Assembly (NCBI GenBank): GCA_025174535.1 | Contig: JALBUN010000032.1 | Coordinates: 112,415-176,414, forward strand | Direction: 5' to 3' | Length of the DNA: 64,000 nucleotides | From: Cantharellus purpuraceus | Taxonomy: Eukaryota > Basidiomycota > Agaricomycetes > Cantharellales > Hydnaceae | Shown: piece by piece, positions 1 through 64,000 of the stretch | Layout: each line of letters begins with the position of its first letter | Position numbering within the stretch: the stretch's first letter is position 1 | Notes under the pieces: generated by a model | Databases searched by the model: none | Told to the model about the DNA's origin: nothing | The model's input: only the letters and a program-made list of their open reading frames with translations | Made by a program: the position numbers and the translations under genes

Positions 1-318
1 CATTGTGCAATGGGCAAAAATTCTTGCTTTGCGACCCACATTCTTAGCACACACATCGGGGCAGAGCTCAAGAGGATCCATATCTGCCAGCTGAACCAGA
101 TAAATGCGCAACTATTATATACCGAGGAGAGGGTCAAGCGTGCGGAGGAATACGCTTGGCGTTGCCCGGCTGCAGGATGCTTCATCAGGATGAGGGATGA
201 CACCGTGCGCCGGCACTCACTGAGCCGGCATCCTCATTCTCCCGTCCTTGCCTTCCAGTGGGGGACAGGGCTTGAGACTGTCCCATGGCGCATTGTTGAG
301 GACATCCTCAACAGTTGA
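1..318 (+). CDS. Zinc-finger-like protein, 3' end (start outside window)
   Basis: The frame is open from base 1 and ends at a TGA at 316-318. The longer relative at 22525-24048 shows the same C-terminus. About 50 residues into this piece is a C-x4-C-x11-H-x4-H pattern (CPAAGCFIRM...RRHSLSRH) that resembles a C2H2 finger, and the protein ends in a conserved-looking VPWRIVEDILNS tail. The role is unknown; nucleic-acid binding is only suggested by the Cys/His pattern. Whether this copy is a whole gene cannot be judged, because its 5' part lies outside the window. Confidence 0.5.
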   Translation, partial: HCAMGKNSCFATHILSTHIGAELKRIHICQLNQINAQLLYTEERVKRAEEYAWRCPAAGCFIRMRDDTVRRHSLSRHPHSPVLAFQWGTGLETVPWRIVEDILNS

Positions 319-835
319 ATGCGACATCCGACATCAATGGGATAGTCTCGAGTCTTGAGATGCGACCACGTATGGGCGTCCCCGTCCCTCTGAGACGCAT
401 CCAACGCTCCTCATCCTAGCGGGGTGATCTACGTGCCCCTTAAAAGCGCATTTCAGCAAGCATAACCCCGGTGTCAAGACGTACGAAATGGGACTCTGAC
501 CAGAATCGATGGGACGTGAGGAAGCGTCTTTTCGAGTCACGTGATGGCCAAGTATGTCGAATCTTGCTCATCACTGATCCGAAAGACCTTTGGATGGTAT
601 GCAGGTGCGGGAAGGAACGGATGGAGATCGACGTAGTTCCGTTGGCGGTTTGAATGTTTGTATCCGATTTGGTAGTGTGGTGGATTGAGTGATCTTTTTT
701 GGTCCTCTCCCCCGTGTATCACATACAGGATCACCTGAAATGCGGTCGCGTAGTCCATCATCACGATGCTCGGACGAGACGCCCCCTGTGCATTTTGATT
801 GTAGAGATTTATGTTTTCATATTTGTTGTAAAGCC
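319..835. other. Gap without recognisable gene
   Basis: Short open frames occur on both strands but none shows a domain I recognise. The stretch is repeated with few changes at 24049-24560. Confidence 0.5.
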
Positions 836-1174
836 CTACCGTAGGGCTGTAACAAGACGTTCATCCATATCGGCATCGTAGACGCAAGCTGAGCAAAGGG
901 CAGCTGTTGGACCACTAGTGAGATTTGGCGCTGCTACGTGTGCAGCACAGGGTGTGTGAGGAGTGGATGGCAGAGCGGGGTTTGATGTGCTTCTTACCTC
1001 CAGCTCCCGCAGTCTTCTGATAATTGCTGCATTCTCATTCCTGAGCCGATCCAACATCTTCTGCAGCAGATCCTTCCAATTATGCGCTCGACTATCACGT
1101 GGGACACGTTGGACGCCCGTGCCCTCACGTGAAATCTCCTTGCGGGGGTCAAAGAGTGTTTCTTCCAGTTCCTC
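836..1174 (-). pseudogene. MAD1: MAD1-like fragment (linker region)
   Basis: On the minus strand one open frame reads EELEETLFDPRKEI, then an NWKDLLQKMLDRLRNENA stretch and RRLRELE. The decayed MAD1 gene at 19661-21500 has the same order: an EEL-type helix, a short R/P-rich linker, then MDRLRNENAALLRWLEELE. In fungal Mad1, a spindle-checkpoint coiled-coil protein, this lies just before the C-terminal domain. Only this middle piece is present, with no start or C-terminus. The copy at 24561-24812 has lost 89 bp from its centre, including the DRLRNENA part. Confidence 0.5.
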
Positions 1175-1559
1175 GATTTACAAATTCTGGATTCATTTCA
1201 GCCTAGATCCCTCCGCATCAAGGCTCTCTATGGGCGCAGATGCAGCAGTGAGAGGATGTAAGTAGCTGGTATGCCGCCGCCGTGTGACCCTGTGTCAGAA
1301 TTTGAAAATATTGACGTTTGAAAAATGCATTGTTCTAGGAAGAGCATGGCACACTAAAAGCGACTGGGGAGGGTAAAACAAGGTGGGATGATGAGGGCAT
1401 GGAGCATGTGATGAGAATGGGAGCGATGTGAAATAGTTGCGGCACCATGGACATGTGGAAAATTGGGTATGCGCCCTCAACATGCTATCAGATGCATTAA
1501 CTCATGTCGTCCCAATCGACGTATCAGTCATCACCGCATCCCTCTGACACGCACTTTTT

Positions 1560-2215
1560 AATAAGCAGATTTGCACACAGGCAACCGTACTCACCATTCC
1601 GGCAATCGCACGCGCCAAAATCAACATATCCTTTGAAGGCGCAAGGCCACACAACAGTGTTCCACTGCATTCCCTGCACAGGCGTGAAGCACAGTAAAAA
1701 CGAGTAGAACGACCATACTAAACAACGTGAGACCCAGCAGCATGGCACCTTTGCGTCCAAGAATAGCCATGGGTCTTCCTGAAATCAGTGTAAGTAATGG
1801 CGATCTTTATAGATCACCCATGGCCTGGATCATACCATATAACGTGAAACAGCAGATAAAAGGTAGGGTGCTAGGGATGACGACTTGTGGGTCTGCACGC
1901 AAGCATACATGTTGGGCATGTGACAATCGGCCATATAACAGACGCATTTACCTGCTGAAAGGAAGTCCAAATAGGCGAGATAAGTGCTTTGCGTGTGTTT
2001 ACTAAGTTGCTTTACTAGATTCACAACACGCTACACATACCTACTATCGTCCCTACCATCACCACTTCCCAAATCGGTACAATACGTCCCAATTGGCACA
2101 GATCCTCCAGGGCAACAAGAAACACCGCACTCCCAAGACCCGTCAATACCCATATCAACACGATCCTAGATACCTTGTTCAGATAACTTTGAAACATTCG
2201 AAATCGGCTGGACAT
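1560..2215 (-). pseudogene. DHA2-type MFS transporter fragment
   Basis: Minus-strand pieces fit the N-terminal part of a 14-TM drug:H+ antiporter. TM1-like sequence (SRIVLIWVLTGLGSAVFLVALE) lies near 2110-2175. Motif-A-like ILGRKGAMLLGLTLFSM lies near 1700-1775, followed by VLHACAGNA. A possible 35-nt intron then joins to DMLILARAIAGM and a GTGAGT donor near 1605. The rest of the transporter is missing and frames are broken between the pieces. The same fragment is in copy 2 of the duplication. The call rests on motif order only. Confidence 0.45.
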
Positions 2216-3520
2216 TTCCTGGGCGGAAAGACTTCCTAGTGAGATATGTAAGCGATAAACTGCACGAAATTGGCCTTGCCGCTCCTGTCGGTGCCTGCGG
2301 GGTTCTCTCGACGTCGTGGAGACTAAGGAACGGCGTGAATAACACAAAAATTTCAGACACCATCGTTCACACACAGTGATTTCATGTAATTCATTAGCAG
2401 GCACCGGGCGAGCACGAAGATGCCTAGTGTGAAACGATGGAATGATTGTGTCAAATCGACCCACCACTTGATCCATTGTAGGCCGTTTCACTAAAATGAA
2501 AATATGCTGGTAATAGTCCATGAGCAAGATAGTGAAAGACGCCAGTCACACACGCCTCCAAAAAAACTGTGTTGATTCATTTCAAAGATAGTAGACATCC
2601 GTGGCGAAAGGTTGCTAGCTTGATCATATCTTGACTTGTGCATTGATGGCGTAGAATATGGCAAGTTTGAGAATGGAATGTATTCGGGAACCGATCTATC
2701 CATGGCATGAATGGGTAATTCGAGCGGTGGACCTGCCTCGGGCTCATAATGATGAGATAATCCAAAATCCATGAGATAATACTTTCGTGGTCGCTCAGTG
2801 CACATTTGATGGTTTGCATGTCCATCATTGTTCATAAGAGACCAGCTTTGTATGGGATGAAATCCCTTAGAATATAATTTTGTGCCATCCTCATGATATT
2901 TGGTCCAGAGCAGTCACTTGGGGGAAACTAATGAGTGACAAGCGGTGGATATGTAGTGTTTGAATTTTGTACCAATGAGCAATATGATACTTGTGCATCA
3001 ATTGAAGGCTCTGGAACTCATATCATTGGTATCATATTGAAAGGCCTTGAATGCAACACACCTCAGAACTGCCTGTCAAACTCCATAAACTCACTAACTG
3101 TCTTGAATTGAGGCAATTTTTAATGCTGGAGAAGTGGCATCACAAATGATATCATGATCTTTGTAGTCTGGAAGGAGAATATTGAGACTTGGTACACAAT
3201 GGTTGCCAAGGCCTGACACCAAGTTTTCACTTGAAAAATACTGCCCTAGCTTGATTTAGAATGGATGTTTCAAATGAACAATCATCTTGAGCATCACAAC
3301 TTTGCCATCTGACACCCTTGTAGCATCAAGAACCCTCAGGTGTTGAGCATCATGTAAGTTGCACATCTCTATATTTGACAGTCCATGTACCCAACAGCGG
3401 ATACTATCATCACGCTTCCTCTGGCTTATCACTCCCTTGCCAGGAAGGCACCCATCCCAGGTGGTGAAGCATGTACCAACAGGAGGCAAGCCATGATTGA
3501 TACAATGCCCAAAAGCTTTC
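2216..3520 (-). pseudogene. Protein kinase remnant
   Basis: Read on the minus strand, pieces appear in kinase order. An N-lobe with VLDATRVSDGKVVMLKMI (VAIK-like lysine) is at 3256-3489. NHCVP and a catalytic-loop relic, LMHKYHIAHWYK, follow near 2960-3220. KYYLMDFGLSHHYEPE (DFG) is near 2740-2780, and the C-lobe tail RPTMDQVVGRFD near 2440-2480. Frames shift between pieces, and the HRD motif reads HWY, so catalysis is not expected. This resembles a kinase family common in basidiomycetes. The tail runs straight into transporter sequence. Confidence 0.6.
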
Positions 3521-3639
3521 AGATGTAAAAAGAGAAAGGTTCTTGTCCTCTGAATACAAACATTCCACCATAGTCTTTGGAAGTTTTTGCAGTGTTATGC
3601 TACAGTGTTTTCAAAACACCTTGATGTGTGTCTTTTTTT

Positions 3640-3912
3640 TCTTTTTTTCTTAGAGGCACCAGCTGCAATCAGGCACCCAAACAACAATGGCTTTTTGTCA
3701 TATAAGTCAAGATATCAAGCAGTGAGCTCTATGTCTATTGGATGATGAATACATTCCAGAAGTGGTTTGTTCAATTCTCAGTGTATCTCAAAGCAGTTTG
3801 ACTTGCTGGGCCCACAATCTCAATAAGTGGGAGATGTAGTTCCACCTTGGAACCCTCTTCAAAGCTGACCTTACTCCTTGAATGCAACAGAGATCAACAG
3901 CCTGATTGAAAC
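3640..3912 (+). pseudogene. Tc1/mariner-like transposase N-terminus, cut by an LTR
   Basis: This is the decayed counterpart of 27315-27683, where the reading frame is clearer. The sequence stops within NATEINSLIET at 3912, exactly where a retroelement LTR begins. The rest of the helix-turn-helix region seen in copy 2 is absent here. Confidence 0.5.
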
Positions 3913-4156
3913 TGTAAGTATCCCTTACTTACTATAGTATATAATTATAATTAATGTATGCAGCATTCCATTAAGGAATGCTATCTTCTTGGTAACTATA
4001 TGTGCCCATAGGGTGCATATGTATAGTTATTATGTAAGCCAGTGGACCCAAGTACATGTGTGGGTCCACATATAGTAGACAGACACACTGTACAGCACAT
4101 CACACAACCAATATACTTGGTTGAGTTCTGTGTAACAGTGTGAACACCAATTTACA
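3913..4156 (+). repeat. LTR of hairpin-rich element H1
   Basis: It begins TGTAAGTA and ends TTTACA, about 244 bp. The solo LTR at 53270-53542 is homologous along its length. Within it are perfect stems: AGCATTCC/GGAATGCT, GTGGACCCA/TGGGTCCAC and AACCAA/TTGGTT. Confidence 0.75.
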
Positions 4157-4517
4157 CTTTCTTGAACTTCCAAAGGAAGAATCAATTGATTCTTCCTCAT
4201 TATTGAAGTTTCTAGTCAATACTAGAAAACTGGCTGTTGCTGGTGTACAGATGTATACCAACCCCCCAGTTGCTCATATAAGTGAGCAACTAGTAGACTA
4301 ACTTAGTTAGTCTACAAAGATAGAAGAAAGAAAGGAGTCATCATAATGATGACTTGCAGTGGAGTGAGTCATGCCCAGGACATCATAAATGATGAATGGT
4401 GGTGCATAGCCAGCAGCAGAAGGGGAGCTAGACCCTAGAGAAGTTGTAGGGACTTCTCATAAGGAGGACTTTAGGAGAGAGTCATCGCGGTTGTGAGACC
4501 ACACAGACAATTGCACA

Positions 4518-5271
4518 ATGGATCATCTGTTGAACAGGAACCCCTCATTGAGTGGTTCTCTGATTAGAGAAGAAAGGAGGAGACAGTCATTAACTGCCTC
4601 CAATGTTCCTAAAGGAAAGGAATGTGCTCAATATATGAGCACAAGTAGAAGTAGCAATACTTCTACTGGGGAATCACACAGCATGGAGCAGTGTGAAACC
4701 CACAGGTCAATTGTGAGATTGACCAAACAACTCATGTGTAATCAACATGAGATGAAGAGCATTAGCAAAGCTAGTGCTCAGGCAGCCAAGATGGCTGCCA
4801 AAGCAGGACATGCTGCCACTACTATGAGGCAGCAAATTGCAGAGCTAGGAACAATGTTAAAATCACTCCAAGAGAATTCTGAGCAATGCAGGTCACATCA
4901 CCAAAGATCAGATTCTCAATGAGAATCTGAATCTGGAGAGTCTGGATCTCCCCAGGGTGAGAGGATCCAACCAAATGATTGGTTGGACAGAGGAAATGAG
5001 ATTCCCTCAATGGAGGGAATCAGAGACCCAGTAATCCCTGTAAGGCAAGGATTACTGATCCAGATTGAGGAGGAAACTCCTCAATCTATGGCAAAGGAGC
5101 TCAATCAAGAGATTGAGCTATGGAAATAATGAGAAGTTGAGGCTTCTTGTAAACACAGATTAGACCTTGAATGGAAGGTTAAACATGCAGAGCAGGAGCT
5201 TGGCCAGCTGTTTAGAGAGCAGCAGCCCCAGCAAGAGCTCAATGTGGCTGTTGACTTAAACCAACAGTCGT
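4518..5271 (+). pseudogene. Gag-region coiled-coil protein of H1
   Basis: An ATG at 4518 opens a 134-codon frame (MDHLLNRNPSLSGSL...) that stops at TGA 4920-4922. The same frame then continues, interrupted only by a TAA-TGA pair near 5129 and a TGA near 5270. The translated protein is polar and rich in Gln, Glu and Lys, with a probable coiled coil in the second half (KHRLDLEWKVKHAEQELGQL). No zinc knuckle or protease is present. It probably corresponds to the region before the Gag core seen in H2. Hairpins run through the coding sequence, for example 4624-4630/4636-4642 and 4645-4653/4658-4666. Confidence 0.55.
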
Positions 5272-5597
5272 GACATGCGCTGAACAGTTATCAGCATGTA
5301 CAAGCAGTGGGCCTTTCAGGAGACACCTGTATGGAAACCACCTTTTCCCTATCAAATTCCATTTATGCAGCACCAATGTGCTATACTTTGCTTTTCCATT
5401 CCTAAATATCAGCATATATTTGATGCTTGTACCTGGAATGGACTTATTCAAATATTCCCTAATTTGTCATATTTTTTTGGGAATATTTCATGCAGAACTC
5501 AGCCCAGAATCATTTATTTCTGCTGTGCTACAGTTGTGGACCCATAGGCACCCACAAACCTTCACACAGCCGGCTCTCCCCCTTTGGACCAGGCATT

Positions 5598-6331
5598 TGT
5601 TATTTGGAAGACTGGACTTCTAGGGAACAGAGGGGGAACAGAGGGGATAGGAGGAATAGGAGCACATAGGAGGCTCAGGAGGTTGAGGGGGAGGTAGGAA
5701 AGCGAGGGGAAATGGTTAGGAGGGAAGAGGAGAAGCCCCTGTAAGCTCCACACACATCAGATCATTCTCCTATATTTCTTTTATATTTTATTTCATCATT
5801 TTTTCCCTATTGGCTCCACCCCCCATTTCGTTTTTATCACAAGTTTCTTTCCCATGTTTCAAATGACACAGAACTTTTATCACGAGTTATTAGCATGCAT
5901 ATCTTGTATAAAACACGCCTAGCTAGATATGCAATGGACTAGAGAATTTTACTCTCACTTGTTTTTGTTGACTGTGTCTGAACTATTCGTTTCTGGAATA
6001 ACTCCAGAACGAACGCATATTTCTACAATCTTTTGCATACTCTTCCAGAGTATTGCAACATATATTCGAATCCCAGTTTTCGAAGCCTAAGCTCCACTGG
6101 TTGATTTTCTATTAAGCATTTACTCTCGTTCAAGTCATCTGCTCCTGATCCCTGCTTAAATTGTCAATATCTAGACGAAGATCACACCAAATCCCATCAA
6201 ACTTCGTAGGAAGATACTACTCAAGTATATCTTCAATTCGACTACGCATACATCCAGCTCCCATCACTCCCTCTGTCTCTATTCGAAATCTACTCTCCAC
6301 ACACCCCCAGCAAGGCGAAATTTTTTCAACA
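5598..6331 (-). repeat. Solo LTR, family T, copy 1
   Basis: It reads TGTTATTTGG to TTTTTTCAACA (734 bp) and is flanked by the direct 5-bp repeat GCATT at 5593-5597 and 6332-6336. Three relatives lie at 6884-7629, 8883-9649 and 12536-13282. No internal element sequence adjoins it, so it is a solo LTR left by recombination. The minus sign here only marks orientation relative to the copy at 6884-7629; the transcriptional direction is not known. Confidence 0.9.
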
Positions 6332-6336
6332 GCATT

Positions 6337-6883
6337 CAGCCTGAATTCAAGCTCAGATGTCTCTGATCAATAAATATTCTCTAACTTGACAACCACAGCC
6401 TCTGAGGGCACTATTTTCCATGGAGATCATCACCTGAGATGTGGCTATCCATGGCTGTCCAAACCAGTGCAGAAAACAGGGTAGACATCTTTCTTTTTGC
6501 CTGATCAGTGCCTAGTTCAGGGATCAGATCAGCTGATGGGTGATCAGATCAGGTGATTGCCTTGGAATATTCTACCCCTTTCCATAACATTCTCGCTGTT
6601 TCCTTCTATTATTAGATAGAACATTCCAGAACCATTATTCAGCTCCTGATCAGTGTTAGTCCAGTAATCAGAACCTGTGATTGGCTTGGAATATTCTACC
6701 CCTTTCTTCCACCTTCCACAACTTTCCAGTAGTTTCCATCTATTAATAGGTAGAATATTCCAGAAGCATTAGTCAGCTCCTGTAAATACAATATATAAGG
6801 AGGTCATTCTGCCTCTGAAATAGCAACATATTCTACCACTTCTACCCATCTTCTGCACACCAGTGTGACTAGAGTGACATACA
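6337..6883. repeat. LTR-like spacer with a two-copy tandem repeat
   Basis: No gene is visible. Two imperfect copies of a unit of about 120 bp, at roughly 6541-6665 and 6670-6781, share GGAATATTCTACCCCTTTC and ATTCCAGAA. A TATA-like AATATATAAGG lies near 6792. The stretch could be an older LTR, but its ends are not defined. Confidence 0.45.
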
Positions 6884-7629
6884 TGTTGAAAAAAAATTTT
6901 GCCTTGCTGGGGGTGTGTGGAGAGTAGATTTCAAATAGAGACAGAGGGAGTGATGGCAACTGGATGTATGCATAGTCGAATTGAAGATATACTTGAGTAG
7001 TATCTTCCTACGAAGTCTGATGAGATCTGGTGTGATCTTCGTCTAGATATTGACAATTTGAGCAGGGATCAGGAGCAGATGACTCGAACGAGAGTAAATG
7101 CTTAATAGAACATCAACAAGTGGAGCTTAGGCTTCACAAACTGGGATTCAAATATATGTTGCAATACTCTGGAAGAGTATGCAAAAGATTGTAGAAATAC
7201 GCGTTTGTTCTGGTGTTATTCCAGAAACAAATAGTTCAGACACAGTCAACAAAAACAGGTGAGAGCAAATTCTCTGGTCTATTGCATATCTAGCTAGGCA
7301 TGTTTTATACAAGATATGCATGCTAATAACTCGTGATAAAAGTTCTGTGTTATGTGAATAAAGGGAAAGTGATTTATGATAAAAAGAATGGGGGGGTGAT
7401 GTCAAATAGGAAAAAATGACGAAATAAATCAAAAGAAAAATTAGGGTGAATGTTCAAATCATTGTGGAGCTTACAGGGACTCCTCCTTTCCCCTCTCAGT
7501 CATTTCCCCTTGTCTCCTTTTCCCCTTGTCTCCTTCAAGCTCCTGAGCCTCCTATATGCTCCTATCCCTCCTATCCCCTCTGTTCCTCCCTCTCCTTTTC
7601 TCCCCAGAAGTTTGGTCTTCCAAATAACA
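6884..7629 (+). repeat. Solo LTR, family T, copy 2
   Basis: It reads TGTTGAAAAA to CCAAATAACA (746 bp), in reverse orientation to the copy at 5598-6331. It is flanked by the direct repeat ATACA at 6879-6883 and 7630-7634. The pair of opposite solo LTRs makes a long inverted repeat that could be mistaken for a foldback element; the separate target duplications show two insertions. Confidence 0.9.
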
Positions 7630-7634
7630 ATACA

Positions 7635-8124
7635 GTGTCATCCTCTATCTCAGTAACTGTTGATTACCAGTTCAAGGATCTTTTACAGTTGTATAACTGT
7701 GCTTGATTGCACTCAAAGTAGTGATATTCCTGCTTTGGGCATGAGTGTAGTATCTGCCTCACGTGACTACAAATCTACAGGGTGAGATTGTCTGTCGATA
7801 GTCCTGCCATTAGTGCTCTTGTTTAAGTTACTAGTGTGTACTGCCTTTGCAGAGCATTAGAAGCTTGAACTCATGTGAAGCAGTTGCTAGACTACTTTAC
7901 ACATCGCTGTTACCCGCTTCTGAGTGCCACTGGTTGGACGGTTGGATTCATCCACCTACTTCCTTTAGCCTCTAAGTGCATTCCCCTCTTTTTGGAATAT
8001 CTGGACCCCTAAGCGTCCATGAACTCTAGACTCTGGAAGTCTTATTCATTTCTTGCTGCTAAGAAACATATTACCTTTCTGCATATAGTCTGCATTGACC
8101 AATACAAAGGATTGTAACCAAAGT
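7635..8124. other. Gap without recognisable gene
   Basis: AT-rich sequence between a solo LTR and an element fragment. I find no coding, repeat or RNA signal here. Confidence 0.4.
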
Positions 8125-8251
8125 ACAAATGTTAAATCATTTCTGGAGTTGTGCTGCAGCAGGGTTTGATATTCTTCTCAGCTGTTCATTCACGGAATTG
8201 TGGTAATTTAGAGTTTGCCCTAACACCATAATTTTGCGGGTTCCAACACCC
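8125..8251 (+). repeat. Direct repeat before the H2 gag, copy 1
   Basis: About 125 bp (from GTTAAATCATTTCTGGAG to TTTTGCGGGTTCC) recur at 10495-10611. Copy 1 precedes a gag start region, while copy 2 sits between gag and a pol remnant. The repeat may be an LTR end or a recombination scar. Confidence 0.7.
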
Positions 8252-8738
8252 ACCATGAGCAACAAGATACCCAATGGGTACCTCAAGAAGATGTTCCCAT
8301 AACAGGGAACAATCAGTGCCATTGACCCTAGAGGTTCAAGGCATACCAGATCAATTGGATACAATTGATCCTATCAATGGCATTGCTCGCATGGTGCGAG
8401 TAGCCATAGTCAATAATAGAGATACAGACCCAGAGAAGTCTGTACTTGCCAAGGCAGGCATTAAGGTATCACCTCCTGAGCAATACACAGGAGGTGTGGA
8501 TCTCAAAGAGTTCAAGATTGTTGTAGCCGGCATGCTACAATGGCTGAAGATGAATAATCTTCTAGGGCCATCAAGTACAAAGTTTCAACTATTGTACTTA
8601 GGCACTCGCCTTAAAGGCAAGGCCCAGGAATGGTTCTACAGGAATGTAGAACACTATGACAGGGCAGTCCAAGACTGGACCCTGGAAACTGCAATCCAAG
8701 GATTGCAGCATAGATTCCCAAAGTCTGGGTTGTGGTGA
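8252..8738 (+). pseudogene. Gypsy-type Gag core, part 1 (element H2)
   Basis: After an early frameshift the frame reads a Gag-like core: VSPPEQYTGG, then LKEFKIVVAGMLQWL, LLYLGTRLKGKAQEWFYRNV and LETAIQGLQHRF. This order (PPEPYxG, single-helix core, LxGxAQxW) is typical of Ty3/gypsy capsid proteins of mushrooms. The frame is lost after QHRF. The continuation is found at 10008-10494, repeating about 40 bp. Nearly every 25-40 bases contain a perfect stem-loop, such as GATCAATTG/CAATTGATC and CTGCAATCC/GGATTGCAG. Confidence 0.75.
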
Positions 8739-8882
8739 CCAAAACTGTTGGAAATATGTAAGAAAGGCTTGCTGTTGTAGCTCCTACACCTGCATAGATT
8801 GTGGACATGTCTCAGATTGACTGTTTGACAACTGCTGGGGATTTCTGATCCTTTGCATGCACCAATTATCACGAGTTGGAAC

Positions 8883-9649
8883 TGTTATTTAAATAATGTA
8901 AATAATTGCTTTGCTGGAGTATAGTGACGAGCAGAAGTCGAATAGAAAGTGGAGCAGTGGTGGGAACTGGATGTATGCGTAGTCGAATTGAAGATATACT
9001 TGAGTAGTATCTTCCTACGAAATTTGATGGGATTTGGTGTGATCTTCGTCTAGATATTGACAATTTGAGCAGGGATCAGGAGCAGATGACTCGAACGAGA
9101 GTAAATGCTTAATAGAAAAATAGCCAGTTATTGTATGGCTTCGTAATTCGAGATTCGAGTTGGATATGCAATATTCTAATAGAATATGCAAAAGCTAATA
9201 GAAATACGCGTTCGTTCTGGAGATATTCTAGATATGAATAGATTCAGACACACAGACAGAAACAGGTGAGAGGAAATTCTCTAGTCTATTCAAGTGCATT
9301 ACAGATGTGATTTATATATGATACTAAGTCCTATGAATGAGTGAAGTCATTCATAAATGTCCTGAGTCAATGATGGGATGGATGATGAGATGATGATGGG
9401 GGGAAGTGTCCATGATGATGAAATGATGAAAATAAAAGCAAAAATAATGTCCAGGAAGTTCTGGAACTCACAGGGGCTTCTCCTGTTCCCTATTCCATTT
9501 CTGTAACCGTCCTCCTTTACCCCCTTTGTCCCTCAAAACCTCCTGAGCCTCCTATATGCTCCTGTTCCCCCCCTGTCCCCTGTAATCCCCCTCTCCTCTC
9601 CCTTCTCCCCAGAAGTCTGGCAGCTAGACGTCCAGCAGCTGGAACAACA
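8883..9649 (+). repeat. Solo LTR, family T, copy 3
   Basis: It reads TGTTATTTAAATAATG to GGAACAACA (767 bp), flanked by the direct repeat GGAAC at 8878-8882 and 9650-9654. It is in the same orientation as the copy at 6884-7629. Confidence 0.9.
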
Positions 9650-9786
9650 GGAACAATTAAGCCACATGGCAATGTAGGTGAGCTGATTAGCAGATGATGT
9701 CCTCTCGGCATGCAGGTACCATTGTTCAGGTTTAGCAGTTGTACAGGTCTTTCTTTGATGCATTGCAAATTCCTCCAAGCCTTTCT

Positions 9787-9793
9787 GCTATAA
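9787..9793 (+). promoter_or_regulatory. TATA box before a small ORF
   Basis: TATAAAA lies 60 bases before the ATG at 9853, a usual core-promoter spacing, and supports the small secreted-protein reading. Confidence 0.4.
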
Positions 9794-9852
9794 AAGAGAC
9801 TCACCGCAATCCCATGGAGTAACTCACCAGAGGAAAGCCCAACCATACTACA

Positions 9853-9942
9853 ATGTGCTCTTTCACTACTCTCTTCTTTGCTGCCATTATGTGTGCAGCC
9901 ACCTTTGTGAATGCTGCACCACTTGGTAAAGTGAATCCTTGA
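9853..9942 (+). pseudogene. Small secreted-protein-like ORF, probably truncated
   Basis: The ATG starts a 29-residue frame. Its first 21 residues form a good signal peptide: hydrophobic LFFAAIMCAATF, then a VNA-A cleavage-like site. The frame ends in TGA. It stays open beyond, apart from a second TGA, until the duplicated gag sequence at 10008. Both stops could come from CGA by C-to-T change. No family is recognised. It could be the remains of a short secreted protein or a chance reading. Confidence 0.35.
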
Positions 9943-10007
9943 GGCAATCTGAACACTAATTCATCAGTTATACATGTTAGACCTTGAACGCCGTCAAACT
10001 GCCACTG

Positions 10008-10494
10008 CAGTAGACCCTGGAAACTGCAATCCAAGGATTTCAGCATAGATTCCTACACAACCTGATGCATCATCATGTGTAAAATAAATTTGACTCTGTA
10101 ACACAGGGTCAAAGGACCGTTCATGAATTAATGAATGATCTAGATTAGTATGTGGGCCATATGATAATGCCACTGGATGCATACACATACAGGAAGAGGT
10201 TTGTAACTGCAATGTGTGAACCTCTGAGACAAGAAGCCCTCAAGAAGGGCTTCAATGCTGAGTTTAGCAGTATCAAGCAGTTGTATGAAACTGCTCAAAT
10301 GATAGAGGAAGCAATGTGATACCACCATGGTATGTGACACCTGGAGAACACAACTAACGTGTCTTCCTCAACCCATAGACCAGTAGTCAATAGAACTACT
10401 GGTATGATGAATGCAGGGAGTCAACCCATGCCCCATGGACATGTATACGGCTCCCAATACCCACTCACAACAAGCGAGTGTGCCAAGGCCAGAA
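10008..10494 (+). pseudogene. Gypsy-type Gag, part 2 (element H2)
   Basis: It resumes at LETAIQGFQHRFLHN and continues through QGQRTVHELMNDLD, TYRKRFVTAMCEPLRQEALK and QLYETAQMIEEAM, as in gypsy Gag C-terminal halves. Four stops (TAA, TAG, TGA, TGA) interrupt the frame. No zinc knuckle follows, because sequence switches to the 10495 repeat. Stems such as GAAGCCCT/AGGGCTTC and CCAGTAGT/ACTACTGG continue the hairpin pattern. Confidence 0.7.
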
Positions 10495-10611
10495 CAAATG
10501 TTAAATTGTTTCTGGAGTTGTGCTGCAGTAGGATTTGATATTCTTCTCAGCTGTTCATTCATGGAATTGTGGTGATTTAGAGTTTGCCCTAACACCATAA
10601 TTTTGCGGGTT
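10495..10611 (+). repeat. Direct repeat, copy 2
   Basis: This is the second copy of 8125-8251. It joins the H2 gag to an unrelated gypsy pol remnant. Confidence 0.7.
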
Positions 10612-12347
10612 CCAAAACACTGGCAACATTACCTCAAAGGATCTCCAACTCCAGTTGATGTCATCACAGACCACAAGAACCTTGAATACTTTTCAACTAC
10701 TAAACTCCTTACTAGGTGGCAAGCCTGCTGGTCTGAATTCCTGTCCCAGTTTAATCTGGTAATCTGTTTTCATCCTGGCAAACTCGGCACAAAACCAGAC
10801 TCGTTAACTAGACAATGGGATGTCTATCCTAAAGAGGGAGGAAATGATTATGCAGCAGTAAATCCACATAATCTTAGGCCTGTGTTCACTAACAAACAGT
10901 TAACTGCTTCCCTCCAAGCAACAATGTTCTATTCTCCAGTCCTCTGAGCAGCCATCACTATGGATGTTGATACACTCCACTCCAATATCTGATCTGCACT
11001 CTGATCAGATCCAGCCAGCTTTGGACATCTCATTAAACTGACCAATTGCTGGTCCATTGACCTGGAAGGCTTACTCCATCTTGACAACCACATTTACGTT
11101 CCCATATAGAACTAGTCAGGCGGGACTATGTCTGGCCTGAACTCCATAGTTCCATTAAGTCCTACATCAAGTCTTGTACCACTTGTATGCACTCAAAGTC
11201 ACAGAGACATTGTCCTTATGGACTACTCAAGCAACTCCCCATTCCAGAGAGTCTGTGGAACTCCATATCCATGGATTTCATTGAGAAGCTCCCAGCATCC
11301 TCCGGTTGTGACACCATCTTAGTTATTGTGGATTGCCTTACCAAGCAGTCCATTTTTATTCCTACGATTGATACCACCACAGCTCCTATACTTGCAAAAC
11401 TATTTGTGCTCCATGTCTTTTCCAAGCATGGAGTTCCATCACACATTACCTCTGACTGTGGCATGGAGTTCATGTCCTCCTTTTTCTGAACCCTTGGAAA
11501 AGCTTTGGATATCAAACTCCATTTCACCTCTGGATACCACCTGGAAGCTGATGGACAAACCAAATGAATGAACCAGACCCTAGAACAGTACCTCCAAGGC
11601 TACTGCAACTACCAACAGGACAACTGGTCTGACTTACTTCCACTTACAGAATTCGCATATAATAATGCTCCGAATGCCACTACTAGCTTATCTCCATTCT
11701 TTGCCAACAAAGGTTATCACCCAAACATCTCTGTCCACCCCAAATGAGACCTCACTTCTTCAAGAGCTCAAAACTTCACTGTGGACCTCCATGAACTCCA
11801 TCAGCATCTCTGAAAAACCATCTCTGATGCTTAACTCTGATACTGCATCTCTGCTGACCATTGCTGATCTCTGGCCCCAGACTTCAAGGTTGGAGACAAG
11901 GTTTTTGTCAAATCTGACAATATCCATACACCAAGACCTTCCAAGAAACTATTGGAAAAATACCTTGGTCCTTTTGAAATCATCGCTCAAGCAGGCTCTA
12001 ATTCCTTTACCCTCCATCTACAAGAAAGCATGCGCTCCATTCACCCCATCTTCCACATTTCCATGCTCAAACCCTCAACTCCAGATCCATTCTCCAGTCA
12101 AGAACCAACTCCAGTCCCTCCTGTCATCATAGATGGAGAACCAGAGTATGAGATATCAGAGATCCTGGACTCCAAGATCGACAAGAGATGAAAATGTAAA
12201 CTGCAATACCTTGTCAAGTGGGCAGGATACAAAGGAACAGATGAAGAAACTTCCTGGCTACCAGCTTCAGAATTAGGACATGTGACAGAGATTATCTCTG
12301 ATTTCCACCAGGTCTACCCTCATAAACCTGGCCCCACTTTGCTTTGA
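10612..12347 (+). pseudogene. Gypsy pol remnant: RNase H, integrase, chromodomain
   Basis: The 3' half of a pol gene is present. It shows an RNase H end ([21 protein letters not shown]), an integrase core (WNSISMDFIEKL; FSKHGVPSHITSD; NQTLEQYLQGYCNYQQDNW) and an SH3-like GPFEIIAQAGSNSFTLHL. A chromodomain follows, with YEISEILDSKI, LQYLVKWAGYKGTDEETSW. Several stops and frameshifts and an internal deletion before the integrase zinc region make it dead. It is the same lineage as L2-A and L2-B. It has no LTR of its own; the LTR at 12536 has independent target duplications. Confidence 0.9.
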
Positions 12348-12535
12348 TTCACTCCAGTTTATCCAAGAAACTCAGTCATTTACTAGTCATCATCACATTC
12401 TCTAGATACATCACTTCTCCTCTGTCTCCAATTCTCCTACTCCTGACTCCTCTGATTCCCCATCCACTGTTCCCTCCTTCTCCAGATTCTCTGATCCCAA
12501 CTCCTGCTCCCTGAGCATCCAATCTATCTCCTCCC

Positions 12536-13282
12536 TGTTGTTCCAGCTGCTGGACGTCTAGCTGCCAGACTTCTGGGGAGAAAGGAGAGGAGAGGGGGAT
12601 TAGAGGGGACAGGGGAGGAACAGGAGCATATAGGAGGCTCAGGAGGTTTGGAGGGGCAAAGGGGGTAAAGGAGGATGGTTACAGGAATGGAATAGGGAAC
12701 AGGAGAAGCCCCTGTGAGTTCCAGAACTTCCTGGACATTATTTCACTTTTATTTCCATCATTTCATCATCATGGACACCCCCCCCCCATCATCATCTCAT
12801 CATCCATCCCATCATTGACTCAGGACATTCATGAATGACTTCATTCATTCATAGGACTTAGTATCATATATAAATCACATCTGTAATGCACTTGAAACGT
12901 AAGAGAATTTCCTCTCACTTGTTTCTGTCTGTGTGTCTGAATCTATTCGTATCTGGAATATCTCCAGAAAGAACGTGTATTTCTATTAGAATATTGCATA
13001 TCCCAGTTGAATCTCGAATTACGAAGCCATACAATCACTGGCTATTTTTTGTATTAAGCATTTACTCTTGTTCGAGTCATCTGCTCCTGATCCCTGCTCA
13101 AATTGTCAATATCTAGATGAAGACTACACCAAATCCCATCAAACTTCGTACAAGGATATTCCCAAGATATATCTCCAATTTGACTGCACATACATCGTGT
13201 TCCCACCACTGCTCCATTTTCTATTCGACTTCTGCTCATCACTACACCCCAGCAAGGCAATTTTTTACATTATTCAATAACA
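12536..13282 (-). repeat. Solo LTR, family T, copy 4
   Basis: It reads TGTTGTTCCAGC to CAATAACA (747 bp), flanked by the direct repeat CTCCC at 12531-12535 and 13283-13287, and lies in the orientation of the copy at 5598-6331. The target duplication shows it is not the 3' LTR of the pol remnant just before it. Confidence 0.9.
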
Positions 13283-13537
13283 CTCCCATGACCACCACCT
13301 CTCATCATCCAGCCTATTGAGATTCTCTGAAGAGTCCCAAGATCCTGAGGAGTTTGAGTCCATGTCATATACGGTGCCCAGAGCTTCCAACTCCAGTGCA
13401 TCCAACTCCTGTTGGAGTGGACCCCACCTCTGTCCCATCATATAATGATGGAACATATCTGCAAGCTCACACATATAGGTCTCAATGCCCTGGAGAGCCA
13501 CATTCATCCTTTCAGTGTGCTTGGAAACCTCAATCAA
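13274..13537 (-). pseudogene. Unidentified coding remnant
   Basis: A minus-strand frame encodes VSKHTERMNVALQGIETYMC, then PLQQELDALELEALG and a Ser/Asp-rich end. Its codon pattern looks like real protein. The frame continues upstream (to about 13620) as HKRTDTMQDVSINVAVVAH with one stop. The last codons overlap the end of the solo LTR at 13282, so that insertion truncated it. No domain is recognised. Confidence 0.35.
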
Positions 13538-13583
13538 TCAATGGGCCACCACAGCCACATTAATACTGACATCCTGCATGGTG

Positions 13584-15000
13584 TCAGTTCGCTTATGGAA
13601 TAGATCCTATAAGCCTGCACGCAACGGTCCTAGCAAACAGATGGTGTGTAATTGCAGTTGTTCAGCATGTCAAAGAACAATCAGGTCCAGGGGTAGGGGG
13701 CAGCACTGAGTAAAAGGAAACTGGAATAGTGCTCTGTGGTTGGAGGAGGATGGGGAGCAAAAAGAATGGTCCAGATGGTTAATCATGCTCTGTGACTGGA
13801 TGACAATGGAGAGCCTGGTTGGGAGGTATGCGAAAGCTGGTTTCAGGAGATGCAATCTCTCAGTGGCGGAGAGAAATCTGATCATTGAACCAAGGTGCTT
13901 TGCCTCAGTGTAGAGATGATGGATTGTGATATAGAGCGTAGAGTGTAGACTTAGAGTGTGGACTTTGACTTTAGAGCATTGGCTGAAAACTTGTTGATTG
14001 ATTCCGAAGGTGAAGACTAGCACCCTTTTATATACAAATCCCCAGGGCACAACAACACAATATGAGAAGCAAATGATGTGATATGATGCAAGAAATGCTG
14101 ATCAAGCTAGCTGACAAAGTGTGTGAAGTTGAACTACTAATGGGGAAATCATAAAGAAATGAAGTGACAGATAGGGGTAATCTTTGTAAGAATAGGGGGT
14201 GATGAGTAATAAAAGAACCAAAAATAGAACAAGGATGAGTAAGTTGTGTATGAATGAATTAAAAGATGAAACAGGGGTGAGTCATATAAAAGAACAATAG
14301 AAACATCCACCAATACCATCTTCCCTACGGCTCCAAAGGTAAATTGACCCTGAGTCACATGAGGACTTCAGTCAGCATCCACAACAAATACTCCTTATTG
14401 TCTTAGTGATATGTCTCCATATGGTATCCTGTTCCAAGGGTATTCGGTCCCTTTGCCTGACATGATGTAACCTGAGTCAGATTGAAGTGGGAGGATAGGT
14501 CGGCGATGGCGACTGAAATTCTACCTCACATTCAACTCTTCTATCCATGTTATGATATAGAGGCGAAATGCTGAGGAATGTATATGGTTCAACAGAATCA
14601 TGAAAGAATATAGAATCGCCAATGGCATAGGAGAGACATGGTGGGGATCTTGGATGTTTTGACATGTGGAGGTGGCTTAACATGCCTGTGGAGCTTGGTG
14701 TATTTTTGATAGTCCTCTGTGTCCAGAGACCAGTGTGATGTATTATTAGAAGAGATGTTGGAGAGGGGAATAGGATTGGAAGCCATATGAATGATGATGA
14801 AAGGATCAGTGTGAATAGAAGGCTGATAATGATTGATGGCGATGAAACACAAGTGACGATTGATGGCTAGAATTAGAGACTGAGGTGGAGAGGGAGTTGC
14901 AGCGCTATTTAAAGTTTGATATGAAAAGATGCTGGCGGAGTTGGACTGTCAGAGTGGTTTGATATACGTCCTCAATGTGTCCTGGCTCGTCAATGGCTTT
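13584..15000 (-). repeat. Inverted duplication, arm 1
   Basis: On the minus strand this stretch matches 28350-29797 on the plus strand, covering an LTR-like part and an accessory ORF. The arms are about 13 kb apart. Confidence 0.9.
14477..14786 (-). pseudogene. LTR-adjacent accessory ORF, frameshifted copy
   Basis: This is the counterpart of the intact ORF at 28561-28890. It starts MASNPIPLSNISSNNTSHW and ends SPSPTYPPTSI, but a deletion after HVKPPPHVKTSKIP shifts the frame. The protein family is unknown. Confidence 0.7.
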
Positions 15001-15586
15001 GACCAATGCAGGAGGAATGCTCTGTGGCAGGACCCATACTTGCAGCCCTAGTCCATTGTCATTTGGGAGAAGGATCCACTGTGCTGCTGCCCTCCTTGCA
15101 ATCATGTTTCCGTCGAGGAGGAGCACTACCCTTTACCTTGCATTTCAGCTGGTTTGACTGGCACACAAGGCAGGAGCATGCTTTTCTGGTCTAGGAAATA
15201 CAAGTAATAATCAGTATGATATTTCAATGTCCAGTCACTATTCCACTCACCATTGCCCACTAGCACATGTCGTCGCGCTTGATACACATATTGCATACAA
15301 GGTCCAATGCAGACTCTTCCTCCGGATCCTTGGCCACCTCCTTGCCTGTTATGACTACTCTCTTTAAGGCCCTTTTCCTCATGGCCTCTGCATTAACCTG
15401 AGCCACTTCAGCGGCTCTCTCATGAGCTCCTACCTCTCTCACAATCCTCTTTTCCTCTTCTGCCTTCTTTTTCTCTCCAGTGTCAGCCTCTGTGATTGAC
15501 TTATCCAATGCAGTGCATTGCTGGCAAAGTTCTTTGGCAGAGGGCATATCAGATGGTGGTAAGAGATAAGGAGAGGTAACACGCAT
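14905..15586 (-). pseudogene. Antisense Zn2Cys6-like gene of a gypsy element (fragment)
   Basis: The minus-strand frame from 15586 has an acidic/basic coiled-coil part (ADTGEKKKAEEEKRIV), then CNMCIKRDDMC (C-x2-C-x6-C). A probable intron of about 60 nt follows, then KACSCLVCQSNQLKC (a second C-x2-C-x6-C). Two such half-clusters are the signature of fungal Zn2Cys6 DNA-binding domains. The gene lies just before an LTR (15690) and is antisense to it, as in L2-A and L2-B. The 3' end (to 14905) reads LLPNDNGLGLQVWVLP and is not recognised. Confidence 0.5.
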
Positions 15587-15689
15587 TTAATAATTTGGCC
15601 AGCCTCATGCACCAATTCAAACACATATACCACCAACTTTCCCATGACACTGACTAAGATCTCATGGGCTTGCTCTAGAAGGAAAATAC

Positions 15690-16283
15690 TGTTACATCCT
15701 GTAACACCAAGTCTGAACTCTGGACCTCCATCTCCTTCATCTCCACCTCCATCAACTCCACCTCCATCAACCCTGAACTCCATTATTGTTCTCTCTATAA
15801 GTAGTTCCTTCTTATGGGTTACAACAAACCTCCTTCTTTATTATTGTTTGGTTTCAGTTCAGACTTGGGTCCAAACTCTGAACTCCTTTCCATGTTGTAC
15901 TCCCTATCCATCTTATTGTTTTATTGTTTTAGTTTCAGCATTCACATACTTATACAGGCTACTCTCTGTCTATTACAGTAGTTCATATATTGACTAAGAT
16001 TTGCCCCATTAACTTCTTGGTTGCTAGCTTCTTGACAAGTACCTTCTTGACAAGTTGAACTCTGGATCCTTGATCCAACTCTGTACTCCAAACTCCAAAA
16101 TATTGGACCAACAATCTGAGAGGGTGCAACACACAAGTTGAAGCCAAGTCCACTTGATCTGACTCACTAGTATTACTCCCACTCTGTCTCCAATTGAACT
16201 GGAACAGTAAAGTCCCATCTCCCTCTTTACTAGCAGCCAAACTCTGGCCTTTTCCATTGAACCCCAAGTCCAGACACTTAACA
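15690..16283 (+). repeat. LTR related to the L2 family
   Basis: It begins TGTTACATCC after a polypurine-like GGAAAATAC and ends CTTAACA. L2 LTRs likewise begin TGTTATGACC after GGAGAGATAC, and they share the motif TGAAGCCAAGTCC. Exact target duplications were not found. Confidence 0.55.
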
Positions 16284-16285
16284 CA

Positions 16286-16628
16286 TAGGGAGCAGTTCAC
16301 TGTTGTGCTACTCATGGTAGCACGAAAGGGATAAGCAATAATTAATTGCATTACACCCATGTGACATAGTCACTGGAAAAATTCTCAATAAAGAATTTTT
16401 GAGCTCAGCTGTAAAAGGCTAGCTGTGCTTCTTTGAACCACCACAACCCCCCTCCATCAAAATGTCATCTCCCAGAAGGGAGATGATGGATGCTCAAGAT
16501 GAGCATCCAATGGAAGTTGAACAAACTTCCACAGTGGCAGCACCTGCAATAACTGCTGCAGATATGATCAGAGGTCATCAAGATGAGATGACCTGGAAAA
16601 TTGGCAGATGGCATGGTGGTGCTGTCAT
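16286..16628 (+). mobile_element. Hairpin-rich element fragment H3
   Basis: It matches the minus strand of 50740-51065. It holds a leader with stems and the start of an ORF at 16462 (MSSPRREMMDAQDEHPMEVE) that is intact until the sequence switches to a HEAT exon near 16628. The stems at 16305-16311/16317-16323 and 16466-16473/16478-16485 differ from those of H4 by paired changes. Confidence 0.8.
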
Positions 16629-19176
16629 CCATTGAGTGGCTCAGGGACAGCAACATGCATGTCCAATTGACCGGTGCAACTATATTTGGGAAACTAGCTG
16701 AGCAACGTATGTGATGGTGCTCACCATGGTCTTTGACAAACTTATGTCCATGTCTAGCCGCATTCCATGAGACGGTCAAAGGTTCCATTCCTCAGATCAT
16801 TGAGTTGCTCAAGGACAATGACTGGTCTGTTCGGTCGGCTAGTGCAAGTACAGTGTGCACACTGGCTGAGAAGTGTATGTGATGATGCTCACCACACCCT
16901 CTGATGAACTTATGTCTGTGGTTAGCCACATTCCATGAGGCAATTAAGAGTGCTATTCATCAGGTCATTGAATTACTCAAGGACAGTGACCAGGATGTCC
17001 GGTCCGCTGCTACAAAGGCACTCGGCATCTTGGCCAGCCAAAGTAAAAGATCCTTTTTGTCCCTGGGACTTTCACGTCACTAAAAATAATTTAGTGGACA
17101 TTTACTCACAGCTCAAGACAGATATGGTCAATTTGCATGCCTAGATTGTCCATGAAAACACTGCTGTCGTGAATGCAGCTGTCATTGTATTAAGATCAAT
17201 TGCTCAACGAAGTGGGCTTTTCCTGTTTGTAAAATCATTGTTTTGTCCTTGCTCATGCACCATGTAGCCGATCCAGTAACTTGGCTGGGACATGGTCTAT
17301 CAGCATTTCTCGCCCAATCCTCCTCTTTATCGGTGGTTCCTAGAAGTTCATCACAATCACACATAGATGCTCGTGGTAAGTTCCCATTGTTAGTACATTG
17401 ACCCTCTCACAGTGTTGTGTCGCAAGGGAGTTCATATAGTAATCCAATACTGGCTGCCTGCTTAAATGCCAATGGCAACAACTGCGAACTTCGTTACAAT
17501 GGGATCCAATGCCTCTCCTTATTGGTTTGCTACAGTATGTACATAATTTGACCTCTCATACTAACACATCACATCTGCAGTCCGCAAAACCACAGACCTT
17601 ATTCCACACTTCTCAACACAGATTATTGCACAGCTCCAATCTCAGCTGTCAGAACTGAGGTACTGTGTGTGCCACAGTGGCTATGGGTACATGCGCCAAA
17701 TACAGTTTAGTGACAGTGCTTTTTCTTGGTGACGAGACTGATATTCATATCTAGCCGTATTCCATTTGGCGATCAAGAGTGTTGTTCCACAGATCATTAC
17801 TCAAGGACAGCAACTGGCATGTTCGATGGGCCGCTCAAACTGCAATTGGTAAACTGGCTGAGCAACGTATGTGATAATGGTCACCGCATTCTATGACGAG
17901 CTTATGTCCGTGTCTAGATGTATTCCATGAGACTATCAAAGGTGCCTTTCTTCACATCGTTGAATTGCTCAGGGGCAGCAACTCGCGTGACCAATTGGCT
18001 GGTGCAGTAATTGGTAAACTGGCTGAGCAACGTATGTGATGGTGCTCACCATAGTCTTTGACGAGCTAATGTCGTATCTAGCTGTATTCTACGAGACGAT
18101 CAAGGGTGCTGTTCCTCAGATCATTGACTTGCTCAAGGACAGTACCGTGCATGTCCGATTGGCCAGTGCAACTGCAATTGGAAAACTAGCTGAGCAACGT
18201 ATGTCATGGTTCTCACCATGATCCTAATGAGCTTATGTTCGTGTCTAGCTGTATTCCATAAGATGATCAAGAGTGCCATTTCTCAGATCATTGAGTTGCT
18301 CAAGGATGAGTATTGGGACCCCAATCAACTGGTGCAACTACAATTGGAAAACCAGCTGAGCAACGTATGTGATGGCGCTCACCGCGCTCTTTGACGAGCT
18401 TATGTCCGTATCTAGCCGCATTTTACGAGACGGTCAAGGGTTCCGTTCCTCAGATCATCGAGTTGCTCAAGGACAGTGACGTGTTTGTCCGATTGGCCGG
18501 TGCAACTACAATTGGAAAACTAGCTGAGCAATGTATGTGATGGTGCTTACCATGGTTTTTGACAAGCTTATGTCTGTATATAGCCTCATTCTATGACACA
18601 ATCAAGGGCGCCGTTCCTCATATTGTCTAATTGCTCAAGGACCGTAATTCAACAGTCCGGTCGGCTGCTACAAATGCAATTCGTAAACTGGATGAACAAA
18701 GTCGATGTTTAGACTTTCCTGCAGACCAATTCCTGGATACTCTGCTTTCGTCCTTAACGTCGTTATTTAAGACCGATTCTCCATTTGCCCAGTCGAATGC
18801 CATGGACTTGCTGGCCGAGCTGCCTGGTGACGGTCGGGTAATTCTCAAATATAGTACCATTGCTGATGTTTTGCATTCAGCACTTGCAGGCCTTCCTGAT
18901 AAACTTACCGCCTCAGATCTTCTGACTGTTCTGAAATGCAAAAATAGCACCGTCTCAGCCTCCGCCGCTCGCCTTTTTGGTGTACTTGCCACCCAGTCCT
19001 ACATCAATCCCTCTTTTTGCACGGATCAATTTTCGGCGGCCATTCTGAACGTCGTTTTGTATGCTTTCGCCAGCCTTGATCATATAGACGTTGAATTTCA
19101 AGCATGTGGAACATCTATCCTCGGTGTTTTGATAGATCATCATAGTATGTTGGCATTTCTGCATCTACTGGTCTGA
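16629..19176 (+). pseudogene. HEAT-repeat gene, decayed
   Basis: At least eight HEAT-encoding exons are separated by introns of 50-51 nt. Exons: 16758-16874, 16926-17040, 17755-17866, 17918-18031, 18082-18198, 18249-18364, 18416-18532, 18584 onwards. Each begins PAFHETIKG-like and ends AIGKLAEQ. Good units are 117 nt; those at 17755 (112 nt) and 18249 (116 nt) are out of frame, and 18584 has an in-frame TAA at 18628-18630. A long last exon (18631-19176) codes a C-terminal region. The 5' end is cut by H3 at 16628. 17041-17754 holds a further C-terminal-like piece and spacer. HEAT repeats are protein-binding helical pairs. Confidence 0.8.
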
Positions 19177-19660
19177 TGAGTTACTTCTTCCTAGTTATTT
19201 TTAGGGATATCATTTCAGAAATTGGTGCTATCCATAGATTTGTTCAGTCTTTTGAGATATTTCTCCTCGTCAGCAAGAACAGTTGCTGTATTGCCTGCAA
19301 GAATTTGGTATTTTGACGACCTTGTAATGTTGCTTACAGCTCTGTATGTAATTATAAGGGTTTAAATGTGTATTTCCGATGGGATCAGAATAGATCAGAT
19401 TTATGTTCTTCATATATGCTCATATGATATCAGACCTCGTCCTACTATGTGTCCGATTGAATCCTATTGCATACGATACAGTCATTTGTTCAATATGAGA
19501 TAGTCTCCTTTTTATTAGAGCCATCTGAGCTCATCAGATATCGACCAACTCAGACGTCGTCCGACCTCATCCCTGTCATTTCTCACTGGGGCTAAAGCTT
19601 TGGTAATAATTGGAATCAAGCTGCGCCCTCAGCTAACACCAGCTCCTGCCGCTTCCATAA
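19177..19660. other. Intergenic stretch
   Basis: This lies between the 3' end of the HEAT pseudogene and the 3' end of the MAD1 relic. AT-rich with no gene seen. Confidence 0.5.
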
Positions 19661-21500
19661 TCATCTGTCAATATAATGCTTCTGCTGATATATCACAGAA
19701 TTCAGAATGTCCATATAAAGGCTGAATTTTCTCTGTGAACTCTGAAGATCATTCCTAGGAGCCAGGAGATCGCATCTGAGTTCGGCGACCCTCGCGCGTG
19801 CGCTCATACAGTGTGGACTTTGAACCCGAGGACGGAGGACATTGTGTCTTTGAATTCTGGCTTTGCTACTGAAAACCAGTACCCAGGAAGTAGGCGTTGG
19901 GTAAATATTAGTGTAGAGCGACCGATGTAAACCATGATGCAAACATGCCTGTTGCAGTCTTAACAACCGCTTCTCCTTCTGCTTCACGACTTCTTCCAAA
20001 TCACACATTTCCTTGTGCTCCTTCTCCCAGCTCTCTCGTGGCACAAGATGGCCTCCACCAGAAGCTGACTCCCAACCATTTCTCCACCAGCCTGACCACC
20101 CCCCGCCGCCTCAAGCTCTTCCAGCCACCGCAATAGCGCCGCATTCTCATTCCTCAGACGGTCCATCCCCTTGCCATAGATCCGTCCAATTTTGCGCAGG
20201 ATTATCCCGCAGGGATAACACACGCACATTGGGGGGTACATGGGCACCCGATGCAACTCGCTGCGGAGCTCGAAGAGCGTTTGTTCCAGCTCCTCAACTT
20301 TCTCCAGGGTTTTGGTGTTGACAGTCTGTGCTTCCGTAATTTCTGGGGGGTGACGATGGGTGGGTAGTGCGGGGCTGAACCAATGTAGTTTTGTAACATA
20401 CCTTGCTCTAACGCCTTTCGTCGCGCCTGTTCCTCTTCAAATGATGCATCAACTCGGTCCCGCTCGACCCCTGCCTGATTCCACCCCCGAGCGCAAGCAC
20501 CTCTCGCTCCAACTGATCGTTGTCACTCTTAAGCTTCTCAACCACCTCCTCCAAATTCTGGATCCTTTTCAGCTTTGCCTCATCCTGCTCAGAAGCCGTA
20601 GCAGACTCCTCCGCATTGAAGCTTGCCACAAGTGCCTTCAAAAACCCCACCTCCCTCTCTGCCAACTGTAGCCTCCCATCCCGTCTCATGCTATGATGCC
20701 TCAACTCCTTCAAGTCACTCTCCAACAGCGCCACACGCTCCACAGCGTCCTCACCCCTTCTCGTCGTATCCTTCAGCTCCGCCTTCCGCAGCCGCAGAGC
20801 CGCCGCCACTGCACCATGCCCCTCCTGGAGCAACGCATTTCGCAACCTCAACTCTGCCAAATCTTGACCCACGCTCACACTCGGTGGCAGAGCCCCCGCA
20901 CCCGCACCCGTACCCGCACCACCCACGTCCCCCCGCTGCTGCATCAGCGCCTACTGCTCCCACTGCTCCCGCTCCACCCTCCCCGCCTCTACCTCAGCCT
21001 CCAGAACCGCCACGCGCTCCCTCAACTCCTCCGCCGCCCGGGTTTTGCGCTCCAAGTCCCGCGTGTCCTCGCGCAGCACCTCGATACTGGTGTGTCGCTC
21101 TTTCAGGGAGACCAGCTCGCCCATGAGCTGTGTGTTCATTGTCTCGAGGGCGCGCATGTGCGAGACTTGGCGATGCAGCTCATCCCGGACGACTCGCCAA
21201 ACTTGCAGCGTCATCAGAACCTTCCTCCGCACCCATCGCATCCTTCCCGACGGTCAGCGTCTCAAACTGTGCGCGTAAAGCCCGTGCGTGGGGCTCATGC
21301 TCGTCTGCGAGATGCCGCGCGGTGGTGAGTTCTTCCTCGACCACGGCCGCTTGTCGTGTGAGTTCGAGGACGTGATTTCGGGGAATTGATGGTGTGGGAT
21401 GTGGAGGGTGGAGTGGGCCTCTTGGAGATCAGTGAGCTCGTCCCGTAGGGTGGAGAGTTCGATGCAAAGGTTTCGAATGGTTGCTGCGGTGGTTCGCTGT
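19661..21500 (-). pseudogene. MAD1: MAD1-like spindle-checkpoint gene, frameshifted
   Basis: From 21500 down, minus-strand pieces keep Mad1 order. A coiled coil (TIRNLCIELSTLRDEL) is followed by ELHRQVSHMRALETMNTQL and SLKERHTSIEVLREDTRDLE (20951-21241), then REVGFLKALVASFNAEES (in 20408-20944). Near 20170-20242 comes HVPPNVRVLSLRDNPAQNW, which is highly typical of Mad1. MDRLRNENAALLRWLEELE and PRESWEKEHKEM...VVKQKEKRLLRLQQ (in 19661-20044) complete it. The pieces are in three frames; small introns explain some gaps, but the shift between LRDNPAQNW and DRLRNENA does not look like splicing. The very C-terminus is not recognisable. Mad1 recruits Mad2 to kinetochores. Confidence 0.65.
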
Positions 21501-21509
21501 GAAGAAATA

Positions 21510-22524
21510 TTATCATTAATATGAAATTGTCTGGAATATTCAGTATGAGAACGTACCTTTTCCTCTTCCCGCTCCTCCCCCCCTTCTCCTTCTCCTCCCT
21601 CTCCTCCTCCCTATCCACCAGCCACCTTCGATCACTCGGCAAGCTTCTCATTTACTTATTTACTCATGCATCTCGAGTACACGCCGAACATGTTATTTAT
21701 ATACTTCTAGTCAACGTTGGTTGGAAGTCCTCAAGTCCAAGTCCAAATCCTCGACTCAAGCTTATCCTTGGCGGCGATGCCCTTGCACCTGTACCACCCA
21801 TGACCCACTACCACAATTCCCACCTCACCACCTCCGCCCCCACCTTTGACTCGGATCTCATAGCCCAAGTGCAGAGGGATACATTTGAAAGGTCTAAATG
21901 GCTAAGATAACAGAAAGCTTGATAATCTCTGTTGCTCGGCGACATGTAAGATCGAGGTCCCCACTTCAGGGACTTCCACGTGCTAACATTGTCCCTGCGA
22001 CCGAACTGAAAGATGTATCTACAATTGAGGTATCGTGTGCTATATTTATCAAACCCTAACTGTCCGGCCTGGGTGGGATCGCGATCCCGGCTACCAGTGA
22101 CTCGCCAGGTGACTATATCCGGTCATAAAAATTATCATCGAGATAGGACATGGCAGCCGAGCACGGGTATATCCTAATTCGACAAAGAAGCACGTCATTT
22201 CCACAAGGAAGCGGGACGCACTTCGAAGAAGCCTGGATGGCCGGATGCGAGAATAAAGGAAGATTGAACACCTGATACATGCCTCTTGATACGTGTGCTC
22301 CGGCAAATGCGTTAGACCTAATTTGCCCTAGTGAATTCACAAACCAGCAAGACCGGAATTATTTGGGGCCATGTCAAAGCAAACAATCCAGAAGGATGGT
22401 TCAGACAAACACCATTACCGGCCAGGATCATGTCAGCAGTCCCTAAATGAGGTCCAGTCTCATGTCCTGACCAAATTGGTCCCTTAAGGTTGCCTCAAGG
22501 ACCCCACCCCCTTTACACGCACAA
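21510..22524. other. Intergenic stretch
   Basis: Low-complexity CT-rich sequence near 21550-21620, then mixed sequence. No recognised gene, and no repeat shared with the rest of the window. Confidence 0.4.
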
Positions 22525-24048
22525 TTGGCACACTCACATGATCCTGTAATCAAAGCTCTCAATAGCAGATATAAGGGCGAGACAACTCCTTGTCTCACGT
22601 CAACCCTTCACTCCTCACAGCAACCTACTCTCACATCTACTGATACTACCTATGTCATACAACATGAACCAGTATCCCTCAAAGTGAGTGACATTGCCGG
22701 ACCATTCACATCTCGCCCCTGCTCGTCCGTTTGGCGTAAGGCTTGTATTCATTTCACCTGCAGTCCTACTTTTGAAAACGGTTACTACTATGCACCTTCA
22801 GAGGATGCACTCGAAGCCCTCACCGCAACCGATCCCTTGTATGTCCAATGGCTGACATGTCCATGGAAAGCCACTTACCTTGCTCTCAACTTCAGGGTTG
22901 CATTCCCAAACGGTGGTGATGTCGGGGCCTTCCAAGAGGGGCCAATTCATCTAGTGTATGTCAACAAGCAATTTCAATGTCTTAGGCACACCACTCACTT
23001 GTTCTCCCCTTCAGGACTCCATTAATGGACGACCCCGACAACATGGCCTTTGGAGAGGCGTTGGTCGGTGGCCTACCCGTGTGGCCTTTGGAGAGGCGTT
23101 GGTCGATGACCTCCCCATGACGAGTGCGTCAGAAGTGGATGAGTAAGGCGATCTTCACTGTCACATGATACAGTGGACTGACTCTACCATTCTCAGAGCG
23201 ATAATGAGAGAGACCCTTCAAGGCTGGGCAGGGTCAAGTCTCTCTGACGCGTGGCTCGGGGGCGGCTCCCAACTGCAGGATGGGTTGGGGTCAATGTCCC
23301 AAGAGCCAGTGCCCACTGCGCCCCACTCCCTGGCATACCCATGGGACCTGCAGAGGCTGGACTATCATCCAGCTCCAGATTCGCTGGTTATCCCCAGCAA
23401 TAGGTGATTGGCATTATAATCATCCTGATATACTCCTGACGGCAACTGGACAGCTCGTTTGGGTCACAACCCAGCGACATAAACAATTTACATCAGTATG
23501 GGCCCACTGCGTGGAATGCCACAGCAGTGCAGCCCCCAATGACAGTTGCCCAGACGCTGGGTGGAACAACCACAAGTGTTCCTCCAGCATCATCCGGGCA
23601 CACAACCACCACGCACACCACACCACCACATATGGATATTCCCCATATCAGCCTCACCAGCTTGTCTATCGTTGATGGAGGATCTCGATACTGTGTGCTA
23701 AATCATGAGAATGGCATGCCATGCAAGTACCATTGTGCAATGGGCAAAAATTCTTGCTTTGCGACCCACATTCTTAGCACACACATCGGGGTTGAACTCA
23801 AGAGGATCCATATCTGCCAGCTGAACCAGACAAATGCGCAATTGTTATTTACCGAGGAGAGGGTCAAGCGTGCGGAGGAATACGCTTGGCGTTGCCCGGC
23901 TGCAGGATGCTTCATCAGGATGAGGGATGACACCGTGCGCCGGCACTCACTGAGCCGGCATCCTCATTCTCCCGTCCTTGCCTTCCAGTGGGGGACAGGG
24001 CTTGAGACTGTCCCATGGCGCATTGTTGAGGACATCCTCAACAGTTGA
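22525..24048 (+). CDS. Zinc-finger-like protein, probably multi-exon
   Basis: The ATG at 22525 opens 166 codons (through FTCSPTFENGYYYAPSEDAL and YLALNFRVAFPNGGDVGAFQ) to a likely donor GTGTATGT near 22957. Further coding stretches follow: about 23018-23146, 23165-23407 (SLAYPWDLQRLDYHPAPDSL) and 23527-24048. The last contains CVLNHENGMPCKYHC and CPAAGCFIRMRDDTVRRH, two Cys/His clusters that resemble zinc fingers, and ends VEDILNS. I could not find splice sites that keep one frame across all parts, so exon borders are approximate. A 41-base tandem duplication at 23041-23122 disturbs the frame. The 3' third lies in the segmental duplication. Function unknown. Confidence 0.5.
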
Positions 24049-24560
24049 ATGCGACATCCGACATCAATGGGATAGTCTCGAGTCTTGAGATGCGACCACG
24101 TATGGGCGTTCCCGTCCCTCTGAGACGCATCCAACGCTCCTCATCCTAGCGCGGTGATTCATACTTAAAAGCGCATTTCAGCAAGCATAACCCCGGTGTC
24201 AAGACGTACGAAATGGGACTCTGACCAGAATCGATGGGACGTGAGGAAGCGTCTTCTCGAGTCACGTGATGGCCAAGTATGTCGAATCTTGCTCATCACT
24301 GATCCGAAAGACCTTTGGATGGTATGCAGGTGCGGGAAGGAACGGATGGAGATCGACGTAGTTCCGTTGGCGATTGGAATGTTTGTATCCGATTTGGTAG
24401 TGTGGTGGATTGAGTGATCTTTTTTGGTCCTCTCCCCCGTGTATCACATACAGGATCACCTGAAATGCGGTCGCGTAGTCCATCATCACGATGCTCGGAC
24501 GAGACGCCCCCTGTGCATTTTGATTGTAGAGATTTATGTTTTCATACTCGCAGCAAAGCC

Positions 24561-24812
24561 CTACCGTAGGGCTGTAACAAGACGTCCATCCATATCGGCA
24601 TCGTAGACGCAAGCTGAGCAAAGGGCAGCTGTTGGACCACTAGTGAGATTTGGCGCTTCTACGTGTGCAGCACAGGGTGTGTGAGGAATGGATGGCAGAG
24701 CGGGGTTTGATGTGCTTCTTACCTCCAGCTCCCGCAGTCTTCTGTTGGATGCCCGTGCCCTCACGTGAAATCTTCTTGCGGGGGTCAAAGAGTGTTTCTT
24801 CCAGTTCCTCGA
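24561..24812 (-). pseudogene. MAD1: MAD1-like fragment, copy 2
   Basis: Same piece as 836-1174, but the 89-bp deletion removed the NWKDLLQKMLDRLRNENA section, leaving only its flanks (RRLRELE side and EEL side). Confidence 0.4.
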
Positions 24813-25197
24813 TTTACAAATTCTGGATTCATTTCAGCCTAGATCCCTCCGCATCAAGGCTCTCTATGGGCGCAGATGCAGCAGTGAGAGGATGTAAGTA
24901 GCTGGTATGCCGCCGCCGTGTGACCCTGTGTCAGAATTTGAAAATATTGACGTTTGCAAAATGCATTGTTCTAGGAAGAGCATGGCACACTGAAAGCGAC
25001 TGGGGGGTAAAACAAGGTGGGATGATGAGGGCATGGAGCATGTGATGGATGAGAATGGGAGCCATGTGAAGTAGTTGCGGCACCATGGACATGTGGAAAA
25101 TTGGGTATGCGCCCTCAACATGCTATCAGATGCATTAACTCATGTCGTCCCAATCGACGTATCAGTCATCACCGCATCCCTCTGACACGCACTTTTT

Positions 25198-25853
25198 AAT
25201 AAGCAGATTTGCACACAGGCAACCGTACTCACCATTCCGGCAATCGCACGCGCCAAAATCAACATATCCTTTGAAGGCGCAAGGCCACACAACAGTGTTC
25301 CACTGCATTCCCTGCACAGGCGTGAAGCACAGTAAAAACGAGTAGAACGACCATACTAAACAACGTGAGACCCAGCAGCATGGCACCTTTGCGTCCAAGA
25401 ATAGCCATGGGTCTTCCTGAAATCAGTGTAAGTAATGGCGATCTTTATAGATCACCCATGGCCTGGATCATACCATATAACGTGAAACAGCAGATAAAAG
25501 GTAGGGTGCTAGGGATGACGACTTGTGGGTCTGCACGCAAGCATACATGTTGGGCATGTGACAATCGGCCATATAACAGACGCATTTACCTGCTGAAAGG
25601 AAGTCCAAATAGGCGAGATAAGTGCTTTGCGTGTGTTTACTAAGTTGCTTTACTAGATTCACAACACGCTACACATACCTACTATCGTCCCTACCATCAC
25701 CACTTCCCAAATCGGTACAATACGTCCCAATTGGCACAGATCCTCCAGGGCAACAAGAAACACCACACTCCCAAGACCCGTCAATACCCATATCAACATG
25801 ATCCTAGATACCTTGTTCAGATAACTTTGAAACATTCGAAATCGGCTGGACAT
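25198..25853 (-). pseudogene. DHA2-type MFS transporter fragment, copy 2
   Basis: Nearly identical to 1560-2215: TM1-like ILIWVLTGLGSVVFLVALE (with one Ala/Val change), motif-A-like GRKGAMLLGL and ILARAIAGM. Confidence 0.45.
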
Positions 25854-27150
25854 TTCCTGGGCGGAAAGACTTCCTAGTGAGATATGTAAGCGATAAACTG
25901 CACGAAATTGGCCTTGCCGCTCCCGTCGGTGCCTGCGGGGTTCTCTCGACGTCGTGGAGACTAAGGAACGGCGTGAATAACACAAAAATTTCAGACACCA
26001 TCGTTCACACGCAGTGATTTCATGTAATTCATTAGCAGGCACCGGGCGAGCACGAAGATGCCTAGTGTGAAACGATGGAATGATTGTGTCAAATCGACCC
26101 ACCACTTGATCCATTGTAGGCCGTTTCACTAAAATGAAAATATGCTGGTAATAGTCTATGAGCAAGATAGTGAAAGACGCCAGTCACACACGCCTCCAAA
26201 AAAACTGTGTTGATTCATTTCAAAGATAGTAGACATCCGTGGCGAAAGGTTGCTAGCTTGATCATATCTTGACTTGTGCATTGATGGCGTAGAATATGGC
26301 AAGTTTGAGAATGGAATGTATTCGGGAACCGATCTATCCATGGCATGAATGGGTAATTCGAGCGGTAGACCTGCCTCGGGCTCATAATGATGAGATAATC
26401 CAAAATCCATGAGATAATACTTTGGTGGTCGCTCAGTGCACGTTTGATGGTTTGCATGTCCATCATTGTTCATAAGAGACCAGCTTTGTATGGGGTGAAA
26501 TCCCTTAGAATGTAATTTTGTGCCATCCTCATGATATTTGGTCCAGAGCAGTCACTGGGGAGAAACTAATGAGTGACAAGCGGTGGATATGTAGTGTTTG
26601 TACCAATGAGCAATATGATACTTGTGCATCAATTGAAGGCTCTGGAACTCATATCATTGGTATCATATTGAAAGGCCTTGAATGCAGCACACCTCCGAAC
26701 TGCCTGTCAAACTCCATAAACTCACTAACTGTCTTGAATTGAGGCAATTTTTAATGCTGGAGAAGTGGCATAACAAATGATATCAAGATCCTTGTAGTCT
26801 GGAAGGAGAACATTGAGACTTGGTACATAATGATTGCCAAGGCCTGACACCAAGTTTTCACTTGAAAAATACTGCCCTAGCTTGATTTAGAATGGATGTT
26901 TCAAATGAACAATCATCTTGAGCATCACAACTTTGCCATCTGACACCCTTGTAGCATCAAGAACCCTCAGGTGTTGAGCATCATGTAAGTTGCACATGCC
27001 TATAATTGACAGTCCACATACCCAAGGGCAGATACTATCATCACACTTCCTCTGGCTTATCACTCCCTTGCCAGGAAGGCACCCATCTCAGGTGGTGAAG
27101 CATGGACCAACAGGAGGCAAGCCATGGTTGATACAATGCCCCAAAGCTTT
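25854..27150 (-). pseudogene. Protein kinase remnant, copy 2
   Basis: Same order of kinase motifs as 2216-3520: N-lobe VLDATRVSDGKVVMLKMI, a catalytic-loop relic, YYLMDFGLSHHYEPE and RPTMDQVVGRFD. Frames are broken in the same way, so the decay mostly predates the duplication. Confidence 0.6.
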
Positions 27151-27314
27151 CAGATGTAAAAAGAGAGAGGTTCTTGTCCTCTGAATACAAACATTCCACC
27201 ATAGTCATTGGAAGTTTTTGCTGTGTTATGCTACAGTGTTTTCAAAACACCTTGATGTGTGTCTTTTTTTTTTTTTCTTAGAGGCACCAGCTGCAATCAG
27301 GCACCCAAACAACA

Positions 27315-27683
27315 ATGGCTTTTTGACATATAAGTCAAGATATCAAGCAGCAAGCTCTATATCTATTGTATGATGAATACATCCCAGAAGCAGCTTGTTC
27401 AATTCTCAGTGTATCTCAAAGCAGTTTGACTTGCTGGGCCCACAATCTCAATAAGTTGGGAGATGTAGTTCCACCTTGGAACCCTCTTCAAAGCTGACCT
27501 TACTCCTTGAATGCAACAGAGATCAACAGCCTGATTGAAACAGTGCAGAACTGCTCAGAGATGTATCTTGATGAACTGCAGGAATGGCTGGCACTTGAGC
27601 ACAATGTTCTAGTTGCCATATCGTCACTTCACCATACCATCAAGAATGCAGGGCTGTCATATAAACTGCTTGGGATGAGGAGG
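27315..27683 (+). pseudogene. Tc1/mariner-like transposase N-terminus
   Basis: One frame reads DIKQQALYLLYDEYIPEAAC, SILSVSQSSLTCWAHNLNKL, then a TGA, then PYSLNATEINSLIE, MYLDELQEWLALEHNV and SISSLHHTIKNAGLSYKLL-like sequence. This is the paired helix-turn-helix region that precedes the DDE domain in fungal Tc1/mariner-type transposases. The TGA follows LQS where an Arg (CGA) would fit. An LTR at 27684 cuts it off, so the catalytic part is missing. Confidence 0.65.
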
Positions 27684-28087
27684 TGTTATGATTATATTCA
27701 TTAATGTCCAGATCCCCATGGATATGAGATCTATACTCCATTTGGAAACCATACATCTCCTGTAGTCTGTCTGATCATCATCACAACTCTGCCCATCCAT
27801 CTCTGGTTTCACTGATGCATCAGCATCACCATAGGAACCAGACATCCATCCCCACCAGACTCAGACATATTCACATAAGGCCGTTGTCCTTGGAGATCCA
27901 TCACTGGAGTAACTATTATTAGATTTCAAATATGTATTTAAGTCATGCTACTGGAGACTTCATTCCCCAGTTCAAATACCAAATCACACCCAGCTTCTAA
28001 GTCTGATCTGAACTATCTAAAGTCTTACTCCACCTCCAAAATCTCAGACACAGGTATTAGTGAGGGTGCAGCACATAAGCTGAAGGT
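27684..28087 (+). repeat. L2-family LTR, truncated (copy C)
   Basis: It begins TGTTATGATTATATTC and matches the LTR at 36976-37515 up to GTGCAGCACATAAGCTGAAG, then diverges. It is inserted in the transposase remnant. Confidence 0.75.
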
Positions 28088-28397
28088 TGATCCTATATCA
28101 GAAATGGAATCAATCAGTTCTGTCTCCTCCATACCACCTACCAAGCTGGAAGAAGACTCTGAAAATGAAATGGCTATGATTTCAAACTTAGTCGACATAC
28201 CAGACAGTGAGTCTGATAGTGATGCAGAGGATAACAATGAGGACATACCTTCGCTTGAAAACCCTACACCATCATCTCCACTACCTCTATCACAACCTGA
28301 AATTTGTTGCTCTATACAAACCCATCATCCCCCTGTTCCTGATGATGATCCACTGATGAGCCAGGATGCATCGAGGATGTATATTGAACCACTTTGA
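27945..28397 (+). CDS. Acidic Ser-rich ORF starting within an LTR
   Basis: This 150-codon frame begins in LTR sequence and continues into an acidic, serine-rich tail (NLVDIPDSESDSDAEDNNED). It ends beside the inverted-duplication border. No domain. It may be chance fusion of LTR and element leader. Confidence 0.25.
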   Translation: MLLETSFPSSNTKSHPASKSDLNYLKSYSTSKISDTGISEGAAHKLKVDPISEMESISSVSSIPPTKLEEDSENEMAMISNLVDIPDSESDSDAEDNNEDIPSLENPTPSSPLPLSQPEICCSIQTHHPPVPDDDPLMSQDASRMYIEPL

Positions 28398-28560
28398 CAG
28401 TCCAACTCTGCCAGCATCTTTTTGTATCAAGCTCTTAAATAGCGCTGTGACTCCCTTTCTACCTCAGTCCCTATTTCAAGTCATCGATCGTCACTCATGT
28501 TTCATCGCCATCGATCATTATCAGCCTTCTATTCACACTGATCCTTTCATCATCATTCAC

Positions 28561-28890
28561 ATGGCTTCCCATTCTATTCCCCTCTCCAACATCGCTTCTA
28601 ATAATACGTCACACTGGTCTCTGGACACAGAGGACTATCAAAAATATGCTGAGCTCTATGGGCATGTTAAGCCACCTCCACGTGTCAAAATACTTCCAAA
28701 ACTCTTTCAACATCCAAGATCCCCACCATGTCTCTCTTATGCCATTGGTGATTCCATATTCTTTCACAATTCTGTTGAACCATATACATTCCTTGGCATT
28801 TTGCCTCTATATCATAACATGGATAGAAGAGTCGAACATGAGGTAGAATTTCAGTCGCCATCACCAACCTATCCTCCCACTTCAATCTGA
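28561..28890 (+). CDS. LTR-adjacent accessory ORF, intact
   Basis: ATG 28561 to TGA 28888-28890, 109 residues. Segments are SHWSLDTEDYQKYAELYGHV, PPCLSYAIGDSIFFHN, VEPYTFLGILPLY and a SPSPTYPPTSI end. A TATA-like TTAAATAG lies about 120 bases upstream, and an LTR-like sequence beginning TGTCAGG follows 14 bases after the stop. The ORF at 47288-47725 has the same layout (W-S-x-D, a PPP-V stretch, Y-I-x-D-x-x-F, PY-F-G), so I infer a shared family carried by gypsy elements. Function unknown. Confidence 0.5.
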   Translation: MASHSIPLSNIASNNTSHWSLDTEDYQKYAELYGHVKPPPRVKILPKLFQHPRSPPCLSYAIGDSIFFHNSVEPYTFLGILPLYHNMDRRVEHEVEFQSPSPTYPPTSI

Positions 28891-29332
28891 CTCAGGTTAC
28901 ATCGTGTCAGGCAAAGGGACCGAATACTCTTGGAACAGGATACCATATGGAGATGGATCACTAAGACAATAAGGAGTATTTGTTGTGGATGCTGACTGAA
29001 GTCCTCATGTGACTCAGGGTCCATTTACCTCCAGAGCCATAGGGAAGATGGTATTGGTGGACATTTCTATTGTTCTTTTATATGACTCACCCCTGTTTCA
29101 TCTTTTAATTCATTCATACACAACTTACTCATCCTTGTTCTATTTTTGGTTCTTTTATTACTCATCAACCCCTATTCTTACAAAGATTACCCCTATCTGT
29201 CATTTCATTTCTCCATGATTTCCCCATTAGTAGTTCAACTTCACACGCTTCGTCAGCTGGCTTGATCAGCATTTCTTGCATCATATTGCATCATTTGCTC
29301 CTCATATTGTGTCATTGTGCCCTGGGGATTTG

Positions 29333-29341
29333 TATATAAAA
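29333..29341 (+). promoter_or_regulatory. TATA box in LTR-like sequence
   Basis: TATATAAAA lies within the LTR-like part of the inverted-duplication arm and is conserved in the other arm near 14027. Confidence 0.45.
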
Positions 29342-29903
29342 GGGCGCTAGTTTTCGCCTTTGGAATCAATCAACAAGTTTTCAGCCAACGCTTTAAAGTC
29401 AAAGTCCATGCTCTAAGTCTACACTCTACGCTCTACATCACAATCCATCATCTCTACACTGAGGTAAAACACCTTGGTTCAACGATCAGATTTCCCTCTG
29501 CCACCGAGAGGTTGCTTCTCCTGAAACCAGCTTTTGCATACCTCCCAACCAGGCTCCGCATTGTCATCCAGTCACAGAGCATGATCAGCCATCGGGACTG
29601 ACCTTTAGCTCCCATCCCCATCCAACCACAGAGCACTATCCCACTTCCCTGTTACTAAGTGCTACCTCTACCCCTCGACCTGATTGATCTTTGGAGTGCT
29701 GAACAACTGCGTTACACACCGTCTGTTTGCTAGGACCATTGTGCGCAGGCTTATAGGATCTATTCCATAAGCAAACTGACACCACTCCCAGCATCGACAC
29801 CATCCCCGAGGTCGTCAAAGAACCGATGGACCACATAGAGGCTGTCCATGAAGAAGACGACACCCCGCCCTCTTGTTTTGGAACCGTGAACTTCAACTTA
29901 AAC

Positions 29904-31267
29904 TGTGGTGTTAATCACAATCTAAGTTTAGCCCAAGGATGTATGACCTTTCAAGGCTAGCAATAAGCTTGAAACTATTTTAACAGAGAACCCAATTAAG
30001 AAATTATACTCCGGTGAACAATCACAATCAATGTTGCCACAGGAAGTGAAGCAATAGAGATTTATGCTTGTCACATGTAGTTCACACTTTACTGCTGATG
30101 CAATGTAAAGTCAAAGATTGACAGGCGTTCAAGGGTTCAGATACTTCAAAGGGGGAAGTAACCTAGTGCCTTAGTACCGCAGGTTGAGTGGATTAAAGCT
30201 AACAATAATCCCTTCAACGTAAAAAGATAGATATGCACTTGAACACTTCCTTCTGAACAAGCGTATTCACTGTACATGTTTATCCATGATAGATCAACAG
30301 TCAGGGATATCAATCTTGTCTCAAAGAGGTGAGTTAATAGACTGTGTTGTTGATTTATTGAAATGCCCACAATTGAACCAACCGATCAATAGCAAAGTAC
30401 ATGTTAACCTGACTAACCTCAGAGTCTCAATTAAACATGCAGTATTCTTGACCAATCAATAGCCTAGTACGTATTAACCTGACTAACCTCAGAGTCTCAA
30501 TTAAATGTGCAAGATTCTTGATTATAACCAATAGCCCAATACGTGATAATTTGACTAACCTCAGAGTCTCAATTACACGTGTAAGGTTCTTGATCAATGA
30601 ATAACAATTAATACACTTCAAGTTACTGCTCCGAGTGGGCTTGTAGTGTGTTAATTACTAATCAGTTACTCTGTATTAACCTCTTCTCTGAGTTTGATTA
30701 ATATCAGAGCCTGCTGTGCTTGTAATATAATAACTTCTGGCTTCTCCAAGAGTCAATTAAAGTTAATATACACTAAGAGTAGCTGATATAAGCGTGATGC
30801 TTATGTGATGATTACTCAATGCTTGAGTAGACACTGCTGTGTGTGTGTGGTAAAAAGATCTTATTTATTGCACAGCTGTTGCAGCCCTTTTTATATACAT
30901 GGACTATCTAGCTTATGTAACTAATCAGAGAACATTCCTAGTGCTTAGGGAAGCCCCTGGAAGGAAAGAGAAGGCTGGGGAACCTTGTGGAAGGTCCAGG
31001 AAGGTGTCAGAACCTTCTGTGGCCGCTTTTGGCTGAAGTGCGCAAACTCTGATGATTATGTAATGCGTGCATTGTTTGCTTGTATGTGAGTGCTCGTTGG
31101 AGTTGAATGACAGATTATATCAGCAACTGACCCCTTGTGTACACTTGTGGGCTCAAATACACAAAAAAGCGAAATATAAGTACATTCAATAGAACATTTG
31201 AAATACCTTTAAACTACTAAATAATAGTCCTTATTTGAAGTAGTTTAGAACTGCATATACCCCAACA
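29904..31267 (-). repeat. Probable long LTR, copia-like ends
   Basis: Read on the minus strand it starts TGTTGGGGTATATGC (at 31267) and ends GATTAACACCACA (at 29904), giving TG...CA limits of 1364 bp. It contains a TATA-like TTTTTATATACATGG near 30890. No matching 5-bp flank was found. The right side abuts a gypsy gag. Family assignment rests on the terminal TGTTGGGG only. Confidence 0.4.
30383..30594. repeat. Three-copy tandem repeat of about 70 bp
   Basis: Three units share CTGACTAACCTCAGAGTCTC (TTGACTAACC in the third) followed by AATTA and TTCTTGA. They lie inside the probable long LTR. Confidence 0.85.
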
Positions 31268-31289
31268 CCTCTCCAAATCTGGCACAAGC

Positions 31290-34200
31290 CATCTCCCTGT
31301 TCACCAGCAGCATCCATAACCCACAAGCTCCTAAGTCCCGGACCAAGGTCCAAGAACCTGACCCCTTTGATGGCTCTGATCCACGAAAGCTCCAGCCATT
31401 CTTGGTGCAATGCCAGTTGAATTTCCACGACTGCCCCGACGTGTTCACATCTGATCAGGCAAAGGTCACCTTCGCATGTCCTATCTCAAGGGCACCGCAC
31501 TGGACTACTTTGAGCCAGTGCTCATGGACGACTCCAATGACCCGATATGGTCAGATGACTACTCCAACTTCAGGCCAATTTCGGTCCTTACAACCCTGAG
31601 GCTGATGCCGAGAATGAACTCGATTGACTTTGGATGAAGGAAAATCACAAAATCACAAAATACATTGTGAGTTTCCAGCAGCTAGCCCTGAAAGTCCAAT
31701 GGGGTGATGCTGCACTCCAATGCCAATTTTATGTTGGACTCCCATCCCGCATCAAGGACGAGATATCACACATCAGTAAGCCAGATACTTTGGTTACCCT
31801 TCGCAAGCTTGCCCAATCCATCAACGCCTGTTATTGGGAACATCAATCCGAGGTCTCCCACAAAAATTTGGCCAACAACAAATCAGACAAATCATCAGAC
31901 AAGACCCCAAAGTTCAACAAGGGGTCCAATAAGAAGACCACCACCAACTCAGGCCAGAAGTCAAACACGGGTAACGCTGCCGCTTCCGGTTCCAGTTAGA
32001 ACAACTCCAGCACCGGCAATAACTCCAGAGCTCACAAGAGCACTCTGGACCTCTCCCCCAAGCTGGGGAAGGATGGAAAACTTACCCAGCAGGAACACCA
32101 GTGCCGCATGGACAACAACCTCTGCCTGTTCTGTGGAAGGCCTGGCCACCAAGCCAAGGATTGCAACAGACAACCTTGTCCACAGCAAAGGCAAAGGGCC
32201 GTGCTGCCAATGCCACGATGGACAAAAAAAAATAGTAAGCAGTCCTATAGCCTCCATATGGGCTGAGGGCTGCGTTGGTACTCCCCGTATGACAAATGAG
32301 GTCCACCTGACTGCATCCACTCTTTCCCACTCTGACTCCCTTACCCTCCTCACCTACTCCAACTCCATTCCCAATACCGCTATCCAAGCATTAATTGACT
32401 CCAGTTCTACTCACCGTTTCCTTGATTCCTCTTTTTCCGATTTACATAAACTCCATACATACACCATAACTCCGATATCACTCCGATTATTTGATGGCAC
32501 TACTAATGCTGTTATTTCACGAGCTATAGACCTGTCTATCTGTTTTTCTGTTGGAGAAATCCAGAACCTTACATTCTATGTTACTCCGCTTGACTCCAGC
32601 TGTTCTGTGGTTCTCGGACATAATTGGCTCACCCGCTACAATCCATTGATTGACTGGGCATTGGGCCATATCACATTCCATTCTCCAGTACAGGCTGTGT
32701 CATCCCTGACATCACCAGCAACTTTAGGTGCGAAACTATTCCGCCTCTGCTGACTCCACTCTGATAGATACTCCATCTACCCCGCTGTTTATATCAATGG
32801 TGGATGCTATGGTCTTTGCCAGACTAAGCAAACTGATGGCTCTCACATGTTCCAGGTTCACCTCTCTGATCTGATATTCCTCGCTGCCTGTTCTGCCCAA
32901 TCAACTCCACCGGACCTATCTATGGTTCCTAAGGAGTATCATGAGTTCACCGACATGTTCAGCAAGTCTAAAGCCGACTCCCTAGCAGAACACTGACCAT
33001 ATGATCTCAAGACTGAGCTAGATGACAACTCCACCCCTCCACTTGGCCCTATTTACTTGCTATCCCAAAAAGAGCTACTGGCTCTCCGAACATTCATAGA
33101 TGAGAACTTGGCCACAGGCTTCATCTGCCCATCCCTATCTCCTCATGGAGCTCCGGTCCTATTTGTCTGCAAAAAGGATGGATCACTCCATCTATGCGTC
33201 GACTTCCATGGACTCAACAAGATCACCAAGAAAGACCGATACCCAATACCCCGCACCACAGACCTACTCGAGAGTCCTCGAAAGGCTAAGATCTACTCCA
33301 AAATAGATCTCTGACATGCCTACCATCTAGTCCACATCCGAGAAGGCGACAAATGGAAAATGACCTTCCGCACACGATATGGATCTTTCGAGTGGTGCAT
33401 CATGCCCTTCGGACTAACCAATGCTCCGGCCGCCTTCCAGTGGTTCATGAATGATACTTTCACTGACCTCCTCAATGTGACCATCCTCGTTTACTTAGAT
33501 GACATTCTGGTATATTTGGACAACGAAGAAGAACATCGGACACATGTCCAAGAGGTACTCTGATGTCTCCGAAAGCATGGCCTCTTCGCCCATGCTGACA
33601 AATGCGAATTCCACTCCGACTTGGTTGAATACCTAGGCTGAGTTTTGCAGTATTATCATGATCACCCAATCTCGGGCCAGTTCGGGCAAAATCGCACACA
33701 AGGATTAATCCAACGAGACTATGTATGGCCAAAAATGCGAGAATACATTCAACACTACTGTATGTGCTCAAAATTGCAAAGGCACAAACCCTACGGAATG
33801 CTTAAGCAACTTCCGATCCCGGAGCAACCATGGAACTCCATCTCCATGGATTTCATAGAGAAGCTCCCCCCATTGCTCAGATATGACACCATACTCATGA
33901 TTGTCAACAGGTTCTCCAAACAGTCACTATTCATTCCAACACATGAAACCATCACCTCCGCCTTGCTAGCTAAATTGTTCGTTCTCCATGTATTCTCTAA
34001 ACATGGAGTCCCATCGCATGTCACATCCGATCGGGGCTCAGAGTTCATGTCCTCCTTCTTCTGCACATTAGGAAAGGCTTTCGACATGAAGCTTCACTTC
34101 ACCTCCGGATACCATCCTGATGGAGATGGACAAACAGAACAAATGAATTAGTCCCTGGAACAATATCTCTGAATCTATTGTAACTATCAACAAGACAACT

Positions 34201-34925
34201 GGGCTCATCTACTTCTGATTGCAGAGTTTGCCTACAACAATGCTCCAAACGCAACTACTGGCATCTCTCTGTTCTTTGCTAATAAAGGCTATCATCCGAA
34301 CATCTCTGTCCACCCTGAGAAGGAACTTGCCTCCACCAAAGCCTGCCAATTCATAACCGACCTTGATCAACTACACCAACATCTCCAAGAAACCATCTCC
34401 AATGCCCAGAAACAATATCAAGTCTCCGCAGACCGACGCTGCATTCCAGCTCCGGACCTGCAAATTGGAGACAAAGTATTTGTTGAGGCTGAACACTTCC
34501 AGACCACCCGCCCATTGAAGAAACTCTCCGAGAAATACTTAGGTCCTTATGAGGTCATTGCTCGCACAGGCAGCAGGTCCTTCACCCTCCACCTCCTGGA
34601 CCACTTCCGAGCAGTTCATCCGGTCTTCCACATATCAATGCTCGAACCCGCCACTACGAACGAGATCTCCGGTCGCACGCAACCCCCACCTCCCCTGATC
34701 ATCATCAAAGGAGACAATGAATATGAGATATCTGAGATCCTGGACTCGAAGATCGACTGTCAATACAAGTGCAAGCTCCAGTACTTAGTCAAATGGACTG
34801 GGTATGAAGGCACTGACGAAGAGTCCTCATGGATCTCCGCATCCGAACTCGATCATGCATCCAAATCCATCTCCAACTTCCACTCTGCTTATCCAGACAA
34901 ACCTGGCCCTCTTATGAATCTTTAA
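31290..34925 (+). pseudogene. Gag-Pol of L2-A, disabled
   Basis: Gag reads FVQCQ-type core to VQWGDAALQCQFYVGLPSRI (to 31999), then a zinc knuckle CLFCGRPGHQAKDC near 32130. The protease-like part ALIDSSSTHRFLD (32388 on) has DSS in place of DSG. Reverse transcriptase includes [31 protein letters not shown] and YLDDILVY (33140-33600). At 33640 sequence jumps to the integrase (WNSISMDFIEKLPPL, VTSDRGSEFMSSF), then GPYEVIARTGSRSFTLHL and a chromodomain (YEISEILDSKIDCQYKCKL) ending at 34925. Premature stops include TGA after KIDL (33314), where L2-B has CGA, and TAG after QMN. Confidence 0.9.
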
Positions 34926-35073
34926 GTTTGATTACTAATCCTAATTCTATTATTTCGCATCATCATTTTATTACAAGTCAAAGGAAATTACAAGCCTGCC
35001 CAAAAGCTCCAAAGGAATCACTCCGCCTCATTTTTCTCCGTTCTGAAATTTATAATCAATTTCATTTTTATTT

Positions 35074-36859
35074 TTATACATCATGTTTCCTTTTCCCCTT
35101 TCCCTTATCTACCTCAGGCTCCGTCTCTGACTCCTCATCACTCTCTACATCCGACACCCAATCCTTCTCATCTCCCATGTCTGAATCCTCGTCCAATGGG
35201 GCCATGAACTTCCACAACCAACGTAACTCAGCTGTCCAACAACCCTCCAGAACCTCCTTCTGTTTCATCATCCTCACCAAGTCTACTAACAACCCCTCCA
35301 TCCACCAAAGGTGCTCTGGCTGCAGGTTAACCAGCCGGATAAGCTGGCCCATGGTGCTATTGGGCGCCAAGATGCGCCCTGTACCTGCACCGGTTGTTGC
35401 CCCTTCCGATCCGATGCCGCTACCCCTGGCTGCCACAGCACCCGTCTCCATCTGCCTCTTTTTGGTCAGACGACCTTCCGATTCCTTCTCTGCCCCTCCT
35501 TGTACCACTAGTCGGGGCTTGATGCTCCGACTCCAGGGATCGAACTTCCCATTGATCCTACACCCTCCTTTCCAACCCTGACAATGATCGCAGGACCAAA
35601 GTCAGCGAGTTGGGCCGGTAGGCCACACGCACTCCACACCCACATCACGACATAAGTCGCAAGTTATGCCGGGTCCGCCAAATGGCTCCGTTGGAGCCAG
35701 AGCCTTGAGTGGTCCGCCCCTTCTCGCTGTGGCCTCCAAGCGTTCCCTCTCCTCCTCCTTGTCCTGCTGTTCTGCCACTGCCTTCTCCATCTCGCGCTTG
35801 CGAAGCTGGATTGCCGGCCTCGCGACACGCAGCTCCTTCTTACGGGTTGCCAACACGTGACTCTCTGCCTTGCACCATATGACCCTCCGGTCTGCCTCTC
35901 GCTTCTCCGTATCAGCACTTGGGTAGGCCTTCAATGAAAAGACCGCGACATCAAGATTCTTCTTGGTGGTAGCAGCATAGAGCTCCGCTCTTTTGCGAGC
36001 CTTGACTGCAGCTACCCAAGCCATCTCCTCATAGGAATTCAAAGTGGGATCCAGCTCCGCATCCATCCCAACATCCACGCCCACCTCGGGCTCCACATTT
36101 GCATCGAGCTCCACATTTGCATCGAGCTCCACATTTGCATCGAGCTCCACATTTGCATCGAGCTCCACATTGGCATCGGGATCCGCTTCCACCTCCACCC
36201 TCTCCGTCTCCGCCACATCATCTTCCTCAGCTGCCCCCAACTCAAATAAGGGCCATGCCTGCGGACGTAACGGCGAGTCCTCTGCAGTGACAGTCCTCAA
36301 ATGACTCATCTCCGTCCATGTAACGGAGATGATGGTGACTTCCGGGGTCCCTGGCCGTATTGGCACACTTGGACTTCCTGGGTGGCTGGTTCCCCCTGCC
36401 ACAGTCACCTCCTCCTCTACCTCCATGGCAGCCTCTAGCTCATGCACCTGCTCCTCCACTTCTTTCAGTCTTGCAGCCTCCATCGCTGCCACAAGTTCCT
36501 TTACCATGCGGGCCCTCTCAGCCTTTGCTTCCTCCTCTTTCCTTCTCCGTTCCATCTTTGCCACCTCTTTCCACATCTGCTCTTCCTCCTCTTTCCGTCT
36601 CTGTTCCGCCTCTTCCTCCTCCTTCCGTTTCTGTTCCGCCGCCTCCTCCTCCTTCCGTCTCCATTCCGCCGCCTCCTCCTCCTTCCGTCTCCGTTCCGCC
36701 ACCTCCTCCTCCTTCCGTCTCCATTCCACTTCCTCCTCCTCTTTCTGTTTCTGCTCCTCCTCCTCTTCCTTCCATCAGGCCAAGAGCAACTGCTCCAGCT
36801 TGGCCACGCTCATGCTTGCCAAAGGGTTTGACATTGTTGAGGATAAGACCTCAATCATG
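35074..36859 (-). pseudogene. Antisense Zn2Cys6-like coiled-coil gene of L2-A
   Basis: On the minus strand a start near 36859 (MIEVLSSTMSNPLASMSV) is followed by a long Glu/Lys/Arg-rich coiled coil built of KEEEAAEWRR-like units. An acidic middle and CDLCRDVGVEC then CDHCQGWKGGC follow. The two C-x2-C-x6-C halves are 12 codons apart, as in Zn2Cys6 clusters, but a TGA lies between them. A further TGA replaces CGA (present in L2-B) after EQLLLA. The C-terminal part (QLIRLVNLQPEHLWWMEGLL, then an acidic tail) ends at 35074. It sits between the chromodomain and the 3' LTR and faces pol. A role in regulating the element is only a guess. Confidence 0.6.
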
Positions 36860-36975
36860 CCCCTCATTTTATATGTCTCCAGACCCCCAGTATAACTCCG
36901 ACTGCGCCCAATCATCTCACCTATTCAATCCACGGACATGAGGCCTCAGGGGCTCGGCCTTAAATGGAGAGATAC

Positions 36976-37515
36976 TGTTATGACCATATTCATTAACACC
37001 CAGATCCCCATCCGATCCACTCAGATCCCCGCGCATATGAAATCTATACTCCATTTGGAAACCACTACATCTCCATTTTCCTGTCCGATTGTCACCACCA
37101 ATTCCGCCCATCCATCTCCGGTTCCAATTGATGCATCAGCATCACCATAGGAACCTGGACATCCGTCCCTGTTGGACTCGGACATACTCACATAAGGCCG
37201 TCAGCCTCGGAGACCCATCACTGGAGTAATTATTATTAGATTTCAAATATGTATTTAAGTTGCCCAACTGGGGACTTCATTCCACAGTTCGAATATCGAA
37301 TCACGCCTAGCTCCTAAGTCCAATCCTAACTCTCCAAGTCATACTCCATCTCTGAAATCTCGGACACCAGTATTAGTGAGGGCACAGCACATAAGCTGAA
37401 GCCAAGTCCGTTCCGACCCCCACGATGTACTCCAACCCCGACCCAACCTCCGACCCAACCTCTGACCCAACCTCTGATCCAATCTCTGACCCCCAATCGG
37501 ACCTAGTGCGTAACA
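36976..37515 (+). repeat. L2 3' LTR (copy A)
   Basis: It runs TGTTATGACC to GTGCGTAACA (540 bp) after a polypurine tract. Near its end are about five GACCCAACCTCC-like 12-bp units. It is joined directly to the truncated L2-B. Confidence 0.85.
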
Positions 37516-40160
37516 ATCGCCCCATGGAGCTCTGGTCCTATTTGTCCACAAAAAGGATAGATCACTCCGTCTATGTGTTGACTTCTGTGGACTCAACAAG
37601 ATCACCAAGAAAGACCGATACCCGATACCCTGCACCGCAGACCTACTCAAAAGTGCTCGAAAGGCTAAGATCTATTCCAAAATAGACCTCCGACATGCCT
37701 ACCATCTAGTCCACATCCAAGAAGGCGATGAATGGAAAACAACTTTCCACACACAATATGGATCTTTCGAGTGGTGCGTCATGCCCTTCAGACTAACCAA
37801 TGCTCCGGCTGCCTGCCAGAGGTTCATGAATGATACCTTCGCCAACCTCCTCAATGTGACTGTCCTCGTTTACTTAGACAACATTTTGGTATATTCAGAC
37901 AATGAAGAAGAACATCGGACACATGTCCGAGAGGTACTCCGATGTCTCCGAAAACATGGCCTCTTCACCCGTGCTGGCAAATGTGAATTCCACTCCGACT
38001 TGGTCGAATACCTAGGCTATATCCTCTCCCTGGCAGGATTGACAATGTCTGATGACAAAATCAAAGCCATACAGGAATGGCCAGAACCCTGGAAAGTCAA
38101 GGACATACAGTCCTTCCTGGGGTTCGCCAACTTCTACTGCCACTTCATTCACAGCTACTCCAATATCACCGTTCCGCTCACCCAACTCACTAGGAAGGGT
38201 ATCCAATGGAATTTCACTGATGAATGTAGACAGAGCTTTGAGACCTTGAAAAAGGCCTTTACTTCCGCTCCAATACTGACTCATTGGGTTCCAGATGTTC
38301 CTATCCTATTAGAGACTGATGCCTCCGACTATGCACTTGCCGCAATCCTGTCCATCATCTCTCTGGACGACGGACAAGTCCATCCAATTGCTTTTCACTC
38401 ATGTACATTTACACCCCCTGAACTGAACTATGATGCCCATGACAAAGAGCTCCTTGCCATATATGAAGCCTTCCAGATATGGAGACACTACCTTGAAGGC
38501 CCCTCTGATCCGGTGGACATCATAACTGACCACAAAAACTTGGAATACTTCTCCACAACGAAACTACTCACCCGGAGACAAGTCTGATGGTCTGAATACC
38601 TATCTCAGTTCAATCTCATTATCCGTTTCCGTCCAGGTCAACTCAGAGCAAAGCCTGACGCGTTAACTAGACACTGGGACGTCTACCCTAAAGAGGGGAA
38701 TAGCGACTATGCCACTGTAAACCCACACAACTTTCATCCTGTGTTTACTAACAAGCAGCTGGCATCGTCCCTACAAGCATCCACCCTCATGACTCCCACC
38801 CTCTGAGCTGTCACCATCATGGACATCAACCAACTCCACTCCAACATCCGCTCATCACTCCGATCTGATCCTGTTGCAGTTAAACACTTGGACAACCCTT
38901 CTGATCCGAAATGGTCATTTGACCCCGAAGGACACCTCCGACACAACAACTGGATATGCATCCCTGACGCCAACGGTCTCCGACTCCAAGTTTTGCAGTA
39001 TTATCATGATCACCCAATCTCAGGCCATTTCAGGCAAAATTGCACACAAGGATTAATCCAACGAGACTATGTATGGCCAAAAATGCGAGAATACATTCAA
39101 CACTACTGTAACTCCTGCACCACATGTATGCGCTCAAAATCACAAAGGCACAAACCCTACGGAATGCTTAAGCAACTTCTGGTCCCGAAGCAACCATGGA
39201 ACTCCATCTCCATGGATTTCATAGAGAAGCTCCCCCCATCGCTTGGATACGACACCATACTCATGATTGTCAACAGGTTCACTAAACAATCACTATTCAT
39301 TCCGACACATGACACCATCACCTCCGCCTCACTAGCTAAATTGTTCGTTCTCCACATATTCTCTAAACACGGAGTCCCATTGCATGTCATGTCCAATCGG
39401 GGCTCGGAGTTCGTGTCCTCCTTCTTCTGCACATTAGGAAAGGCTCTTGACATGAAGCTTCACTTCACCTCCGGATACCATCCTGATGGAGATGGACAAA
39501 CAGAACAAATGAATTAGTCCCTGGAACAATATCTCTGAATCTATTGTAACTATCAACAAGACAACTGGGCTCATCTACTTCTGATTGCAGAGTTTGCCTA
39601 CAACAATGCTCCAAACGCAACTACTGGCATCTCTCTGTTCTTTGCTAATAAAGGCTATCATCCGAACATCTCTGTCCACCCTGAGAAGGAACTTGCCTCC
39701 ACCAAAGCCTGCCAATTCATAACCGACCTTGATCAACTACACCAACATCTCCAAGAAACCATCTCCAATGCCCAGAAACAATATCAAGTCTCCGCAGACC
39801 GATGCTGCATTCCAGCTCCGGACCTGCAAATTGGAGACAAAGTATTCGTTAAGGCTGAACACTTCCAGACCACCCGCCCATTGAAGAAACTCTCCGAGAA
39901 ATACTTAGGTCCTTATGAGGTCATTGCTCGCACAGGCAGCAGGTCCTTCACCCTCCGCCTCCTGGACCACTTCCGAGCAGTTCATCCGGTCTTCCATATA
40001 TCAATGCTCAAACCCGCTACTACGAATGAGATCTCCGGTCACACGCAACCCCCCATCCCCCGATCATCATCGAAGGAGACAATGAATATGAGATATCTGA
40101 GATCCTGGACTCAAAGATCGACCGTCAATACAAGTGCAAGCTCCAGTACTTAGTCAAATA
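37516..40160 (+). pseudogene. Pol of L2-B, 5'-truncated and disabled
   Basis: It begins inside the reverse transcriptase (LSTKRIDHSVYVLTSV region) directly after LTR A. Reverse transcriptase (FRLTNAPAACQRF; YLDNILVY, with DN in place of the catalytic DD), thumb and RNase H (ETDASDYALAAIL; DKELLAIYEAFQIW) are complete to 38587. Integrase zinc region, core and SH3-like part follow (38819-39880 and on). The chromodomain stops short at 40160, where sequence enters the antisense gene. Stops: TGA after RRQV, TAG after QMN, TGA after QYL. Confidence 0.9.
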
Positions 40161-41746
40161 GACTGGATACGAAGGCACTGACGAAGAGTTGTCCACCAAC
40201 CCTCCAGAACCTCCTTCCATTTCATTGTCTTCACCAAGTCCACTAGCAACCCCTCCGTCCACTGGAGGTGCTCCAACTGAAGGTTAACCAGCTGGATAAG
40301 CTGGCCCACGGTACTATTGGGCGCAGAGACATGCCCTGTACCTGCACCGGTTGTTGCCCCTTCCGATCTGACACCACTACCCCTGGCTGCCACAGCACCT
40401 GTCTCCATCTGCCACTTTTTGGTCGGATGACCTTCCGATTCCTTCTCTGCCCCTCCTTGTACCACTAGTCGGGGCTTGACGCTCCGACTCCAGGGATCGA
40501 ACTTCCCATTGATCCTACACCCTCCTTTCCAACCCCGACAACGATTGCAGGACCAAAGTCAGCGAGTTGGGCCAGTAGGCCACACGCACTCCACACCCAC
40601 ATCACGACATAAGTCACAAGTTACGCCGGGCCCGCCAAATGGCTCCGCTGGAGCCAGAGCCTTGGGTGATCCGCCCCTTCTCATTGTGGCCTCCAAGCGT
40701 TCCCTCTCCTCCTCCTTGTCCTGCTGTTCTGCCACTGCCTTCTCCATCTCGCACTTGCGAAGCTGGATTGCCAACCTCACGACACACAGCTCCTTCTTAC
40801 GGGTTGCCAACATGCGACTCTCTGCCTTGCACCATATGACCCTCCAATCCGCCTCCCACTTCTCCGTATCAGCACTTGGGTAGGCCTTCAATGAAAAGAC
40901 CACGACGTCATGATTCTTCTTGGTGGTAGCAGCATAGAGCTCCGCTCTTTTGCGAGCCTCAACCGCGGCTACCCAAGCCATCTCCTTGTAGCAATTCAAA
41001 GTTGGATCCGGCTCCACATCCGTCCCGACATCCACACCCACCTTGGGCTCTGCATTTGCGTCGAGCTCCATATTGGCATTGGGATCTGCCTCCACCTCTG
41101 CCCTCTCTGCCTCCACTGCTTCATCTTCCTCAGCCGCACCCAACCCAAATAATGGCTGTGCCTGCAGACGTAATGGCAAGTCCACTGCAGTGACAGTTTT
41201 TGGACAAGTTGTCTCCGTCCGTGTAATGGAGATGATGGCGACTTCAGGGGTCCCTGTCCGTATCGGCACACTCGGACTTCCTGGACTTTCAGTCTTGCGG
41301 CCTCCATTGTGGCCGCAAGTTCCTTGACCCTGCAGGCTCTCTTGGCCTTCGCTTCCTCCTCTTTCCTTCTCTGTTTCGTCTCCACCGCCTCTTTCCGCCT
41401 CTGTTCCTCCTCCTCCTTCCATCTCCGTTCTGCCTCCTCCTCCTCCTTCCATCTCCATTCCTCCTCCTCCTCCTTCCGTCTCCATTCCACCTCCTCCTCC
41501 TCCTTCCGTCTCCGTTCCACCTCCTCCTCCTTCTGTCTCCATTCCACCTCCTCCTCCTCCTTGCGTCTCCATTCTGCTTCCTCCTCCTCTTTCCATTTCT
41601 GCTCCTCCTCCTCTTCCTTCTGTCGGGCCAAGAGCAACTGCTCCAGCTCGGCCACGCTCATGCTTGCCAAAGCGTTTGACATCGTTGAGGATAAGACCAT
41701 GTCTCCAGACCCCCAGTATAACTCCAACTGCACCCAACCATCTCAC
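40154..41746 (-). pseudogene. Antisense Zn2Cys6-like coiled-coil gene of L2-B
   Basis: Homologue of the gene at 35074-36859, also antisense between pol and LTR. The minus-strand frame reads MSNALASMSVAELEQLLLAR, then KEEEE-rich coiled coil (to about 41300). A frame change follows, then acidic EADPNANMELDANAEPKVGV, ELYAATTKKNHDVVVFSLKA, CDLCRDVGVEC, TGA and CNRCRGWKGGC. The end is shorter than in L2-A, because the junction with pol at 40160 removed the acidic tail. The TGA between the half-clusters is shared by both copies, so it is older than their split or is read through. Confidence 0.6.
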
Positions 41747-41801
41747 CTATTCAATCCACGGACATGAGGCCTCAGGGGCTCAGCCTTAAATGGAGAGATA
41801 C

Positions 41802-41994
41802 TGTTATGACCATATTCATTAACACCCAGATCCCCATCCGATCCACTCAGATCCCCGCGCATATGAAATCTATACTCCATTTGGAAACCGCCATGTCTCC
41901 ATCTACCTGTCCAATTGTCACCGCTGATTCCACCCATCCATCTCCGGCTCCAATTGATGCATCAGCATCACCATAGGAACCCGGACATCTGTCC
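41802..41994 (+). repeat. L2 3' LTR (copy B), left part
   Basis: It begins TGTTATGACCATATTC after TTAAATGGAGAGATAC, and is split at 41994 by the insertion of element G4. It continues at 48348. Confidence 0.9.
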
Positions 41995-42356
41995 TGTGAG
42001 GGCGACACTGATGACGAGGCCACAACAACAAGATACTCAATAAGTGAGAGCCGATAAGAAATAATGCCAGCTGGTACAGCAGATATCCTCAGTCTATACA
42101 GCTGTTTCTGATAAATACATGGGACTTACCTGGTACAGCAGATATCCTCAGAGATCAAGCTGAGGGGATCACACTGCACCAAGGCAAGTCTTTATACTAA
42201 ATGATGGAGACGGATAGGAGAACCAAGATAGGGGAGGAAGGATAGGGGAAGTGATAGGGGCAATGAAATAGGGGAGACGCACCCTGACAGGCTGCGCTGA
42301 TAGGGGTGTCAAGAGAAAATACTAAAAATAGAATATGACTTATTTGAACCCTGACA
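41995..42356 (+). repeat. G4 5' LTR
   Basis: TGTGAGGGCGACACTG to GAACCCTGACA, 362 bp. It contains two copies of CTGGTACAGCAGATATCCTC. Confidence 0.9.
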
Positions 42357-42409
42357 TCACCTCTCTCTTAATGCATGTCGTCTTGATATGCACTATCATC
42401 CCATCCATC

Positions 42410-42847
42410 TCAAGAGAGACACACCCTGAAGCACTCTGCAAGGTCCCTTCTCACTCTCTGCCAAAGTAGAGCCCATGATGAGTGTTGATGGTGACTCTTC
42501 TCTGCCTTGGGGTAAAGTGGGATGGTGAACTCTCTGGGGGATATGGGATCGTTTGTGCTGAAAACTGCTCCAAGTATCATCTCCCCTCCCTCATAGGTGA
42601 CTTTACCGGCGAGCCCTTGGAAGGCGTATGGTATGTCATAGTTGCCGATGAATAGAGGGTCCCTGATGTAGTATGTCTGGCGTCTTGATGGATTACGATG
42701 CCAGAAGGGGAAATGAACTTGTGGAGGTGGAGATGGGAGGTTATAATCCTCTACAGCACGTGCAGTATCCCTTGAGTCAACTGACCAAGTGATTGATGGG
42801 TAGGAACGGAGTGAGCGTAGAGGGGTGGATTCAGACTGGTAAAGCAT
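42410..42847 (-). CDS. Antisense accessory ORF beside the G4 5' LTR
   Basis: 145 residues, starting MLYQSESTPLRSLRSYPSIT and ending ECFRVCLS. Landmarks: WSVDSRDTARAVEDY, SPPPQVHFPFW, YYIRDPLFIGNYDIPYAF. It is intact. A TATATAAG element lies about 70 bases upstream on its own strand (near 42910), so it could be transcribed towards the LTR. The product at 47288-47725 is nearly identical. No known domain; distantly like the ORF at 28561-28890. Confidence 0.55.
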   Translation of the reverse strand: MLYQSESTPLRSLRSYPSITWSVDSRDTARAVEDYNLPSPPPQVHFPFWHRNPSRRQTYYIRDPLFIGNYDIPYAFQGLAGKVTYEGGEMILGAVFSTNDPISPREFTIPLYPKAEKSHHQHSSWALLWQRVRRDLAECFRVCLS

Positions 42848-42937
42848 GGTGGGTTGGGTAGTGAACAATGATGGTTTTACTGAGGAAGGGGAAGTGGATT
42901 CACTGGCTTATATACAGTTAGTGGAATTTCGGCATGG

Positions 42938-43459
42938 ATGAATTTGGTGAGTGCTAAGCTTCACTGTGCCTATGCCCGAGGGCTCCCTGCAATGATTCTT
43001 AACAAGATCCATGCACAGCCATCCCTCCCATCTGATCTCAAGGCATGGAAGGAAGCGGCCTGTCAAATTGACCGCAACCACCGTTGTCTTCTAGAAGTGA
43101 GACGTGCTCAGACTTCCCTCACTCCTGTCCGCTCTACCCCATCCCACCCTCACAGCACTCTGGTCATCTCTGTACCAACTACCTTGGCAACCTCTAATGG
43201 TGCTGCACCTATGGATATTGACTCCAACCACCATCGCATTGAGACTCGGACATGCTATAACTGTGGAAAGCGTGGCCATATATCCCCAGCATGCCCTGAA
43301 CCACGCAAGGAACGTATCCGAGCTGATCTCACACAAACAGCAATTGCAGGCATGATATCAGAGTCAGTAGCAGCTGCACTGAAGGCCAAGGAAGAAGCGC
43401 AGAAGGCAGCAATTCCAAAGCAAGAGGAGAAGCAGGATTTTCAGGCCAGTCAGCAGTGA
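42938..43459 (+). pseudogene. G4 Gag, N-terminally truncated
   Basis: The frame contains GLPAMILNKIHAQPSLPSDL, a basic linker and one CCHC zinc knuckle CYNCGKRGHISPAC, then an Ala/Lys/Glu-rich end. Most of the capsid part is missing, because the inverted-repeat arm begins at 42971 and replaces the upstream gag. Confidence 0.75.
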
Positions 43460-44199
43460 AGAGCATGCCCTGCCTGACAAACCAGTTTTCAGTTCTTGAA
43501 TCATGTACTGTAGGGCTCACAAGTGATATGTTACACGCACACTCCCTTGTCCATCAGACTGAAACCAAAACAGCCATGCCTGAAAACCCTTCTCAACTTC
43601 CAGCTAAACATGATGACCCTCCTCGTCTCTACCTTCGATCTGCAGACATCCGTCGATGTACAAGAATTTCCATGAAAATCCACTTGGTAGACACTGGATA
43701 CCCTCTAGCCGTGGATGCACTCCTCGATAGTGGTGCTACAGGAATGTTCATTGATGCAGAATATGTCAAAGCAGAGAAACTTCGAACACACCCTCTACCA
43801 TGTGCCATACCTGTTTATAACATTGATGGGACCCCAAATGAAGCAGGTTCAATCAAGGAAGAAGTCAATCTCATCTGCACATATGGGACCCATACCAAAC
43901 GTGCCACATTTTCAGTCACAAGCCTGGGAACCTTTGGCATAATTGTTGGGCACACCTGGCTTGTGAAGCACAACCCAGAGGTAGACTGGCATACAGGAAA
44001 GGTACAGATGACTCGCTGCCCTGATTCATGTGGAGAAGTACCAGAACACAAAGAGCATTCGCTTGGTACAACTCCTTCAAATGGCAAGAACTCACACAGG
44101 CAACCCCAATACGAGGGAGACCGAACATTTGTTATCTTTGTAGAGGAAGACTTGGAGAATATCTATGCTGGTTCAACAGTTTCTCAACGGCTCACATAG
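43456..44199 (+). CDS. G4 aspartic protease region
   Basis: It overlaps the end of gag by 4 bases. The active-site motif ALLDSGATGMFID is intact, with the usual GHTWLVKHNPEVDW region downstream (ILGxxWL-type). The frame ends at 44199, and reverse transcriptase lies in another frame from 44377. About 247 codons. Confidence 0.75.
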   Translation: MKSMPCLTNQFSVLESCTVGLTSDMLHAHSLVHQTETKTAMPENPSQLPAKHDDPPRLYLRSADIRRCTRISMKIHLVDTGYPLAVDALLDSGATGMFIDAEYVKAEKLRTHPLPCAIPVYNIDGTPNEAGSIKEEVNLICTYGTHTKRATFSVTSLGTFGIIVGHTWLVKHNPEVDWHTGKVQMTRCPDSCGEVPEHKEHSLGTTPSNGKNSHRQPQYEGDRTFVIFVEEDLENIYAGSTVSQRLT

Positions 44200-44376
44200 A
44201 AGGCTGCAGAATCTACTCCAGTCAAAACCTTTGAGGAGATTGTCCCAAAGGCGTACTGGGGATTTAAGGATGTTTTTGCAAAGGAGTCCTTTGACCAACT
44301 TCCACCTCAAAAACTGTGGGACCACGCTATTGAACTCACTCCAGGAGCGCAACCCTTCAGCACAAAGGTCTATCCA

Positions 44377-47181
44377 ATGTCCCCAAATGAGCAGAAGGAG
44401 TTGGACGCATTCCTTGAGGAGAACCTACGGAATCATCATATACATCCTTCCAAGTCACCCATGGCATCCCCTGTCTTTTTTGTGAAGAAGAAGGACGGTA
44501 ATCTTTGTTTTGTGCAAGACTACCGCAAGCTGAATGATATCACAATCAAGACCGCCTACCCACTACCCCTGGTATCAGACATCATGAATAAAATTGCCGC
44601 AGCCAATGCCAAGTACTTTACCAAGCTTGACATCCGATGGGGATATAACAATGTGCATATTAAAGAGGGCGATGAGTGGAAGGCAGCCTTTCGAACCAAT
44701 CGTGGTCTATTTGAACCCCTGGTCATGTTCTTTGGTCTCACAAACAGCCCAGCAACCTTTCAGACGATGATGAATGGCATTTTCAAGGAGCTCATTGATG
44801 ATGGCACTATGGTAGTGTTCATGGACGACATCCTCATTTTCACTGAATCCCTAGAACAACACCACACGATCGTGCAATCTGTCCTTGAAATTCTTCAGGC
44901 CAACTACCTGTACCTCAAACCAGAGAAATGCCTTTTCTCACAACAGAAGGTAGATTATCTTGGATTGATTCTCTCACAGTGGTCCTGGATACCTGATGGC
45001 CCAGAACAAGAAGCCTTTGATAAACTCAAGCAGCTTGTCACGTCAACTCCAATCCTTGTCCTCCCAGATCAAACCAAGCATTTTCGACTAGAGACAGATG
45101 CTTCAGCATATGCAACAGGTGCTGTTCTATCTCAACTCTGTGACAATGAGAAATGGAGGCCAGTAGGTTTTGTATCCAAGAGCCTTTCAGATGCAGAGCG
45201 CAACTATGCCATCCATGATAAGGAATTGCTCTCAGTCATCCGTGGACTAGAAGAATGGCACCACATCTTGGAAGGGACCAAATACAAGATTGAAATCCTT
45301 AACAACCATCAAAACCTCACATATTTCCGTACAGCTCAGAATCTCAATCGTCGACAAGCTCGCTGGTCACTATACCTTTCTCGTTTTGACTTTGAACTGA
45401 TCCACCGTCCTGGACGACATTCAGCCAAACCTGATGCCCTCTCACGACGTGTAGATCATAAGTGGGGGGAGGAAGATAACCAGTACCAGGTTCTTCTTGG
45501 CCCTGAGCTGTTCCACATCGATGTGACATCCACCTATCCAGGGCCAGAAGCTCAAATGATCACAGGAGAAGGAGACATATTCCTGGAATGTGTGCAGAAC
45601 TGCACCAACAGAGATGAAAAGGTTGTAAAGGCTCTTAAGGAACTTGGTCCCTCTCAGAATTTACGAGGACAGGAATGGACCGAGGAGAATGGACTTGTCC
45701 TCTATCGTGGCAAGGTATATGTCCCTCTTGACCCAAAATTGCGCCATGACATTGTAAGGGCACACCACGATACTCACATTACAGGTCACCCTGGTCGCTG
45801 GAGAACAACAGAACTTGTATCCCGCAGCTACTGGTGGCCTGGATTTGGACGATACATTGCCAAATATGTCAAGGGATGTGACCTCTGCAATCGGACAAAA
45901 GCTTTCCCTGCTCCTCCTATGGGTAAACTCCTGCCTAATCGTGTCCCAGATCGGAGGTGGCAAGTAATATCTGTTGACCTTATTGTAGAGCTACCCATCA
46001 GCCATGGCTATGATGCACTCCTTGTCGTTGTGGACCGTCTTTCCAAATGAGCACATGTTATCCCTACCACCTCTGACATCAACTGCATAGGAGTTGCACG
46101 ACTTTTCTGAGACCATGTGTGGAAACACCACGGCCTTCCTGAGGAGATCATCAGTGACCATGGCACCCAGTTTGTCTCTCAATTTATGCACGAGCTCAAT
46201 AAGCTTTTAGGGATCAAGGTTGCAGCATCCACAGTATATCATCCACAAACCGATGGTCAGACGGAAAGGGTCAATCAAGAAATTGAACAATACTTGAGGC
46301 TTTTCGTCAATCAGCACCAGGATGACTGGATTGAGTGGGTTCCTCTTGCCAAATTCACATACAACAACCGCATCCACTCCTCCACGCAATCAACCCCCTT
46401 CATGCTTGATACAGGCCAACACCCAAGGCTTGGGCTAGAGCCAATCTGAGAGACACGACTTGAAGCACTGGAAGAATTCACTGAGCGTATGGAGACGGCC
46501 ACCACTGAGGCTCGCTCCACCCTGGAAAAGGCAGCAGATGATATGGCACGATTCTATGATGCCCATCGGCAAGCAGCCCCAGTATACAAACTTGGTGACA
46601 AGGTCTGGCTCAATGCACAAAATATCACCACCACCCGTCCAACCAAGAAACTTGATCACAAATGGTTAGGACCATATGTGATTAATAAGGTGGTCTCACG
46701 AAATGCCTATGGCCTACAACTTCCCCCAATCTTTGGCTGCACTCATCCAGTGTTCTCTGTTGTCTTACTCCATCCTTATGAAAAGGATCCCATCCCTGAA
46801 CGCCAGTCATCTCCTCCACCACCTCCAGTCATTTGAGATGGAGTACAGGAATACGAAGTTGAGAAGATCCTTGACAGCAGAGTTTTCCGAGGAAGACTGG
46901 AATACCTGGTGCGTTGGAAGGGCTATGGAGCTGCTGACGACCTCTGGATCCCAGCTAAGGATGCCAGTGGGGCTAGAAGGCGCATTGCAGACTTCCATCG
47001 GGAAAATCCTGAAGCCCCAAGGCGTATTTCAGCAGCCACCTATGTGGCTCTTCCCTTCAGATGCTTTGAGAACTTCACAGAACCTCCCAAACAGGTCCTC
47101 TTTGATTGGACAGCTGGCAGGAACCCAACACGTGGTATTGGACACATTTCAGAGCCGCAGAATAGGCACAGTGAAGCTTAG
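44377..47181 (+). pseudogene. G4 reverse transcriptase, RNase H, integrase, chromodomain
   Basis: The first open part (44377-46050) has reverse transcriptase (FFVKKKDGNLCFVQDYRKLN; FMDDILIF), a deletion in the thumb at LILSQWSWIPDG, RNase H (ETDASAYATGAVLSQL; HDKELLSVIRGLEEWH) and the integrase zinc region (HDTHITGHPG...CDLCNRTK). After TGA 46048 the integrase core continues (GLPEEIISDHGTQFVSQF; HPQTDGQTERVNQ). Then come the GPYVINKVVSRNAYGLQL part and a chromodomain ([20 protein letters not shown]). Four TGA stops (near 46048, 46108, 46447, 46834) break an otherwise open frame. Confidence 0.9.
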
Positions 47182-47287
47182 CACTCACCAAATTCATCCA
47201 TGCCGAAATTCCACTAACTGTATATAAGCCAGTGAATCCACTTCCCCTTCCTCAGTAAAACCATCATTGTTCACTACCCAACCCACC

Positions 47288-47725
47288 ATGCTTTACCAGT
47301 CTGAATCCACCCCTCTACACTCACTCCGTTCCTACCCATCAATCACTTGGTCAGTTGACTCAAGGGATACTGCACGTGCTGTAGAGGATTATAACCTCCC
47401 ATCTCCACCTCCACAAGTTCATTTCCCCTTCTGGCATCGTAATCCATCAAGACGCCAGACATACTACATCAGGGACCCTCTATTCATCGGCAACTATGAC
47501 ATACCATACGCCTTCCAAGGGCTCGCCGGTAAAGTCACCTATGAGGGAGGGGAGATGATACTTGGAGCAGTTTTCAGCACAAACGATCTCATATCCCCCA
47601 GAGAGTTCACCATCCCACTTTACCCCAAGGCAGAGAAGAGTCACCATCAACACTCATCATGGGCTCTACTTTGGCAGAGAGTGAGAAGGGACCTTGCAGA
47701 GTGCTTCAGGGTGTGTCTCTCTTGA
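47288..47725 (+). CDS. Second copy of the G4 accessory ORF, sense orientation
   Basis: Nearly identical to the ORF on the minus strand at 42410-42847 (two residue differences seen: Arg/His after STPL, Pro/Leu after STND). It lies in the inverted arm at the 3' end of the element. Upstream is CTGTATATAAGCC near 47218, about 70 bases before the ATG. Confidence 0.55.
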   Translation: MLYQSESTPLHSLRSYPSITWSVDSRDTARAVEDYNLPSPPPQVHFPFWHRNPSRRQTYYIRDPLFIGNYDIPYAFQGLAGKVTYEGGEMILGAVFSTNDLISPREFTIPLYPKAEKSHHQHSSWALLWQRVRRDLAECFRVCLS

Positions 47726-47778
47726 GATGGATGGGATGATAGTGCATATCAAGACGACATGCATTAAGAGAGAGGTGA

Positions 47779-47985
47779 TGTCAGGGTTCAAATAAGTCAT
47801 ATTCTATTTTTAGTATTTTCTCTTGACACCCCTATCAGCGCAGCCTGTCAGGGTGCATCTCCCCTATTTCATTGCCCCTATCACTTCCCCTATCCTTCCT
47901 CCCCTATCTTGGTTCTCCTATCCGTCTCCATCTTTTAGTATAAAGACTTGCCTTGGTGCAGTGTGATCCCCTCAGCTTGATCTTC
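47779..47985 (-). repeat. Inverted partial LTR inside G4
   Basis: It begins TGTCAGGGTTCAAATAAG and is the reverse complement of 42150-42356. Together with 47160-47778 it makes an inverted copy of the 5' LTR end, leader and accessory ORF (42150-42970). It ends exactly at the 3' LTR start. Confidence 0.9.
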
Positions 47986-48347
47986 TGTGAGGGCGACACT
48001 GATGATGAGGCCACAACAACAAGATACTCAATAAGTGAGAGCCGATAAGAAATAATGCCAGCTGGTACAGCGGATATCCTCAGTCTATACAGCTGTTTCT
48101 GATAAATACATGGGACTTACCTGGTACAGCAGATATCCTCAGAGATCAAGCTGAGGGGATCACACTGCACCAAGGCAAGTCTTTATACTAAATGATGGAG
48201 ATGGATAGGAGAACCAAGATAGGGGAGGAAGGATAGGGGAAGTGATAGGGGCAATGAAATAGGGGAGACGCACCCTGACAGGCTGCGCTGATAGGGGTGT
48301 CAGAAGAAAATACTAAAAATAGAATATGACTTATTTGAACCCTGACA
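47986..48347 (+). repeat. G4 3' LTR
   Basis: TGTGAGGGCGACACTG to GAACCCTGACA, 362 bp, same orientation as the 5' LTR with a few substitutions. Confidence 0.9.
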
Positions 48348-48885
48348 CGTCTCCATCGGACTCGGACATACTCATGTAAGGCCGTCAGCCTCGGAGACCC
48401 ATCACCGGAGTAATTATTATTAGATTTCAAATATGTATTTAAGTTGCCCGACTGGGGACTTCATTCCCCAGTTCAAATATCAAATCACGCCTAGTTCCTA
48501 AGTCCAATCCTAACTCTCTAAGTTGTACTCTGCCTCCAAAATCTCAGACACCAGTATTAGTGAGGGTGCAGCACATAAGCTGAAGCCAAGTCCGTTCTGA
48601 CCCCCACGACGTGCTCCGACTCCAACCCAACCTCCAACCCAACCTCCAACCTCCAACCTCCAACCTCCAACCCAACCTCCAACCTCCAACCCAACCTCCA
48701 ACCTCCAACCCAACCTCCAACCTCCAACCCAACCTCCAACCCAACCTCCAACCCAACCTCCAACCCAACCTCCAACCCAACCTCCAACCCAACCTCCAAC
48801 CCAACCTCCAACCCAACCTCCAACCCAACCTCCAACCCAACCTCCAACCCAATCTCCAACCCCCAATCGGACCCAGTGCGTAACA
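48348..48885 (+). repeat. L2 3' LTR (copy B), right part
   Basis: Continuation of 41802-41994 after the G4 insertion; ends CCCAGTGCGTAACA at 48885. It is longer than LTR A because of the expanded 12-bp repeat. Confidence 0.9.
48612..48866. repeat. 12-bp minisatellite (CAACCCAACCTC)n
   Basis: About 20 units of CAACCCAACCTC with 6-bp variants, inside LTR B. LTR A has about five diverged units at the same place (37430-37497), so the array expanded after the LTRs separated. It produces long repetitive open frames on both strands that should not be taken as genes. Confidence 0.95.
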
Positions 48886-48936
48886 GTACTTACACTCTCT
48901 CCTTTTTGAATGAGGCACGATCTCATTCAGTACCTT

Positions 48937-50887
48937 TCAATCATACAGCTTCTTATGAAGCTGTTCCAATGAGTCGGTATCCATATGGTTATCTTGTTCA
49001 TATGGCTCTGGAGGGGGATGGCTCTCAGTCATCCCTGACATGGTTGCAGTATCCTCATCCACTTGAATGGATGAGGAGGATGCAATTGCTACTGCAGCAT
49101 CCTGATCAAGTTCACAATTAAGTTGATTGTGACCTAAATGCTCAGCAAGAGAGTGTTTAGCAGCTTTATGAGCTGCTTGGGAGACTCCCTGAGTCTCCTG
49201 CTTCCGCTTACCAACCCTGGCAGGCTGGTTATATGCTGCTCTGGAGGCGATGCATTTAGCAAACTCCTCTAATATAGCCACACGATTGGGGGTGATGCCT
49301 CCCAATTGTCCAAACCAGAGCACAAGCTCTAATTCAGTATGTTCTTTGGGGGAGCAATTCCCCCAATCATACGCTCCAGTGACTGAAGTGTGAAAGGTGT
49401 CACCAAGAGTTGGTGAGAACTTTTGACCATTGGTCAATAATCCCCAGTGGCCAGGATTCTGGAACATAGTCCAGAGATTCTTCTTAAATACAGAAGAACC
49501 CTTCTTGGGAGTTGCCTTTTGTAGCCACATCCAGACATCGACATCAGACAAGTTCATAGTACCATCCAACTCCTGTTGGATGGCCAGGGAAACCCCATTA
49601 GGGTTTACCTGCCACCCCTGTATGAGGGCAAGTGTGTCTACCAGTGTGGTCAGTAGAGTGATGATAAGACTTGTGTTATCAGCACAAGCCAGTAGAGTCA
49701 TTCTCTTGATGACTCTGCGCATCGGTACAGTCCGTTCCACAAATGGTGTGGCCAATGCCTTTTTATGGAGCGATATGAACTCCGGAGTGTCCATATCGCA
49801 GATGTCAAACCAATCCACCCTGATAGGGGTGGACTTGCCCAGAGGTCGCGGCAGGTGGCCAGTGACTGCTCTGGGGGGGTCAGCCGCAGTCATGAACCAT
49901 GGTGCCCATTTGGGGAATGATTTCCCCATATTGGCATGCTTGAGAGCATGCCCAAAATCATCCCAGCATTTGTGATAATTTGTATGCTAGGCTTCCTCTA
50001 GCATCTTCAACACTGGGTCTTTTAATGTACAGGTGGCATCACCAGCCATATATTCCTTTCAAAGCTGATCAATCTCAGCTTTGATTTCTGATAGGGCAAA
50101 CTCTTTGAGTTGGCCTGGTTGCTTAGCACCCTTGGGGATGCTAGCCAGGAGGAGGCCATGATTGTGGTCATATCCCTCCCAGATTGGGTCAGTGTCATCC
50201 CAATCTTGACCCTTGAACCCACAAGGATCGATCTGAGGCAATTGCTTGGGCGACCATCCTCCTCTTTGGTGAGATCAATCGTTTCCCATGATGATGAAGC
50301 CATGGGCTGTGATGGCATAATGGCAGGCAATGATTTGCCTGTGATAGCATGCAATAGTGGTGCTACTGGGGCCAAGTGCACCGTTGTGAGCTTGGTCTTG
50401 AATGTAGGAGGTGCTCTATTAGCAGCCTCCTTCAGTGTTTTTAACTCATCTCTGAGACAAGTTACTTTGGACTTCTCATTGTCAAGAAGTCCTTTGAGTT
50501 CTTGGACCTGTGCAAACAGGTCCAAGTTATCCTTGTACATCTTATTGTAGTCTTCACAATAAGGTGTCACAATGTCATCTTTGATGTTGCATATAAGTTG
50601 GCCATGCAACTCTTAATGCTCTTTCCACCAAAGTGGTGGAAAGGTATAGTTGGCCCCCATTTTGGGCCTCAATTAAGTGTGACACATATGCGTTGCACTT
50701 GTTGCACCTGTGAGGGTGGGATGGCAGCGCCACCATGCCATCTGCTGATTTTCCAGGTCATCTCATCTTGATGACCCCTGATCATATCTGCAGCACTTGT
50801 TACCGGTGCTGCTGCTGTGGAAGTTTGTTCAAATTCCATTGGATGCTCATCCTGAGCATCCATCATCTCTCTTCTGAGAGATGACAT
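48937..50887 (-). pseudogene. Third ORF region of H4, downstream of pol
   Basis: It starts at 50887 (MSSLRREMMDAQDEHPMEFE) and, through frameshifts or introns, continues as a coiled coil (DLFAQVQELKGLLDNEKSKV, 50609 on). It then reads FKGQDWDDTDPIWEGYDHNH and a well-preserved 330-codon part from 49929 (KSFPKWAPWFMTAADPPRAV; FKKNLWTMFQNPGHWGLLTN; GAYDWGNCSPKEHTELELVL). The last ends with an acidic, Ser-rich tail at 48937. No domain is recognised. It lies where envelope-type third ORFs lie in some gypsy elements, but has no signal peptide or membrane segment. H3 carries its 5' end. Confidence 0.5.
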
Positions 50888-51029
50888 TTTGATGTGGAGG
50901 GGGGGGGTTGTAGTGGTTTGAAGAAACACTGCTAGCCTTTTATGGCTGAGCTCAAAAATTCTTTGTTGAGAATTTTTCTAGTGACTATGTCACATGAGTG
51001 TAACACAATTAATTATCGCTTACCCCTTT

Positions 51030-51432
51030 CATGCTACTATGAGTAGCATGACAGTGACTGCTCCCTATGGGAGCAGTTTTTTCTACCATCGAGCTGCCTA
51101 TTGTTATGGTAGCTCTATCCTTATCTAGGAACTACCATTTAATCAAGGTAGTTCCTCCTCCCCTCTTTGAGCTACTGTCATTGATGGTAGCTCTTTGTCA
51201 CATCCCGCTAGGAGCTACCTTTATTCTTGGTAGCTCCACTTCCCCCCTTTGAGCCCCATTAGATCTTTGGGGCTCTGTCTCTCTGAGAACTACCGTCTCT
51301 GAGGTAGTTCTCATGCTTGAGTCACCCCTTGAAGTTCTAAATAATCATCTAGAGCTTCTAGGTCCTTACATGACATGTAAGGTTCCTAGGTGACGTCTCC
51401 CAACATTCATAGAACTTGAAATTCAAGTTCTT
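51030..51432. repeat. Run of consecutive perfect stem-loops
   Basis: At least ten hairpins in 400 bases: 51030-51050, 51058-51076, 51091-51115, 51127-51156, 51169-51193, 51211-51237, 51251-51275, 51285-51312, 51331-51358, 51364-51382 and a near-palindrome at 51412-51432. Stems are 7-10 bp, many with the core GAGCTACC/GGTAGCTC or GAACTACC/GGTAGTTC. No open frame spans it. Confidence 0.85.
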
Positions 51433-51657
51433 TATTGCTTATCCATCGATGAGTGATGATTTTATCGACAAGCCACTCCTGCTTGTCATCATTCCCAAAG
51501 TTGTAAAATGACTTCACTTCCTGTTTTGGGAATCTCACCTCATCATTCAGCACATATGGTCAAATGAGGCTGACGTGGAACATAGGTGTAATGCACCTAC
51601 TAGTCAGTTCTGGTGGCAGTTCCAGTGTCACTGTTGAAGCTTTATTATGGGCTTCGA

Positions 51658-53223
51658 TTATTTTATAGGGCCGATATACCTGGGCACTAGTTTGCTGGTT
51701 CTACCCTTAGGTACAATCAAGTTTTTCATTGAGAGGTAGACTTTGTCACCTCTCTGGAAGGTTGGGCCTTCCTGACATTTCTTATTGGCATGAAACATCT
51801 GAACAACGTGACTTTCTATAATCATGTCATGCACTGCTAGCAGGTTCATTTGAGCCTGCTGTGTGAATCATTTGACACCCTTGAACTTGGTGTCATTGTT
51901 AATGGGCATGCCTATTCTAGGCATATACCTGTGGTTAAGCTCAAATAGAGTAAACCCCATTGTTGAGCTTATGTTGGAGTTTAGCGCAAACTCCACCATT
52001 GGACACTTGTGTGCCCAATCCTTCTGATCACTTTGTACAATGGTATGAAGTATTTGGCCAATGGAACAATTCACTTGTTCTGTCGCTCCATCCATTTGCA
52101 GATGGAATGCTGTGGACATGAGAAGTTTCACTTTCATTATCCACTATAGTTCATGCCAAAAGATAGATGTGAATTTCAAATCTCAACCAGACATGATCAA
52201 GTCTGGTACACCATGAAGGCGTATAACTTCTTTAAGGAATAGCCATGCTACTCCTTTCACTGTTACATGTGTGTTCATAGGTATTATATGTACCTGCGAT
52301 GTGAAGCGATCTATGTCTACCAGTAGGTAGTCATAGTCATTCAATTTTAGTAATGGACCCATAAAATCCATACCTATTGATTGCCAGGGCTGCTCTGGTA
52401 CTGGCAAGCTATGAAGAAGCCCTATGGGTTTCTTCATACTGTCTTTATTCATTTGGCACTTCATGCACAAAGTACAGAATGATTCGACATCAGTGGTCAT
52501 GCTTGACCACCAGTACGACCATCGAATGTAATTCATGGTTTTTAGTTGACCAAAATGGCCAACTACTTGGTGTGCATGGTCAATTATTATCTCAACCAGC
52601 CTCCTCCCCTTCAGGAATGCTGAGTGGGGTATACAGACGACATCGCATTTGTATATATTTTTGGTCCATATTAGACCATCATGCACACCAAATTGTGTGT
52701 GTTCTTTAGGTGCTTTCAGCACCTTAGAAAGGACAGTATCCTTTCTATATGTACCTCATACAATCTGCACAAGGTTGATCCCATGCTTAACATGGGATTG
52801 CAATGGTGTTCCATCATCATCTGATGACATCACTCCAACATCCTCTATTTCTTTAGAGGAATTAGAATCATCATTCAATGATTCTGTTTGAATATTGAGT
52901 GCTTCAGCTTCTAGCACTCTGTTTTCTTTTTTCTCAAGCAGTCACCTTCAGGTGACTGCTGCTGTTCTGATCTTGACAAACCGTTCTGTGGGGAGCAGTT
53001 CTCCTTCAGGGTCGAGACATTCATCTGCATTTACATAGATGTAGTTGGGATGACTCTCTGTTGGGGAGTCATTGGCATAGTAGCATGGGTAAACCCTGTC
53101 ATGACAGCACAGGAACCCACCAGGTGGGGAGATTACAATGGGAGCAAACATCCATATGGTGAGCTCCCTCAAGGGTGGCCAGAAACCACCAGTCTCCATG
53201 TGATTGAAACAATGAATATTCAA
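51658..53223 (-). pseudogene. Pol C-terminal half of H4
   Basis: The minus-strand frame begins with the linker after RNase H (VNADECLDPEGELLPTERFV) and an acidic spacer. The integrase zinc region follows (IIDHAHQVVGHFGQLKTMNY, then CTLCMKCQ), the core (WQSIGMDFMGPLLKL; LHGVPDLIMS) and TAFHLQMDGATEQVN. It ends in GDKVYLSMKNL...LVPRYIGP. Three frames are involved and no chromodomain is seen. Reverse transcriptase is missing, so the element is defective. Confidence 0.8.
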
Positions 53224-53269
53224 TCTAACAGAGCTAACAAAGAAACTATGTATTCACAACTTATAGCTG

Positions 53270-53542
53270 TGTAAGCACCCTAGGTACATACTTGCTATAG
53301 AGTAGTATATATTAATATTAGTATATACAGCATTCCCTTAAGGAGCGCTGCTTTTATTGATAGATATATGCACCCATAGGGTGCATATGTACAGTTATTA
53401 TATAATCAAGTGGACCCAAATATATGTGTGGGTCCACGTGTAGTTAGAGTAACTTAGATTTTACCACACTGCTGTTGCACATAGCATAACCAATATATCT
53501 TGGTTGAGTTCTGTGTTGGTGTGAACTAAGTCTAACCTTACA
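53270..53542 (+). repeat. Solo LTR of the hairpin-rich family
   Basis: TGTAAGCACC to AACCTTACA, 273 bp, flanked by the direct repeat AGCTG at 53265-53269 and 53543-53547. Homologous to 3913-4156. It has ATGCACCC-ATA-GGGTGCAT and GTGGACCCA/TGGGTCCAC stems. Confidence 0.9.
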
Positions 53543-53599
53543 AGCTGATATAGTAAAAGGATTAGACCCTTGCTTACAAAAACACATATGACTGAGCTG

Positions 53600-54430
53600 A
53601 GAAATTCAGAAACACAAGTGTCCTGTCACCCTTGCCACATGTGGCTCTATGCTCATGAGCTGGTGGTCATCAGCAGTGACATAGACCCTGCAACATACCT
53701 GGTACCCAGGGCTCTGAACACTCCCTCTGTATCCACCAATGTGGCACTGCAAGCAGCACGAAATAAGTTCCCACCAATGTAAATTCTGGCAACTTGTTTT
53801 AAATGGCACTCAGATCATGCATATGAGTACAAGACAATCATGCTATGATACGCACAACTACAAAAATATTAGACGCTATGTGCAAGGGAGGCACATCACA
53901 ATCTCACCTGATACGATAGTGTCAAGAAACATTACTGATTACACAGGTGAATGCTGTTAGTGTAATCGTAGCAGGAGGACTATGCACACATACAGGTCGT
54001 GTCGAAAAGAAGGGTGAATAAGCCAAAGTATCGATTCTAAGAGAATTAGTTCGCGATAAGTATGATATACATGAGATAGCTAGTAGGGATGTATAGCTGG
54101 TAACACGTACAAGAAAGAAAAGGGCTTTCCCAAATGACCAGCCGCGACGCCATACAAAATCGACCTGCAGCGAAGTATCTCAACGTCATTTTCTGTCACT
54201 CGGGGCGTTATACATGCCTCGGCATTGAAAACGTCAGAACTGGAGAAAATTGCGTTAGCCAAGGATTCATTATTGACCACAGTCATGCTCTGACCATAGT
54301 CATAGACAACTACAACGAGCGCCGCAACTGTGCCATACTTTGCTGGTGCATCTGTAGGCAAAGCTAATGAGAAAAGCGAGCTCCATGCCATTTTTTTACT
54401 GACAGCCAGCGACGTAAGCTTCAATATCAG
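53600..54430 (-). pseudogene. DUF6533 membrane-protein gene, truncated paralogue
   Basis: Minus-strand exons match the intact gene next door: APAKYGTVAALVVVVYDY, LTF, VDFVWRRGWSFGKALFF, NRYFGLFTLLFD and a later NLHWWELIS piece. The small exon after YDY is two bases out of frame, though its GC splice donor (GAG|GCATGT) is kept. Nothing of the last four membrane segments remains; sequence ends near the solo LTR. Confidence 0.65.
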
Positions 54431-55076
54431 AACTCATCAGAGAGACGGTAGAAAGTGAGGGAAGAGGTAATGGAGCTTTACCCTTATCACACAGATAAAT
54501 ATTTTAATATGAGAGTGAATGATCGCCCATTAGAAGACTGTCCAAGCGTGGTACATCCACTGTCATCGGCAGAAACACAAATCTGGCACGAGCACTGGAC
54601 ATGGTGACTATTCTTGATAAGAACTTGAAGAACTCATACCGCTGGCAGTTGATCAATCCACCATTTTATTTCCAAGTCCAAAGCACTAGCCTTCACTCAG
54701 GTACTAACAGGCAGGTCATTCGCATCACGTGGGAGGCGGTGTCGAGGGAAAAAGCCAAAGTTAGTACACTCTACATAGGCCCCCATTGACCCAGGCCTCA
54801 CGTTGATATGATTGTTGATCTGGCTGACTACAGGCATGAGAATGACTTCATAGATTGACGTTCAATGCTCGACCAAATTTTGACCCTAATGGCCACATCA
54901 CATGTGGCACTGACCAGTCTTCGCACGCGCCAAACTGTAGGTATGCACATCCCACGTCTCTTGCTTTTGTCATGCCACGCGATGTCATGAGTCGTGTAAA
55001 CCGCAGCTCACTCAAGGCTTAAACATAACAGATTGAATATTGACATTTGATGTTTGTCACTTATGTAAATATAGAC
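54431..55076. other. Intergenic stretch
   Basis: Short plus-strand ORF at 54601-54789 has no recognisable features. No other signal. Confidence 0.4.
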
Positions 55077-56658
55077 TCAAAGGGTTTCCATTGACGAATC
55101 TCCTGGCTTCTTGAAGAATCTTTCACGCAGGTTAAGAAGCAGGCGACTGCCCACTATACATGGTGCGGCAATTGTCCAGCTGAAGTACCATAAACATGTC
55201 AGTCAATTGCATGAGAGGTCGATGTCGAACTTTAGACTCACTCCTCCAGTGTCATGTTGAGTCTTGCGGGCATAGCCCAGAGAATGGAATTCACCAGTAG
55301 GGCGATCAAGATGCTGATGGAATTGTTTAGCGCAAGGCTGTACGACAGGCTTCCAGTCTTACCTCAAAAAGTAGAAAAGACTGTATGAAATTAGTGGTAT
55401 AATCAAAAGCTTACGAAAATGGGACATGCCTATCTCTAATGATCAGATGCAATGAATTGTTGTTTGTTTTAATTCTGAATATCGTCCAGCCCTTATACAA
55501 CATGAGAAACATCAAAGTTGTTTCGAAAATAACCGAAGGGAGCCAAGAAATAAAGAACTTGGGTGATCGTGCTGAGGTGTTGCAACCCGTCAACCCGCTT
55601 ACTCTCCCAACGGCAGCTGAGAACATGTGAGATGAGAAAGGTATCGAACATGTAGTATATGTCTCACGCTCAGGCTTTGGCATCGCCAGTATCGGAACCA
55701 ATAAAGTAGAGGTTATGTCTGCCAGTAAGAGCAGAATCATCACTGTAAGCAATCTTCTGTTGTTTCCATAGACTGCGTAGATCTGAAAAGGGCGATAGAA
55801 TGACTGTTACTAATTGTTTCTTAAGAAGAAAAAATACATACCCGTGTTATGAGGATGACTAAGTCCGTGATTGTCAGTGTTGGATGTATGTCATAGGAGA
55901 ATAATTCATGTACTTTCTGCACTGACGACAGCAATAATCTCCCTGTATTCATTTGTTTTTTTCGTCAGAGGTAGACCAACGAGTCTGCCAAGTAAAGTGT
56001 GGACATACGATGACACTTCCCACCACTGGAAACTTAGACAACTAGTGTTTTGAACCACCTCAGAGCACAGATGAGATTTGAAGACAATGGCGATACATAC
56101 AACTTCGAAAGATTAGAAGAATATTCAAAGAAGTAAACTATCATCTCACCTGGGGCGACAGAGAATCGAGAAACCCCACTAATTGCACATGGGTTGTCAG
56201 TACACTACAGCTGCATCTGCATTACGCAGCACAAAGCGTACCAATCACGTCAAAAATAAGCGCAATCAAGCCAAAGTAGCGATTCTGGAAGAAGAACTGG
56301 GCTGTCAGTATGATTATGATGTCACCAGGAATACATACAAATAAATAGAGTCCCTTTCCAAAGGACCAGCTGCGTTTCCATACGAGTTCGACCTACAACA
56401 TGATGTCTTCAAGATCATTGCCGGGCAAGTTAAGCCAACACATGCCTCGCCATCAAATGTAAGGCCTACCAGTGCAGTGGTGTGTCAAGCTCGGATAATA
56501 ATAAATGCCACCAACTGACTGTAGTCATAGACAACCACGGCAAGCGCCGCAACTGTCCCATACTTGGTAGGTGCAACTGTAAGGACAGTGAGAGGAGGAT
56601 GACTGAGGACGGCTAGTTCACCAACAGCTGGGTTGGAAACTATGGCATCAGGATCCAT
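55077..56658 (-). CDS. DUF6533-family seven-TM-like membrane protein, intact
   Basis: Thirteen exons join in frame to 281 codons: 56658-56622, 56576-56520, 56465-56446, 56392-56339, 56284-56242, 56102-56009, 55942-55914, 55858-55842, 55782-55668, 55616-55430, 55380-55363, 55313-55242, 55179-55077. The N-terminus has the DUF6533 core (VVVYDYSLTFDGEVELVW, WSFGKGLYLFNRYFGLIALI). Hydrophobic segments, IYAVYGNNRRLL, IIRDSLFYFL and a basic tail after VGSRLLLNLR follow. Exons of 17-29 nt occur. Two introns start with GC (after 56446 and 55430) rather than GT. The family is large in mushrooms; its ligand or function is not known. The truncated paralogue lies just downstream. Confidence 0.85.
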
Positions 56659-57049
56659 TTTCGAGATGGTAGGTTAATTGCAGGAGCAGGTTATGGAATC
56701 CCTACTGTGACCTTCCATGCTTATATGTTTTTTTTTCGCTGTAAGTGACGACAATCAAGGAGTTGCTGGAATATCTCAGATGAGGTTGACTGTAATTATC
56801 AGAAGTCGCACTCCACACATCATGATGAGGAAGATACAGGATGAGGTAAACTATGTATTCCCTGTGCCGGGCCTACTTGGGCTAGTGTTGGAATATCGAG
56901 GCCGACGAAGACGGAAGCATAACGTCGGTACCATAAAACTCAACAGCCGCAAATACACACGCATAGCGGTCAAGTACGGCAATCCTTGTTTCAGTTTGCC
57001 ACATCTGACTCGGTGGTATATAAGCTCTATATTGTTCTATCGGACACTT

Positions 57050-57280
57050 TCAGTTGATTTTGCCCCGCACAACTGAAGTATACGTTCCATTTCCTTCTCT
57101 CATGTATAATTGCATTAATCGCGAGCTTTGTAGTCTACACTTAGGTAGCTACTGAATTTATCAGTTGATTGCTCCCCGCACAACTGAAGTTCTACACTTA
57201 CCCTTCCCTTCGCGTCCCATAAACTATGGGACGCGAAGGGAAGGCTAAGCTAATAATTATGGGCCATAATTATTAGCTAG
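57050..57280. repeat. Cluster of perfect hairpins
   Basis: A 20-bp perfect stem with a 3-nt loop occupies 57202-57244. It is followed directly by a 15-bp palindrome at 57248-57278. Before them, TTCAGTTG/CAACTGAA stem-loops with CCCCGCA occur twice (57050-57078 and 57160-57190). No ORF or known transposon end. It lies upstream of the DUF6533 gene. Confidence 0.8.
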
Positions 57281-57557
57281 GTATAGAAGCGATTAGCGTA
57301 AATACAGCAGCATAGATAGAAACAAGTATCTCTTACTAATACCTGACGCATGACGCAGTGCTCTCCCCAATTGTTATTGTACAAGAAGCATGAAGGGGGG
57401 ATGGCCGACTGCCGCGGCGGTTACCAAAGCGTTGAATATAAGGTAAGTCTGGTATGTTCGCACGTCTGCATTTCTGTGGGCATGCATGACATCAGCCTTC
57501 ACAGGCTGGATCAATTTTGAAGTGTTGACTTCATAATCATCGTGTGGGTACAACATA

Positions 57558-58013
57558 GTGGTCTCGAATGCACCGTGCTCTATGAACCGTCAGATGTATT
57601 ACCAACACCTCCCGGGGCTTACCAATGATACCCTAGGAACCTCCCATGCGCCCACCCACGACGCTGTGATAGAGAGTTTGGCAATTCGGAAGCTGATGAG
57701 CATGTCGGAAGTGAATCATCGCGGAAGAGGCGGTTGTGCCTACGGATCCGGAGATTCCAACAGGAACTATGGAGGACTTGGGGTAATCGTAGTCCTTGGT
57801 ACCGGACTCAGGCTGAACGGTCTCCTTCATGCCTGTAACGTTTCTGGCTTACGCCAAATTATCATGGAGTCTGCATACATAGACAATCGCTTTGTTGCGT
57901 TGATGAAGGCAACATACCTCTTGCCTTCAAACGCCGTCCTCGTCGCGAACATGACAGGACTTGGGATTATGGGAGTAGGACACAACAAGATTCAGACGGC
58001 CCTGGAGTTCTAA
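57558..58013 (+). CDS. Unidentified ORF, 151 codons
   Basis: An open frame from ATG 57558 to TAA 58013, with a Gly-rich centre (GGCAYGSGDSNRNYGGLGVI) and a hydrophobic end. No domain is recognised. The longest open frames on the other strand are only 60-65 codons, so coding is possible but unproven. Confidence 0.25.
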   Translation: MVSNAPCSMNRQMYYQHLPGLTNDTLGTSHAPTHDAVIESLAIRKLMSMSEVNHRGRGGCAYGSGDSNRNYGGLGVIVVLGTGLRLNGLLHACNVSGLRQIIMESAYIDNRFVALMKATYLLPSNAVLVANMTGLGIMGVGHNKIQTALEF

Positions 58014-59019
58014 TAACAAATTAAATCTCTAGAAGTTCACTTTGACTGACAATTCTATCTGGCTCTGGGGTCAAAAACCGACTAATTCGTACACAAATTA
58101 GCGGGCCTAGAGGCTCAAATTTGGTCTGCATGCATAGGGGGATATAGGGGTCCTAGTGCACTTTTCACCTCCAAGGCTACTGCCATTCAAATGACACAGC
58201 AGGCTCGCAGCGGGTATATCATTGGTTTGTGCATGCCCAATCACCGTGAAAGTGATCAAATAATTCTGGTATCAAGGCATTCATTGCCGCCAAATGAGGT
58301 AATGTAAAGCCTCATTAGTGCGTACGATTCTCTTACAATTCGTCTTGCATAGCAGCTGCAAATTGGCATCCGTATTGCGTAGGCAAAAGACGAGCTTGAC
58401 ATAGTCGACAGGTATATTGCATCCCCCCCTTTCTTCCGGACTTTCTTGATTGCTGGCATAGCAGCATCACAGTCAACGCATATGCACCAGGCCTTGCAAG
58501 CACGCAGATCTGCAAATGCAGTCTGTCTAAGTCACGCACATGCCTACTTTATCTTGCGAAGAGAAGACATTGACGAAACTCGTTAAAAGCGCAGTTTAGT
58601 CAATTCACACCCAGTCTGCTGCAACTAGGCCCAGTGAGAGTGTAGCCGCACTGGTGTCATTTATAGCAAGAAAGGACTTTATTCATGCAGGGACATCTTA
58701 AACGGTTGGTTGGAAGTCGTCAAAGTGATCGCTCGCGCCTTGCTTCACCTCTCTCCCTCTCATCTGCTCCATCTTACTTGATCCAGGGTTTGTGGTCCAC
58801 GTCTATAAGCTTTCGGAGACTCTTGCATCCACATAAATGCAACCACATAAGTACACAACAGTGATACGACAATACGATCAAGATACTTTTGCATTCTCGA
58901 TCTTGCCCACTTGACCTGAGACCGCCATGATGGTGATGCATTCAAACAAGAAATCATAAGTGAAGGGATTTCTAGGCGAGTTCGTCGCGACCATGTCCGG
59001 GAGTTGAAGAGCTCAGTGT
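58014..59019. other. Intergenic stretch
   Basis: 3' flank of the phosphatase gene. No recognised gene or repeat; short ORFs on both strands look random. Confidence 0.4.
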
Positions 59020-61321
59020 TCAAGACGACTCTGGGATAAAGGAGATAAGCGCATACCTATCGAACCAAATAAGTCTCATCCAGATTCAGTCGCCAAATCA
59101 GAAATGGGACTTACTTTCCATTGACCCTCCACTTGGGATCCTCGACATCCAGGGCCTCCGCACGGTCCTCGGTCAAGCCAACGGCGACATCCGCCTTTAA
59201 CGTACGAAGGGATAGTATGGGGAATAACCCTGCCAGAGGCCCTACGGACGGTGAGAGCAAGATATTCAGATCACTGGACTCAAGATTCATGTGGGGTATT
59301 ATTTCAGACCCAAAGCTGTTGAAAATGGTGTTGAAGGCGGCCACTTGACGTCTGCCGTAAGCCTGGTAACCTATTAGATCATGAAGAAGGGCACCATCAC
59401 TGGAGGACATACTTGCGATAGCTGATAGTGTAGGTTCAGCACGAAGTTCAAACCAGAATGGCAATTGTGGAGTATGCACAACTCACTTAAGATCCCCCTG
59501 AATATGTAAGTCAGCTCAAAATTACCTTCGACTCTAAAGGAAATTCCACCTTAAAGATAACCAGTGCACTACCCTTCAGCTCTCGCGCCAATTCCGGGGC
59601 TTCGGATGCCATGACTGCAAATGGAGATGGTGACGTCCAAAAATCGACCAAAGGGTTCGATGCACCGATCTCTGACTCGGGGGAAACAGAGAGCGAGAAA
59701 CGGCCAGAGGCTAGATGCTCTTGCCAACGATTTGCAAGGAGCTCTAACTCGGCACGTTGGATAGGAGAAGGCGAATAATCCTCAAAGAAAGAGTCATCGA
59801 GTAGTTGGCTAAAGATGGCGCGAAAATCGGCAGGAATAACATCCGAGACAAACCACGGAATAGTCTTGGGACTAATGGCGTATCAGAAGAGAGAACACGT
59901 TTTTGAAAGAGGACATAACTGGAAAACCACTCGAAAAACATAAGGTGTACAAGTGATGAGGAAGTCAGCGAATAAAAGATCTGTGAATAGCTAAACCGTG
60001 ACTTTGTAAATCTGGGACACGAGAGAGGAAGAGAGAGATTCAGGCACCTCAAAACCCGCTTGGTGTCGGTAGCTGTCAACTAACATGATTCGTAACAAAG
60101 CGCACTCTCTCACCATTATCAAGCACGATGTTTACTTTTCCATCCTTGATACTACTCAACTGTTTCCAAGCTGCAGCTGAGTTGTCTAAAAGGATGGAAT
60201 CTTGACGCTCTTGCTGTGCCGCTCTTCCGACGGATTGAAGCTTCTGAATATCTTCATGTGTCAAATTTGTCAATAACGAGAGATCCTGTGAATTCAGTGT
60301 CATTCGTTTTAAACGGAGTAGGCGGCTAAGCGAACGGTTGCATTTCCCCTTTAAAATATGATGAAAGAAATTAAAGCGTCAGGGGAGCCTACTATGTCCA
60401 TTTAAGACGTACCATAGGCACATTTGCAACATTTCGTAGAACAGAACTTCCAACTTGGTTGTATCTGACACGAGTGTCTGCTTCTCACTATTGAGCTCCG
60501 CGAACGTGTGGGCTAACTCTGTGACCAGAAGTCAACACCAGTGCCAGATACTACTGCAGTACACGCGAAAGATGACGCTTACGATAAACGGCGGATGCGC
60601 TCGATCTAAACGTTTGCTCTTTCTGGGTTCGAAAGGGATCGTAGCTTCGCCAACAGAAAGTCTGCGAGAAGTATGTGCGGATAAGGCGATACCTGAGACA
60701 ATGGAACTTTTATACGTATAACAAGGGTAAAGGTTCGCTCACAAATAGCACCTGTTGGCATTTTAGTTCCCTGGAAGCTTGCATATAGGATTGTACATAC
60801 TCAGCGTATAACCAAGGAGCTCTGAACCACGAATCCTTATCTCCTAGGTGAATAAGGAGCGAGTTGAATATCCTTATGTTAGGACCACTGTCGTCTGGCA
60901 AAATTCTGCTCGACAAGTAGGACAGTTATTGAGTCTGGCGGACAATCTCTCCTCGCTCACTCTAACTCTCGATCGCGGCCCATCTCGTATTTCAGTTTGC
61001 TCAGAGTTTGAATTATTATCTTTCCTTCTGCAACTTTCTCACGAATACGAGCTTCGTCCACAGCTCCGGAAGCAGGTGCCATATTTTCTTGGTAGATGTT
61101 GTCAATAATGCTTGTTAGGATTATAGGCCATCTCCTGGTCACTGTCTCGTAACTGTATCACAGTGAAATAATCGTGCAGAAAACTTTGATATCCCTTCAT
61201 CTGAAACTAAATTATGGTGTTGGGTTCATCACTAAGAATTAGACAGTGTCACTTTATGTATGACAGACCTGGTCTTGTCTGTAGGATCATAAGGTGGATA
61301 CGGAGGCGTGTACTGTGGCAT
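59020..61321 (-). CDS. ARMT1: ARMT1/DUF89-type damage-control phosphatase, intact
   Basis: Sixteen exons keep frame throughout (466 aa; human ARMT1 is 441): 61321-61269, 61152-60961, 60905-60801, 60751-60743, 60692-60583, 60518-60413, 60348-60336, 60285-60114, 60058-60048, 59990-59920, 59871-59550, 59497-59487, 59421-59413, 59362-59310, 59241-59115, 59056-59020. Family motifs are complete: YETVTRRWPIILTSIID, LKYEMGRDRELE, APWLYAECYLYR, WGNATDLSLLTNLTHEDIQK, the metal site DNAGFELFTDL, VIFKGDLNYRKLTADVKW and LRTLKADVAVGL, ending WRVNGKYALISF. Such enzymes are metal-dependent phosphatases acting on sugar phosphates and related metabolites (established for the family). Five exons are only 9-13 nt. 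The gene is divergent from the DUF6535-HEAT gene. Confidence 0.93.
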
Positions 61322-61887
61322 TCTATACGTAGGAGGGATGATCTACAGCAACTGGTTTGTAACTGGTTCGAACCGGGCGCGTGTGCCTAAGTTCAGCCGC
61401 GCTTCCGGCAGACTGGCTAATCCCAGCGGAAGGGGAATTGACACTGTGACCTGTGACGCAACGTAACCGTTACCTCCCTGTGAACGATATACCTCATAAA
61501 GAAATCAACAAATGCATACTTCACCCACCGTTACGAGTCGCGGCTTATGAAGGTGATACTGTCGACGGAGTGGGTGAAATGTGAGAGATCCAATCTCTTG
61601 GTTACTGTCATAGATTAGAGACCGGAGTCGTGACTGAGAATATTAACTTGCTATCTCCTTGGGGTGTTCCTCTCTTACATGGTGGGATTGTACTATATCT
61701 AATTGGGCCTGCCTTGTTGTCTGTCTGATTTGAAGTGTTCTCGGCACTGGTTTTCAAAATGTATAAAACACTGATTCAGTGTCCGGTATTCCTGCAGTGC
61801 CTATTGACGGGCGCGTCTTCAAAGTTCAAGCACAGGCGTCAAGGCCTCATGGTGTGCACGGCCTCGTTATCTTAGGGTTCGGCGTCC
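61322..61887. promoter_or_regulatory. Divergent intergenic region with TATA box
   Basis: 566 bases separate the two start codons. TATAAAA at 61762-61768 is 120 bases before the plus-strand ATG at 61888. No clear TATA was found for the minus-strand gene. Confidence 0.45.
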
Positions 61888-64000
61888 ATGTCTGAACAAG
61901 TGAAGGTATGTAGCATTTCAGTACACACCCTATGGCTGATATTCACTGGTGTTGGCTATTAGCACGCGTCTGACTTGCCAGAGGCCGAATCCCAGAAACA
62001 CAATCCTGGTGGTCTACGATACCGATCCTGCTTTCATCCCCTGACATTAGGCATACACTTTTCTCCATGCACCTCCGAGCAAGAGAAGGTCTGTAGCCCT
62101 GCGGTACATATCCGATTTCTGATACTCAATCGTGTTGGTCATTAGGCTGAGAGCCAGAAGCATAACCCTGAAGGTTGGTGCTGATGGTGTCCTCATGACC
62201 TGACACTGTTGTTGAATATGTATAGGCACCCATAAACCTCCACCCAAGGATATCATTACCACCGCCTCCGAGTCTGATCAGGCAGGAATCAGTAACAGTC
62301 CATATGCCTCATACTATCGTTCTGACGCACGCATCTGGTCACTCTATTTGAAAGAAACGGAGGCTGAAGACAAAGAATTGGTGTTACTATGGCAGAATGG
62401 CCTTGACTCTCTTTTGGTATTCGTGGGTGCAATTTTTCATCTGCACAAAGTCCAAGTCTGATGTGCCTTAGGCCGGTCTGTTCGCTGGAATTCTGGCTGC
62501 ATTCCTTATCGAAAGCCGAAAGCAATTGCAGACAGATCCACAAAGTCTATTGCTACAGGAAATCCTCTCTACTCTTCGGAACGATGCAAATGTATCCACG
62601 TCTTCTTTCCATCCATCCACGTCGTCCTTGTATGTGAACTATCTGTGGTTTTCCAGTTTATGGTGAAGAAGTTGATGGATGCGGCAACTTGCAGTATCGG
62701 AAGAGGAGGCTATCGCTTACAAAGAACAGGCACGATTTTACTCTCTTTGCTCGTGAAAATTGGGAACCCCTCGCGGCAATTCGGATCATTGGTCACTAGC
62801 AACAACCAAGGTGTCACGGATAACAGCGTGGCTTCGTCGACAAAGAATGAACAGGATACAATAGCAAAGCTTTATGCGTTGTTCAAAGACAGGGATGCTG
62901 ACATCCGTGACGCAGCTTCACTCGGACTCACAAAGCTGGGGAATTATGGTGTGCCATGGAAACTGAAAGCCAGTTCAATATCAAGACGCGATCAAAAGTG
63001 CTGTTCCTCAGATCCTTGAGTTGCTGAAGGACAGTGACTGGGATGTCCGATTGGCTGGTGCAAGTGCATTGGACAAACTAGCTGAGCAACGTATGTGATT
63101 GCGCTCATCATGCTCTTTGATGAAACTAATGTCTATGTCCAGCAATATTCCACGAGGGGATCAATGGTGCTATTCCTCAGATCATCGAGTCGCTCAAGGA
63201 CCAGTATGGGCATGGCAGACTCGCTGGTGCAGATGTGATTAGGAAAATGGCTGACCAACGTACGTGATGCTGTTTGCCATGCTCTTCGACGAGGTCAATA
63301 TCCATTTCTAGCCCCATTCTATGAAGTCATCAAGGGTGCCATTCCACAGATGATAGAATTGCTCAAGAACAGTAACGTGCGTGTCAGATCGGCCGCTAAA
63401 ACAGCATTTGATAAACTGGCTGAGCAACATATGTGATGGTGCTCACCACACTCTTTGACAAGCTTATGTCTGTGTCTAGCTGCATTCCACAGCAAGATCA
63501 AGGGTGTCATTCCTCAGATCATTGAGTGGCTCAAGGATAGTGACCCACATGTCCGATCGGCCGGTACAACTGCAATTGGAAAACTAGCTGAGCAACGTGT
63601 GTGACCGTTCTCACATGATCTTTGATGAGCTTAGTTCCGTATCTAGCCGCATTCTATGACACGATCAAGAGTGCCATTCCTCAGGTCATCGAGTTGCTCA
63701 AGGACGATGACGTGTATGTCCGATCAGCTAGTACACGTGCAGTGTGCACGCTAGCTGAGAAGCGTATGTGATGGCGCTCACCGCGCTCTTTGACGAGCTT
63801 ATGTCCGTGTCTAGCCGCATTTCATGAGACGATGAAAAGTGCCGTTCCTCAGATCATCGAGTCGCTCGAGGATGAGGACTGGCACGTCCAATCAGCTAGT
63901 GCAAGTGCACTGGGCAGTTTGGCTGAGAAGTGTATGTGAGGATGTTCACCATAGCTTTTACGAGCTTATGTCCATATCTAGCCGCATTCCACGAGACGAT
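61888..64000 (+). CDS. DUF6535-HEAT repeat gene (3' end outside window)
   Basis: The likely start is ATG 61888 (MSEQVK, then GTATGT intron). The DUF6535 domain is spread over exons to 62663: SPYASYYRSDARIWSLYLKE, KELVLLWQNGLDSLLVF, a 49-nt intron (62423-62471), AGLFAGILAAFLIESRKQL and a YVNYLWFSSLW end. A TGA at 62664-62666 then stops that frame before the second membrane segment. From 62667 another frame (FMVKKLMDAATCSIGRGG; LYALFKDRDADIRDAASLGL) leads into HEAT exons from 62974. Either an unseen splice links the two or the gene is broken. The 5' exon pair is duplicated (61888-62000 and about 62058-62170). Function unknown; HEAT arrays usually bind proteins. Confidence 0.65.
62974..64000 (+). 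repeat. Tandem exon-intron HEAT array, in frame
   Basis: Exons at 62974-63090, 63143-63259, 63312-63428, 63480-63596, 63647-63763, 63815-63931 (all exactly 117 nt) and 63982 onward, with introns of 50-52 nt. All introns are phase 1, so any unit can be skipped or added without frame loss. Each exon encodes one HEAT repeat of 39 residues (P-x-F-x-E-x-I-K-G...LLKDSD...AIGKLAEQ). Confidence 0.92.

Follow-up and report, generated by a model that had tools for sequence, protein, structure and literature searches.

Dense perfect hairpins along a Ty3/Gypsy-like retrotransposon family of Cantharellus purpuraceus and their possible origin by arm copying

Results

Modules of the family

The window, a stretch of 64,000 nucleotides, contained several pieces (Table 1) of what is, judged by its sequence, a large, high-copy and decayed family of Ty3/Gypsy-like LTR retrotransposons. 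The modules recovered were LTR, gag, RNase H, integrase, spacer and ORF3; reverse transcriptase was not among them, and an upstream piece at a further locus (L061) that was taken as a possible reverse transcriptase region proved to be another sequence. The frame at 4518-5126 in H1 had an in-frame stop after 4919. The two capsid parts of H2, which in the window lie about 1.3 kb apart with other sequence between them, were joined without a gap in copy L054, and the match to the Ty3_capsid profile was weak (18.3 bits vs a cut-off of 29.1). In the pol part of H4, the zinc-binding domain of the integrase lay within 52186-52755 (Integrase_H2C2, E 1.5e-16), with the Cys and His columns of its HHCC motif invariant across 18 sequences, and the end of RNase H at 52987-53085; RNase H was also found upstream of integrase on one strand at three loci (L056, L041 and L048). 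Open frames of the ORF3 region in H4 occupied 48937-49983 and 50025-50612, and the main frame gave no Pfam match. The spacer, with 15.2 hairpins/kb across all copies, had its layout traced in six further copies.

Table 1. Pieces of the hairpin-rich family in the window
Feature	Positions	Strand	Remarks
H1 LTR, hairpin-rich	3913..4144	+	77% alignment to LTR module; aligns with ten other LTR copies
H1 leader and N-terminal gag region	4145..5270	+	40 scored copies from 190 candidates
H2 capsid region, part one	8252..8738	+	Ty3_capsid E 0.0016, under Pfam cut-off
H2 capsid region, part two	10008..10494	+	Weaker hairpin density, 6.2/kb
H3, spacer end and ORF3 start	16286..16628	+	Matches spacer 272-439 and ORF3 7-182
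H4 ORF3 region	48886..50900	-	40 scored copies from 269 candidates; 14 homologues
Example ORF3 hairpin	49692..49718	-	Arms encode RRVI and MTLL
H4 non-coding spacer	50901..51340	-	Run of related CTACC-core hairpins
H4 pol, 3' part	51341..53087	-	Integrase_H2C2 and RNase H matches
177 bases separating pol from inverted LTR	53088..53264	-	Covered by 2 of 40 scored copies (window and C38)
Family LTR, inverted relative to H4	53270..53542	+	40 scored copies from 420 candidates

The last of these features had been described in the earlier note as a solo LTR, a label that needs correction, since it adjoins H4 in inverted orientation, as does an LTR at two other loci (L039 and L058). Same-orientation arrangements were seen for LTR and gag in L054 and for ORF3 and LTR in L056, while direct LTRs at both ends were present in none of the copies examined.

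Hairpin density and folding

Perfect inverted repeats with arms of at least 7 bases and loops of 3-12 bases were counted in each stretch and in 20 dinucleotide shuffles of it. The dense hairpins that had been claimed for H1 to H4 and the LTR were borne out by frequencies of 6-18/kb vs 0.5-1.3/kb in the shuffles. Thus, there were 22 hairpins in the 1,358 bases of H1 (16.2/kb), 8 in the first and 3 in the second piece of H2 (16.4 and 6.2/kb), 6 in H3 (17.5/kb), 56 in the 4,379 bases of H4 (12.8/kb) and 3 in the LTR (11.0/kb), as compared with 0-4 in each 1-kb bin free of family sequence. The excess was present in every recovered module, coding or not, as had been stated for LTR, gag, pol and ORF3, and was clearly weaker in the second H2 piece. 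With arms of at least 6 and loops of at most 25 bases, arms and loops together made up 44-50% of H1, H3, H4 and the first piece of H2; for the LTR the figure was 34%. The spacing between centres (arms of at least 7 bases) had a median of 52 bases and quartiles of 35 and 78, rather than the 25-40 bases reported in the earlier note. Over the window and further loci, with overlapping loci counted more than once, family sequence contained 1,903 hairpins in 153,591 bases (12.4/kb) and other sequence 317 in 209,782 bases (1.5/kb), so that hairpins were about eight times denser in the family than in the other DNA examined. Eight other reverse transcriptase loci of the same genome lacked the hairpin density of the family.

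Comparison of folding energies with those of shuffled sequences, which the earlier note had proposed, gave extreme values for the family on both strands and values near 0 for controls. Mean RNAfold z-scores per 300 bases (+/- strand) were -7.8/-7.4 for H1, -6.9/-6.1 and -6.3/-3.6 for the first and second H2 pieces, -7.2/-6.4 for H3, -4.7/-4.8 for H4 and -6.7/-3.7 for the LTR, as opposed to +0.2/-0.3 for 14 control stretches (individual stretches ranged from -3.8 to +3.2). Among the family stretches the weakest, at 50100-50400, had a z of -1.9 on both strands. The sense strand folded slightly better in all six groups, and antisense folding was almost as strong as sense folding in H1 and H4.

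Coding frame, arms and loops

The corresponding check with codon-preserving shuffles also upheld the hairpin excess, 84 hairpins being observed vs 8.6 after synonymous shuffles, and codon-order shuffles likewise abolished the signal. Hairpins were equally distributed among the reading-frame classes (27, 33 and 24) although one class requires amino-acid change. These findings indicate that the hairpins overrode codon structure. Arms were less conserved than the remaining protein (0.483 vs 0.576 and 0.544 vs 0.600), and hairpins were situated inside the conserved integrase and RNase H frames. Homologues of the example hairpin in Table 1 carried RVAI/MATQ and similar pairs that still allowed pairing.

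Pairs of G with U were rare in the hairpins and not clearly commoner than pairs of A with C. Thus, conserved internal mismatches included 11 G-U, 7 A-C and 4 others, with little sign of RNA wobble, a further count among the copies of the genome gave 5 G-U vs 3 A-C, and single changes in copies yielded 108 G-U and 166 A-C. Loops on the sense strand were A-rich in gag, capsid and spacer, whereas those of pol had no excess of A; G+C in arms was 0.468 vs 0.397 in chance arms. No special tetraloop was enriched (3 GNRA and 0 UNCG of 17).

Age and decay of the hairpins

The hairpins were common to the copies and thus predate amplification of the family. CpGs facing each other across the arms decayed independently in 31 copies (odds ratio 1.08), indicating that nothing maintains the hairpins after insertion. 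Covariation among the copies of this genome, which looked strong at first, was explained by CpG decay; compatible double changes other than those at CpGs numbered 5 among 311 pairs, so that arm copying was not seen in progress. In database homologues, 67 of 103 distinct events in which both paired positions had changed were pairing-compatible, as measured at the protein level (0.65 vs 0.414 in a shifted control with sd 0.063, highest of 40 shifts 0.521), and on this basis the hairpins seem older than the species. Per-hairpin versions of the same test fell below the highest control, and degenerate back-translation of whole proteins, a test of low power, gave a z of 2.0 for ORF3 and mixed results for homologues with one control at 2.9 to 4.1. 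No DNA of relatives was found in searches of viral contigs and genome contigs.

Loop inversions

Exact inversion was noted at 7 hairpins, for 21 loop copies in total, every loop being of 3-4 bases, among 31 loop variants with two or more transversions, the class to which the counts were limited because inversions of the ACATGTGT/ACACATGT type can arise by CpG decay of a palindrome. Seventeen of the 21 also fit a plain complement and 4 fit inversion alone. The inversions, which were apparently recurrent, seem to have arisen late, in single copies, and do not clearly precede insertion; they therefore attest to switching at the hairpins but not to an origin of the hairpins by switching. Exact loop inversion is a published footprint of template switching, and the inversions seen here belong to the intermolecular type described for host replication. 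In yeast genes, template switching has been found to homogenise arms and to invert spacers, with ten spacer inversions reported (PMC8604942), and work on RNA genes describes its capacity to create and maintain hairpins (PMC8794818).

Discussion

The hairpin array is tentatively attributed, at somewhat less than even chances and in preference to selection for RNA structure, to arm copying by snap-back template switching. A growing strand that had passed a near-inverted repeat would fold back at its end and copy the first arm rather than the template, so that the second arm would become the exact complement of the first. Perfect arms would invite further switching, by which mutations of one arm would be copied to the other, and hairpins would stay in place while both arms changed, with amino acids sacrificed if needed. 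Such a mutational ratchet would act in the replicating lineage of the element, most probably during reverse transcription, this being the likeliest place because the hairpins are confined to the lineage of this family among the elements examined. After insertion there would be no upkeep, and host DNA replication would sometimes invert loops of 3-4 bases. We infer both the origin by arm copying and its timing. The wider proposition, that reverse transcription in this lineage writes palindromes and that its genome and proteins have evolved as a concerted hairpin array for longer than the life of a species, is advanced more tentatively still.

The scarcity of G-U pairs, the indifference to frame and the lower conservation of arms are predicted by template switching, one of two origins suggested in the earlier note, and the exact inversions show that switching occurs at these hairpins, but their apparent lateness means that they do not show it to have made them; for the other, selection, evidence was found in both directions. 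Arm copying is also favoured by the hairpin excess in coding and non-coding modules alike, the pairing-compatible double changes of homologues, the lack of such density at the eight other reverse transcriptase loci and the published precedents. Under selection for compact, locally folded RNA or single-stranded cDNA, which is a substantial if somewhat doubtful alternative, hairpins would be kept by compensatory change, and short unpaired runs might, for instance, conceal the transcript from small RNAs, protect it against nucleases or assist packaging. Selection explains the A-rich sense loops and G+C-rich arms more directly than does arm copying, against which the slightly better folding of the sense strand also counts, and it is consistent with the extreme folding z-scores and with the compatible double changes in homologues. 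In contrast, it is poorly reconciled with G-U pairs hardly commoner than A-C pairs, strong antisense folding in H1 and H4, ordinary tetraloops, equal frame classes, arms less conserved than other codons and pol loops without an excess of A.

Template switching during ordinary host DNA replication of inserted copies appears unlikely as the source of the hairpins. Exact loop inversions in single copies do match the yeast-gene events described in PMC8604942, but other DNA of the same genome is hairpin-poor, the arms of inserted copies decay independently, the hairpins are older than the copies that share them, and loops in the shared state are strand-biased. Growth of the element from short hairpin units, tandem or dispersed, as opposed to change in place, is suggested by the row of several related hairpins in the spacer and is nevertheless very improbable, since the arms listed outside the spacer differ from hairpin to hairpin and hairpins lie within conserved integrase and RNase H frames. 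Chance or base composition, in favour of which nothing was found, is contradicted by the loss of signal in dinucleotide, codon-order and synonymous shuffles and has a negligible claim.

If arm copying is the correct explanation, a mutation mechanism known from isolated events has remodelled most of the genome of a mobile element and taken precedence over codon structure; the family would then be a natural laboratory for hairpins that arise and covary without selection, and would affect how far covariation can be taken as proof of RNA function. Under selection, the family would instead represent an extreme strategy of ordered structure in an LTR retrotransposon. In either case, caution is called for because, where CpGs decay rapidly, those that face each other in a stem mimic compensatory change. 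The copies are also numerous enough for rates of loop inversion to be measured.

The earlier note knew of no described retroelement with such ordered structure, and there was likewise none among the matches listed in full-text literature searches. The family resembles Ty3/Gypsy elements (Metaviridae) in its terminal repeats, in a gag with weak likeness to Ty3 capsid and in RNase H followed by an integrase with a zinc-binding domain, and differs from them in the dense perfect hairpins throughout and in an additional ORF3 after pol that has no Pfam match. In RNA viruses with genome-scale ordered RNA structure, folding energy is far below that of shuffled sequences over most of the genome; the family likewise folds far below shuffles, by means of short perfect Watson-Crick hairpins, but has few G-U pairs and folds on both strands. 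Foldback and MITE elements are foldable through one terminal inverted repeat, whereas the family carries many short independent hairpins inside genes. With template-switch mutations, as presented in PMC8604942 and PMC8794818, the family shares perfect short arms, exact spacer inversion, recurrence and amino-acid changes; the mutations presented there are isolated events, as opposed to hairpins along nearly all of the sequence recovered here.

Hairpin density and folding

When hairpins were taken, as in the earlier note, to be perfect inverted repeats with arms of at least 7 bases and loops of 3-12, the dense inverted repeats claimed for H1-H4 and the LTR were borne out, with 6.2-17.5 per kb as opposed to 0.5-1.3 in dinucleotide shuffles of the same pieces. 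Window 1-kb bins without family sequence held 0-4 hairpins each, and eight loci found via reverse transcriptase (L001-L008) held 0-4 per 500 b, with L002 and L004 containing the two densest bins. For loci and window together, with overlapping loci counted more than once, values were 12.4 per kb for family sequence (1,903 in 153,591 b) versus 1.5 for the remainder (317 in 209,782 b). With copies pooled, densities per kb were 14.4 for LTR, 13.1 for the gag N part, 13.4 and 8.2 for capsid, 12.3 for RNase H, 10.5 for pol, 15.2 for spacer and 12.5 for ORF3. Window hairpins had arms of 7 to 12 bases and loops mostly of 3-7; the median distance between centres was 52 b, wider than the 25-40 bases noted earlier. 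The folding energies that the note had asked for agreed with its claim: on either strand, mean z per family group lay between -3.6 and -7.8, as opposed to about zero for 14 controls (single values -3.8 to +3.2). In each of the six groups the sense strand folded lower than the antisense, the difference being 0.1 to 3 z units.

Coordinates of family pieces and associated features
Feature	Location	Strand	Hairpins per kb	Remark
H1	window 3913-5270	+	16.2	LTR, leader/gag N part
H2, first piece	window 8252-8738	+	16.4	capsid
H2, second piece	window 10008-10494	+	6.2	capsid
H3	window 16286-16628	+	17.5	spacer end/ORF3 start
H4	window 48886-53264	-	12.8	ORF3, spacer, 3' pol
LTR	window 53270-53542	+	11.0	
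Capsid repeat	window 8679-8718, 10013-10053			about 41 b
CCAACCT-type satellite	window 48601-48880			adjoins truncated end of H4
Hairpin with clearest compatible changes	window 49692-49718			
CTACC-core hairpins	window 50901-51340			in spacer
Piece between pol and inverted LTR	window 53088-53264			177 b
Pol/inverted-LTR junctions	window 53087-53542; L039 8177-8516; L058 1-851			
Match to window junction	C38:69334-70632			in the genome (G000)

Identity and copies of the element

H4 contains an integrase H2C2 domain (E 1.5e-16), and at locus L058 the RNase H frame extends as far as the beginning of the pol module, which it enters. The order on one strand of L056 is RNase H, integrase, spacer, ORF3, LTR, and that of L054 is LTR, gag N part, capsid. 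Judged by sequence, the family is Ty3/Gypsy-like with an extra ORF3, the main frame of which had no Pfam match; the family reverse transcriptase was not recovered from the sequence examined. Candidates in the 40.15-Mb genome numbered 269 for ORF3, 202 for pol, 190 for gag and 420 for LTR; 40 were scored per module, and nearly all rows listed were 80-95% identical to the window. There were 14 ORF3 homologues (52-65% identity, all of JGI source, contigs of 0.9-3.4 kb) and 124 of the integrase piece (41-79% among 120 matches listed). RNase H was 24.6-29% identical to the genome's next Gypsy elements. No DNA of relatives turned up in the viral and genome contig collections searched.

At three loci an LTR in opposite orientation adjoins 5'-truncated pol, each time with a different truncation point, perhaps through self-integration or a preferred rearrangement. 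The piece between pol and inverted LTR was covered, among the 40 scored pol copies, by the window and contig C38 only; the LTR and pol matches on C38 were both 100% identical to the window junction, of which this segment is, by that identity, a duplicate. Contigs C37, C35 and C1 (near 3.86 Mb) gave runs of identical coordinates and scores, which point to large shared duplicated segments. Other sequence of about 1.3 kb interrupts the capsid region, and the capsid repeat on either side is long for a target-site duplication. Several spacer hairpins have a common CTACC core, and in the spacer of L017 two of these seem merged into one, as if by deletion between like arms. Nearly every inner stop in RVT_1 matches of the genome was TGA, which is what CGA codons would become through CpG decay.

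Hairpins in coding sequence and homologues

In thirteen coding segments (6,603 nt; loops 1-12), some of which are the same genes in different copies, 84 hairpins were counted, compared with 8.6 in synonymous and 4.7 in codon-order shuffles; six control frames (7,191 nt, at least one from another retroelement) contained 7, compared with 3.6 and 3.5. Hairpins were spread almost equally over the three reading-frame classes (27, 33 and 24), and in one of these two thirds of pairs link first to second codon positions, which synonymous choice can hardly produce. This excess and the near-equality of classes indicate that the hairpins shape the protein.

Homologues of ORF3 (all 14) and of integrase (113 of the 120 among matches listed) were scored, wherever both paired codon positions had changed from every family base, as to whether the protein still permitted Watson-Crick pairing. 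Distinct events were compatible in 24 of 38 cases for ORF3 and 43 of 65 for integrase (combined 0.65), versus a mean of 0.41 (sd 0.06, highest 0.52) in 40 codon-shifted controls. A per-hairpin version was weaker, giving 0.683 versus 0.385 for ORF3 (highest control 0.730) and 0.582 versus 0.406 for integrase (highest 0.683). The hairpin with the clearest compatible changes (RRVI/MTLL versus RVAI/MATQ and similar pairs) was the source of many raw events. Conservation was lower in arm codons than in others (ORF3 0.483 versus 0.576, integrase 0.544 versus 0.600).

Decay of arms and inversion of loops

Of 481 paired columns in 15 distinct copies, 57 had more than one Watson-Crick type, and many of these were neighbouring columns with CG facing CG. 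At 38 facing-CpG pairs in 31 copies, CpG decay of the two arms was independent (200 both-decayed cells, 195 expected, sd 7.7; Mantel-Haenszel odds ratio 1.08). It follows that the hairpins, facing CpGs included, were already perfect when the burst began and that they are no longer maintained. At 311 non-CpG pairs, 376 single changes (166 A-C, 108 G-U, 102 other) and 6 double changes, 5 of them compatible, were found.

At 143 hairpins, 31 of 2,927 loop observations differed from the commonest loop by at least two transversions, and in 21 of these the loop was the reverse complement of the commonest one. With ATA and AAA as loops, 17 of the 21 fit plain complement equally well; the other four, at four hairpins, fit inversion alone (GAA/TTC, CTT/AAG, CTCA/TGAG, GGGT/ACCC). 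A further inversion, CAA/TTG, was noted in the LTR of L041. Among detectable copies, inversions occurred in 19 of 368 three-base and 2 of 335 four-base loops, and in none of 42 two-base loops or 1,606 loops of 5-10 bases. Quick trees were made with the hairpin itself left out, and most of their branches were weakly supported. On these, 8 LTR rows in the inverted state required 7 changes, 5 rows required 5 and 3 rows required 3, just like shuffled labels; well-supported branches alone forced 2, 3 and 2.

Origin of the hairpins

Snap-back template switching, in which one hairpin arm is copied from the other, would account for stems that are perfect and contain few G-U pairs, for hairpins that occur without regard to frame and in coding and non-coding parts alike, and for joint change of both arms. 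It would also account for weak arm conservation, which is expected if arms are overwritten, although hairpins may simply lie in tolerant places. A serious rival is selection for folded RNA. In its favor, sense-strand loops are rich in A (0.42 versus 0.32 outside) and G+C is higher in arms (0.468) than outside (0.442) or in chance arms (0.397). Loop A was most in excess in spacer (0.53), followed by capsid (0.47) and gag (0.45); ORF3 had a small excess and pol none, while LTR loops were rich in T as well as A; 3 of 17 tetraloops were GNRA and none UNCG. Selection at the RNA level should, however, produce a clearer preference for G-U than was seen among conserved mismatches within helices of six modules (11 G-U, 7 A-C, 4 other); under other rules the ORF3 region gave 5, 3 and 16.

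Published work distinguishes intra- from intermolecular switching, and from this we infer that intramolecular events would copy arms without inverting loops, so that a strand bias in loops could persist; with a single RNA as template, reverse transcription would provide the setting. Arm copying and selection for folded RNA may also act together. No retroelement tiled with hairpins appeared in titles or abstracts from a full-text literature search, most subscription journals being outside its scope.

The loop inversions probably reflect host replication acting on pre-existing hairpins, since yeast genes show the same type of event (PMC8604942). In yeast the inversions are recurrent and lie between arms of over 9 bp.
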